Below, piece by piece: positions 1-64,000 of a DNA stretch of 64,000 nucleotides (position 1 is its first letter; every line of letters begins with the position of its first letter). The notes below the pieces were generated by a model. It was not told the origin of the DNA. It made no database searches and was given only the letters and a program-made list of their open reading frames with translations. Position numbers and translations under genes: made by a program. This stretch comes from Pseudomonas sp. VD-NE ins (GTDB lineage Bacteria > Pseudomonadota > Gammaproteobacteria > Pseudomonadales > Pseudomonadaceae): contig NZ_CP134772.1 in the NCBI RefSeq assembly GCF_031882575.1, forward strand, positions 3,739,001 through 3,803,000, written 5' to 3'.

Positions 1-426
1 CAACTCGCGGGCGCCGTCAACAATGCCCTGGCGAAAATCAGTGCCGTGCTGCCCGCACAGATGCGGCCGATTTTCGAAGACGAAACCTTTTATGTGGCCA
101 AGCCACTCAGCCCCGGCACAACCATCGACCTCAGCGAGATTCGTCGGGCGCTGCGCGAGCAGAACAAGCTGCGCATCGCGCTAGCGCTCGAACATGCGGA
201 GGCCGCCGAACACATCATCTGGCCGATCATGTTGGGCTTTATCGAAGGCAAGCGCTGCATCGCGGCGTGGTGCGAAGGCGACAGCCGGTTTCGCGTGATC
301 GATATGGCTGACCTTGCGACGGTGCAGGTGCTCGTCGAACACTACGCGCCTGACCGCCGGCGCTTGATCAAACAATGGCGTGCCGAGGATGTGCGGCCCT
401 GCAACAGTCAGGGCGAGGTGTGTTGA
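1..426 (+). CDS. WYL-domain (YafY-type) transcriptional regulator, 5' part missing
   Basis: The frame is open from base 1 and ends with TGA at 424-426, so the window holds only the last ~141 residues of a longer protein. The visible part matches the C-terminal WYL domain of YafY-type regulators: a stretch beginning WPIMLGFIEGKRCIAAWCE, followed by an FRVIDM segment and a basic tail. In this family an N-terminal DeoR-like helix-turn-helix precedes the WYL domain, which senses a ligand or nucleic acid; here that half would lie left of the window. A GTG at 46 could be read as a start, but the protein-like sequence continues upstream of it in frame. The target genes are unknown. The next gene is convergent and starts its own unit. 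Confidence 0.75.
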   Translation, partial: QLAGAVNNALAKISAVLPAQMRPIFEDETFYVAKPLSPGTTIDLSEIRRALREQNKLRIALALEHAEAAEHIIWPIMLGFIEGKRCIAAWCEGDSRFRVIDMADLATVQVLVEHYAPDRRRLIKQWRAEDVRPCNSQGEVC

Positions 427-459
427 GCCATGTAACCTGGGCCACAACGGCCCCGCCGC

Positions 460-1044
460 TCACACCGCCAGCAGTTGTCGGGTCATCGCCATCGAGGTCT
501 GCAACGACTGCCCGGTACGCTGCAACTTGTTCAGCAAACTGGCGCCCAACCACAGCTGATACAAGGTTTCCGCCAGATGCCGGGCATCGCCCTGGGGCAG
601 GCTGTTTTCGGCTTGCCCCTGTTCGATACACAAGGAAATGCGCGCGACCACTTGCTCGGCACCATCGCGCAAGGTGAGGCGCATCGACTCCGACAGGTCG
701 GCGACTTCGGCGCTGAGCTTCACCACCAGACATTCGTCACCGTGGCCTTCTAGGGTGCAGCGATTCTGCCAGCCCTGCCAGTAATCCATCAGCCGCTCGT
801 ACGCGCTCAGACCTGGCAGCGTCAGGCGCCGTTCCATGTCAGCGAGGTAATCGACGAAGTAATCCGCCAGCAATGCCTGGCCGTACAGTTCTTTGGATTT
901 GAAGTAGTGATAGAACGAACCCTTGGGCACACCGGCGGTTTGCAGGATTTCGTTGAGGCCGACACTGGTGAAGCCCTTCTCGGCCATCATCCGGTGGCCG
1001 GTGTCGAGCAAGTGTTGGCGGGTGTCGTCGTAGGTCGGTTTCAT
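460..1044 (-). CDS. TetR-family repressor, NemR-like
   Basis: This is a TetR/AcrR repressor of about 194 aa. The N-terminal helix-turn-helix (roughly residues 10-55) carries the typical GVPKGSFYHYFKSKE recognition region, followed by a divergent ligand-binding helical domain. I start it at the ATG at 1044. A start at 1104 would add 20 residues, but it would put the operator-like site 1066-1080 inside the coding region. Neither start has a strong Shine-Dalgarno. The gene is divergent from a DJ-1-family gene and nemA, and the same palindrome lies near all three. This is the layout of NemR, which in E. coli is inactivated by electrophiles and derepresses nemA. Regulation by reactive carbonyls, quinones or N-ethylmaleimide-like compounds is inferred from this layout. 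Confidence 0.85.
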   Translation of the reverse strand: MKPTYDDTRQHLLDTGHRMMAEKGFTSVGLNEILQTAGVPKGSFYHYFKSKELYGQALLADYFVDYLADMERRLTLPGLSAYERLMDYWQGWQNRCTLEGHGDECLVVKLSAEVADLSESMRLTLRDGAEQVVARISLCIEQGQAENSLPQGDARHLAETLYQLWLGASLLNKLQRTGQSLQTSMAMTRQLLAV

Positions 1045-1065
1045 CGGGCGCAAGTTACCAGGCAA

Positions 1066-1080
1066 TAGACCAGTCGTATT
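1066..1080. promoter_or_regulatory. degenerate operator copy in front of the tetR gene
   Basis: TAGACCAGTCGTATT is the reverse complement of the TAGACGACTGGTCTA operator with its outer half decayed. It lies 22 bases upstream of the chosen repressor start, suggesting autoregulation. Confidence 0.5.
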
Positions 1081-1139
1081 TTCGGAGGAACGGAAGTTTG
1101 CCATACCTGTCGATGAAAAACCCTCGGATAAAAAATTAC

Positions 1140-1154
1140 TAGACGACTGGTCTA
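1140..1154. promoter_or_regulatory. NemR-like operator, intergenic copy
   Basis: TAGACGACTGGTCTA has TAGAC/GTCTA inverted arms. An identical 15-mer occurs at 2000-2014 in front of nemA. It resembles the TAGACC...GGTCTA operator of enterobacterial NemR and lies between the divergent repressor and the DJ-1-family gene. Confidence 0.7.
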
Positions 1155-1256
1155 ATTGGAATCTATGCTGCGCCCCGACAAACGTTTTCTGACCGGTGTG
1201 GCCGATGCGCGAATGTTTCGCCTAATCGAAGACACCCGACCTAAGCAAGGTGCTCT

Positions 1257-1934
1257 ATGAAAATCTTGATGGTTCTGACTTCCCACGATCAACTCGGCAA
1301 CACCGGCAAGAAAACCGGCTTCTGGCTGGAAGAGTTCGCCGCGCCCTACTACGCCTTCAAGGACGCCGGCGTCGACGTCACCCTGGTCTCGCCGGCCGGT
1401 GGCCAGCCGCCGCTGGACCCGAAAAGCGATGAGCCCGATGCGCAGACCGCCGAGACCGATCGCTTCCGCAAAGACTCCGCCGCGCAACAGGCACTGGCCA
1501 ATACCGGGCGCTTGGCCGGCGTCAGCGCTGATGGTTTTGATGCCGTGTTTTACCCAGGTGGCCACGGCCCGCTGTGGGATCTGGCTGAAGACAAACGGTC
1601 GATCGCGTTGATCGAAGCGTTTGACCGCGCCAACAAACCCCACGGGTTTGTCTGCCATGCGCCAGGTGTGTTGCGTCACGCCCTCACCGCTGACGGCAAA
1701 CCGCTGGTCCAGCATCGCCAGGTCACCGGTTTCACCAATTCCGAAGAAGAGGCCGTTGGCCTGACGGACGTGGTGCCGTTCCTGATCGAGGACGAGTTCC
1801 AGCGCCTCGGTGGCCATTACTCGAAAGTGGCTGACTGGCAGGTCCATGTGGTCGCCGACGGGCAACTGGTCACTGGCCAGAATCCGGCCAGTTCCGCCGC
1901 CGTCGCAAAAAAACTGCTGGAGATGCTGGGCTAA
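1257..1934 (+). CDS. DJ-1/PfpI family protein (class I glutamine amidotransferase-like, Hsp31-type)
   Basis: This 225-aa protein has the class I glutamine amidotransferase-like fold. The nucleophile elbow is FVCHAPG, with Cys133 and neighbouring His134, and an acidic residue sits in GFWLEEF near residue 25. Members of the Hsp31/DJ-1 superfamily often act as glutathione-independent glyoxalase III or deglycase enzymes on methylglyoxal. That activity is inferred here. The ATG at 1257 follows an AAGGTG ribosome site at a suitable distance. The gene lies downstream of the operator at 1140-1154 and upstream of the nemA-type reductase, so the pair probably forms an electrophile-detoxification regulon under the TetR repressor. 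The operator copy at 2000-2014 suggests nemA can also be transcribed on its own. Confidence 0.85.
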   Translation: MKILMVLTSHDQLGNTGKKTGFWLEEFAAPYYAFKDAGVDVTLVSPAGGQPPLDPKSDEPDAQTAETDRFRKDSAAQQALANTGRLAGVSADGFDAVFYPGGHGPLWDLAEDKRSIALIEAFDRANKPHGFVCHAPGVLRHALTADGKPLVQHRQVTGFTNSEEEAVGLTDVVPFLIEDEFQRLGGHYSKVADWQVHVVADGQLVTGQNPASSAAVAKKLLEMLG

Positions 1935-1999
1935 ACCCTCGCGTCCAACCTTCCTAACGCTGGGTGCATCTTGCCCGGCGTTATTTTTTATCCAGTCAA

Positions 2000-2014
2000 T
2001 AGACGACTGGTCTA
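2000..2014. promoter_or_regulatory. NemR-like operator upstream of nemA
   Basis: TAGACGACTGGTCTA is identical to the copy at 1140-1154 and lies 23 bases before the reductase ATG. Two identical 15-base palindromes about 860 bp apart, each preceding a gene of the same likely regulon, support a repressor site. Confidence 0.7.
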
Positions 2015-2036
2015 ATAAGCCGCTAAAAGGTCACCC

Positions 2037-3161
2037 ATGAACAACAGCCGTTTCTTCACCCCCGCCACTCTCGGCCATCACACCCTGAAAAACCGTATCG
2101 TCCTGCCACCCCTCACCCGCCAGCGCAGCACCCAACCGGGCAACATCGCCAATGAGCTGATGGCCGAGTATTACCAACAGCGCGCCGGCGCCGGTCTGCT
2201 GGTCACCGAAGGCACGCAGATCGAACCTCGCGGCCAGGGTTATGCGTGGACGCCGGGCATTCATACCGCAGAGCAAATCGCCGGTTGGCGCAAAGTCACC
2301 GAGGCGGTGCATGCCGTGGACGGGGTGATTTTCGCCCAGCTGTGGCACGTCGGCCGCGTCTCCCACACCGCGCTGCAACCCGACGGCGGAGCCCCGGTTT
2401 CAGCTTCCGCCGTGGCAACCGATCGGGTCAGCGTGTTTATCGAAACCGCGCCTGGCGCCGGCGAACTGGTGCCACCGTCGGCACCGCGCGCGCTGAGCAC
2501 CGATGAAGTGCAGGAACTGGTTCAGCTGTACATCCAGGCCGCACGCAACGCGATGGACGCCGGCTTCGACGGCATCGAATTGCACTGCGCCAACGGTTAT
2601 CTGGTGAACCAGTTCATCTCCGCCCACAGCAACCTGCGCGACGATCAGTACGGCGGCTCGCTGCACAACCGCCTGCGCTTTCTCAAGGAAGTGGTCGCCG
2701 GCGTCGCCGAGTGCATCGGCAAGGAAAAAGTCGGCGTGCGCTTCGCCCCGCTATTTACTACCACCGATGAAGCGCGCACTTATCTGGGCATGGTCGAGGA
2801 GGATCCGCACACCACCTACATCGAGGCGATCAAAATCCTGCAAGACGTCGGCATTGCCTATCTGTCGATCGCCGAAGCCGACTGGGACAACGCCCCGGCG
2901 ATGCCCCTCACGTTTCGTCAGGCCATGCGCGATACCTTCAGCGGCGCGATCATTTATGCCGGGCGTTACACCGCCAAATCCGGCGCGCAACTGCTCGAAT
3001 CCGGACTTGCCGATCTGGTCGCCTTCGGCCGGCCGTTCATGGCCAACCCCGATCTGCCTGCGCGTATCGCCAATGACTGGCCGTTGAATGCGTTGAACCC
3101 GGCGACGGTGTATGGCGGCAACGCCGAAGGCTATGTGGATTACCCCGTTTATCCCGGCTAA
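2037..3161 (+). CDS. nemA: alkene reductase of the old yellow enzyme family (NemA-like)
   Basis: This FMN-dependent ene-reductase of 374 aa has the family's usual length. The substrate-binding HxxN pair (His183, Asn186) and the proton-donor Tyr188 are visible in ELHCANGYLVNQF, and the N-terminal PLTRQR flavin-binding segment is present. Enzymes of this family reduce activated C=C bonds in enones, maleimides, nitrate esters and nitroaromatics using NAD(P)H. The ATG at 2037 follows AAAAGGTC. The operator at 2000-2014 links it to the divergent TetR repressor. A hairpin just after the stop (3181-3206) probably ends transcription. The family assignment is firm; the physiological substrate cannot be read from sequence. 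Confidence 0.92.
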   Translation: MNNSRFFTPATLGHHTLKNRIVLPPLTRQRSTQPGNIANELMAEYYQQRAGAGLLVTEGTQIEPRGQGYAWTPGIHTAEQIAGWRKVTEAVHAVDGVIFAQLWHVGRVSHTALQPDGGAPVSASAVATDRVSVFIETAPGAGELVPPSAPRALSTDEVQELVQLYIQAARNAMDAGFDGIELHCANGYLVNQFISAHSNLRDDQYGGSLHNRLRFLKEVVAGVAECIGKEKVGVRFAPLFTTTDEARTYLGMVEEDPHTTYIEAIKILQDVGIAYLSIAEADWDNAPAMPLTFRQAMRDTFSGAIIYAGRYTAKSGAQLLESGLADLVAFGRPFMANPDLPARIANDWPLNALNPATVYGGNAEGYVDYPVYPG

Positions 3162-3180
3162 GCCTTTCAAGGCAACGTAA

Positions 3181-3206
3181 AACGCTCCCGAAACAGCGGG
3201 AGCGTT
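3181..3206 (+). terminator. hairpin after nemA
   Basis: A 10-bp perfect stem, AACGCTCCCG / CGGGAGCGTT, with a 6-base loop starts 19 bases after the nemA stop. No long T-run follows, so termination may be weak. Confidence 0.55.
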
Positions 3207-3229
3207 CATCCGAATCGGAGTGCAAACCC

Positions 3230-3322
3230 TTGTGGGAGCGAGCCTGCTCGCGAAAGCGGCGGGTCTGTCACTCACAATGTTGAATGTGACGACGCCTTCG
3301 CGAGCAGGCTCGCTCCCACAGG
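3230..3322. repeat. REPIN: two inverted REP palindromes
   Basis: TGTGGGAGCGAGCCTGCTCG begins at 3231 and its reverse complement ends at 3320, with about 50 bases between the arms. This is the paired REP arrangement (REPIN) common between Pseudomonas genes. A near-identical element occurs at 49369-49462. Confidence 0.9.
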
Positions 3323-3335
3323 GGGGATGTGAATA

Positions 3336-3369
3336 TTCACCGCACAAAAACCTATACAATTACTATAAT
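3336..3369 (+). promoter_or_regulatory. possible promoter of phrB
   Basis: A consensus TATAAT lies at 3364-3369 in an A+T-rich stretch unlike its surroundings, about 75 bases before the photolyase start. No good -35 sits at normal spacing (TTCACC at 3336-3341 is too far), so an activator or an alternative sigma factor may be needed. Confidence 0.35.
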
Positions 3370-3442
3370 CTGTACAACTATCTGGACTTAACGTTTAAAC
3401 GTCCACTCGGCAGCCTGCTGCTCATTACGCTGAATCCGTCAA

Positions 3443-4981
3443 ATGAACAAAACCCATCGTCTGTGCCTCGTTCTGGGCGACCAGTTATCGTTTGATCTGG
3501 CGTCATTGGCCGATCTGGATGGCAAACAAGACCGTGTGCTGATGGTCGAGGTCATGGAGGAAGCCAGCCATGTCGCCCATCATCCGCAGAAGATCGCGCT
3601 GATTTTCAGCGCCATGCGTCATTTCGCTCAGGCGTTGGAAAACCAGGGCTTCCAAGTGCAGTACGTGACCCTCGACGACCCGCACAACAGCGGCTCGGTA
3701 CCCGGCGAATTAAAGCGCTGGCAGGCGCTGCTGCAAGCGAACGAGATTCACCTGACCGAATGCGGCGACTGGCGTCTGGAGCAATCACTGAAGGAGTGTG
3801 GCTTGCCGATCCACTGGCATGCCGACAACCGTTTCCTCTGCAGCCGCGATGAGTTTCGCACTTGGGCCGCTGGCAAAAAACAGCTGCGCATGGAGTTCTT
3901 CTATCGCGAGATACGCCGCAAAAGTCGCCTGCTGCTCAACGGTGACGGCACGCCGGTCGGCGGCGCGTGGAACTTTGACGCCGACAATCGCAAAGCCCTG
4001 CCCAAATCCGTCAAGGCGCCCTACCCGGCGGGTTTTACCAACGATGCAATCACCCTCGAAGTCCTCGCACTGGTCAAGGAACGCTTCGCCAGTCACTACG
4101 GCAGCCTGGATGATTTCAACTATCCGGTGACGCACGCCGATGCCCAGGCATTGTGGGCCTGGTTTCTCGACTACGGGCTGGCGGGCTTCGGTGATTATCA
4201 GGACGCCATGGCCAGCGACGAACCGTTTCTGTTCCATGCCCGCATCAGCGCTGCGCTGAACATTGGCTTGCTCGATCTGCGTCAACTCTGCAGTGACGTG
4301 GAGTCGGCCTATTGGTCAGGCAACATCGCGCTGAATGCCGCCGAAGGCTTCATCCGGCAACTGATCGGCTGGCGCGAATATGTGCGTGGCGTCTACTGGC
4401 TGCACATGCCGGAATACGCCGAGGGCAATGCCTTCGGTAATACCCGGCGCCTGCCAGAGTTTTACTGGACCGGCGACACACAGATGAACTGCATGCGCCA
4501 GGCCATCGGTCAAAGCCTCAAACACGCCTACGCCCATCATATTCAGCGCCTGATGGTGACCGGCAATTTCGCCCTGCTCGCCGGCATCGCGCCGAGCCAG
4601 ATCTGTGAATGGTATCTGGCGATTTATATGGACGCTTTCGACTGGGTCGAGCGGCCCAATACCCTCGGCATGGTCATGCACGCCGATGGCGGTTACCTCG
4701 GTTCCAAGCCTTATTGCGCCAGCGGCCAGTACATCAACCGGATGTCCGACTACTGTCGCGACTGTGCTTACTCGGTGCGCGAAACCACGGCCGACAACGC
4801 CTGCCCGTTCAATGCGTTGTACTGGCATTTCCTGATGCGCCACGGTGACCTTCTGCGCGGCAATCAGCGCATGGGCATGATGTACAAAAACCTCGATCGC
4901 ATGCCGCTGGAAAAACAGCAGGCTTTGTGGCAGCGCGGGCAAGGGCTGCTCGACAGACTGGATCTCGGCGAATCGCTATGA
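3443..4981 (+). CDS. phrB: iron-sulfur (6-4) photolyase, PhrB family
   Basis: This 512-aa protein belongs to the prokaryotic [4Fe-4S] cryptochrome/photolyase group (FeS-BCP), which repairs UV-induced (6-4) pyrimidine photoproducts using light, FAD and a ribolumazine-type antenna. The N-terminal alpha/beta domain starts LCLVLGDQLSF. The C-terminal helical FAD domain contains the four cluster ligands at Cys350, Cys438, Cys441 and Cys454, the last three in SDYCRDCAYS...CPFNALYW. These numbers coincide with the ligands described for Agrobacterium PhrB. The ATG at 3443 has a poor ribosome site. Light-responsive control is a possibility only. Assignment to the FeS group is secure from the cysteines; repair activity is inferred from the family. 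Confidence 0.92.
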   Translation: MNKTHRLCLVLGDQLSFDLASLADLDGKQDRVLMVEVMEEASHVAHHPQKIALIFSAMRHFAQALENQGFQVQYVTLDDPHNSGSVPGELKRWQALLQANEIHLTECGDWRLEQSLKECGLPIHWHADNRFLCSRDEFRTWAAGKKQLRMEFFYREIRRKSRLLLNGDGTPVGGAWNFDADNRKALPKSVKAPYPAGFTNDAITLEVLALVKERFASHYGSLDDFNYPVTHADAQALWAWFLDYGLAGFGDYQDAMASDEPFLFHARISAALNIGLLDLRQLCSDVESAYWSGNIALNAAEGFIRQLIGWREYVRGVYWLHMPEYAEGNAFGNTRRLPEFYWTGDTQMNCMRQAIGQSLKHAYAHHIQRLMVTGNFALLAGIAPSQICEWYLAIYMDAFDWVERPNTLGMVMHADGGYLGSKPYCASGQYINRMSDYCRDCAYSVRETTADNACPFNALYWHFLMRHGDLLRGNQRMGMMYKNLDRMPLEKQQALWQRGQGLLDRLDLGESL

Positions 4982-5107
4982 ACGCGCGCGAGCTTGATCC
5001 TCGTGCAACTTAAACATGAGACACCGGGTCAATGGCTCACAAAGCTTGTGAAGCAGAGGGCTTGAAACACGCCAATTGAACGCAGGCCAACCATCAACGC
5101 ATGAAGG

Positions 5108-7570
5108 GTGAACATCCTGAAACAGCTTACTCGCGAGGAGCTTGAGTCTGAGGTCACGCGCCTGCGTCTGGCCGTCAAGGCGACCTGCGACGCCGTCTGG
5201 GACTGGGATCTGCAAACCAACCAGGTCATCTGGAACGACTCGCTGCAACAGGCCTATGGCTACGCGTCAGGCGCCATCGAGCCGACGTGTGATTGGCGAT
5301 TTGCGCAGATTCACACGCAGGATCGCGCGCGCGTGACCACCTCGATTCGCTCGGCGATTGACGGCTCCGGGACGACCTGGAGCGCTGAGTACCGCTTCCT
5401 CTGCCACGATGGTTCATACGCCGAAGTGCTTGATCGCGGACATCTGATCCGCAGTGCCGATGGCAAAGCCGAACGCATGATCGGCGCGATGCTCGACCTG
5501 ACCCGCTCGCGCAGTGCCGAAACTGCATTGCGTCGTAGCGAAGAACGCTTCAGCACCATTCTGGAGACCATCGAAGCCGCGTTCGCCATCGTCAAAGTCA
5601 AATTCGACGCCGACGACCACCCCATCGACTATTACTTCGTCGAAGCCAACCCGGCGTTCGAGCGTCAGGCCGGGGTCAACCTGCGGGGCAAGTGGGTCAC
5701 CGAGTTTGCGCCCAACCTGGAGAAATTCTGGTTCGAGACTTACGGCCATGTGGCCAAGACCGGCGAGCCGGCCAACTTCGAGAACTACGCCAATACCTTC
5801 GAACGCTGGTTCGATGTTCGCGCTGTCCGCGTCGGCGACCCGGCCGATCGGCAGATTGCGATCTTCTTCAGCGATGTCACCGAGCGCCGCGACGCGCAAG
5901 AACGTTTGCGCATCAGCGAGGCCGTCGCCCGGGAAAACGTCGAACGCGTGCAACTGGCCCTTGCCGCTGGCGCCATTATCGGTACCTGGCACTGGCACTT
6001 GCCCAGCGATCGTTTCAGCGTCGATGAGGCTTTCGCGCGGGTGTTCGACCTCGATCCTGCCTGGGGTCTCGACGGTCTGAGCCTGGAACAAGTGGTGATG
6101 ACCGTTCACCCGGACGACAGGGAAGGACTCACAACCGCGATCAATGAAGTCATTGCCCGTGGAGGTGCCTATTCGCACCAATACCGAGTGCGCGGCGCGG
6201 ATGGCAAATACACCTGGATTGAAGCGAACGGCCGCGTCGAGTGCGCCGAAGACGGCACGCCTTTGCGCTTTCCCGGCGTGCTCATCGATGTCGAAGACCG
6301 GCGCAATGTCGAAGCCGAGCGCGACCGGGTCACCGCCGCATTGAAAGCCCTCAATGACACACTGGAACAACGAGTCTCGGCGCGAACCGCAGAACTGATG
6401 CAGGCCGAAGAGAAGTTGCGCCAATCGCAGAAAATGGAAGCGGTCGGGCAACTCACCGGCGGTCTTGCCCATGACTTCAACAACCTGTTGGCAGGCATTT
6501 GCGCCTCCCTTGAACTGATGGAGAAACGCATCCGTCAAGGTCGTCTGAACGACATCGACAAATACATGCTGATCGCTCAGGACGCGGCCAAACGCGCGAC
6601 GGCCCTGACCCACCGCCTGCTGGCCTTCTCCCGGCGACAGACCCTCGATCCACGGCCAACTGAAGTCAATGCACTGATTGCCGGCATGAGCGAACTGATC
6701 CAGCGCACCGTCGGCCCGAGCATTCGCTTGAAGACGGTAGTCGCCGCCGATCTGTGGCCGGCGCTGGTCGATGCCAGCCAACTGGAAAACGCCCTGCTCA
6801 ACCTGTGCATCAACGCCCGCGATGCGATGCCCGATGGCGGCAGCATCACCGTCGAAACCGCCAACCGAACCCTGGATGCTGAATCAGCGCGCGTACGGGA
6901 AATGCCCGAAGGGCAATACCTGTGCCTGTCGGTCGCCGACACCGGTACCGGTATGAGTGCGGAAGTCATGGCCAAGGCCTTCGACCCGTTTTTCACCACC
7001 AAACCGCTGGGCCAGGGCACCGGGCTGGGGCTGTCGATGATTTACGGTTTCACCAAGCAATCCGGCGGACAGGTGCGGGTGCAATCGGCCGTGGGGCAAG
7101 GCACGGTCATGTGCATTTACCTGCCGCGCTACCTCGGCGAAACGCAGCGCAATCACGATGACGCGCAAAGCTCGGCAACCCTGCTGGCAAAGACCGGCGA
7201 GACCATTCTGATTGTCGACGACGAACCCACCGTTCGCACGCTGCTCAAGGACGTGCTGAACGACCTTGGCTACAACCTGCTCGAAGCGGGCGACAGCGTT
7301 GAGGGGCTGGAAGTATTGCGTTCCAGCGCGCACATCGATTTGCTCATCACCGATGTCGGCTTGCCGGGCGGCATGAACGGCCGGCAGATGGCCGATGCGG
7401 GCCGGGAAATCAGACCGAAGCTAAAGACCTTGTTCATTACCGGGTACGCGGAAAACTCAGTGATCGGCAACGGTCAACTCGGCCCGGGCATGCAGGTGCT
7501 GACCAAACCGTTTGCCGTCGACACCCTCGTGTCACGGGTCAGTGGCCTGCTGACCATCGACTTCGATTGA
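5108..7570 (+). CDS. PAS-domain hybrid sensor histidine kinase with receiver domain
   Basis: This soluble hybrid kinase is 820 aa long. About three PAS/PAC sensor modules occupy residues ~20-400 (WDWDLQTNQVIWND, an EANPAF region, and GTWHWHLPSDRF). A coiled linker leads into a HisKA helix whose phospho-acceptor is His455 in GLAHDFNN. The HATPase domain carries its N box near LLNLCINARDAMP and G boxes in DTGTGM and GTGLGLSM. A C-terminal receiver (~residues 700-818) has VDDEP and the phospho-acceptor Asp749 in LITDVGLPG. No membrane segment is seen. The start is the GTG at 5108, since the frame is closed just upstream; its ribosome site is weak. The last 39 bases overlap the 3' end of the convergent diguanylate cyclase gene. 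The input signal and partner regulator are unknown. Confidence 0.88.
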   Translation: MNILKQLTREELESEVTRLRLAVKATCDAVWDWDLQTNQVIWNDSLQQAYGYASGAIEPTCDWRFAQIHTQDRARVTTSIRSAIDGSGTTWSAEYRFLCHDGSYAEVLDRGHLIRSADGKAERMIGAMLDLTRSRSAETALRRSEERFSTILETIEAAFAIVKVKFDADDHPIDYYFVEANPAFERQAGVNLRGKWVTEFAPNLEKFWFETYGHVAKTGEPANFENYANTFERWFDVRAVRVGDPADRQIAIFFSDVTERRDAQERLRISEAVARENVERVQLALAAGAIIGTWHWHLPSDRFSVDEAFARVFDLDPAWGLDGLSLEQVVMTVHPDDREGLTTAINEVIARGGAYSHQYRVRGADGKYTWIEANGRVECAEDGTPLRFPGVLIDVEDRRNVEAERDRVTAALKALNDTLEQRVSARTAELMQAEEKLRQSQKMEAVGQLTGGLAHDFNNLLAGICASLELMEKRIRQGRLNDIDKYMLIAQDAAKRATALTHRLLAFSRRQTLDPRPTEVNALIAGMSELIQRTVGPSIRLKTVVAADLWPALVDASQLENALLNLCINARDAMPDGGSITVETANRTLDAESARVREMPEGQYLCLSVADTGTGMSAEVMAKAFDPFFTTKPLGQGTGLGLSMIYGFTKQSGGQVRVQSAVGQGTVMCIYLPRYLGETQRNHDDAQSSATLLAKTGETILIVDDEPTVRTLLKDVLNDLGYNLLEAGDSVEGLEVLRSSAHIDLLITDVGLPGGMNGRQMADAGREIRPKLKTLFITGYAENSVIGNGQLGPGMQVLTKPFAVDTLVSRVSGLLTIDFD

Positions 7571-9079
7571 AGGTTGCGCAGCGAACCTCATGAACCTGTT
7601 GCGCCCTGCCGTTTTCGCTTGATACAGCGCTTGATCGGCGCACTCGATCAGAGCGCTCAGCGGCTCCAGCTGCGGACCGCGCGCAGCGGCGATGCCGATG
7701 CTCAGGCTCACGCGGGCCAAGGGACTGGAGGGGTGTGCGATGTTGGCTTGCTGCAAGCGCTCGATAATCAGCTGCGCAACCACTTCGGCTCCGTCAATAT
7801 GGGTGTCGGGCATGATCACGGCGAACTCCTCGCCGCCATAGCGCGCCACCAGGTCTGACGGCCGCCGCACACACGCATCCAGCACGCTACCGACGGTTTG
7901 CAGACAGGCGTCGCCGGCAACGTGCCCGAGTGCATCATTGAACCGCTTGAAATAGTCGATATCGATCATCAGCAACGCCAGCGACGAGCCGTCGCGCTTT
8001 GCCCGCCGCGCCTCTGTGGCCAGGGTTTCGTCGAAGCAGCGCCGATTTGCCAGCCCGGTCAGCGCATCCTTCATGGCCAACAGTTCCAGTTGCCGATTGG
8101 AGCCGAGCAACTGCTGTTGAGCGATGCGCAGTTCGCCCTCAACCTGGGTCCGGCGACGGATGTCGAGGATCAAGAACAAGCCGATCAGACCGGTAAGCCC
8201 CAACAGCCCCGCCACCACCACCGCCGACAGCAGCGCTTCCGTTCGCCACGCCGTGAGCGCTTCACGCTTGCCGATGGCGACCGTGGTGATCAGCGGCAAT
8301 TTCTCGCTTTTGCGGAACGCATAGAGGCGTTCGACGCCATCCAGGCTGGAGGTATAAGACGCGGTGCCGACCGATTGATCGACCAGGTACTTGGCGTAGA
8401 TCGGCGACTTGGAAAAGTTGCGGCCCATGTCCTGTTCGCGGAACGGATAGCGAACCAGCAATGTGCCGTCGGTATAGGACAAGCCGATGGCCCCGTCCTG
8501 GCCGATGTCGAGTTTGCCGAACAGGCGCAGGAAGTTTTCCACGCCCAGGGTCACGGCCACCACCCCGGCAAACTCGCCACGATCATCATTGAAGCGGCGG
8601 CTGACGGTAATCACCCATTCCTGATTGGAACGGCTGCGGATGGGTGGCCCGATATAGGGTTCGCGGCTCGGATCGTCGCGATGATGAATGAAATAAGCCC
8701 GATCACTGCTGTTGGCACCCACCGGAATCGGCCGGTTCGACGACATCAGCCAATGACCTTGACGGTCATAAATGGTGATACCGCTCAGCTGTGGCATCAG
8801 CGGTTGCTGGCGGTTGACCAGCGCACTCAGGCGCTGGATCTGCGCGGGACCACTGCCTTCGGTTTCGAGGCGTTCGACCAGCCCGAGTAGCAGCAGCGAA
8901 CTTTGCCGGACAATGCCTTCGGAATAGGTCTCCAGTGCCTGGGTCAGGTTCAACCCGTGCACGTTGACCTCTTCCAGCGCGCGATCGCGCGAAGACAGCA
9001 CTTTCCAGATGGTCAGCGACGCCAGAGAGCAGCCGATGACCAGCAGCAAGAGGATGACGAGGTGGGTATCACGCTTCAC
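7532..9079 (-). CDS. membrane-anchored diguanylate cyclase with periplasmic sensor domain
   Basis: This 515-aa protein makes cyclic di-GMP from two GTP. An N-terminal membrane helix (about residues 7-28) and a second one (about 283-307) bracket a periplasmic Cache-like domain with LSGITIYDRQGHW and the later GVVAVTLGVENF. The cytoplasmic GGDEF domain carries an intact GGEEF active site at 415-419. An RxxD inhibitory I-site (Arg406, Asp409) lies five residues before it, so product inhibition is expected. The gene converges on and overlaps the hybrid kinase by 39 bases. In Pseudomonas, cyclic di-GMP and lipopeptides both affect biofilm and swarming, but nothing here ties this enzyme to the lipopeptide locus. 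Confidence 0.9.
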   Translation of the reverse strand: MKRDTHLVILLLLVIGCSLASLTIWKVLSSRDRALEEVNVHGLNLTQALETYSEGIVRQSSLLLLGLVERLETEGSGPAQIQRLSALVNRQQPLMPQLSGITIYDRQGHWLMSSNRPIPVGANSSDRAYFIHHRDDPSREPYIGPPIRSRSNQEWVITVSRRFNDDRGEFAGVVAVTLGVENFLRLFGKLDIGQDGAIGLSYTDGTLLVRYPFREQDMGRNFSKSPIYAKYLVDQSVGTASYTSSLDGVERLYAFRKSEKLPLITTVAIGKREALTAWRTEALLSAVVVAGLLGLTGLIGLFLILDIRRRTQVEGELRIAQQQLLGSNRQLELLAMKDALTGLANRRCFDETLATEARRAKRDGSSLALLMIDIDYFKRFNDALGHVAGDACLQTVGSVLDACVRRPSDLVARYGGEEFAVIMPDTHIDGAEVVAQLIIERLQQANIAHPSSPLARVSLSIGIAAARGPQLEPLSALIECADQALYQAKTAGRNRFMRFAAQPSIEVDGQQATDP

Positions 9080-9344
9080 GAAAGTACCTAATGGAAAGTC
9101 CGGTTTCCCGTTCCGGCCGTTACTGATTCAAGGCAATAACAGCGGTCGTATGTCCTCGACCGGCGCAAGGATACAAGCAGCGCGTCGAACGTGCAGCAAC
9201 CGTATGACGGAACGTCGTTTTCAACCCCTTGGCGTTGTTTCGCAACGACACGACAGCGGCCTGCAACTTATATTCACGGCCGCAGGTCATTAGGCTTGCT
9301 GAGGTTGAATCCATCCGCAAACCTCGAACATTGAAGATACCGCC

Positions 9345-10601
9345 GTGGCCGCTGACCTCGATCGCCGCAACAACCTGTCACTGGACAGCCTGAACTTTTT
9401 CCTCGCCGACGTGCGCGACGGTCTCGGCCCGTATCTGGCCATTTACCTGTTGGCGGTGCATCACTGGGAGCCGGCCAGCATTGGCCTGGTGATGACCATC
9501 GCCGGGGTCGCCGCGCTGATCACCCAGACACCCGCCGGCGCCTGGGTCGACAACAGCCGGCGCAAACGAGCGTTGATTGCGATCGCCGCGCTGCTGGTGA
9601 CCGGCAGTTGCCTGCTGCTGCCATTCGTGACGTCGTTCACTTGGGTGGCACTGACGCAAACCCTCAGTGCAATGGCCGCGTCGATATTCGCCCCGGCGAT
9701 TTGTGCGATTACCCTGGGCATGACCGGACCACGGGCGTTCACCCGGCGAACCGGGCGCAATGAAACCTTCAATCATGCCGGCAACGCCTGCGCCGCCCTC
9801 CTCGCCGGCGTATTCGCGTATCTGTTCGGCCCGGTGGCGGTGTTCTATCTGATGGCGGCCATGGCCCTGGCCAGTGTCATCGCCATTGCCTGCGTGTCGC
9901 CAGCAGCCATCGACCATGATCTGGCCCGTGGACTGGATCCGGCCGACGCTGGCCATCGCCAACCTTCCGGGTTATCCGTGCTGCTGAGCAACCGGCCGCT
10001 GTTGCTGTTCGCCATTTGCTGTGCACTGTTCCACCTCGCCAACGCGGCGATGTTGCCGCTGGTCAGTCAAAAACTCGCGCAAGCCAATTTGCAGATGGCC
10101 ACCCCGCTGACCTCCGCCTGCATCGTGGCCGCGCAATTGGTGATGGTGCCGGCGGCATTACTGGTCGGGGCCAAAGCCGACTTGTGGGGACGCAAACCGC
10201 TGCTGCTGGCCGGTTTTCTGATCCTGCCCTTGCGCGGTGTGCTCTATACGCTGTCGGACGATGCTTATTGGCTGGTCGCGGTGCAGCTGCTCGACGGTGT
10301 CGGCGCCGGTCTGTTCGGCGCCTTGTTTCCGATCATGGTCAAAGACCTCACCCAAGGTACCGGTCACTTCAACATCAGCCTCGGCGCACTGACGACTGCC
10401 TTCGGACTGGGCGCAGCGCTGAGCAACGGCCTCGCCGGGTTCGTTGTGCAGGAGGCTGGTTACAGCGCGGCGTTTCTGACCCTGGCCGGTATTGCGGCGG
10501 TGGCGGTTGTGTTGCTTGGGGTCGGGGTTCCGGAAACCCAGCGCAGTGGTCGTCAGGCAGAAAGCGGATTGGTCGAGGCCAGTACTGAATCCTCAGCGTA
10601 A
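9345..10601 (+). CDS. MFS transporter
   Basis: This 418-aa integral membrane protein has about 12 predicted hydrophobic helices in two halves. The loop 2-3 signature is present in variant form (PAGAWVDNSRRKRAL), and a second-half counterpart, GAKADLWGRKPLL, lies between helices 8 and 9. Both are typical of the drug:H+ antiporter branch of the major facilitator superfamily. The start is a GTG at 9345 with only a weak GAAG ribosome site upstream; an internal start would lose part of helix 1. The gene stands alone between a divergent diguanylate cyclase gene and an exported hydrolase gene. No substrate can be assigned from sequence or neighbours. Confidence 0.85.
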   Translation: MAADLDRRNNLSLDSLNFFLADVRDGLGPYLAIYLLAVHHWEPASIGLVMTIAGVAALITQTPAGAWVDNSRRKRALIAIAALLVTGSCLLLPFVTSFTWVALTQTLSAMAASIFAPAICAITLGMTGPRAFTRRTGRNETFNHAGNACAALLAGVFAYLFGPVAVFYLMAAMALASVIAIACVSPAAIDHDLARGLDPADAGHRQPSGLSVLLSNRPLLLFAICCALFHLANAAMLPLVSQKLAQANLQMATPLTSACIVAAQLVMVPAALLVGAKADLWGRKPLLLAGFLILPLRGVLYTLSDDAYWLVAVQLLDGVGAGLFGALFPIMVKDLTQGTGHFNISLGALTTAFGLGAALSNGLAGFVVQEAGYSAAFLTLAGIAAVAVVLLGVGVPETQRSGRQAESGLVEASTESSA

Positions 10602-10780
10602 TCCATAGCCGTCCCTGCCCTCTGATCGCCGCCATATCGTGTCTGCGCGGCGTTGAAAATCCAGATTCAGTGGATCAGGCAAGCAATCCAGAGGAATGCA
10701 CTTCGGCGCTGAGGCGCTGATCGAGAGAATGTTCGTGCACAGGCTCAGACGAATAAACCCTCAATCGCAAGGACATTCCA

Positions 10781-11803
10781 GTGAAAGGTTTTTGCTTGGC
10801 CTTCGGGCTGCTCTTCAGTACTTTTTCAGCCATGGGAGCCGATATGTCGAACGGCGCAGACAACTTCTACACCAGCGATAAAGTGACCGTGGAAAAGGTC
10901 ACCTTCAAGAACCAGTACGGGATGAAGGTCGCAGGCAATCTGTTCAGCCTGAAGAACCTTGACCCGCAGTCCAAAAATGCCGCGATCATCGTCGGCCACC
11001 CGATGGGCGCGGTGAAAGAGCAAAGCGCCAATCTCTACGCGACCAAAATGGCCGAACAAGGTTTCGTCACGCTGTCGTTCGACTTGTCCTTCTGGGGCGA
11101 AAGCGAGGGCCTGCCACGCCAGTCGGTTGCACCGGACATTTATGCCGAAGACTTCAGCGCGGCGGTGGACTTTCTCGGCACTCGCCCACTGGTCGATCGC
11201 GAGCGTATCGGCGTCATCGGTATTTGCGGCAGCGGCAGCTTTGCCATCAGCGCCGCCAAAATCGACCCACGTTTGAAGGCGATTGCCACTGTCAGCATGT
11301 ACGACATGGGCGCCGCCAACCGTAACGGCCTCAAGCATTCGCTCACGCCAGCACAACGCCAATCCATCATTGAACAGACGGCGCAGCAGCGTAACGCGCA
11401 GTTCTGGGGCGGCCCAGTGCGCTACACCGGCGGCACACCGCTGAAACTCACCGGTAATGCCGTGGGGGACGAGTTCTACGATTTCTACCGCACTGCGCGT
11501 GGTCAGGTCACCCCGGCCGGCGCTTCACCGCAGACCACTACCATGCCGACGCTGGTCAGCAATGTGAAGTTCATGAACTTCTACCCGTTCAATGACATCG
11601 AGAGTATCTCCCCGCGCCCGCTGCTGTTCATCGCCGGTGCTCAGGCGCACTCCCGCGAGTTCAGTGAAGACGCGTACCAGCGCGCGGCCGAACCCAAAGA
11701 GCTGCTGATCATTCCAGGGGCCGGCCATGTCGACTTGTACGACCGGGTCAACCTGATTCCCTTCGCCAAATTGACCACGTTTTTCAGCCAAAACCTGAAG
11801 TAA
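10781..11803 (+). CDS. exported alpha/beta hydrolase (YcjY/dienelactone hydrolase-like)
   Basis: This 340-aa alpha/beta hydrolase begins with a Sec signal peptide of about 20 residues (MKGFCLAFGLLFSTFSAMGA), so the mature enzyme should be periplasmic or secreted. The nucleophile elbow reads GICGSGSF. In this branch the elbow residue appears to be Cys rather than Ser, as in dienelactone hydrolases, although the following Ser cannot be excluded. The oxyanion region is GHPMGAVKEQ, the acid lies near FSED and the catalytic His is in GAGHVDLYD. The GTG at 10781 follows AAGGA with good spacing. A terminator at 11846-11875 separates it from the convergent ycaC-like gene. The substrate is unknown. 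Confidence 0.8.
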   Translation: MKGFCLAFGLLFSTFSAMGADMSNGADNFYTSDKVTVEKVTFKNQYGMKVAGNLFSLKNLDPQSKNAAIIVGHPMGAVKEQSANLYATKMAEQGFVTLSFDLSFWGESEGLPRQSVAPDIYAEDFSAAVDFLGTRPLVDRERIGVIGICGSGSFAISAAKIDPRLKAIATVSMYDMGAANRNGLKHSLTPAQRQSIIEQTAQQRNAQFWGGPVRYTGGTPLKLTGNAVGDEFYDFYRTARGQVTPAGASPQTTTMPTLVSNVKFMNFYPFNDIESISPRPLLFIAGAQAHSREFSEDAYQRAAEPKELLIIPGAGHVDLYDRVNLIPFAKLTTFFSQNLK

Positions 11804-11845
11804 CGCCATCGTAGCGCTGCCAGCGCTTTAAAGCGCAGACACGAC

Positions 11846-11875
11846 AAAGCCTGCTTTTCAGGGCAGGCTTTTCGT
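11846..11875. terminator. terminator between convergent hydrolase genes
   Basis: AAAGCCTGC (11846-11854) pairs with GCAGGCTTT (11863-11871), followed by TTCGTTT. The symmetrical A and T flanks suit termination from both sides. Confidence 0.8.
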
Positions 11876-11890
11876 TTGCAGCACGTCAGC

Positions 11891-12523
11891 TTACTTCTGC
11901 TGAGCCGTCAACGCCGAATAGCTGTTCATCAGGTTGCGGTAGTTGGGGATGCGCTGCGACAGCAGATTGCCCAACCCTTCAATGTCGTTGCGCCAGTCGC
12001 GGTGCAGCTCACACGCCACCGAAAACCAGTTCATCATCTGTGCGCCGGCCTGAGTCATGCGACTCCATGCAGCCTGTTGCACTGTGGTGTTGAAAGTGCC
12101 GGAAGCGTCGGTCACCACAAACACCTCAAACCCTTCTGCCAGCGCCGACAAGGTCGGGAACGCTACGCACACATCCGTCACCACACCGGCAATGATGATC
12201 TGCTTGCGGCCAGTGGCTTTGATCGCCTTGACGAAGTCTTCGTTGTCCCAGGCGTTGATCTGGCCTGGACGAGCGATGTACGGCGCGTCCGGGAACATCT
12301 CTTTCAGCTCTGGCACCAGCGGGCCGTTCGGGCCTTGTTCAAAACTGGTGGTGAGGATGGTCGGCAGCTCAAAGAACTTGGCCAGATCCGCCAGGGCCAG
12401 CACATTGTTCTTGAACTCGTTCGGCGAGAAGTCCTGCACCAGCGAAATCAGGCCGGTCTGGTGGTCGACCAGCAGCACGATAGCGTCGTCTTTGTTCAGG
12501 CGGTTGTAGGTTGGAGTGGTCAT
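11891..12523 (-). CDS. ycaC: YcaC-like isochorismatase-family hydrolase
   Basis: This 210-aa cysteine hydrolase of the isochorismatase superfamily closely resembles YcaC over its whole length. The acidic residue Asp20 lies in LLVDHQTG and the likely nucleophile Cys119 in GVVTDVCVAFP. A cis-peptide-like VVTD motif precedes the cysteine, as in nicotinamidases. YcaC proteins form octamers, and their natural substrate remains unsettled. The ATG at 12523 follows AAGGGA, a good ribosome site. The gene is transcribed toward the exported hydrolase and is divergent from the downstream lipopeptide luxR gene, with 320 bases between. It is probably a neighbour of the lipopeptide locus rather than part of it. 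Confidence 0.88.
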   Translation of the reverse strand: MTTPTYNRLNKDDAIVLLVDHQTGLISLVQDFSPNEFKNNVLALADLAKFFELPTILTTSFEQGPNGPLVPELKEMFPDAPYIARPGQINAWDNEDFVKAIKATGRKQIIIAGVVTDVCVAFPTLSALAEGFEVFVVTDASGTFNTTVQQAAWSRMTQAGAQMMNWFSVACELHRDWRNDIEGLGNLLSQRIPNYRNLMNSYSALTAQQK

Positions 12524-12696
12524 GGTGTGCGTCCCTTTTCAATGTTGGAAAGTTGTTGTTGCGTTCAAGTTGTGTACAGGTTACTGACGCATCGGAAAGG
12601 GATAAATCGGTTGAAATGGGTTTCACCGTCAACCTGAACAGGACAATTCAACGACGGTGTTCTCTTCGTTCCCACGTTGAAGCCAGCAAATTCAGG

Positions 12697-12712
12697 GTTA
12701 TTAGCTAATAAC
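12697..12712. promoter_or_regulatory. perfect 16-bp palindrome upstream of luxR
   Basis: GTTATTAGCTAATAAC is fully self-complementary. It lies about 130 bases upstream of the luxR start and about 175 upstream of the ycaC-like start, a position suited to a dimeric regulator. The binding protein is unknown. Confidence 0.5.
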
Positions 12713-12772
12713 ACCTTCATTAAACAGTCGCTCAAACGTTGTACTAGGATAGGATCCAAGTCTGCGGCTTTT

Positions 12773-12836
12773 CGTCGACCAAGGAGATCGTCGACGGTGC
12801 TGCAGACGTTTTTGAATTAACGCCTCTCAGGGATGA
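12773..12836 (+). promoter_or_regulatory. candidate RsmA/RsmE binding leader of luxR
   Basis: A hairpin with a CGTCGAC/GTCGACG stem exposes CAAGGAGATC in its loop (12773-12796). Downstream, TCAGGGATGA (12827-12836) fits the (A/U)CANGGANG(U/A) consensus at every position and overlaps the Shine-Dalgarno. The other luxR leader has matching motifs. Confidence 0.55.
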
Positions 12837-12843
12837 CACGCAT

Positions 12844-13590
12844 ATGAATTCACACTTGTTCCCCCACATCGGCAAGGTCATCGCCAGCACCGGCAGCCGG
12901 CACTTTCCGCGCATGCTGCATGACCTGATCCTGACGCAACTGGCGGTAGACGCCACGCACATCCGGCAGATGCGCATCGAACCGGTAAGCCGCGCGTCGA
13001 GCCGCAGTGAGCCGGAGCCGCTGAAAGAGCCGGCCCTGCTCGCCGAAACGGTGTTTTCCGAACACAATGCGGCGGCCCACCACTTACAGAACGCGCCGGT
13101 CGCGACCAGCGCGGACGCCTCGCAACTGCACCTGACCCGGCGCAAGGACGGCTATCGCTACGTGATTTCGGTATACCGCAACGGCGAGTCACAGCGCTTT
13201 TCCGCGCAGGAGCGCAGCCTGTTGCAGGACATCTCCCCGGTGCTGCTGCCGATGGTGGAAAAACACATCAACGCCCTGCAACCGGCCACCCCTGATCCAC
13301 AAATTCCGTCCGAAGTAGCCGAAGGCAGCGGCTTGGAAACCTTGCGCCTACGCTTCGACGAGCGCCTGGAGCAACTGGGGCTGAGCCTGTCGAACCGCGA
13401 AACCGAAGTGTGTGTCGGCCTGCTCGCCGGGCGCACGGCGCCGGAACTGGCTGAACAATTGGCGTTGAAGGTCAACACCGTGGAGAGCTATCTGAAACGC
13501 GCGGCGATCAAGTTGGGCATCAGCGGACGGCATTCGTTGATGCGCTGGATGTATTCGCCGCTAGAGGGATCGGCGTCGAGTGCGGCGTGA
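12844..13590 (+). CDS. LuxR-type regulator, downstream end of lipopeptide locus
   Basis: This 248-aa LuxR-family protein carries a C-terminal GerE-type helix-turn-helix (about residues 178-240: SLSNRETEVCVGLLAGRTA, then a VNTVESYLKRA recognition helix). The N-terminal region shows no evident autoinducer-binding domain. This matches the LuxR subfamily flanking Pseudomonas lipopeptide clusters (the massetolide, viscosin and arthrofactin type), whose members activate the NRPS genes independently of N-acyl homoserine lactone. Its paralogue at 56377 sits at the other end of the locus, and both end in ...SGRHxLxxWM. The ATG at 12844 follows GGGA within a GGA motif suited to RsmA/E control. The role as activator of this cluster is inferred from position and family. 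Confidence 0.88.
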   Translation: MNSHLFPHIGKVIASTGSRHFPRMLHDLILTQLAVDATHIRQMRIEPVSRASSRSEPEPLKEPALLAETVFSEHNAAAHHLQNAPVATSADASQLHLTRRKDGYRYVISVYRNGESQRFSAQERSLLQDISPVLLPMVEKHINALQPATPDPQIPSEVAEGSGLETLRLRFDERLEQLGLSLSNRETEVCVGLLAGRTAPELAEQLALKVNTVESYLKRAAIKLGISGRHSLMRWMYSPLEGSASSAA

Positions 13591-13627
13591 TACGCAGGAA
13601 TTAGCGAAGGCTTGGTTTTTTTGGTCG

Positions 13628-13859
13628 TGTCAGTGAGATTCCCCCCTCACCCCAGCCCTCTCCCCCCAAGGGGGGCGAGGGGGAAAGGGAGCCGATCTCG
13701 GTTGAATTCGAAACTGAGTTCGACTTTTGAGCCGAACTTTGAGCTTTTCAAAACCTGAGTTCGACTCGGTATCTCACGTCGGTGCATCTCGACAGAACCC
13801 CGCGATCAGTCCCCTCTCCCTCCGGGCGGTCCGACGTTTCGGGAGGGTTAGGGTGAGGG
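13628..13859. repeat. long intergenic direct repeat, copy A
   Basis: About 230 bases are repeated in the same orientation at 14964-15180. Both copies start TGTCAGTGAGATTCCCCC, contain the same GAGTTCGACTCGGTATCTCA core, and close with an inverted counterpart of the CCCTCACCCCAGCCCTCTCCC start. Copy A runs over the stop codon of the adjacent DUF6124 gene. Confidence 0.85.
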
Positions 13860-14129
13860 CAATCCCGCGACGTGCTCCAATGCCTGATTCACCGCCAATT
13901 CCCCCAACATCACCACTTGCGCAATACCCAGCAAGGTATTGCGATGCGGCCCCTCCAGCATCCCGGCAAAATCACACAACATGACCGAAGCCGAGGCCAG
14001 CGATTCACAGGCGTTTGCCAGTAGGGATTCGGTATCAATTTGCGGATTGACCCGGAACATAGCGTTGGGCGTGTAGGGCGTGGCCATGATGTTGACCGCA
14101 GTCACCGGCGGATCGGGTGTCTTGGACAT
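13848..14129 (-). CDS. DUF6124 family protein
   Basis: This is a small protein of 93 aa. It resembles the Pseudomonas DUF6124 family through the segment FRVNPQIDTESLLANACESL, the following ASVMLCDFAGMLEGPHRN and the final VVMLGELAVNQAL helix. The function of this family is not known. The fold looks all-helical, with no signal peptide or membrane segment. The ATG at 14129 follows AAGGAG with good spacing. The stop codon and the last few codons lie inside direct repeat A, so the C-terminus may have been set by the repeat insertion. A longer relative lies just upstream (14189-14554). Confidence 0.7.
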   Translation of the reverse strand: MSKTPDPPVTAVNIMATPYTPNAMFRVNPQIDTESLLANACESLASASVMLCDFAGMLEGPHRNTLLGIAQVVMLGELAVNQALEHVAGLPSP

Positions 14130-14188
14130 AAGCTAAAACTCCTTCTGCGCAGCGAGGGAGCAGGCTCCCTCACGCGGCTGTTTCGCAA

Positions 14189-14554
14189 TTAGTTGGGCAA
14201 GCGCTGATTGTCGAGGACGCGACTCACCACCAACTCACTCAACATGATCACCTGTTGCAGGATCAGCATTTTCTTGCGGTGAGGGCTGTCGACCGAGTCG
14301 GCAAGGTCGCGGGCCATGTCACTGGCCGATGACAACGATTCGTAGGCTTCAACGAGCAGGGTTTCGTCGTCGACGGTGGGGTCGATCAGGTAGATCTTGC
14401 CGGTTTTGCGGGTGGGTTTTGAGGTTTTGAGCGCGGAAGGATTGAGGTAGAAATTGATCGCCCGTTCTGTGGCCTCTTTGATGTTTTGAGGTTCGAGCGC
14501 GGCGTCGTAGGGGATTGGATCGGTATCTGGTGGGTTGGGTGTGGCTTTGAACAT
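14189..14554 (-). CDS. DUF6124 family protein, longer paralogue
   Basis: This 121-aa protein belongs to the same family as its downstream neighbour. The N-terminus (MFKATPNPPDTDPIP) is the recurrent start of DUF6124 proteins in Pseudomonas. A conserved helical C-terminus follows, with PTVDDETLLVEAYESLSSAS and HRKKMLILQQVIMLSELVV. I chose the ATG at 14554 over starts further up, because the upstream in-frame sequence overlaps a structured RNA-like element and has no protein-like character. The 59-base gap between the two DUF6124 genes suggests cotranscription. The function is unknown. The setting, between long direct repeats and next to a c4-like RNA, suggests accessory or mobile origin. Confidence 0.72.
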   Translation of the reverse strand: MFKATPNPPDTDPIPYDAALEPQNIKEATERAINFYLNPSALKTSKPTRKTGKIYLIDPTVDDETLLVEAYESLSSASDMARDLADSVDSPHRKKMLILQQVIMLSELVVSRVLDNQRLPN

Positions 14555-14610
14555 AGATAAAGTCTCGTATCGAAATTGACCGGAGCCATCACTTTCGCTA
14601 CCAAACGAAG

Positions 14611-14688
14611 GTGGCGGCCATGCGCGGGTTGGTAGACCGGTCGATACGGAAACCCGGCGCTCATGAATGAGCCCCACGCATGTCCACC
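14611..14688 (-). ncRNA. c4-antisense-RNA-like structured element
   Basis: Read on the minus strand, GGTGG...CATGCGTGGG at one end pairs with CCCGCGCATG...CCACC at the other. The enclosed region folds into two hairpins: GCTCA/TGAGC with a TTCA loop, and CCGG/CCGG. This three-way-junction layout, ending near CCGGTCTACCAACCCGCGCATG, resembles c4 antisense RNAs known from phages and integrated elements. The 9-mer TTTGGTAGC flanks it on both sides (14598-14606 and 14752-14760 on the plus strand). It ends 57 bases before the DUF6124 start, so it could be a leader or a separate small RNA. A covariance-model match to Rfam c4 would decide. Confidence 0.5.
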
Positions 14689-14963
14689 ATATAAAACGCA
14701 GCCGCAAAAAGAGACTGCATAAGGTGGCGCCATACGGCGGTACCGAAGCGGGCTACCAAACCCGATCACTGATTTGCAGTGACAGGCAAACGATATATCC
14801 CGACCCATAGCCGCGTAAGCCGGCGGATTCTGGCGTACGCGTAGGTAACGACGCAAGGTGTTGTAGGCGGTATGACGTAACGGTTCGTGTAATTTAAACG
14901 GACAATCGGCGTTGTGTTTATTGATGGAAATACTGGATGGCGGTGGTTCGAGGTTTTGCGGTG
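14689..14963. other. non-coding stretch upstream of the c4-like element
   Basis: No gene is supported here. The minus-strand reading frame through this stretch has no recognisable domain and runs across the structured RNA. A TTTTATATGG motif just upstream of the element on the minus strand could hold a -10 box. An imperfect GGTGGCGCC/GGCGGTACC dyad lies at about 14723-14742. Confidence 0.4.
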
Positions 14964-15180
14964 TGTCAGTGAGATTCCCCCCTCACCCCAGCCCTCTCCC
15001 CCCAAGGGGGGCGAGGGGGAAAGGGAGCCGATCTTGGTTGAATTCGAAACTGAGTTCGACTTGGGAACCGATTTTTGTGCTGTTCAAAACCTGAGTTCGA
15101 CTCGGTATCTCACGTCGGCGTATCTCCAGCAAACACCTCGGTCGGTCCCCTCTCCCTCTGGGAGAGGGCTAGGGTGAGGG
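14964..15180. repeat. long intergenic direct repeat, copy B
   Basis: This is the second copy of the repeat at 13628-13859, in the same orientation about 1.34 kb away. It ends 8 bases short of the macB stop codon. Its terminal inverted pair is better preserved than in copy A (CCCTCTCCC ... GGGAGAGGG). Confidence 0.85.
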
Positions 15181-15187
15181 TCCGCTT

Positions 15188-17146
15188 TTAATCCCGCGCC
15201 AACGCCTCAATCGGATCAAGCCGCGAAGCATTCCGCGCCGGCACAAAGCCAAACACAATCCCGATCAACGTCGAACACACCACCGCCGTCAGCACTGACG
15301 CCAGCGAAAACACCATCTCCCATTCCTTGATAAACACCGAAAACAAATGCCCGATGGCATACGACAGGGAAATCCCGATCGCCCCGCCCAACAAACAGAC
15401 CATCACCGCCTCCACCAGAAACTGCTGACGAATGTCCGACTGCCTCGCGCCCACCGCCATGCGAATGCCGATCTCGCGAGTGCGTTCGGTCACCGACACC
15501 AGCATGATGTTCATCACGCCGATGCCGCCAACCACCAGGGAAATCACCGCAATCAGCGACAGCAACAACGCCAGCGAACGGCTGGTTTTCTGCACGGTCT
15601 GCAAGACGCTGTCGAGGTTGTTGGTGAAGAAATCCTTGGTGCCGTGGCGTTGCTGCAACAGTTGAGTGACGTGCTCTTCCACCACTTTGCTCGGCTGGCC
15701 GTCCTTCATGCGCACGCTGATACTGTCCAGATATCGCTGGCCCAACACCCGCCCGGCGGCGGTTTCGTAGGGCACCCAAACGTTGAGGGTCTTGCCCGAG
15801 GCAAACAGGCTTTTATCCTGCGCGGCCACGCCGATCACCGTGCACGGCAGATTGCCGATCAGGATCACTTGGCCCAACGGATCAACATCCTGCCCGAACA
15901 AACGCTGACGGGTGTTGTGATCAATGACCACCACTTGCGCCTGGCGCCGCGCATCGTTTTCGCTGAACGGAATACCCGCCGCCATCTTGATCCCGCGCAC
16001 TTTGAAGTACTGATCGCTGACGCCGTTGACCTGCGCATCCAGGTCGATATTGCGATAGCGCAGCAACAGGCTGCGGCCGATCATCGGCGTGGCGCTGTCG
16101 ACGTAATACAGCTGATTCAGCGCAGTGACATCGGCCGGCGTAAGGGTTTCGATGGCCGCTGCGCGTTTGTCGCCGTAACTGCTGCCGGGATAGACATCGA
16201 TGGTGTTGCTGCCAATCGCGGCGATGTCCTTGAGCACGTAGTTCTTCGCGCCCTCCCCGACCGCCGAAATCGACACCACCGAGGTGATGCCGATGACGAT
16301 GCCGAGCATGGTCAGCAAGGTGCGCATGCGATGGGAAATCAAAGCCACCCAGGCCATGGCGAACGCCTCTTTGAACAGCCCGAGACTGGCGACCAGCCGC
16401 CGTGACGCAGCAGCTTTCGGTGCCACCGATTCTTCGCTGAGCAGGTGCGTGGTGTCGCGTTCGTTGGCGCGGTCGCTGAGGATTTCGCCGTCACTGACTT
16501 CGATGATGCGCTCGGCATTGGCCGCGACTTTCGGGTCGTGAGTCACCAGAATCACCGTGTGCCCCGCCGCGTGCAGCTCTAGGAGGATGCGCATCACCTC
16601 CTTGCCGCTGGCCGTGTCGAGGGCGCCGGTCGGCTCGTCGGCGAGGATCACTTCGCCGCCGTTCATCAAGGCGCGGGCGATACTCACCCGTTGCTGCTGA
16701 CCGCCGGAGAGCTGACTCGGCCGATGCGTCAAATGCCCTTCCAGACCCAGCCGCGCCAACAACTCGCGGGCGCGGGCATGACGCTGAAGCTGCGGCGTAC
16801 CGGCGTAAATCGCCGGCATCTCGACGTTGTGCATCGCGCTCAAATGCGGCAGCAAATGGTAACGCTGGAAGATGAAACCAAAGTAGTCGCGGCGCAGCTC
16901 GGCCAGGGCCTGATTGTCCAGGTCGCGGGTTTCCTGGCCGTTGATCCTGTAGCTACCGGCGGTGGCGTAATCGAGACAACCGAGGATGTTCATCAGCGTC
17001 GATTTGCCCGAGCCGGAGGCGCCAATGATGGCGACCATTTCCCCGGCATTGATCGTCAGGTTGATATTTTTCAGCGCGAGAAATTCGCGGTCGCCGGCGG
17101 TAAAACTGCGGGTGATGCCGGTGAGCTGTAGCAGTGGCTCAGTCAT
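15188..17146 (-). CDS. macB: MacB-type ABC exporter, ATPase plus permease
   Basis: This 652-aa fusion of ABC ATPase and MacB permease shows Walker A at 42-49 (GASGSGKS), signature LSGGQ at 146-150, Walker B ILADE ending at 171 and the switch His203. The C-terminal half has one helix near residue 275, a large MacB periplasmic domain and a final three-helix FtsX-type bundle (SLALLLSLIAVISLVVGG onward). MacB works with the periplasmic adaptor MacA and an outer-membrane channel to expel substrates from the periplasm. In Pseudomonas lipopeptide clusters, macAB-type pairs export the lipopeptide. The gene starts 2 bases after the macA stop, so the two are one transcript. Confidence 0.93.
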   Translation of the reverse strand: MTEPLLQLTGITRSFTAGDREFLALKNINLTINAGEMVAIIGASGSGKSTLMNILGCLDYATAGSYRINGQETRDLDNQALAELRRDYFGFIFQRYHLLPHLSAMHNVEMPAIYAGTPQLQRHARARELLARLGLEGHLTHRPSQLSGGQQQRVSIARALMNGGEVILADEPTGALDTASGKEVMRILLELHAAGHTVILVTHDPKVAANAERIIEVSDGEILSDRANERDTTHLLSEESVAPKAAASRRLVASLGLFKEAFAMAWVALISHRMRTLLTMLGIVIGITSVVSISAVGEGAKNYVLKDIAAIGSNTIDVYPGSSYGDKRAAAIETLTPADVTALNQLYYVDSATPMIGRSLLLRYRNIDLDAQVNGVSDQYFKVRGIKMAAGIPFSENDARRQAQVVVIDHNTRQRLFGQDVDPLGQVILIGNLPCTVIGVAAQDKSLFASGKTLNVWVPYETAAGRVLGQRYLDSISVRMKDGQPSKVVEEHVTQLLQQRHGTKDFFTNNLDSVLQTVQKTSRSLALLLSLIAVISLVVGGIGVMNIMLVSVTERTREIGIRMAVGARQSDIRQQFLVEAVMVCLLGGAIGISLSYAIGHLFSVFIKEWEMVFSLASVLTAVVCSTLIGIVFGFVPARNASRLDPIEALARD

Positions 17147-17148
17147 GC

Positions 17149-18297
17149 TCAGGCCCCCGCCACATTCGTCAGCGGATCACCGATGACCACGCGATCACCT
17201 TCAGCCAGCCCGCCATTGATCTGCACTTTGACGTTGTTGTTGATCCCGGTCTGCACATTGCGCGACTGCGCGTGGCCCTTGGCGTCGAGCACCCGTACCG
17301 GAAAACTGCCATCGGCATTGCGCGGGCCGAGCGCCGCCACCGGCACGGTCAACACAGCCTTGGCGGTGTCGAGGATAATGCGCACCTGCGCGGTCATCGA
17401 AATGCGCAAACGGTGGTCGGGGTTCGGCACCTCGAACAAGGCGTTGTAGAACACCGCGCTGCTTTGCTTCGGCGTACCGGCGGGCGGTGTTTCAAGAAAG
17501 TTCTGTGGTGCCGGGTCCGTGCCGCGCAATTTCGCGTAGTAGCGTTTGTCCTCGCCAAGAATGGTGAAATACACCTCTTGCCCCGGCGCAATGTGGATCA
17601 CATCGGCCTCGGACACCTGCGCCTTGACCGTCATGGTGTCCAGATCCGCCAGTTTCAGCAGGACCGGCGCCAGTTGACTGGCGATCACCGTTTGCCCTTC
17701 CTGTGTCACCACGCCGACCACATCACCATCGATCGGCGCGACAATTCGCGTGTAGGCCAGATTGACTTTGGCCGTGTCGATCTGGATATGCGCGCTTTTG
17801 ATCTGCGCATCCAGCGACATCAGGTTGGCCTGCTGCACCTGATAGTCAGACTCGGCGGTTTCGAAATCCTGGCGCGAGATCGAGGCGTCGTCCTGCAAGT
17901 TCTTGTAACGCTCGTAAATCGCTTTGGTCTGCCTGAGTTGAGCCTGGGTGGCGCGCTTTTGCGCTTGCAGGTTTTCCTCATCAACCTGGGCCTGACGCAG
18001 GGTGTTCTGCAACACCAGCGGATCGATTTCCGCCAGCCATTGGCCCTTCTTCACCTTGTCGCCAACCTTGACCTTGAGCGACTTCAATTGCCCGGACACC
18101 TGCGCGCCGACGTCCACTTGTTTGATGCCTTCGAGCAACCCGGTGGCCAGCACCGCGTTTTCAATATCACTGCGTTCCACCGTGGCGGTCAGGTATTGCG
18201 GCGCCTCGGCCGGTGCCTGCACCGCGTAGAACGCCAATCCCGCCACTGCCACCAACGCCAAACCCATACCGACTTTGCGCAACTTCGACTTTTCCAT
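17149..18297 (-). CDS. macA: MacA-type periplasmic adaptor (membrane fusion protein)
   Basis: This 382-aa adaptor has an N-terminal signal-anchor helix (about residues 8-26). A lipoyl-like half-motif follows (VGAQVSGQLKSLKVKVGDKVKKGQ, split around the hairpin), then an alpha-helical coiled-coil hairpin (~90-180), the second lipoyl half (IVAPIDGDVVG) and beta-barrel domains. I chose the ATG at 18297 over an upstream in-frame TTG at 18309; neither has a clear ribosome site. It should dock MacB to an outer-membrane channel, most likely the NodT/OprM-type protein encoded at 57205-58599 on the other side of the NRPS genes. It follows the last NRPS gene by 66 bases that contain a GC-rich hairpin. 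Confidence 0.92.
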   Translation of the reverse strand: MEKSKLRKVGMGLALVAVAGLAFYAVQAPAEAPQYLTATVERSDIENAVLATGLLEGIKQVDVGAQVSGQLKSLKVKVGDKVKKGQWLAEIDPLVLQNTLRQAQVDEENLQAQKRATQAQLRQTKAIYERYKNLQDDASISRQDFETAESDYQVQQANLMSLDAQIKSAHIQIDTAKVNLAYTRIVAPIDGDVVGVVTQEGQTVIASQLAPVLLKLADLDTMTVKAQVSEADVIHIAPGQEVYFTILGEDKRYYAKLRGTDPAPQNFLETPPAGTPKQSSAVFYNALFEVPNPDHRLRISMTAQVRIILDTAKAVLTVPVAALGPRNADGSFPVRVLDAKGHAQSRNVQTGINNNVKVQINGGLAEGDRVVIGDPLTNVAGA

Positions 18298-18323
18298 AAA
18301 TAACCACAAGTCCGTTCAGGGGT

Positions 18324-18346
18324 GAGCCCGGCTTGACGCCGGGCTC
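18324..18346. terminator. GC-rich hairpin between the last NRPS gene and macA
   Basis: GAGCCCGGC pairs with GCCGGGCTC around a TTGAC loop. No T-run follows in the direction of transcription, so it may act as an mRNA stabiliser or partial attenuator rather than a full terminator. Confidence 0.45.
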
Positions 18347-18363
18347 TGGTAGATAAACAACAA

Positions 18364-19242
18364 TCAGGACACCACTTGCCCGGCCGGCACTTTCAGGCCG
18401 TCATGCCACCACGCCGCGAAACTGAAGACGTTGGGCGCCTTGAGAATCGTGAAGTGGTTGCCCGGCCCGTACCACACCGCCAGATCCGCAACCTGGCGCT
18501 GCCAACCCTCGACCATCGCCGCTTGCTCGCGCTGATTGCCCCACGCATCCAGCGTCGGATCATCGACCAGCGCCAGCCGCACCGGCCCGGTGTAGGCCCG
18601 TTGCGGTTGATAGACCGTGCGCAGTGCTGTGGCGAAGGTGCGAACCGGCCCGTGCATGGCCTGCGCTGACGAACGCGCAGACAACACACCGGCGCGCACC
18701 ATGCCCTCGTGCAACAACCGCATTTGCGTGGTGTCGTCAGCCTCGGCGAATGCCAGCGGCTCGATGCCCAACGACTTGCCGCTGGACAGTTGCAGCGTCT
18801 CGATCAAGCGCTCCAGTGCGGCGGTCGTCGTATACGGTTTGCCCGCCGTGCCGTTGCCGCCCGGGGATTCGCTGTCGATCAGGGTCAACGACGCCACCTC
18901 ACGCCCGGCCACCTGCAACTGCGTCGCCATGGCATGCGCAACCCAACCGCCAAACGAATGGCCGATCAAATGCACCGGGCCTTGCGGATACAGTTGCTCG
19001 ACGGCTTGCAGATAACACGCGGCTGCCGCTTCTACCTGACTGTGCGGCACGCCGTGACCATCCAGGCCACGCGGTTGCAGGCCGTAGATCGGCCACTCCG
19101 GACCGAGCGCTTCGGTCAGGTGAATGAACCCGGTGACACTGTCGCCCGCCCCCGGCACGCAAAAGATCGGCGCATGCCCGGGGTGCCCGCTCTGAATCGT
19201 CAACAGCGGCTGATAGGCCTCTGGTTCCGGAACCTGCGCAGC
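18364..19242 (-). other. NRPS thioesterase domain TE2
   Basis: The second C-terminal thioesterase has an intact GHSFGG elbow (Ser5751) and a PGNHFTILKAP segment with the catalytic His near the end. In arthrofactin synthetase both tandem TEs contribute to release, with the first being essential. Confidence 0.8.
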
Positions 19243-22200
19243 GGCCATCGCCTGACTCAAGGCCTGGCCGAGTGCCTGAATATCCGGGGTTTTCATCATG
19301 CTGCGGTGATCACCCGGGACATCGATGCAGCGCAGCAATCCAGTGGCAACTTTCTTCTCCCAGCCACGGGTTGGATTGGGTTGTGCCTGCCCCGGCATCA
19401 GTGCCTGAGCGCGGAACAAGTGCACTGGCTGACTGGCCGGGCTGACCCGGTAATGCGCCAGCGCCAGGCCATGAGCGGCCTCTCGATCGAAGTAACTCCA
19501 GGCATCCGCCGCCGACAGTGCGGCCAGTTCCGGGTCAGGCAATTGCTGTTCGCAGCAGCGCTGGAACAGTTCATCGAAGGCGATGAGTTCGACTTCAGCC
19601 TCGAGCCTGTCTACGTCAGCCAACGCTGGCAGCCCTTCTTCTCCACGCATCTGCGAACGCGCGCGGCAGTGCTCAAGCAATTGACGCTTGTCGCGATGCG
19701 CGCCGCTCCAGCGGGTTTCATCCTGGCTGGCCGGATGCGGCGCGTAGGTATCGAGCAGGCCGACAAACGCCACCGCCTCATCGAGGCCGAGCAACTGCTG
19801 AGCGATTTCATACGCCAGCAAGCCGCCAAACGACCACCCGGCCAGACGGTACGGCCCATGCGGTTGTACCGAGCGAATAATCCCGACCATCCGCGTGGCC
19901 ATGCACTCAAGGGTGCGCAGTTGCGGCTGGCCGAGTGGCACGCCGGGTAAACCGTAAATCGGAAACTCGCCCTCGATATGCAGGCCCAATGCCGGGAAGT
20001 ACACGTCCCGTCCGCTGAACTCATGGATCAGGAACAGCGCATCGCCGCCCGCGCCCGGCCGCACCACGACCAGTCCTTCCGGATGTTCGGGCGCTTCGCT
20101 GCGCTGACTGAGCAACGCGGCCAGCGCTTCGACACTCGGGCGCTGGAACAGCTCCGCCAGCGTCACCTGTTGCCCCGCACGTTGCAGCAGGTTGACCAGA
20201 CGAATCGCCAGCAGCGAATGCCCGCCCAATTCGAAGAAGTTGTCGTGACGTCCGACCTGCTCGACATTCAACACTTCACCCCAGACCCGCGCCAGCAAGG
20301 TTTCGACCTCGCCTTGAGGTGCTTCGTAATGTCGGCTGAGTACCGCGTCGAGACCCGGTGCCGGCAGCGCCTGACGATCGATCTTGCCGTTGGGACTCAA
20401 CGGCAGAACCTCGAGCGCGACAAACGCGCCCGGCACCATGTACTCGGGCAACTGCTCGAGGATGAATGCGCGCAACGTGTCGATAGCGGGCGCAGCAATG
20501 CCCTCGCGCAGAGTGAAATACGCCACCAGACGCTCGTCGCGCATCAGCACGACCACCTCGCGTACACCCGGGTGCCGGATCAAACGCGCTTCAATTTCAC
20601 CGAGTTCCAGGCGCAAGCCGTGCAGCTTGACCTGGAAGTCATTGCGCCCGAGGAACTCAAGGTTGCCGTCGGCGCGGTAACGCACCAGATCGCCGGTGCG
20701 GTACAAGCGATCACCGGCCACGAACGGACTGTCGATAAAGCGCTCGGCCTGCATCTGCGGCAGTCCCATGTAACCGCGCGCCACGCCGATACCGCCGATG
20801 TGCAACTGGCCAATAACGCCCAGCGGCACCGGTTGGTCATGCGCATCGAGCACATACAGACGGGTGTTGCAGATGGCCTTGCCGATCGGCAATTCCGACG
20901 TTGGCACCGGCATATGTGGTTCCAGTGTCCATGCCGTGCTGTCGACCGTGGCTTCGGTCGGGCCATACACGTTATGCAGGCGCACCCACGGCAGGTGCTG
21001 GCGCACGGCAGCGGCCAGTGCCGCCGTGAGTTCGCCGCCACCACAGAAAATATCGCTGAGGCTGGTGCATTCACTGACCTCCTGCAGCTCAACAAACTGC
21101 TGCAACAGCGCCGGCACAAACTTGACCACGGTAATCCGTTGCTGACGAATCACTTGCGCCAGATACGCCGGCTCCCGATGACCGCCCGGCCGTGCCAGTA
21201 CCAGGCGTACGCCGGCCGTCAGCGGCCAGAAGAACTCCCACACCGATCCGTCGAAACTGAATGGCGCTTTCTGCAACAGCGCGCCGTCTGTGGTCGGTGG
21301 GCAAATCTGCGAGCCCCAATGCACCAGATTGCACAAGCCACGGTGTTCGAGCATCACGCCTTTCGGTGTGCCGGTCGAACCCGAGGTGTAGATCATGTAC
21401 GCCAGATTCGAAGACGTCAGGCCAGACACCTGCGGATTGCGTTCCGACTGGTCATGCCAAGTGCATTGATCAAAGTCGATCAACGCCGTCTCACTCTCAA
21501 CGAACAACGATCGGGTGGCTGTGTGGACCAGCACCGCCACCGGCGCGCAGTCCCTGAGCATAAAGTCCAGGCGCTCCGCCGGGTAAGCCGGATCCAGCGG
21601 CACATAGGCACCACCGGCCTTGAGAATACCGAGCAGCCCCACCACCAGATCGAGTCCGCGCTCGACGCACAACGCCACCCGCGCATCCGGCCCCACGCCC
21701 TGCTCGCGCAGGTGATGCGCGAGGCGGTTGGCACGGGCATTCAGCTCGCGATAGGTCAGGCTGTGTTCGCCCGACTGTACGGCGATGGCGTCCGGCTGAC
21801 GCTGCACCTGCGCTTCGAACTGGCTTTGGATCGGTTGCTCGACCGGGCAATCGACTTGCGTCGCGTTGAAGTCGCCGAGCAAGCGCTGCTGTTCATCCGC
21901 CGCGAGCAGGTTGACTTGCGCCAACACCACTTGGTCATCGCTGACCAGCGCCGCCAGCAAGCGCTGCAAGTAACCGGTAAAACGTTGCACGGTCGACTCA
22001 TCGAACAACGCCGTGGCGTAGCGCAGCGCGCCACGGATTCCTTGCGGGTTTTCCCCCAGGCTCAGCGACAGGTCGAACTTCACAAAGTGATTTTCCCCTG
22101 CCAGGCCTTCCAGCGTCAGCCCGCCCAACGCCAGGGCGGGCGCGACGCTGCTGTCCCAGCTCACCAGCGTCTGGAACAACGGTGTGTGGGAAAGGCTGCG

Positions 22201-25200
22201 CACCGGCCGGGTGATTTCCACCACGTGTTCGAACGGCAGATCCTGATGCGCCTGTGCAGCCAGGGTCTGCGCCTTGACCCGCGCCAGCAGCGCTGCACCG
22301 GTCAGATCACCCGAGGTATCGACGCGCAGCGCAAGCGTGTTGACGAACATGCCGATCAACCCTTCTGTCTCGGCGCGGGTACGGTTGGCCACCGGCGAGC
22401 CAATGACCACATCGGATTGCCCGGACAGGCGCGCGAGCAACATTGCCCAGGCGCTCATGAGCACCATGTACGGCGTCACGGCGTGACGCTGACACAACGC
22501 CTTGAGACCGGCGCTGGTCTGCTCGTCCAGCACGATCTCGACACTGCCGCCGCAATGATCCTGTTGCGCCGGACGCGGGCGGTCGGTTGGCAGGCTCAAC
22601 AATACCGGGGCGCCGGCCAGGGTCTGCTGCCAGTAATCGCTCTGGCGCTGCAGCACCTCGCCGCTGAGCCAGCGACGTTGCCAAACCGCATAATCCGCGT
22701 ATTGCAGGGCCAGAGGCGGCAGCGGATCGTCCTCACCGAGGCTGAACGCCTGATACACCGCCATCAGTTCGCGGGTCAGCACGCCCATCGACCAGCCGTC
22801 AGAAATGATGTGATGCATCGTCAGCAACAGCACATGATGATCATCGGCCAGACGCACCAGCCGACCGCGAATCAACGGGTCGTCCTGCAAGTTGAACGGC
22901 CCGCGCGCTTCAGCGTCGACCAAAGCACGCAAGGCCTCCTCGGTCTGCGGCTGTTGCCGCCAATCTTCCTCAATCAGCGTCAGGCCACTGTCGACCGAGG
23001 CGATCAGCACCTGTGCTTCGTCGTTCAGTTGGGTGAACCGACTGCGCAGGGTTTCGTGACGAGCGACGATCCGCGCCAATGCCCGTTGCAGTGCCACGGC
23101 GTCGAGTCGGCCACGCAGGTGCAAGCCCAGAGGAATGTTGTAGGCGGTGTTGCCGCCGTCCATCTGCGCGAGGAACCACAAGCGTTGCTGGGCGAAGGAC
23201 AACGGCAGCGCCTGATCGCGCGGCGCTGGCAGAATCTGCGGCAAGCTGCTGCGTTCGGCCTGACTCAACACTTCGGCGACCGCCGCCAGTTCCGCGTTGG
23301 CAAACAGATCAGCCAGCGCCAGTTCCACACCCAATTGCTGGCGCACCTGGGAGAGCATGCGCATGGCCAGCAATGAATGGCCGCCGAGTTCGAAGAAGTT
23401 GTCATGGCGACCGACCTGTTCGACCTGCAACACCTCGGCCCAGACCTGCGCCAGGCTTGCTTCGAGTGGATTGGCCGGTGCCTCGTAGGCCCGACTGAGC
23501 AGCGCCTCCTGGGTCGGTGCCGGCAGCGCCTTGCGATCGACCTTGCCGTTGTTGTTCAGCGGCAACACCTCGAGTTGCACCCAGGCCGTCGGCAGCATGT
23601 ATTCCGGCAGACGGGCATGCAATTGCGCGTTCAGTTCGGCACTGTCCAACAGTCCCTCGTGCGCCGTGTAGTACGCCACCAGACGCGGGCTGTCCTGACC
23701 GTCACGGCGCGCCAGCACCACCGCTTCCTTGATCCCCGGGCAGTTCAACAGGCGGTTTTCGATTTCCCCCAGTTCGATGCGGAAGCCACGGATCTTCACC
23801 TGATCGTCGTTACGCCCGATGCAGTCAAGTTGCCCCGGTGCCAGCCAGCGCGCGAGGTCGCCGGTGCGATAGAGCAACGCACCAGGCGTTTCGCTGAACG
23901 GATCGCGGAGGAACTTCTCGGCGGTCAGATCCGGCCGGTTCAGGTAACCCAGCGCCACGCCCTGCCCGCCGATGTACAACTCGCCGGTGACGCCCATCGG
24001 CACCGGTTGCTGATACGTGTCGAGCACATACACCTGCGTGTTGCCGATCGGCCCGCCAATCGGCACGCTGTCGGCGTTTTCCGGCACTTCACGCACTTCG
24101 AATGTCGTGGCGTACGTGGTGGTTTCGGTCGGACCGTAGCAATGCACGATGCGCAATGCCGGGGCCTCGGCCAGCAGTCGCCGGAACGCCGCCGGATCGC
24201 CACGCTCACCGCCGCACAGCAGCATCCGCAGGCCCTTGAGCGCCTGCGGAATCAGTTGCACGTACTGGTTGAACAGCGCGGTGGTGACAAACAGGATCGT
24301 CGCGCCACTGGCACTCAGTTCGCGACCAAAGGCATTCGGATCGAGCAAGGTTTGATGGTCAATGATCACCACGCGACCGCCATTGAGCAGCGGGCCCCAG
24401 ATGTCCATGGTGCTCGCATCGAACGCCGGATTCGAGGCGAAGACCACACGATCCTGTGCCTTGAAATCGGCGTAACCATTATTAAGCACCAAGCGGCCGA
24501 TGCCCCGGTGCGGCACCATTACCCCTTTCGGCGTGCCGGTGGAACCCGAGGTGTACATGATGTAAGCCAGCGCCTCGGAGGACTGCAGCAGGTTGGGGTT
24601 GTGCGTCGGCTGTCCGCTGAGGGTCAGCGTGTCGAGGTCGATACGCGGTGCGGCGTAGTCGATGACTTCGCTGCTGAGGGTCAACAGCGCCACCGCCTGA
24701 CAGTCCTCGACCATGAACGCCTGGCGCTCGGTCGGCGCATTGATGTCCAGCGGCACATAGGCTGCCGCACATTTAGCGATGGCCAGTTGCGCGACCAGCA
24801 GCTCCAGCGAACGCGGTAACAGGATCGCCACGTGATCGCCCGGTTGCACGCCGTGAGCGATCAGGTGATGGGCCAAGCGATTGGCCTGAGCGTTCAGCTC
24901 AAAGTAGCTCAGTGAATGTGCGCCATGCACCGCCGCCACAGCTTTGGGATGCGCAGCTGCCTGCTGTTGGAAAACCCCGTGTACGGTCAGTGTCTGCGGG
25001 TAGTCATGCGCGGTGGCGTTGAAGTCGTACAGCAAGCGCTGGCGCTCATCGTTTGTCAGCAATGGAACACGTTCCAGCACCGTTTGATCATCGGCAACCA
25101 TCGCTTCGAGCAGGCGCTCGAAGTAACCGATGTAACGCGCAATCGTCTGCGCATCGAACAATGCAGTGGCGTAATTCAGCGTGCCACGAATCACCCCGCT

Positions 25201-28200
25201 GACCTCACCCAGTGTCAGCGTCAGGTCAAACTTGGCAACCTCGCCCGGCCCCGCAACGCCCTCCAGGGTCAGCTCACCCAACGCCAGTTGCGGGCCGACG
25301 CTGCTGTCCCAGTTCAGTGTGGTCTGGAACAACGGGCTGTGCGCCAGACTGCGCACCGGTCGGGCGATTTCCACCACTTGTTCAAACGGCAAATCCTGAT
25401 GCGCTTGCGCCTCCAGTGTCCGCGCCTTTACCCGCGCCAGCAGCGCTTCGACACTCGGCGCGTCCGAGGTGTCGATGCGCAAAGCGAGTGTGTTGACGAA
25501 CATGCCGATCAAGCCTTCGATTTCAGCGCGGCTGCGGTTGGCCACCGGCGCACCGATCACCACATCGGTCTGCCCGGACAGACGACTCATCAGCAGCGCC
25601 CAGGCGCTCGTCAAGGTCATGAACAGGGTCGCGCCGTGACGCTGGCTCAACGCTTTGAGGCCAGTGCTCAAGCGTTCGTCCAGCAACACCTCGACGTGGC
25701 TGCCGGCATAGTCCTGTTGTGCCGGTCGCGGGCGATCGGTGGGCAACGTCAACAAGGCCGGCGCGCCCTTGAGGGCCTGCTGCCAATAGTCGCTTTGCCG
25801 CTGCAGCACTTCACCGCTGAGCCACTGACGCTGCCACACGGCGTAGTCGCCGTATTGCAGGGTCAATGGCGGCAGCGGATCAGGCTGACCGTGGCTGAAC
25901 GCTTGATACAACGCCATCAACTCAGCGGTCAGCACGCCCATCGACCAGCCATCGGCAACGATGTGATGCACGGTCAACAGCAACACATGATGATCGTCGG
26001 CCAGGCGCACCAACCGCCCGCGAATCAACGGATCGTTGTGCAGATCAAACGCTGTCGAGGCTTCCTGCGCCATCAATCCCTGCAAAGTCTGTTCGGCATG
26101 CAGCTGTTGACGCAGGTCGTCAACGCGCAACAGCAAACCGCTGTCGACCGGGGCAATCGCCACGTGGGCGCTGTCGTCGAAGCTGATGAAACGGCTGCGC
26201 AGGGTTTCGTGGCGGGCAACGATTTGCGCCAGCGCCGCTTGCAGGGCATCGATGTCAAGTCGACCGCGCAGACGCAGGCCAATGGGGATGTTGTACGCCG
26301 AGTTGCCACCCGTCATCTGCGCCAGGAACCACAGGCGTTGTTGGGCGAAGGACATCGGCAACGGTTGATCACGCGGTGCCGGCACAATGTCCGGTAGCAC
26401 GCTACGCCCGGCACGATTCAATACTTCAGCGACTGCGCGCAACTGCGCGTCGGCAAACAGGTCACTCAGCGCCAGTTCGACGCCGAGGCGCTGACGGATC
26501 AGCGAGACCATGCGCATCGCCAACAGCGAATGACCGCCGAGTTCGAAGAAATGATCATGACGGCCGACCTGCTCGACTTGCAGAACTTCGGCCCAGATCT
26601 GCGCCAGTGCGGTTTCCAGTTGGCCTTGCGGCACCTCGTATTCGCGGGTCGGCAGCGCGGCCAGATCCGGTTTCGGCAACGCCTTGCGGTCGACCTTGCC
26701 ATTGGCGGTCAGCGGCAAAGCTTCGAGCCGGACAAACGCTGCCGGCACCATGTAGTCCGGCAACTGCGCCAGCAGCTGCTCGCGCAACTCGCCCAGCGCC
26801 AGTGGCTCGGCCCCCGCCTGTTCGGTGAAGTACGCCACCAGTCGCGGTTGACCGGGTTGGTCCTCGCGGGCCAGCAACACCGCTTCGTTGATCCCGGGGA
26901 GCTGATTGAGCCGGGTCTCGATCTCGCCCAATTCAATGCGCATGCCACGGATTTTCACCTGGTCGTCGTTACGCCCCAAATAGTCTAGCGAGCCATCTTC
27001 GCGCCAGCGGGCAAGGTCACCGGTGCGGTACATGCGCGCATTCGGCGTGCGGCTGAACGGGTCGTGCAGGAAGCGCTCGGCAGTCAGATCGGCGCGGTTC
27101 AGATAACCCCGGGCGACGCCCGCGCCACCGACGTACAACTCGCCCATGACGCCCATTGGTACCGGACGTTGCTGCTCGTCGAGCAAGTAAATAAAGGCGT
27201 TAGCCACTGGTTTGCCGATGTGCAATGCCGCGCCGACTTCAATGCGGCCCGAAGTGGCAACCACGGTGGCCTCGGTAGGGCCGTAGTTGTTGATCACGGC
27301 GAAGCGCTGGTCGCGGTTGAACTGGCGCAAGCGGTCGCCACCAATCAACAAGGTGCGCAAAGTCGGGTGATCGAAGTTCTGGCTGAACGCGTATTCAGCA
27401 ATCGGCGTTGGCAGGAAGCTCACATCCAGTGGTTGCCCGCGCCACCATTCGAGCAACGCGTCGATGTCTTCGCTGCCGTCATGGGTCGGCGCCAAGTGCA
27501 AGGTCGCGCCCACACACAGGGCCGGCCAGACTTCCCACGCCATCGCATCAAAGCCAAACCCGGCAAGGCTTGAGGTGTGGCTGCCGGCGCGCAGGTCGAA
27601 CGCTTCACAGTGCCAGTCGACCAGATTGGACAGCGTCTGATGCTCGACCATGACGCCTTTGGGCAGACCGGTCGAACCCGAGGTGTAAATCACGTAGGCC
27701 AAATGCGCAGCGCTCAGCCCCGGCACCGCAGGATTGTGCTGCGCCTGCGCCGGCCATGCGCACAGGTCGACATCGATCACTGGCACGGTCAGCAGTGGCA
27801 GTCTTTCGTGCAGATCGCTTTGCGTGAGCACCGCGACCGGCGCACTGTCGCCGAGCAAATAGCCGATCCGCTCAGCGGGATGCGCCGGATCGATCGGCAC
27901 ATAGCCGGCGCCAGCCTTGAGAATGGCCACCAGACCGACCAGCGTATCCAGACCGCGGCGGGCGACGATGGCCACACGGTCATCGGCTTTCACCCCGATG
28001 GCGATCAAGTGATGCGCCAACGCATTGGCCTGACGATTGAGCTGCAAGTAAGTCAGCGGCTGCTCGGCAAACACCGCTGCCACAGCCTGCGGATGCTCGG
28101 CGACCTGCGCCTCGAAGCGTTGGGCAATCGTCAGCCCGCGCGGGTAGCCGGCCTCGGTCGTGTTGAAACGCACCAGCAACTGTTCGCGCTCGGATACCGG

Positions 28201-31200
28201 CAGGATCGACAACCGATCAAACCCCACGTGTGGCGTATGCTCCAGCGCATCAATCAAGGAGCACAACGCACCCTGCATGTACCCACAGATTCGCTGTGCA
28301 TCAATCCCCGCCCCGGCCAATACCTTCAGGCGGAAGTCTTCGCCGAGATCATCAACGCTGAGGGTCAGGCGATAGTTGGTGTGTTCCTCGGCATCGAGCA
28401 ATTGCATGCCGTGCCACGCCGCTTGCACCTCGGCCGATATCGGCCCGACCGGGGTGCTGTGACGATAGTTGAGCAACGTGCTGAACAGCGGCGTACCCGC
28501 CGGCATCGCGCTGCACTGTTGCACCTGCGCCAGTTGCGCGTGCTCATGAGCGAGCAACTGACTCAAGCGTTGATGGGTCGCCAGTGCCGCACCTTTAACG
28601 CTGTGCGCATTCAGTTCGATGCACAGCGGCAAGGTGTTGATGAACACACCCAGCGCCCGTTCCGAGCCTTCACCGCCCTGCAATCGGCCGAGCAACACCG
28701 TGCCGAAGACCACGGCGTCGCGCCCGGACAATTGCCCAAGCACCTGCGCCCAGGCGAGGTGCATCAGGCTGGCGGCGCTGACACCCAAGCGCCGTGCCTG
28801 TTGCCTTACGCTGTGGCTGAGTGTGTTTTCCAGCGTCAACTGCGCTTCTTGCGCGGGCCCGTCATGGGCCAGATTCTGACCATAGGGCAAAGTCGGCTCA
28901 TCGATCGCGCCGAGCATTTCGCGGAAGAAGCTTTCGTGCTCCTGTTCACTCAGACCAGCCTGGGTATGCGCCACATAGTTGCGATACGGCACCGGTTCGC
29001 TCAAGTGCCCGGCGTTGTCCAGCAGAAACGCCTGCATCTCGTGCTGCAGCACCTCAAGCGCCACGTGATCCATGACCAAATGATGGAACAGCAACAACGC
29101 CACCACCCGTTGATTGACCGCATCACGGCTGTACACCACGCGCATCAGCGGCGCCTCGGTGACGGGCATGCGGTAGTTATCGATGGTGAAGCGCTCACGC
29201 AACTGGTTCAGCGCATCGCCCGCTTCGGCATCCAGCGCCAAAGCTTCGCAGCGCAGCGAAGCCTGACGCCAGACCACTTGCACCGGTTCTTCAAGGCCTT
29301 CCCAGAACAGCGAAGTGCGCAGAATGTCATGGCGTTCAATCACCCGTTGCAGGGCAGTGGTGAAGGCTTGCAAACGCTGTTCATCGGTGAAGGCAAACTG
29401 CGCCTGCAGCACATACGGATCACCCTGCGCCGCCGACAGATGATGGAACAGGATGCCGGTCTGCAAAGGCGCCAGCGGGTAGATATCCTGCACGTTGCGC
29501 GCACCGCCGGGGACACTCGCAACGATGCGGTCAATCGTCGCTTGATCCAGCGCCACCAGTGGCAGCAGCTCGGGCGTGATGCGCGTGCAATCGGCCGGAA
29601 CAAGATTGGCTGGCACCGCTGCCTCAGGCTCTCCGCCCACCGCCGCTGCCAATGCGGCCAGCGTCGGTTGGTCGAACAGCACGCGAATATCCGCCGACAG
29701 GCCGGCCCGGCGCATGCGCGCAACCAGATTGACCGCCAGCAGCGAGTGGCCGCCCAGTTCGAAGAAATGATCGAAGCGCCCGACCCGCTCAACCTTCAGC
29801 AACTCGGCCCAAATCCCGGCAATCACGGTTTCGACTTCACCGACCGGGGCTTCGTACGCGCGGGTCAGCAGCGCCGAAGGGTCAGGGGCCGGCAAGGCCT
29901 GGCGGTCCAGTTTGCCGTTGGGGCTCAGTGGCAAGGCCTGCAGATGCACAAACACCGCAGGCACCATGTAATCCGGCAAGTGCTTGAGCAGTTGGCTGCG
30001 CAACTGATCGATTTCCAGCGGCTCGCCGCTGTAGTACGCGACCAGACGCTGATCGCCCGGCACGTCTTCACGAGCGAGCACCACCGCTTCGCGCACGCCG
30101 TCGATGTGCGCCAGATGCGCCTGAATCTCGCCCAGTTCGATGCGCAGACCACGGATCTTGACCTGATCGTCGTTGCGCCCCAGGTACTCGATGTTGCCAT
30201 CGGCCAGATACCGCGCGACGTCGCCGGTGCGGTACAAACGCGCGCCGGGCTGATCATTGAACGGATCGTCGAGGAAGCGTTCGGCCGTCAGCTCAGGTCG
30301 ATTCAGATACCCCCGCGCCACCTGCACCCCGCCCAGATACATCTCGCCGACCACACCCAACGGCGTCGGTTGCTGATGCGCATCAAGGATGTACACGCGG
30401 GTGTTGCACAGCGGTTTGCCGATCGGCGGCGTGCCGTCCGGCACCGGCGAATCCGCCTCCAGCGTCCACACGGTGCTGTCGACAGTGGCTTCGGTCGGGC
30501 CATAAACGTTATGCAGGCGCACCTGCGGCAGACGCTCGCGCACGCTGCGCACCAACGCGGCGGTCAGCTCACCGCCACCACAGAACACATCGCTCAGGCT
30601 GCGGCACTCAACGACTTCTTCCACTTCAAGGAATTGCTGCAACAGCGCCGGTACGAACTGGACGACATTGACCTGTTGCTCACGAATCAGCTGCACCAGC
30701 GCGGCCGGATCGCGGTGGTCGTCCGGGCCGGCGAGAACCAGACGCATGCCGCTGGTCAATGGCCAGAACAGCTCCCACACCGAAGCGTCGAAGCTGAACG
30801 GGGTTTTCTGCAACAGCGCGGCGCCAGTCGGCAGCGGACACAGGCCGGTGCTCCAGTGCAGCAGATTGCCCAGATTGCGGTGCTCGACCATCACGCCTTT
30901 CGGCGTGCCGGTGGAGCCCGAGGTGTAAATCACATAAGCCAGGTTCGCGGCACTCAGGCCCGCTACCTGCGGGTTGCTTTGCGCAAGGTTTTGCCAAGTG
31001 CAATGGTCGAAATCGACCCGCACGCCCGCCCACTCGCCAATCAGCGCACGCGTCGGCGCATGCACCAGCAGCACCGTTGGTGCGCTGTCCTCAAGCATGT
31101 AGGCCAGACGTTCGGCGGGATAGCCCGGGTCCAGCGGCACATAAGCGCCGCCGGCCTTGAGAATCGCCAGCAGACCGACCAACAACTCCGGCCCACGCTC

Positions 31201-34200
31201 GACGCAGATCGCCACCCGCGCATCGCTGCCCACGCCGCACTGGCGCAGGTGATGGGCGAGTTGGTTGGCGCGGCGGTTCAACTCGGCGTAACTCAAACGC
31301 AGCTCACCGGCCACCACGGCGTCAGCGTCGGGGGTGCGCAATACCTGCGCCTCGAAGCGACCATGAACGGTCGGCTCGAGATCGTGGGCGACGGCGGTTG
31401 CGTTCAGATCGAACAGCAGGTGCTGACGCTCGTCATCAGCCAACAGCGCCACCTGCTCCAGTACCGCTTGATCGTTGTTGACCATTGCCTGCAACAGTCG
31501 CTGGAAGTAACCGACATAACGCTCAATGGTCGACTCGTCGAACAGGGCAACGGCGTACTCCAGCACACCGCGAATCCCGCCCGGCGCGTCTGCCAGCGTC
31601 AGCGACAAATCGAATTTGGCAAAGTGGCTCGGCTCGGCGACGCTTTCCAGCGTCAGCTCGCCCAGGCTCAGGCTGGCGCCGTGGCCGCTGTCCCAACTGA
31701 ACATCGCTTGAAACAACGGGCTGTGCGCCATGCTACGCGCAGGCCGGGTGATTTCCACCACTTGCTCGAACGGCAGATCCTGATGCGCCTGCGCCTCCAG
31801 CGTTCGCGTCTTGACCCGCGCCAGCAGCGCCTCGCTGCTCAACTCGCCCGAAGTATCGATACGCAGCGCCAGGGTGTTGACGAACATGCCGATCAGACCT
31901 TCGATCTCGGCACGGATACGGTTAGCCACCGGTGAACCGATGACCACTTCGGCTTGCCCGGACAACCGACTCAACAGACTCGCCCAGGCACTGAGCAGAA
32001 GCATGTACATCGTCACGCCGTGACGCTGAGCCAAGGCCTTGAGTGCGGCGCTCAGGCGTTCGTCGAGCACCACGTCGACGGTGCTGCCGGCGTAATCCTG
32101 CTGCGCCGGGCGCACGCGGTCAGTCGGCAACGTCAACAGTGCCGGAGCGCCGGCCAGGGTCTGTTGCCAGTATTCGCTTTGACGCTGTAGCACCTCACCA
32201 CTGAGCCAGCGCCGCTGCCACACCGCGTAATCGCTGTATTGCAGCGCCAGCGGTGGCAGTGGATCTGGTTGACCGTGGCTGAATGCCAGATAAAGCGCCA
32301 TCAGTTCACGGGTCAGAACCCCCATCGACCAGCCATCGGAGATGATGTGGTGCAGAGTCAACAGCAGCACATGATGATCATCGGCGAGGCGCACCAAGCG
32401 ACCGCGAATCAGCGCATCGTCCTGCAAGTCGAATGGCCCCGAGGCTTCGCCCTGAATCAGCGCCTGCAAGGCTTCATCGGGTTGCGGGTGCTGGCGCAAA
32501 TCTTCAACGCGCAGCAGCAGACCGCTGTCGACCGGGGCGATCAGCACTTGCGCCTCGTCATTGAACTGGGCAAAACGGCTGCGCAGGGTTTCATGCCGCG
32601 CGACGATGCGCGCCAAGGCTTGTTGCAGGGCCGGTTCATTCAACTGCCCACGCAGGCGCAAGCCGATGGGAATGTTGTACGCGGTGTTGGCGCCTTCCAT
32701 TTGTGCGAGAAACCACAAGCGTTGCTGAGCGAATGACAGCGGCAAGGCGCCGTCTCGGGCCACCGCGACAATCTCCGGTTGCGTGCTGCGCCCCGCTTGC
32801 GCCACCGCCTCGGCAACCGCTGCCAGTTCGGCGTTGGCAAACAGATCGCCCAGTGCCAGCTCCACGCCAAGGCGCTGGCGAACCTGGGACACCATGCGCA
32901 TCGCCAACAGCGAATGGCCGCCGAGCTCGAAGAAGTGATCCTGACGCCCTACTCGCTCGACGTGCAGCACCTGCGCCCAGATCTGCGCCAAGGCGCTTTC
33001 CAGTTCGTTGTGCGGTGCCTCGTATTCGCGGGTAAACAGCGCCGCACGCTCAGGTTTCGGCAGGGCCTTGCGGTCGACCTTGCCATTGGCGGTCAACGGC
33101 AGTGCGTCGAGTTTGACGAAGGCCACCGGCACCATGTACTCCGGCAACTGAGTCAACAGGTGCGCGCGCAACTCGGCCACGGCCAGCGGTTCGACCTGAC
33201 TCTGCTCGGTGAAATACGCCACCAGGCGCGGCTGGCCGGGTTCATCTTCGCGGGCCAGCAGCACCGCTTCCTGAATGCCGGGCAACTGATTCAGGCGAGT
33301 TTCGATTTCGCCGAGTTCGATGCGCACGCCACGGATTTTCACCTGATCGTCGTTGCGCCCCAGGTACTCGATCGTGCCGTCCGCGCGCCAGCGTGCGAGA
33401 TCGCCGGTGCGATACATGCGCGGGTTCGGCAAGGAACTGAACGGATCGTGCAGGAAGCGTTCGGCGCTCAGGTCGGCCCGGTTCAAATAGCCGCGAGCGA
33501 CCCCGGCACCGCCAACATACAACTCGCCCATGACGCCAATCGGCACCGGCCGCTGCTGTTCATCGAGCAGGTACACCGTGGCGTTGGCCACCGGTTTGCC
33601 GATGTGCAAGGCGTCACCCGCCTCGATTCGCCCGGAGGTCGCAACCACGGTGGCTTCGGTCGGGCCGTAGTTGTTGATCACATCGAATTGCTGGTTGCGG
33701 CTGAACTGACGCAAACGGTCGCCACCGATCAGCAGTGTGCGCAACGTCGGGTGCTCGAGGTTCTGGCTGAAGGCATATTCGGCCACGGGTGTCGGCAGAA
33801 AACTGACGTCCAGTGGCTGCGCGCGCCACCAGTCGAGCAGCGCATCGATGTCCTCGGTTCCCTCGTGCGTCGGTGCCAGATGCAAAGTCGCACCAGCACA
33901 CAACGCCGGCCAGACTTCCCAGGCCATGGCGTCGAAACCGAACCCGGCAAGGCTCGAGGTGTGGCGACCGGCGCACAGATCAAACGCGCTGCAATGCCAA
34001 TCGACCAGATTCGACAAGGTGCGGTGTTCGACCATCACCCCTTTGGGCAGGCCGGTGGAACCGGAGGTGTAGATCACGTAGGCCAGATGTGCGGCGGTCA
34101 GGCCCGGCACCTGCGGATCATAGGTCTCGCTCAGCGGCCAGGTGCGCGGGTCAAGATCGATCACCGGCACCGCCAGCGCCGGCAGGCGATTGCGCAGATT

Positions 34201-36203
34201 ATTTTGAGTCAGAACAGCGACGGGGCCGCTGTCGCTGAGCAAGTAATGCAGACGCTCGGCCGGGTGCGCCGGGTCAACCGGCACATAACCGGCGCCCGCC
34301 TTGAGAATCGCCACCAGCCCGACCAACGTATCGAGGCCTCGGCGGGCGACGATGGCGACGCGATCGTCGGGCTTCACCCCCAGTGCAATCAGGTGATGGG
34401 CCAAGGCGTTGGCATGCCGGTTGAGCTCGGCATAACTCAGTTGCTCACCGAGGTATTGCGCGGCCACGGCTTCGGGCCGCTGCGCCACTTGCGCCTCGAA
34501 ACGCTGGGCAATGGTCAACGTCGCCGGGTAGTCGGCGTGAGTGGCATTGAACGCTAACAGCAGTTGCTCGCGCTCGGCCGCCGGCAGAATCGGCAACTGG
34601 TTGAGTGCGGTGTCCGGCGCCAGCTCCAACGCCAACACCAGACTCTCCAGGGCGCAGTGCAGGTAATCGCAGATGCGCTGTGGATCAACCTCGGTGGTGG
34701 CCAACAATGTCAGGCTGAAGGCATCGCCGAAATCATCGACGCTCAGGGTCAGCGGATAGTTGGTACGTTCTTCGGAGCTGATCGTGCTGATGCCTTCCCA
34801 CGCGGCCAGGGTCTCGGCACTGGCCGTCGCCGCCGTGTGGCTGTGGCGGTAATTGAGCAAGGCACTGAACAGCGGCGTCGGCGCGACCACACCACTGCAA
34901 CGCTGGGCCAATGCCAGCGGCGCGTGTTCGTGGCGCATCAATGTGGTCAGGCGTTTATGCGTCGCCTCCACCGCCGCACGCACGCCCTGCGCATCGACAT
35001 CGACCCGCAGCGGCAAGGTGTTGATGAAAATCCCCAGCGCCCGTTCGGTGGCTTCGGCGCCTTGCATACGGCCCATCAGCACCGTACCGAACACTACGTT
35101 ATGTTTGCCGGTGAGCACGGCCAGCACCTGCGCCCAGCCCAGATGAAACAGGCTCGCGGCACTCACGCCGAGTTGCCGCGCCTGCGCCCGCAGACGCTGA
35201 CCGAGCAACGGGTTGATCGGCAGGCTCAGCTCGGCGATGTCGAGGCCGTCACCCTGCACGTCCTGCAAACCGTACGGTAGCGTCGGCTCGGCAATGTCAG
35301 CGAGCATCTCGCGGAAAAAACCCTCGTGTTCCGCTTCGCTGATGCCCAGCCGCGCTTGCGCGACGTAATTGCGAAACGGCACCGGGCGCCCGAGCGATTG
35401 ATCGTCGCCAGTGAGGCAGGCGAGCAGTTCGTGACGCACCACGTCGAGCGCCGAGTGGTCCAGGGCCATGTGATGGAACAACAACGTTGCGACCACGCGC
35501 TGACCGTCCTCGTCCCACGCGTAGGCCAGACGCATCATCGGCGCACACCGGACCTCCAGACGGAAATGCCGTGCATCGAAACGTTCGTGCAGTTGCTGCA
35601 GCGCATCACTTTCGCCGTCTGCCAGCACGATCTCTTCCATCGGCAACTGTGCCTGACGCCAGACCACTTGCAGCGGCACGTCCAGCCCTTCCCAATGCAC
35701 TGCCGTGCGCAGGATGTCGTGGCGATCGATGACCTTTTGCAAGGCTTGCGCGAAGTCCTGCAGACGCTCACGGCTGTTGAACGCAAAGTACGATTGCATG
35801 ACGTAGGGATCGCCCTGCTCGTTGCTCGCGTGGTGATAGAGAATGCCTTCCTGCAACGGCGCCAGTGGGTAAATGTCCTGCACATTGGCGGCGCCGCCCG
35901 GTACCTCGGCGATCAAGCGGTCGAGGGTCGGCTGATCCACTTCAGCCAGGGTCACCATCGCTGGCGTGATGTGTGTGCTGCCGGGGAGAATGCCGTTGGC
36001 CGGGACGTCGATCTGGCCGACGCGAGTGGCCGAGTATTGTCCGCCCTTGATCAGTTCGATCAGCGCCGGTTTGTGCTCACGCAGCGCGGCCAGCAATGCC
36101 GGATCGCTCAAGGCCTGTTTGTTGCCGTTCACCCGCAGCTGATCATCGGTGACCGCCAGTTGGATGTCTTTAGCCTTCAATGTGGCCAACAGTTCGAGCA
36201 CAT

Positions 36204-36207
<4 letters not shown>
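18364..36207 (-). CDS. lipopeptide NRPS, modules 7-11 with tandem thioesterases
   Basis: This 5947-aa enzyme adds residues 7-11 and releases the product. Residues 1-58 form a TubC-like N-terminal docking domain. Five C-A-T modules follow, with phosphopantetheine serines at 1099, 2155, 3227, 4278 and 5331, then two thioesterases with nucleophile elbows GWSFGG (Ser5459) and GHSFGG (Ser5751). Adenylation pockets read Leu, Gln, Leu, Ile and Asp/Glu. Modules 7 and 9 start with dual condensation/epimerization domains, while 8, 10 and 11 start with LCL domains. No separate E domain exists. The gene begins with GTG overlapping the previous stop as GTGA, with GGAGA upstream, so translation is coupled. 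Size and layout match ArfC of arthrofactin synthetase; position 8 differs. Confidence 0.96.
19243..20112 (-). other. NRPS thioesterase domain TE1
   Basis: The first thioesterase has the elbow GWSFGG (Ser5459) and a CIDVPGDHRSMM segment carrying the catalytic His. It follows the module 11 carrier domain directly and is expected to form the ester between Thr3 and the C-terminal residue. Confidence 0.8.
20113..23268 (-). other. NRPS module 11: LCL-A(Asp/Glu)-T
   Basis: The C domain has HHIISDGWSMGVL (LCL type), so Ile10 stays L. The pocket code reads DGWKFGVVDK; Lys at pocket position 278 indicates an acidic side chain. It shares with module 2 the unusual A-domain tail QAERFIDSPFVAGDRLYR. Carrier Ser5331. 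Confidence 0.75.
23269..26421 (-). other. NRPS module 10: LCL-A(Ile)-T
   Basis: The C domain reads HHIISDGWSMGVL or a close LCL variant, so Leu9 stays L. The pocket code reads DAMFLGCTYK, an Ile-type code. This A domain diverges from all others in the line (FDASTMDIWGPLLNGG). Carrier Ser4278. Confidence 0.75.
26422..29637 (-). other. NRPS module 9: dual C/E-A(Leu)-T
   Basis: The C domain has the dual motif FHHLVMDH and the preceding QDIYPLAPLQTGILFHH, so it epimerizes Gln8. The pocket code reads DAWFLGNVVK (Leu). Carrier Ser3227. Confidence 0.8.
29638..32802 (-). other. NRPS module 8: LCL-A(Gln)-T
   Basis: The LCL C domain (HHIISDGWSMGVL) leaves Leu7 in the L form. The pocket code reads DAWQFGVVDK (Gln). 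This residue separates the amphisin/tensin type from arthrofactin and lokisin, which have Ser here. Carrier Ser2155. Confidence 0.8.
32803..36033 (-). other. NRPS module 7: dual C/E-A(Leu)-T
   Basis: The dual C/E domain (QDIYPLAPLQEGILYHH, FHHMALDH) epimerizes Ser6 handed over from the preceding protein. The pocket code reads DAWFLGNVVK (Leu). Carrier Ser1099. Confidence 0.8.
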
Positions 36208-49220
<13,013 letters not shown>

Positions 49221-49368
49221 GAGGTAACCTGCTGTAAATACGGAAAAAAGGAGCGCGCAGCAGCGAGTCCGTGCACGCGGCGCGCAGCCTGGAAAAACTA
49301 AAACATCGGGGCGTGGGTGTCTGACATGGGAAGCGGGGACAAGCCGCGCGCTTGAGCACCGCAAGTCC

Positions 49369-49462
49369 CCTGTGGGAGCGAGCCTGCTCGCGAATACGCT
49401 GGTTCAGTCAATGTTGATGGCGACTGATACACCGCTTTCGCGAGCAGGCTCGCTCCCACAGG
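49369..49462. repeat. REPIN between NRPS genes one and two
   Basis: CCTGTGGGAGCGAGCCTGCT begins at 49369 and its reverse complement ends at 49462, giving two inverted REPs about 50 bases apart. The arms are the same as those at 3230-3322, while the middle differs. It sits inside the NRPS operon, 16 bases after the first gene's stop. Confidence 0.9.
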
Positions 49463-49477
49463 TTTTGTGTCCGGTAG

Positions 49478-52400
49478 TCAGAGACGGCGCTTGCGGTTGA
49501 GGCTCGGGATGGTGGTCTGGGCGATCTCGACCTGCTTCGCCTGCCGCGAGGTCTGTGCCGCCAGCGCGGCCAGCGTCGGCTGGCTGAACAGCGTCCGCGC
49601 GTCGACGTGCAGCCCGGCCAGACGCATGCGCGCGACCAGACTGACCGCCAACAGCGAATGCCCGCCCAGCTCGAAGAAGTTGTCGTGCCGCCCCACCTGC
49701 TCGACCTTGAGCACCTGCGCCCAGATCTGCGCCAACGCGGTTTCCACATCGCCTGCGGGGGCCTCGTAAGGACGACTGAGCAGCGCCTCCGCCCCCGGTT
49801 CCGGCAACGCCTTGCGGTCGATTTTGTCGTTGGGCGTCAAAGGCAACGCCGCCAGCCTCACGTAGGCGCCAGGCACCATGAACTCCGGCAACTGCGCCAA
49901 TACATGCGCTCGCAATGCGTCTAGCGTCGGCGCAGTCAGCTCGGCACGCAGGGTGTAATAAGCCACCAGCCGCTCATCGCGCACCAGCACCACCGCCTCA
50001 CGGATCGCCGGATGTTCCAGCAGGCGCGCTTCAATCTCGCCCAGCTCAAGGCGCACCCCGCGCAGCTTGACCTGAAAGTCATTGCGACCGAGGAATTCGA
50101 GGTTGCCATCGGCGCCGTAGCGCACCAGATCACCGGTGCGATACAAGCGATCACCGGCCACGAACGGACTGTCGATAAAGCGCTCGGCCTGCAATTGCGG
50201 CAGTCCCAGATACCCGCGCGCCACGCCCACCCCGCCAATGTGCAGATGCCCGCTGACGCCTAACGGCACTGGCTGATCAAAGGCATCGAGGACATACAGC
50301 CGCGTATTGCTCAGGGCCTTGCCGATCGGCACCAGTGTCGGCGGCACCGGCTCGCCGGGCGCCAGCGTCCAGCCGCTGCTGTCGACCGTAGTTTCGGTCG
50401 GCCCATAGACGTTATGCAGGCGCACCCACGGCAGGCGCTCGCGCACTTGCCGGGCCAGGGCGACGGTCAACTCGCCGCCACCGTTGAGCACGTCGGTGAG
50501 GCTGGTGCACTGGCTGACATCATCCTGTTCGATGAACTGCTGCAACAACGCCGGGACGAACTTGACCACGGTGATGTTCTGCTCGCGGATCACTTGCGTG
50601 ACATAAGCCGAATCACGGTTGCCATCGGCCCGCGCCAGCACCAGGCGCATGCCCGAGCAGAGTGGCCAGAAGATCTCCCACACCGAACTGTCGAAACTGT
50701 ACGGGGCCTTTTGCAGCAACGCCCCGTGTCCAGTGGGCGGCGACAACTGCGAGCCCCAGTGCACCATGTTGCAGGCGCTGCGGTGCTCGATCATCACGCC
50801 CTTCGGCGTACCGGTGGAGCCGGAGGTGTAGATCATGTAGGCCAGATTCGTCGCGCTGAGGCCCGGCACCTGCGGGTTGTCGCGCGGCTGGTCCTGCCAG
50901 ACGCCGAGGTCGAGATCGATCAGCGGCACGCCGGGTTCGCCGAGCAGATCGCGCGTCGCCGCATGCACCAGCAGCGCGACCGGTGCGCTGTCCTGCAACA
51001 TGTAGTTCAGGCGTTGCAGCGGATAATCCGGATCGAGCGGCACATAAGCACCGCCCGCTTTGAGAATGCCCAGCAGACCGATTACCAACTCAGGCCCGCG
51101 CTCGACGCAGATCGCTACCCGCGAATCCGGCTGTACGCCCAGACCACGCAGATGATGGGCCAAGCGGTTGGCCTGCTGGTTCAACTCGCGATAGGTCAGG
51201 CGTTGCTCTGCGAACTGCACGGCGATGGCATTGGGTTTGCGCTGCACCTGCTGTTCGAACAGTGCCTGCAATGGCTGCTCCAGCGGGCAGTCGACGGCGG
51301 TGGCGTTGAACTCGATCAGTAGCTGTTGCAGCTCTTGTTGCGGCAACAGTGGCAGACGATTCAACGGCTGCTGCGGTGTGTTCTCCAGCGCCTCGACCAA
51401 GACGCTCAGCGCGGACTGCACGTAAGCGCAAATCCGTTGTGCGCCAATGCTCGACAAGGTTCGGGTGGTCAGACGCAAGCCTGTGCCGAGGTCGTCAACA
51501 CTCAGGGTAAACGGGTAATTGGTGCGCTCCTCGCTGGCCAGGGTCTCGATGCCTTGCCACGTTTGCCGGGAGGTTTTTTGCTCAGCATCATCGCTGTGTC
51601 GGTAGTTGAGCAAGGCACTGAACAGCGGTGCTGGCGCGGCAACGCCACTGCAACGCTGGGCCAGCGCCAAAGAGGCGTGTTCATGGGCGAGCAAAGCGGT
51701 CAGGCGTGCATGGGTGGACTTCACCGCCGCGCGCGCGCCTTCACCGACATCGACCCGCAGCGGCAAGGTGTTGATGAACACCCCCAACGCCCGGTCGGCA
51801 CCCGCGCCGCCCTGCATGCGCCCCATCAGCACCGTGCCGAATACCACACTTTGCTGAGCGGAGGTTGCCGCCAGTACTTGCGCCCAAGCGAGGTGGATCA
51901 GGCTGGCGACGCTGACGCCGGCCAGACGCGCCTGCTGCTGCAAGCGCAGATACAGATCGCTCGCCAACGCCCGCTCGGCTTCTTCGATGTTGCTGCCGTC
52001 ACCCTGCACATTCTGCAAAGCGAACGGCAAGGTTGGCTCGTCGATGTCGGCGAGCATCTGGCGGAAAAACGCTTCATGCTCCTGTTCACTGACGCCCAGT
52101 CGCGTTTGCGCCACATAGTTGCGGTATGGCACCGGCGCCGCCAGCGGTTCAGCGCTCCCGGACAGGCAGGCGTGGATTTCTTCGCGCATGGCCTCCAGCG
52201 CGATGTGATCCATCGCCAAATGATGGAACAGCAAGATGCCGACCACCCGGTTGTGCGCGGGATCACGGGCATACATCAGGCGCAGCAGCGGCGCCTGACT
52301 CACATCGAGGCGATAACGCCGCGCGTCGAAACGCTCGTGCAATTGATCGATGATCGCGCCACGGGCAGGATCAAATTCAACCTCCTGCACCGGCAAAATG

Positions 52401-52783
52401 GCCTCGCGCCAAACGACCTGAACCGGTGACGTCAGCCCTTCCCAAACCACCGCCGTACGCAGGATATCGTGCCGTGCGATGACCTGACGCAGCGCAGCAG
52501 CGAAGGCCTCGACCCGCTCGAGGCTGTCGAACGCCAGCAGCGATTGCAGCAGGTACGGATCGCCCTGCGCGGCGGTGATGTGGTGATAGAGAATGCCTTC
52601 CTGCAACGGCGCCAACGGGTAGATGTCCTGCACATTGGCGGCACCGCCCGGCACTGTTGCGACAATGCGCTCGATCATCGCCTGATCCAGCTGAACCAAT
52701 GGCAGCAGATCCGGCGTGATGTGCGTGCAATCGGGCGCAATGCGGTTGGCCGGTACCTCGACTTCGCGGCCGCTGCCCTCCGC
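49478..52783 (-). other. NRPS module 2: dual C/E-A(Asp)-T
   Basis: The C/E motif FHHLAMDH should epimerize Leu1. The pocket code reads DSWKLGVVDK; pocket Lys points to an acidic residue, Asp in this lipopeptide family. The A10 motif reads NDKIDRKAL, with Asp in the usual Gly place and the catalytic Lys kept. Carrier Ser2078. Confidence 0.72.
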
Positions 52784-55700
52784 TGCCGCCAACGCGGCCA
52801 ATGTCGGCTGACTGAACAGCACGCGAACGTCGCTGCTCATGCCGATCTGGCGCATGCGCTCGATCAGGCCAACGGCCAACAAGGAGTGGCCGCCCAGCTC
52901 AAAAAAGTGGTCGTGACGCCCTACCCGTTCGACTTGCAGGACCTCGGCCCAGATCTGCGCCAAAGCGATTTCGACGTCACCTTGCGGCGCCTCGTACTGA
53001 CGACGGATCAACGCTTCCTGCCCCGGCGCCGGCAATGCCTGGCGATCGAGCTTGCCGTTGGCCGTCAGCGGCAAGGTCGCCAGACGGATGTAAGCGGCCG
53101 GCAACAGGGCGGACGGCAAGCGCGAGGTCAGGTGCGCGTGCAGTTGCAGGATATCCAGCGCCTCATGCTCGGTAAACCATGCCAACAGCTGACCGTCGCG
53201 CACCAGCACCACGGCTTCCTGTACCGCGTCATGACTGCTGAGCGCCGCTTCGATTTCGCCCAGCTCGACACGCACACCGCGGACTTTCACCTGATCATCG
53301 TTACGACCGATGTACTCAAGGTTGCCGTCGAAACGCCAACGGGCGAGATCGCCGGTGCGGTACATGCGCGCATCCGGCTGCACACTGAACGGGTCGTCGA
53401 GGAAACGTTCCGCTGTCAGCTCCGGGCGATTGAGATAGCCCCGGGTAACCCCGGCACCGCCGACATACAGCTCGCCAATGATGCCGATCGGCACCGGACG
53501 CTGCTGATCATCGAGCAGATAAGCCGTGGCATTGCTCACGGGTTTGCCGATGTGCAACGCCTGCCCCGGGCTGATCAGCCCGGAGGTGGCGACCACCGTG
53601 GCTTCGGTCGGCCCGTAGTTGTTGACCACCGCAAAACCCTGCGCACGGTTGAACTGGCGCAGACGATCGCCGCCAATCAGCAAGGTGCGCAAGGTCGGGT
53701 GACCGAGTTGTTTGCTGAACGCATATTCGGCAATCGGTGTTGGCAGGAAACTGACGTCCAGCGGCTGCGCCCGCCACCAGGCGAGCAGCGCATCGATGTC
53801 TTCGCTGCCTTCGCTCGCGGGCGCAAGGTGCACCGTCGCGCCCACGCACAACGCCGGCCAGACCTCCCACGCCATCGCGTCAAAACCGAAGCCGGCCAGG
53901 CTCGACGTGTGCTGCCCGGGACCGAGCCCGAATGCCGCGCAATGCCAGTCGACCAGATTGCCCAGCGTGCGATGTTCAACCATTACGCCCTTGGGCAACC
54001 CGGTCGAGCCGGAGGTGTAAATCACATAAGCGAGGTGGCGGGTGTTCAACTCCAGCACTTCGGGATCGGTCAAGTTGTCGAGCAACCACTCGCGCCGATC
54101 AAGCTCGATCACGGGCAGCGCTGTGGCGGGCAAACGCTCGCGCAAGTCACTTTGCGTCAGCAGCGCCACCGGAGCACTGTCGCTGAGTAGATAACTCAGG
54201 CGCTCGGGCGGATGCGCCGGGTCAATCGGCACATAAGCGGCGCCTGCCTTGAGAATCGCCAGCAGCCCGACCAGCGTCTCAAGGCCTCTGCGCGCGACAA
54301 TCGCCACCCGGTCATCCGGCCGTACGCCGAGGCCCAGCAGATGATGGGCCAACGCATTGGCTTGCTGGTTCAGTTCGCTATAGGTCAGCGTGCGGTCTTG
54401 ATAAGTCGCGACCACTGCGTCCGGGTGTTCGGCCACCCGCGACGCGAATCGCTGATGAATCAGTTGACCTTGCGGATAACTGACGCGGGTGTCGTTCCAC
54501 TCATCGAGCAGGGCCAGTTCTGCCGGGCTATTGAGGTTGAAATCGGCGATCGCCAGTGCCGGGCATTCCAGACCCTGCTCCAGTATCAGCAACAAGCGCT
54601 CGGTCAACGACGCAATCTCGTCAGCCGTGAAATAGGCCGGCGAGTACACCAGATGCAGCCAGGCCTTGTCGGTGTAACGGTTGCTGCGCAGGTGAAGGGC
54701 CAGCGGAGTCGCCTCGTGCTGGTTGGAGACCTTGACCGAGTGTCCCGACGCCTCACCGTAACGGTAGTCATGGTCGTCCTGTTCGTAGGACACCGACAGC
54801 TCGAACAGTTGCGCTCGGTCTTCACGCAACAGACCCAGCGCACGATTCATCTCGCTCAACGGATAGCGTTGATGACGAAAATCCTGCTTCAGACCATCGC
54901 CGATTGCCTTGATCAATTCGCCAAATGACAACGCCCGGCCAAACCCCATGTGCATTGCACTGACTTGGGTGAACAAGCCCAAAGTGCTTTTGAAGCGGGC
55001 ACCGGAACGATTGAGAATCGGCAAGCCGACCACCCACTCGTCACGCTGGGCGGTACGACTGAAATACACATGCAGCGCCGCCAGCAAGACATGAAATGCC
55101 GAGCCACCGAATCGTCTCGCGCAGTCTTTCATGCGCTCATGCAGCACGGCTGGAAAAACCTCGACGTGGATGCGACTGGGCGCTGCTTCAGCGTCAAGGG
55201 ATTCGCGATGACGGGGCGTCAACAAGGGCTCGGGCAAGCGGCGATACTTGTCCAGCCAGTAGCGTTGATCGCGTTCATAGCGGGGTGACTGATGGTAGCG
55301 CGCGTCATCTTCGATAAAGCCGACATAAGACGGTGCCGCCCTGCGCGGATGCTCGCCACGGCACAATGTGCTGTAGATCTCGCCCACCGACTTGAACAGC
55401 AACGCGAAAGCCCAGCCATCGATGATCAAGTGATGGGCCTGGGCTGCCAGCCAGTGACGATGGCGATCGAGGCGAATCAGACTGAAGCGGAACAACGCTT
55501 GCCCGCTCAACACAAAGCCCTGCGCCATCTGCGCTTCGACCAGCGTCCGAGCCGCCGACTGTGGATCAGGTTGGCCGCTGACATCATGCAGCGACATCAC
55601 CACCGGCAGCGCCTGTGCAAAACCTTGTAACGGCAGCCCATCGTGACCAACGTCCGATAGCAGAACAATGCGCAAGGCATCATTCGCGGCGACCAGAGAT

Positions 55701-55888
55701 TCAAGTGCCTCTTGCATCAATGCCGGATCCAGCGGCCCGGTCAGTTCGACGTAACCGCCAATGTTGTACAGCGGCGAATCTCCGCGACTCAGTTGGTCCA
55801 GCCAGATATCCCGTTGGGCGGCAGTCAGCGCAAAAGTCTCGACAGGCACGGACGGATCGTCCGCCACGTTGGCAGAAGTAGGCTGCAT
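49478..55888 (-). CDS. lipopeptide NRPS, starter modules 1-2
   Basis: This 2136-aa initiating synthetase has the domain order starter C, A, T, dual C/E, A, T. The first C domain (ALTAAQRDIWLDQL, AHHLIIDGWAF) is of the starter class that N-acylates the first amino acid with a 3-hydroxy fatty acid. Carrier serines are 1002 and 2078. Pockets read Leu and an acidic residue. There is no N-terminal docking domain, as expected for the first enzyme. The ATG at 55888 follows AAGGATC. The gene diverges from a LuxR-type regulator gene across 488 bases. No fatty-acyl-AMP ligase is present nearby, so the acyl group is presumably drawn from the general CoA or ACP pool. It corresponds to ArfA/MassA-type genes. 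Confidence 0.96.
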   Translation of the reverse strand: MQPTSANVADDPSVPVETFALTAAQRDIWLDQLSRGDSPLYNIGGYVELTGPLDPALMQEALESLVAANDALRIVLLSDVGHDGLPLQGFAQALPVVMSLHDVSGQPDPQSAARTLVEAQMAQGFVLSGQALFRFSLIRLDRHRHWLAAQAHHLIIDGWAFALLFKSVGEIYSTLCRGEHPRRAAPSYVGFIEDDARYHQSPRYERDQRYWLDKYRRLPEPLLTPRHRESLDAEAAPSRIHVEVFPAVLHERMKDCARRFGGSAFHVLLAALHVYFSRTAQRDEWVVGLPILNRSGARFKSTLGLFTQVSAMHMGFGRALSFGELIKAIGDGLKQDFRHQRYPLSEMNRALGLLREDRAQLFELSVSYEQDDHDYRYGEASGHSVKVSNQHEATPLALHLRSNRYTDKAWLHLVYSPAYFTADEIASLTERLLLILEQGLECPALAIADFNLNSPAELALLDEWNDTRVSYPQGQLIHQRFASRVAEHPDAVVATYQDRTLTYSELNQQANALAHHLLGLGVRPDDRVAIVARRGLETLVGLLAILKAGAAYVPIDPAHPPERLSYLLSDSAPVALLTQSDLRERLPATALPVIELDRREWLLDNLTDPEVLELNTRHLAYVIYTSGSTGLPKGVMVEHRTLGNLVDWHCAAFGLGPGQHTSSLAGFGFDAMAWEVWPALCVGATVHLAPASEGSEDIDALLAWWRAQPLDVSFLPTPIAEYAFSKQLGHPTLRTLLIGGDRLRQFNRAQGFAVVNNYGPTEATVVATSGLISPGQALHIGKPVSNATAYLLDDQQRPVPIGIIGELYVGGAGVTRGYLNRPELTAERFLDDPFSVQPDARMYRTGDLARWRFDGNLEYIGRNDDQVKVRGVRVELGEIEAALSSHDAVQEAVVLVRDGQLLAWFTEHEALDILQLHAHLTSRLPSALLPAAYIRLATLPLTANGKLDRQALPAPGQEALIRRQYEAPQGDVEIALAQIWAEVLQVERVGRHDHFFELGGHSLLAVGLIERMRQIGMSSDVRVLFSQPTLAALAAAEGSGREVEVPANRIAPDCTHITPDLLPLVQLDQAMIERIVATVPGGAANVQDIYPLAPLQEGILYHHITAAQGDPYLLQSLLAFDSLERVEAFAAALRQVIARHDILRTAVVWEGLTSPVQVVWREAILPVQEVEFDPARGAIIDQLHERFDARRYRLDVSQAPLLRLMYARDPAHNRVVGILLFHHLAMDHIALEAMREEIHACLSGSAEPLAAPVPYRNYVAQTRLGVSEQEHEAFFRQMLADIDEPTLPFALQNVQGDGSNIEEAERALASDLYLRLQQQARLAGVSVASLIHLAWAQVLAATSAQQSVVFGTVLMGRMQGGAGADRALGVFINTLPLRVDVGEGARAAVKSTHARLTALLAHEHASLALAQRCSGVAAPAPLFSALLNYRHSDDAEQKTSRQTWQGIETLASEERTNYPFTLSVDDLGTGLRLTTRTLSSIGAQRICAYVQSALSVLVEALENTPQQPLNRLPLLPQQELQQLLIEFNATAVDCPLEQPLQALFEQQVQRKPNAIAVQFAEQRLTYRELNQQANRLAHHLRGLGVQPDSRVAICVERGPELVIGLLGILKAGGAYVPLDPDYPLQRLNYMLQDSAPVALLVHAATRDLLGEPGVPLIDLDLGVWQDQPRDNPQVPGLSATNLAYMIYTSGSTGTPKGVMIEHRSACNMVHWGSQLSPPTGHGALLQKAPYSFDSSVWEIFWPLCSGMRLVLARADGNRDSAYVTQVIREQNITVVKFVPALLQQFIEQDDVSQCTSLTDVLNGGGELTVALARQVRERLPWVRLHNVYGPTETTVDSSGWTLAPGEPVPPTLVPIGKALSNTRLYVLDAFDQPVPLGVSGHLHIGGVGVARGYLGLPQLQAERFIDSPFVAGDRLYRTGDLVRYGADGNLEFLGRNDFQVKLRGVRLELGEIEARLLEHPAIREAVVLVRDERLVAYYTLRAELTAPTLDALRAHVLAQLPEFMVPGAYVRLAALPLTPNDKIDRKALPEPGAEALLSRPYEAPAGDVETALAQIWAQVLKVEQVGRHDNFFELGGHSLLAVSLVARMRLAGLHVDARTLFSQPTLAALAAQTSRQAKQVEIAQTTIPSLNRKRRL
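52784..55888 (-). other. NRPS module 1: starter C-A(Leu)-T
   Basis: The starter C domain is followed by an A domain with pocket code DAWFLGNVVK (Leu). The A-domain core resembles modules 7 and 9, while its C-terminal part resembles modules 4 and 5. Carrier Ser1002. Confidence 0.8.
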
Positions 55889-56140
55889 AAGATCCTTCTC
55901 ATGAAATTTTGCCGGTATTCAAGCATCGGCCCCGCCACCGACATGACACCTGAAACCCGGACAACCACTAGGCTCGTAAGCGCCTGTCTGACGTTGCGGG
56001 CGTGTTTATCGCAGGCTCTGGCTAAAAATTCGGAGAGGAAATACTGAAAAGCTTGTAGGAAAAGAACCACATAGCAGCGCCGCCATTTACCCCAGCGCTG
56101 CTGACCAGAAATCACCATCGCCCGGTTTTCCGGGGCCTCA

Positions 56141-56160
56141 GAGTGACCGGACAGTCACTC
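56141..56160. promoter_or_regulatory. perfect dyad GAGTGAC-N6-GTCACTC
   Basis: The two 7-base arms are perfectly inverted with a 6-base spacer. The dyad lies midway between the NRPS and luxR genes, about 250 bases from the NRPS start. It is a candidate site for one of the LuxR-type regulators. Confidence 0.5.
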
Positions 56161-56294
56161 GCGCAGGCTCACCCGTATTCAATGCCGTCAGAACCCCGGC
56201 GCCAAGAATCAGAAATAGTGGCACTTTGTGTCCCCGATTTCCCCTACAGACGTAGGACAAATCCATAGGCTTAAATCCCGCTCCAGATCGTGTT

Positions 56295-56376
56295 CAAGGA
56301 GAAATGACGGCGTGGGCGGCTTTTGCATAGACGGCAGACGATTCAGTGAAGGTTCTGAACCAGGGATGACAAGGAT
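56295..56376 (+). promoter_or_regulatory. candidate RsmA/RsmE binding leader of upstream luxR
   Basis: The leader has TCAAGGAGAA (starting at 56294), CCAGGGATGA (starting at 56360) and ACAAGGATAT spanning the start region (56369-56378), each with a CANGGA core. The last two overlap the Shine-Dalgarno. CAGGGATGACAAGGATATG matches the other luxR leader at 17 of 19 bases. Confidence 0.55.
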
Positions 56377-57171
56377 ATGAATCTGACCGGCAGTATTCGT
56401 AATAGGGAAAACCCGCATTTCTACTGGCAATTGGGTGAGCTGATTGCCAGCACCGGCGATGATCACTTCGCCACGAACATGTTCCAGTTGGTCGACACGC
56501 TGGTGCCGGTCAACCGCGTGGATCTGAGTGAGTGGACGCTGGATGAGCGTCAGGCCAGTGTGGTCGACATCAAACCGTTGGGCAGCGCCGGTCCGGCACA
56601 GACGTGTGCCCCGCCCGATCTGCTGGAGAGCCCCGATGATCATCCGCTGTTGCAGAAGATGATCGAAATGAACGACTCGCTGCTGATTCAACTGAAAGCC
56701 TCGCTCCAGCCTCGCCATCCGCAGCACAGCGCCCATCAATGCAATCTGGTTTCGCGTACGTCCCACCGCCGTTGCGTGATTTCGTTTTACCGACCGCATA
56801 CCCAACGGGTGTTTTCCCTGCCGGAGCTGTCGTTTCTCAAAAGCCTGTCCGACACCCTGCTGCCGCTGATCGAACGTCACGCGCAGATCAATCGGCAAAT
56901 CCTCGCCCGGCAACCGCGCCAACCGTTGGCCGAACTGGATCAGGCGCCGCTGGCACAGGTGTTCGATGAGCGCCTGGCATTAAGCGACATCGCCCTGTCA
57001 GTGCGCGAAAAAGAAGTCTGCCTCGGCCTGTTGACCGGCGGCACCGTGCCGCAAATGGCGGAAAAGTTGCGGGTGAAAAACAGTTCGATCGAGACGTACC
57101 TGAAACGCGCCACCGCCAAACTCGGCGTCAGTGGCCGCCATGGTCTGGCGAAATGGATGGCCGGGGCCTGA
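56377..57171 (+). CDS. LuxR-type regulator, upstream end of lipopeptide locus
   Basis: This 264-aa LuxR-family activator has a C-terminal GerE helix-turn-helix (about residues 208-262: LSVREKEVCLGLLTGGTV, recognition helix SSIETYLKRATAKLG). The N-terminal half lacks the conserved residues of autoinducer-binding LuxR proteins. It is the paralogue of the regulator at 12844 and, by position divergent from the first NRPS gene, the counterpart of ArfF/MassAR/ViscAR-type regulators that switch on lipopeptide synthesis. The ATG at 56377 is preceded by AAGGAT and GGGATG, both within Rsm-like motifs. The nodT-type gene follows after 33 bases, so the two are probably cotranscribed. Confidence 0.9.
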   Translation: MNLTGSIRNRENPHFYWQLGELIASTGDDHFATNMFQLVDTLVPVNRVDLSEWTLDERQASVVDIKPLGSAGPAQTCAPPDLLESPDDHPLLQKMIEMNDSLLIQLKASLQPRHPQHSAHQCNLVSRTSHRRCVISFYRPHTQRVFSLPELSFLKSLSDTLLPLIERHAQINRQILARQPRQPLAELDQAPLAQVFDERLALSDIALSVREKEVCLGLLTGGTVPQMAEKLRVKNSSIETYLKRATAKLGVSGRHGLAKWMAGA

Positions 57172-57204
57172 GCACAATGCTCTCTATATGCATGAGGCAG
57201 TTCG

Positions 57205-58599
57205 ATGTTGACGTTGCGACTTTCCCTGCTGTCCATCGCGGTGCTGATGGGCGGTTGTTCATTGATTCCCGAGTATCAGCGCCCCGCTTCCCCCACCGCA
57301 GCGCAGTACCCGGCAGCAACGCAGCCAGCCACGAGCAGTGGGGACTGGCGCACGCTGTTCACGGATCCGGCGCTGCAACAACTGATCGAAAGCGCGCTGA
57401 TCAACAACCGCGACCTGCGCGTGGCGGCATTGAATGTCGAAGCCTTCCAGGCGCAATACCGCATTCAGCGCGCCGACCTGCTGCCGGCGGTGTCGGCCAA
57501 CGCCAATGAGTTGCGCCAGCGCATGCCGCCGAGCGTGACCCAAGGCAAAGCGCTGATCAACTCAACGTACTCGGTCAACCTCGGTATCAGCGCTTATGAG
57601 CTGGATTTCTTCGGTCGCGTGCGCAGCCTCAGCGAACAGGCGTTGCAGATCTGGCTCTCGACCGAAGAGGCGCGACGCAGTGCCGAGCTGAGTCTGGTCG
57701 CCAACGTCGCCAACGCCTACCTGACCTGGCGCGCCGATCAGGAGCTGCTGCAACTGACCCGCGACACCCTTGCCGCCGATGAACAGAGCCTGCACCTGAC
57801 CACGCGCAATCGCGAGGCTGGCAAGTCTTCGGCGCTGGAGCAGGCGCAGGCGCAGACCAGCGTCGACAGTTCACGGGCCAATCTGGCGCGCTACCAGCGT
57901 CAGGTCGCTCAGGACCTGAACAGCCTGACGTTGCTGGTCGGCGCGCCAGTGCCCGAGGCCCTGCCCGGCCGTCCGCTGGCCAGCGATCTGGTCCGGCAAC
58001 TGCCCGCCGGTCTGCCCTCGGATCTGCTGCAACGGCGTCCGGACATCCTTCAGGCGGAATACAAACTGAAAGCGGCCAATGCCAATATCGGTGCGGCGCG
58101 GGCGGCATTTTTCCCCAGTGTCAGCCTGACCGCCAATGCCGGGACGTCGAGTCGAGATCTGTCCGGACTGTTCGGCGGCGGCTCTGGCGCCTGGACCTTT
58201 CAGCCGCAGATCAGCCTGCCGATTTTCAATGCCGGCAGCCTGCGCGCGAGTCTGGATTATTCGAAGTTGCAGAAAGATGTGGCGGTGGCCGAATATGAAA
58301 AGTCGATCCAGACCGCGTTTCAGGAAGTCGCCGACGGCCTCGCCGCGCGCAGCACCTATCAGCAGCAATTGCAGGCGCAGCGCGATCTGGTCGCGGCCAC
58401 TCAGACCTATTACAACCTCGCGCAGAATCGTTACAAGAACGGCGTCGACAGCAGCCTGACGTTCCTCGATGCGCAGCGTTCGCTGTTCAGTTCACAGCAA
58501 GGCCTGATCACCGATCGCCTCGCGCAACTGGTCGCCGAGGTCAATCTGTATACCGCGCTCGGCGGCGGCTGGCAGGGAGATGAACCGCGCGTGCAGTGA
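57205..58599 (+). CDS. NodT/OprM-family outer-membrane efflux lipoprotein
   Basis: This 464-aa outer-membrane factor of tripartite exporters carries a lipoprotein signal peptide with the lipobox LMGGC, Cys18 being the lipidated residue. The mature protein shows the duplicated outer-membrane-efflux repeat, with [16 protein letters not shown] and [32 protein letters not shown] as recognisable anchors split by variable coils. Such trimers form a beta-barrel and periplasmic alpha-barrel. Lipopeptide clusters of this group carry a nodT-like gene next to the upstream luxR. It most likely completes the MacA-MacB exporter encoded about 39 kb away at the other end of the locus. Confidence 0.92.
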
Positions 58600-58755
58600 G
58601 ACCACGTCACTTTTTCTTACACCTTTTGTCGCCCGATCCGACGCCGCACGGCGATCCGCAGCCGTCGTCTGGTCTCAGTTTGGTATCATGCGCCGCTTTT
58701 ACGGTTAACCCCCCGCCAGTCCTGCCGACTGACGGGCTGCAAAAGGCGGTATTAG

Positions 58756-59361
58756 ATGACGGCTTTGTTGACTCGCCGCAAGGTGCTTGCGGGAATGGGC
58801 GTGCTCGGGCTAGGCCTGCTCGCCGGCTGCGACACCCGCGGCCAACTGTCGTACAAGTACGGCAAGGATCTGAGTAACAAGATCATGGGGCGCACCTTCA
58901 AACTGAAGAACACCGACGGCGAAACCATGACGCTGTCGAGCTTTCGCGGCATGATGCCGATGGTCTTCTTCGGTTTCACCCAGTGCCCGGCAGTCTGCCC
59001 GACCACCCTCGCCCGCGCGGCGAAAATCAAGAAACTGATGGGCGCCGATGGCGATCGCTTGCAGGTGATCTTCATCACCCTCGATCCCGAACGCGACACG
59101 CCAGAAATCCTCGACGCCTACATGAAAGCCTTCGACCCGACCTTCGTTGCGCTGTACGGCACGCTTGAGGAAACCGCAGCCACGGCCAAGGAATTCGACG
59201 TGTTCTACGAGAAAGTCCCGGCCGGCGACACGTACACCATCTCGCACACCGCCACCAGTTACGTTTACGACTCCAACGGCGGCTTGCGCCTGGGTCTGTC
59301 CACCTCGCTTTCGGCAGAACAATGCACGGAAGATTTGCTTACTGTTATGGAGGTTTGCTGA
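58756..59361 (+). CDS. SCO1/SenC-family copper protein
   Basis: This 201-aa protein is thioredoxin-fold and membrane-anchored. The N-terminal hydrophobic segment ends in a lipobox-like LLAGC (Cys25). The copper-binding set of SCO proteins is complete: Cys77 and Cys81 in TQCPAVCPTT, and His164 in ISHTATSYV. SCO proteins deliver copper to, or reduce, the CuA site of cytochrome c oxidase. The gene's TGA shares one base with the ATG of the next gene, a PCuAC copper chaperone, which is the usual partner. The ATG at 58756 has a weak ribosome site. The gene is not connected to the lipopeptide locus. Confidence 0.92.
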   Translation: MTALLTRRKVLAGMGVLGLGLLAGCDTRGQLSYKYGKDLSNKIMGRTFKLKNTDGETMTLSSFRGMMPMVFFGFTQCPAVCPTTLARAAKIKKLMGADGDRLQVIFITLDPERDTPEILDAYMKAFDPTFVALYGTLEETAATAKEFDVFYEKVPAGDTYTISHTATSYVYDSNGGLRLGLSTSLSAEQCTEDLLTVMEVC

Positions 59362-59840
59362 TGCAACCTGTTCTGAACCACCTCAAACGCGCTTTCATCG
59401 GTTTTTCTCTGCTGGGTCTGGCATTCCAGGCGACCGCAGCGATCACAGTCGACGACGCCTGGGTCCGTGCCACCGTGCCGACCCAGTCCGCTAGCGGCGC
59501 GTTCATGACCCTCACCGCCGACAGCGACAGCAAGTTGCTCAGCGTCGCGACGCCAGCGGCCAAAGACGTGCAGATCCACGAAATGACCATGAAGAACGAC
59601 GTCATGAGCATGGGCCCGGTGAAGTTCGTCGAGCTGCCGGCCGGCAAAGCGGTCAAGCTTGATCCGAACGGCTACCACGTGATGCTGATGGGCCTGACCG
59701 GTCAGCTCAAGGAAGGCGAAAGCGTGCCGCTGACCCTGACCGTGGAAAACGCCAAGGGCGAGAAAGAAACCATCGAGGTCAAAGCACCGGTGCGCGCACT
59801 GACCAACATGGAAGGTCACGATCACAGCAAAATGCATTGA
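59361..59840 (+). CDS. periplasmic PCuAC copper chaperone
   Basis: This 159-aa protein has a Sec signal peptide (cleavage near FQATA-AITV, residues 26-27). The mature domain carries the exact H(M)X10MX21HXM copper(I) motif: His73, Met84, His106 and Met108. A His/Met-rich tail, GHDHSKMH, adds possible copper(II) binding. PCuAC proteins load copper onto SCO proteins or CuA of cytochrome oxidase. I start it at the ATG at 59361, which overlaps the SCO stop as TGATG and follows GGAGG. An upstream in-frame ATG at 59322 lacks a signal-peptide context. A strong two-way terminator follows at 59858-59900. Confidence 0.92.
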   Translation: MQPVLNHLKRAFIGFSLLGLAFQATAAITVDDAWVRATVPTQSASGAFMTLTADSDSKLLSVATPAAKDVQIHEMTMKNDVMSMGPVKFVELPAGKAVKLDPNGYHVMLMGLTGQLKEGESVPLTLTVENAKGEKETIEVKAPVRALTNMEGHDHSKMH

Positions 59841-59857
59841 TCTGACTGAGCGGCAAT

Positions 59858-59900
59858 AAAAAAGGGGCGGCCCGATCGATGATCAGGCCGCCCCTTTTTT
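59858..59900. terminator. bidirectional terminator after the copper pair
   Basis: A 15-bp perfect stem, AAAAAAGGGGCGGCC / GGCCGCCCCTTTTTT, surrounds a 13-base loop. It serves the copper pair on the plus strand and the convergent gene at 59920-60420. Confidence 0.92.
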
Positions 59901-59919
59901 GTTTTTGATACGCGCCGAC

Positions 59920-60420
59920 TTAACGCTTGCGGGCCAACGCGTTGCGCACGCTTTCCCGTGACATTCCCGAGCCGGAAAGGGTCACGGTTTCAACGACGGC
60001 TGCCTTGGGCAACTGCTCTTTGCGCTTGGCCACCTGACGCCAGTGGTAAGCGAAATATCCGCCTGCCGCCACAATCCCCAGCCAACCGAAAACCAGACTG
60101 ACGAAAAACCACAGTCCGAGGGTGATCCACACGGTTTTCGAGGTGAACAACTTCAAGCTGTCATCGGCAGGCAGCGGTTCAACCGGTTCAACCGCTGCCT
60201 GCTGCGTCACCGGTACTCTATGCACGCCATCCAGATCAAAGCGCAAAGCGAAGTCCGCCCCGGCCACCGGAACATCTAGCTGATTGCCTTCAGCACGATG
60301 CACACGAATTTCGCCATCGACGAGCGACATCGAGCTGAAACTGATCTGGGTTTCATAGTGAATCTCGCCGCTGACCTGGGTCACGATCGTTCGTTTTTGG
60401 TCGATGGGGGTGTCGCGCAT
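59920..60420 (-). CDS. unrecognised inner-membrane protein
   Basis: I do not recognise this 166-aa protein. The N-terminal ~85 residues are soluble and beta-rich (VSGEIHYETQISFSS, LDVPVAGADFALRF). One or two hydrophobic helices follow at about residues 96-126 (VWITLGLWFFVSLVFGWLGIVAAGG), then a basic C-terminal tail ending NALARKR. The ATG at 60420 follows AAGGAATC with good spacing, and codon use matches the neighbours, so it is a real gene. It stands alone, converging on the copper pair and divergent from the small membrane protein and XRE pair. The N-terminal part could be periplasmic or cytoplasmic; topology is not clear. Confidence 0.7.
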   Translation of the reverse strand: MRDTPIDQKRTIVTQVSGEIHYETQISFSSMSLVDGEIRVHRAEGNQLDVPVAGADFALRFDLDGVHRVPVTQQAAVEPVEPLPADDSLKLFTSKTVWITLGLWFFVSLVFGWLGIVAAGGYFAYHWRQVAKRKEQLPKAAVVETVTLSGSGMSRESVRNALARKR

Positions 60421-60595
60421 GTCGATTCCTTGATCGTTCCACGTCGGACGACGTGCGAAGGGATAATCCGTTGGAGTCGAATGCTACTGAGTGGTTATTA
60501 CGCTGTCCAGAAAGTGTGCTTTTAAGCTACTGACCTAGGCGAAAATCCTCCGGCATGAGTCTGTTCTAGGCTACCAGCCATGATGGAAAGCAGGC

Positions 60596-60642
60596 TTTAC
60601 ATCGAGTAAATTTTCAGCAACCATGTAAAGGGTCTTTTACAT
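60596..60642. promoter_or_regulatory. three TTTACAT operator-like repeats
   Basis: TTTACAT at 60596-60602, ATGTAAA at 60623-60629 and TTTACAT at 60636-60642 form inverted pairs. The last two make ATGTAAA-N6-TTTACAT, 12 bases before the membrane-protein start. This is a likely autoregulatory site for the XRE protein of the same operon. Confidence 0.55.
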
Positions 60643-60654
60643 AGGAAGTGAAGA

Positions 60655-61029
60655 ATGAACCGGTACTACCTCGAATTGGGCGCAGCATTAATCATCTACA
60701 TGCTGGTGCTGACAGCCTCATTGATTGCCTCGCAATACCTGATGGACGCCCCTATCGTGCTGCGCTCGGCCGTCGCACTGACGCCGATCATTCCGGCGGG
60801 ACTGATGTGCTGGGCCATCGTGCGCAATATGCGGCGCATGGACGAAATGCATCTGCGCATCCAGTTCGAAGCGCTGGGCTTCGCCTTCGCCGCCTCGGCA
60901 TTATTGACCTTCAGCTACGGTTTTCTGGAGAACGTCGGCGCCCCACATATCCCGTGGACATGTGTGTGGCCGGTGATGGGGCTGATGTGGATTGTCGGCC
61001 TGCACATTGCGCGACGCCGCTACCAATGA
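60655..61029 (+). CDS. small four-helix inner-membrane protein, unknown function
   Basis: This 124-aa protein consists mostly of four hydrophobic helices (about residues 6-26, 35-55, 72-92 and 100-118). A charged cytoplasmic-type loop, RNMRRMDEMHLRIQFEA, lies between helices 2 and 3. I do not recognise a named function. Its stop overlaps the start of the next gene as ATGA, so it is translationally coupled to a small XRE regulator. Such membrane-protein/XRE pairs are found in many bacteria. The ATG at 60655 follows AGGAAG. The TTTACAT repeats immediately upstream suggest control by the XRE partner. Confidence 0.78.
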   Translation: MNRYYLELGAALIIYMLVLTASLIASQYLMDAPIVLRSAVALTPIIPAGLMCWAIVRNMRRMDEMHLRIQFEALGFAFAASALLTFSYGFLENVGAPHIPWTCVWPVMGLMWIVGLHIARRRYQ

Positions 61030-61223
61030 AAAACCGCCTCAAGGAACTGCGCGCCGAGCGCAAATGGTCGCAGGTCGATCTGGCTGAACGCCTGAGCGTG
61101 TCGCGTCAGACCATCAACGCGATTGAAAACGAACGCTACGACCCGAGCCTGCCACTGGCCTTTCAGATTGCCCGGGCGTTCGAGATGCCGATTGAAAGCA
61201 TTTTTGATGATGGCGAACCTTGA
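61026..61223 (+). CDS. small XRE-family helix-turn-helix regulator
   Basis: This 65-aa protein is almost entirely a single Cro/C1-type helix-turn-helix (NRLKELRAERKWSQVDLAE, with the recognition helix region SRQTINAIENE and the closing PSLPLAFQIARAF). The length and the ending, PIESIFDDGEP, match the YozG-like compact XRE group. It starts at the ATG at 61026, inside the ATGA overlap with the membrane-protein gene, and has no need of its own ribosome site. It probably binds the TTTACAT repeats before its operon. The convergent terminator follows within 12 bases. Confidence 0.88.
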   Translation: MKNRLKELRAERKWSQVDLAERLSVSRQTINAIENERYDPSLPLAFQIARAFEMPIESIFDDGEP

Positions 61224-61226
61224 ATG

Positions 61227-61252
61227 AAAAAAGGGGCAACACACGTTGCCCC
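61227..61252 (-). terminator. terminator of the substrate-binding protein gene
   Basis: GGGGCAAC pairs with GTTGCCCC around ACAC. On the minus strand the stem is followed by a run of six T, so it terminates the gene at 61261-62274; it may also stop the XRE gene. Confidence 0.85.
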
Positions 61253-61260
61253 CTGTTGTA

Positions 61261-62274
61261 TCAACTCCCCGCGCCGCCATGCGCCTCTTCAAAGAAGTAA
61301 TCCTTCCAGCTGTCGGCCTTGTTCTTCAGCACGCCCAGCTCCTGCAATTTCTCGGCGTAGATAAAGGTGCGCTGCGGCACCACGGTAAAATCGATTTCCG
61401 GGTCTTTGACGATTTGCTCAACCAGAGCCAGCGGCAACTTCGATTGCTCGACACGAATGTACGCCTGAGCCGCCGCCGGTTTGTCGGCCTTGATGATCTT
61501 CTCGGCCTCGGCCAGCGCGTCATAGAACGCCTTGTAGGTCTTCGGGTTTTCGTCGTGGAATTTTTCCGTGGTGTAGAGCACGTTGAACGTCGCCTGGCCG
61601 CCGAGCACGTCGTAGGAACTCAGCACTTTGTGCACGTTGGGGTTCTGCAGGGCCTGGTACTGAAACGGCGGGCTGGAGAAGTGCGAGTTGATTTCCGAGC
61701 CGCCGGCGATCAACGCGGCCGTCGCATCGGGGTGCGGCAGACTGACCGAGATGTCGTCGAATTTCTTGTACTGGGCGTCGCCGAATTCCTTGGCGGTTTC
61801 GATCTGCAAGGTGCGCGACTGGAAGCCGACACCGGCGGCCGGCACAGCAATCCGATCCTTATCGGTAAAGTCCTTGAGCGTCTTGATGTTCGGGTTGTTG
61901 GTCAGCAAATAGTTGGGCATCGAACCCAGTGCGGCGATGGCTTTGACGTTCTGTTTGCCTTTGGTGCGATCCCACACAGTGAGCATCGGCGGCACACCGG
62001 CAGACACCACGTCGAGCGAGCCGGTAAGCAACGCCTCGTTCATCGCCGTGGCGCCGGAGATGCTGTTCCAGTCGACCTTGATGTCGAGGCCCTGCGCCTT
62101 GCCGTGTTTTTCGATGAGGTTCTGATCGCGCACCACATCGAGGATCAGATAACCGATGCCGAATTGCTGGGCGATGCTGATCTTGCCCTCGGCCTGAGCG
62201 GCGGTGCTGAACAACGCACTCGCGGCCAGGGAGGCGGCCAACAGAGTCAGTGCGGAACGTTTGAGTGTGGCCAT
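61261..62274 (-). CDS. ABC transporter substrate-binding protein, SsuA/TauA/NitT type
   Basis: This 337-aa periplasmic binding protein has a clear Sec signal peptide (MATLKRSALTLLAASLAASALFSTAAQA split at the AQA-EG cleavage site, residue 28). The mature part follows the NMT1/SsuA-like fold, with IAQQFGIGYLILDVV, the hinge segment DVVSAGVPPMLTVW and SLPHPDATAALIAGGSEINSH split by loops. Related proteins bind aliphatic sulfonates, taurine, nitrate or pyrimidine precursors; the ligand is not determinable here. No ATPase or permease gene adjoins it in the window, so it is an orphan or works with a distant transporter. The ATG at 62274 follows GAGG. An A+T-rich stretch upstream (62315-62365) probably holds its promoter. 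Confidence 0.85.
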   Translation of the reverse strand: MATLKRSALTLLAASLAASALFSTAAQAEGKISIAQQFGIGYLILDVVRDQNLIEKHGKAQGLDIKVDWNSISGATAMNEALLTGSLDVVSAGVPPMLTVWDRTKGKQNVKAIAALGSMPNYLLTNNPNIKTLKDFTDKDRIAVPAAGVGFQSRTLQIETAKEFGDAQYKKFDDISVSLPHPDATAALIAGGSEINSHFSSPPFQYQALQNPNVHKVLSSYDVLGGQATFNVLYTTEKFHDENPKTYKAFYDALAEAEKIIKADKPAAAQAYIRVEQSKLPLALVEQIVKDPEIDFTVVPQRTFIYAEKLQELGVLKNKADSWKDYFFEEAHGGAGS

Positions 62275-62694
62275 GACAACCTCGCAGCATGGGGGTGGTG
62301 TGCTGAAAGAGCTGACTTTATCGCTATAAAAAACATAAATTAAATATCTTTATCGCATATCGATAGCACGGGTTGTTGAGCGAAAGGAGGCTGCGAGCTT
62401 TTGATTCCGGGTTCCGATAACAAGATCAAAAGACCGCAGCGTGCCGCAGCTCCTACATTGGAATTCGGTGGCGGCTCGAAGGGTTAAACAGCCTGAAACA
62501 ATAAATCCACCAGCCTCAATATCGTCGATTGCCGTGCCACGCGAAGGCCGGTCAGGGCTGCAGGCGCGTCACCAACTCCGAGAGCCCGCGCACCAGCGCA
62601 GCAGTTGAGCGTTTAAAAGGGCGATCAGACAGCCCACCCTTGGTATCATCGCGCACACTTTTATGACGATTTAATGGCTGGAAGGTCTTTTTTT
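62275..62694. other. 420-base intergenic region with REP-like repeat
   Basis: No gene is supported. It holds the A+T-rich promoter-like stretch of the substrate-binding gene (62315-62365), a REP-type palindrome (62386-62459) and about 200 bases of unremarkable sequence before the sulfatase gene. Confidence 0.5.
62386..62459. repeat. REP-type palindrome of the GCTGCGAGCTTTTGAT class
   Basis: GCTGCGAGCTTTTGAT... is mirrored by ...GATCAAAAGACCGCAGC, followed by GTGCCGCAGCTCCTACA. This is a second, different class of Pseudomonas intergenic repeat from the two REPINs above. Confidence 0.7.
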
Positions 62695-64000
62695 GTGAGC
62701 GCTCTTTTTAACCGGTTACGGCAGCCGTATACCCGCCTCTTTTCGCTGATTGTTCTGGTGCTGGTGGTGCCGGTGTGCCTGCGTGCGGCACTGGGTTGGT
62801 CGGCACCGCTGGGCTATTTGTCGGATCTGGCCATTGGTAGCCTGTTGGTGATGTTGCTGCATCGCCGGGCGTGGTGGCTGGCCCTGCCGGTGTTGCTGTT
62901 CTGGGGATTGCTGGCGGTGGCCACGGCGGAACTGGTCAGCGCGGTCGGTCGTTTGCCGACGCCTTCCGACATTCATTATCTGATCGATCCGCAGTTCGTT
63001 GAGAACTCTACCGGTGGCGGGCTGGCCCATCCGGCACTGGGCATCACTTTGCTGCTGGCCTTGGTGCTCTGGTTGCTGACACAGTTCGCCGGTCGCAACC
63101 TGCCGCGTCCCCCGCTCCCCCGCGCAGTCTGGAGCGCGCCGCTGGTGCTGTTCGCCGCGCACTGGGGCGCGCAGAACCTGTGGCCGAGCGAAGCGGATCC
63201 GTGGCGCCAGTACAACCTTCCGCACCAGTTGCTGGCCACCGAAGTCGCCGATCTGCAGATCCAGGCCGAGGAATGGCTGGACGGCGATGTCGAAGAACCC
63301 GCGCCGGCCATGGCCGGTCTCACCGACGTCGACCTCAACGGGCAGAAATTGCTGGCCGCACCGGGTCAGGCGCGCAACGTGCTGATCATCGCGCTGGAAG
63401 GCATTCCCGGTGCTTACATCCGCGCCAACCGCGAAGCCATCGGCAGCCATTATCAGGAAGACCTGATGCCCAACCTCAGCCGCTGGGCCGAGCGCGGCAT
63501 GAACACCCCGGATTACGTGCTGCATACGCACCAGACCATTCGCGGTCTGTACGCGATGCTCTGCGGCGATTACGACAAACTCAACAATGGCACGCCCAAA
63601 GGCGTGGAAATGCTCACCCTCAACGAGCGCAATCAGGCCTGCCTGCCGGCGCAACTGCGGGAACACGGCTTCAGCACGCACTATCTGCAAGGTGCCGGGC
63701 TGCGTTTCATGGCCAAAGACAAGATCATGCCGCACATCGGTTTCGATGCGACTCATGGTCTGGAATGGTTCAGCAACAGCAACTATCTGGAGTTCCCGTG
63801 GGGCAAGGATGACAAGGCATTTTTCGAAGGTGCGCTGGATTATGTCGGCCAACTGAAAAAACAGAAAAAGCCGTGGATGCTGACGCTGCTGACCGTCGGC
63901 ACCCATCAGCCCTACTCCGCACCCGAGCAATACCTGGAGCGGTACGAAACGCCGAAACAGGCCGCCGTCGGTTATCTCGACGATGCACTGGAGCAATTCC
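62695..64000 (+). CDS. sulfatase / LTA-synthase-like membrane protein, 3' part missing
   Basis: The frame is open from the GTG at 62695 to the window end, giving 435 residues of an incomplete protein. The N-terminal third has about four hydrophobic helices (LFSLIVLVLVVPVCLRAAL, later LVMLLHRRAWWLALPVLLFWG and others). The extracytoplasmic part begins an alkaline-phosphatase-superfamily sulfatase domain with NVLIIALEGIPGAY (metal-binding Glu) and HTHQTIRGLYAMLCGDY, which holds the likely nucleophile Thr. Relatives transfer phosphoglycerol or phosphoethanolamine to envelope glycans or lipids. The GTG has a strong GGAAGG ribosome site nine bases upstream; an in-frame ATG at 62674 is the alternative start and has none. 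A long minus-strand frame over the same bases is a shadow. Confidence 0.82.
   Translation, partial: MSALFNRLRQPYTRLFSLIVLVLVVPVCLRAALGWSAPLGYLSDLAIGSLLVMLLHRRAWWLALPVLLFWGLLAVATAELVSAVGRLPTPSDIHYLIDPQFVENSTGGGLAHPALGITLLLALVLWLLTQFAGRNLPRPPLPRAVWSAPLVLFAAHWGAQNLWPSEADPWRQYNLPHQLLATEVADLQIQAEEWLDGDVEEPAPAMAGLTDVDLNGQKLLAAPGQARNVLIIALEGIPGAYIRANREAIGSHYQEDLMPNLSRWAERGMNTPDYVLHTHQTIRGLYAMLCGDYDKLNNGTPKGVEMLTLNERNQACLPAQLREHGFSTHYLQGAGLRFMAKDKIMPHIGFDATHGLEWFSNSNYLEFPWGKDDKAFFEGALDYVGQLKKQKKPWMLTLLTVGTHQPYSAPEQYLERYETPKQAAVGYLDDALEQF

Follow-up and report, generated by a model that had tools for sequence, protein, structure and literature searches.

The question raised by this locus is which lipopeptide its non-ribosomal peptide synthetase (NRPS) line would make and, in particular, whether the last residue of that peptide is aspartate or glutamate. 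The window, which is the whole stretch of 64,000 nucleotides of Pseudomonas DNA that was analysed, contains three long NRPS open reading frames (ORFs), collinear and all on the minus strand (49478-55888, 36204-49364 and 18364-36207 in the ORF list of the window). Judged from their sequence and surroundings, they very probably form the core of a lipopeptide cluster that belongs to the amphisin family, is complete and intact, and is of the tensin/milkisin sequence type. The three genes are:

49478..55888, minus strand, first NRPS gene (ArfA/TenA-like), 2136 aa, modules 1-2: starter C, A (predicted Leu), T, dual C/E, A (predicted Asp), T
36204..49220, minus strand, second NRPS gene (ArfB/TenB-like), modules 3-6 (predicted Thr, Leu, Leu, Ser) with four dual C/E domains; the ORF is open from 49364
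18364..36207, minus strand, third NRPS gene (ArfC/TenC-like), 5947 aa, modules 7-11 (predicted Leu, Gln, Leu, Ile, Glu) with a TubC-type docking domain and tandem thioesterases

These genes hold 2+4+5 modules, 11 in all, and a first-pass annotation of this DNA, which had proposed eleven C-A-T modules, is borne out by the count of the carrier motif LGGHSL (2+4+5 in a motif search) and by the 11 A domains found by alignment. A profile search of the genome places 11 of its 25 condensation-domain matches inside the window. All three proteins contain the Pfam domains Condensation, AMP-binding, AMP-binding_C and PP-binding, and the third one has in addition its docking domain at the N-terminus and two thioesterases at the C-terminus. 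The reading frames are intact and the core motifs are present, and three NRPS genes with 2+4+5 modules for 11 residues are the arrangement of the amphisin family. The start of the second gene is uncertain, because no strong ribosome-binding site was seen in the bases preceding its candidate ATGs; the ATG at 49220 is more probably the start than the TTG at 49364, since the resulting 4338 aa are near the size of lokB of P. koreensis S150, as calculated from table coordinates in PMC7520995.

The condensation and release domains also have the amphisin-family composition (a starter C domain, so called by position and literature, dual C/E domains and tandem thioesterases). The first and last of them are:

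54512..55837, minus strand, putative starter condensation domain of module 1 (Pfam Condensation 18-459, motif HHLIIDG), expected to take the 3-hydroxyacyl chain
18364..20040 (approximate limits), minus strand, tandem thioesterases, two domains with the motifs GWSFG and GHSFG

The starter type is expected for the C domain of module 1 from its position and by analogy with arthrofactin (PMC3039948), and from the same literature peptide release and lactone closure on Thr3 are the roles expected of the tandem thioesterases. In a motif search of the 11 modules, the dual C/E motif HHxxxxxGD was found in modules 2, 3, 4, 5, 6, 7 and 9 only, and modules 8, 10 and 11 contain HHxxxDG without it. The motif of module 7, HHASNEQGD, is atypical in that it lacks the usual Ile/Leu, and is common to the window, milkisin and P. 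zeae enzymes. The domain assignments made previously (a C domain of the starter type, the dual C/E type in modules 2-7 and 9, the LCL type in 8, 10 and 11, and two thioesterases) coincide with these motifs, and the D/L pattern drawn from them fits the C/E positions.

The specificity of the line was read from nine pocket positions of each A domain in an alignment, the tenth (Lys) being assumed invariant:

Modules 1, 4, 5, 7 and 9, A domains, code DAWSLGNVV, predicted Leu
49823..51259, minus strand, A domain of module 2, code DSWKLGVVD, predicted Asp; the same code occurs at the Asp2 module of milkisin
Module 3, A domain, code DFWNVGMVH, predicted Thr
Module 6, A domain, code DVWHMSLVD, predicted Ser
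29908..31350 (approximate limits), minus strand, A domain of module 8, code DAWQFGVVD, predicted Gln, also from the tree
Module 10, A domain, code DAMFLGCTY, predicted Ile
20368..21810 (approximate limits), minus strand, A domain of module 11, code DGWKFGVVD, predicted Glu from code match and tree

On recomputation, the codes of the two acidic modules (2 and 11) were identical to those given in the first-pass annotation, and neither these strings nor two further ones had a match in the open-licence papers searched. The predicted residues fit the pattern Leu-Asp-Thr-Leu-Leu-Ser-Leu-(Gln/Ser)-(Leu/Ile)-Ile-(Asp/Glu) of the amphisin-family peptide table in PMC8788793, with which the length, family and residue order proposed earlier agree as well.

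A calibration of both acidic codes is provided by milkisin, the lipopeptide of Pseudomonas crudilactis UCMA 17988, solved by MS/MS and NMR as Leu-Asp-Thr-Leu-Leu-Ser-Leu-Gln-Leu-Ile-Glu (PMC7339953; this corrigendum replaces an earlier, mis-assigned residue order, and milkisin is also treated in PMC5985324). Its Asp2 and Glu11 were set by NMR (PMC7339953; also in the table of PMC8788793). The pocket codes of UCMA 17988 equal those of the window at 10 of 11 modules, module 3 being off by one I/V change, and its A2 and A11 read DSWKLGVVD and DGWKFGVVD. Since one enzyme carries both codes and its product has Asp2 and Glu11, the first code is calibrated as Asp (by milkisin A2 only) and the second as Glu. 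This indicates that residue 11 of the predicted peptide is Glu and residue 2 Asp, so that the former alternative at position 11 is settled in favour of Glu by codes and tree. It had been suspected that the two acidic pockets may not accept the same amino acid, and this is supported as well.

The A-domain phylogeny that had been proposed as a check gives the same picture. The maximum-likelihood tree contains 70 A2, A8 and A11 domains (67 different), anchored by milkisin, SteC and P. zeae and with viscosin modules left out. In it, the window's A11 pairs with A11 of HKI0874 (100/91) inside a 15-row clade of Glu-type A11 domains (100/98), and A2 together with Asp-type A11 domains form a separate 26-row clade (100/99); the window's A2 falls within a clade of 11 A2 rows (100/98). 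A group of 18 rows of Gln-type A8 (100/98) includes the window's A8, and the five Ser-type A8 stand apart from it (100/100); this grouping and the Gln code ruled out Ser at position 8. Neither module 8 nor module 11 sorted with Ser or another specificity, the placement that had been named beforehand as refuting. Gln8 together with Glu11, as predicted from code identity with milkisin and from the tree, defines the tensin/milkisin sequence type.

A wider view was obtained from a protein survey, made from the best 120 of 978 and the best 120 of 923 scored proteins (143 distinct proteins listed), in which the 56 proteins of 5600-6100 residues with all five A domains were kept and 87 were left out for length; this set overlaps the genome loci and is skewed to relatives of the two queries. 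In these best matches the window's A11 code, DGWKFGVVD, occurs in 19 of 56 ArfC-type proteins and always together with a Gln-type A8 (18 DAWQFGVVD, one DAWQVGVVD), whereas DSWKLGVVD occupies A11 in 34, of which 29 have a Ser-type and five a Gln-type A8. The latter five are the combination expected of amphisin proper, with Asp at residue 11, and it has been described that acidic A domains of the amphisin family co-cluster and that arthrofactin A11 takes both acids (PMC9948697). Amphisin as the window's product is nevertheless very unlikely, and was ruled out on pocket code and tree: the window's A11 has the code of the milkisin Glu11 module, which in the survey never departs from Gln-type A8, and Asp-type A11 domains sit with A2 in another clade. 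Proteins named ArfC of MIS38 or LokC of COR10, sought as an Asp11 anchor, were not among the matches listed, many of which are nameless. SteC (P0040) and a P. zeae protein (P0048) share the window's codes from module 7 to module 11; for tensin (Glu11), FhG100052 and P. zeae OE 48.2 are described as producers (PMC8788793), SteC being linked to the stechlisin/tensin producer FhG100052 solely by its protein name. The three remaining proteins of the survey have other A11 codes (DAWQFGVVD, DNWKLGMVD and DSWKFGVVD). The first of these, a Gln code, belongs to the ArfC-type protein P0085 of Pseudomonas sp. NPDC087346, which may make a family member with Gln11.

The predicted product is therefore named from sequence as the tensin/milkisin peptide, C67H116N12O20, of 1408.843 Da with a C10 acyl chain. 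In the proposed mechanism, the starter C domain would put a 3-hydroxyacyl chain (mainly C10) on Leu1, the eleven modules would assemble Leu-Asp-aThr-Leu-Leu-Ser-Leu-Gln-Leu-Ile-Glu, the dual C/E domains of modules 2-7 and 9 would turn residues 1-6 and 8 to D, and the tandem thioesterases would join Glu11 to Thr3, closing the nine-residue lactone ring of the family. Recalculation returned both masses offered earlier (1394.827 for Asp11 and 1408.843 for Glu11), and the computed [M+H]+ of the 3-hydroxydecanoyl form is 1409.850; milkisin C gave m/z 1409.49 by MALDI (PMC7339953). The former Asp/Glu question has become a firm prediction, Glu11 at m/z 1409.85. There is about an even chance that the product is a mixture, with Glu11 as the main form accompanied by substantial congeners with Glu2, Asp11, Val10 or other acyl lengths: congeners of this kind are known for the peptide as stechlisins B2, C3, D3, E2 and F (PMC8788793), and milkisins A-D are spaced by 14 Da steps (PMC7339953). 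The Glu2 congener, known as stechlisin E2 (PMC8788793), would weigh 1422.859 Da by calculation. We found no counter-evidence to a mixture, which concerns minor products and fits the main reading of a Glu11 peptide.

The genes on both sides of the NRPS line are those that accompany it in other amphisin-family producers, that is LuxR, outer-membrane (OprM-like) and macAB genes, according to the layout in PMC8788793:

56377..57171, plus strand, LuxR-type regulator (LuxR1-like), upstream and divergent, PF00196
57205..58599, plus strand, NodT-family outer-membrane efflux protein (PleC-like), TIGR01845 at 454 bits (cut-off 210)
17149..18309, minus strand, MacA-type periplasmic adaptor (PleA-like), NCBIfam MacA at 362 bits (cut-off 342)
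15188..17146, minus strand, MacB-type ABC exporter (PleB-like), NCBIfam MacB at 959 bits, slightly below the 966 cut-off
12844..13590, plus strand, LuxR-type regulator (LuxR2-like), downstream, PF00196

Probably, MacAB and the NodT-type channel export the product and the LuxR regulators govern its formation. Related lipopeptides need LuxR-type regulators (PMC3039948 and PMC8788793), and expression is not readable from sequence, so the cluster could be silent or its product not made in this strain; this is improbable, given that the frames are intact, the core motifs are present and both LuxR-type genes and the export genes are in place. Beyond the outer-membrane gene lie SCO1/SenC and PCu(A)C genes, as they do beside the cluster for lokisin in P. 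koreensis S150 (PMC7520995). The window also encodes a TetR-type repressor scoring above the CurR cut-off (460-1104) and a deoxyribodipyrimidine photolyase-related protein (3443-4981, PF04244).

The other 14 of the genome's 25 condensation-domain matches lie at 2.18-2.21 and 4.62 Mb, in open frames of 4107, 5001 and 4348 aa. By their frames and A codes these loci look like a pyoverdine system; a second lipopeptide line in the genome was considered and set aside on this presumed likeness in size and codes.

The two calibrated codes allow other clusters of the amphisin family to be typed for residues 2 and 11. A genome scan gave 18 loci from named Pseudomonas. In 16 clusters the reading covered A2, the greater part of modules 3-6 and the final modules, and in a 17th (p13.D5) the final modules only; W4I3, whose arrangement differs, was not counted. 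Module 6 of koreensis DSM 16610 is unread (its contig ends there), module 7 was read in PS14 and UCMA 17988 only, and module 5 of HMWF021 was looked for and not found. A11 has the code DGWKFGVVD in 12 of 17 clusters, DSWKLGVVD in four and DNWKLGMVD in one (RIT288), and A2 reads DSWKLGVVD in 15 of 16, the exception being P. atagonensis PS14 (DGWQFGVVD). The clusters whose A11 is not of the Glu type are five: koreensis DSM 16610, H1h, HMWF021, parakoreensis and RIT288. At A11 of these strains DSWKLGVVD would stand for Asp, by analogy with milkisin A2 and with lokisin and arthrofactin, which have Asp11 (PMC8788793).

In each of these five genomes, the A2 core and its A11 counterpart agree at 88.5-96.9% of their DNA positions over about 1 kb (at 76.9-92.2% of third positions). 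For all 11 Glu11-type clusters compared, the window among them, the corresponding identities are 73.2-75.4% (third positions 55.7-60.2%). Upstream of the core, in the first part of the A domain, the five reach 77.0-84.3% and the 11 have 69.3-76.3%, and C-domain DNA further upstream (-1900 to -550) is 29-55% identical in both groups. A one-sided rank test gave p 0.001, which is overstated, since it counts related clusters as independent. In four of the five, third-position identity between A2 and A11 within a genome exceeds all A2-A2 and A11-A11 values between those genomes (67-77%), and in RIT288 (76.9) it is not above its best A2-A2 value (77). In the tree, the neighbours of Asp-type A11 domains are not Glu-type A11 but A2 domains of the same clade, with which they nest (100/97, 15 rows).

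The high core identity (88-97% vs 73-75%) suggests that residue 11 became Asp by gene conversion from A2 to A11, a label that may cover other forms of recombination. Along the koreensis A11 module, the C domain and the stretch after the core are plainly nearer to module 11 of the window, the first part of the A domain is about equally near to modules 2 and 11, and the core (+50 to +1100) is nearer to module 2 in five of seven 150-base bins, module 11 being nearer in those at +500 and +650. In PS14, positions +50 to +650 of the A2 core show 82-89% likeness to module 11 of the window and 70-79% to its module 2, and beyond +650 module 2 is once more the nearer one, which suggests that A11 was copied into A2, the reverse direction, and would change residue 2. 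A likely reading is that, in this family, gene conversion between the cores of A2 and A11 within one line changes the identity of residue 11 and occasionally that of residue 2, with A2 into A11 giving Asp11 in the lokisin/arthrofactin-type and nepenthesin-producer clade, where homogenisation would be ongoing, and the reverse in PS14. The window would represent an unconverted lineage, which would explain why its two acidic pockets differ.

A-domain and A-core recombination has been described as a general driver of NRPS diversity (PMC7486941 and PMC9205934), and duplications, exchanges and Glu/Asp co-clustering have been reported for the amphisin family (PMC9948697), in a paper in whose main text the terms 'gene conversion' and 'subdomain' do not appear. 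No description of an A2/A11 copy in amphisin-type synthetases was found in the portions of the open-licence literature searched. Such copying would be a natural A-domain core exchange within one assembly line that leaves the recipient C domain unchanged.

Some of these clusters show unusual residue sets. PS14 (L029, L054, L055), whose A2 core is similar to the window's A11 over its first 600 bases, is predicted to have Glu or Gln at residue 2, followed by Gln8-Ile9-Ile10-Glu11, and the latter set is also read from the pockets of EA105, p13.D5 and Irchel 3H7 (L002, L007, L008); it is absent from the amphisin-family table in PMC8788793, oakridgin and nepenthesin sequences excluded. RIT288 (L016, L031, L053) has Gln8 and, at A11, the code DNWKLGMVD with a core 88.5% like its own A2, which makes it a candidate for an amphisin-type Asp11 cluster with an unusual code.

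Compared with known systems, the cluster is ordinary, being of a known kind and having a predicted product that is already known. Producers of the amphisin family have been placed in the P. koreensis subgroup, and the lokisin/anikasin and tensin/milkisin sequences dominate this family (PMC9948697). Among 35 other genomes of the genus, a sample of the window's relatives, two (G028 and G052) have a full-length match to module 11 and the thioesterases at 76% identity, and a third (G033) has one at 63% with a shorter frame. Six ArfC-type proteins are similar to the window's third protein over their full length (four at 90.3-95.6% identity, two at 80.2% and 84.5%), so the match is far beyond chance. 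The lokisin/arthrofactin-type clusters of P. koreensis DSM 16610 and P. parakoreensis, typed from their codes, share the module layout where read and the A2 code, but differ in a Ser-type A8 and in an A11 (DSWKLGVVD) whose core nearly copies A2, and are 76-77% identical to the window in module 11 and the thioesterases. Amphisin of DSS73 has, by the published table, Gln8, Leu9 and Ile10 as predicted here, but Asp11 (PMC8788793).

The putative tensin/stechlisin synthetase has the same codes in modules 7-11 and tandem thioesterases, with identities over the C proteins, the part compared, of 90.3% (SteC) and 93.2% (P. zeae P0048); module 7 of SteC differs in its C/E motif (HHVSGGEGD). No C/E motif difference consistently separating the tensin from the milkisin type was found in the enzymes compared. 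Tensin of P. zeae and milkisin have one sequence and differing NMR spectra (PMC8788793), so that the stereochemistry does not follow from codes and C/E motifs, and the window's product may be either stereoisomer. The milkisin synthetase of UCMA 17988 has the 2+4+5 modules and the seven C/E positions of the window, and its three proteins are 93.9% (A), 92.9% (B) and 95.6% (C) identical to those described here, the difference between the two systems being 4-7% protein divergence.
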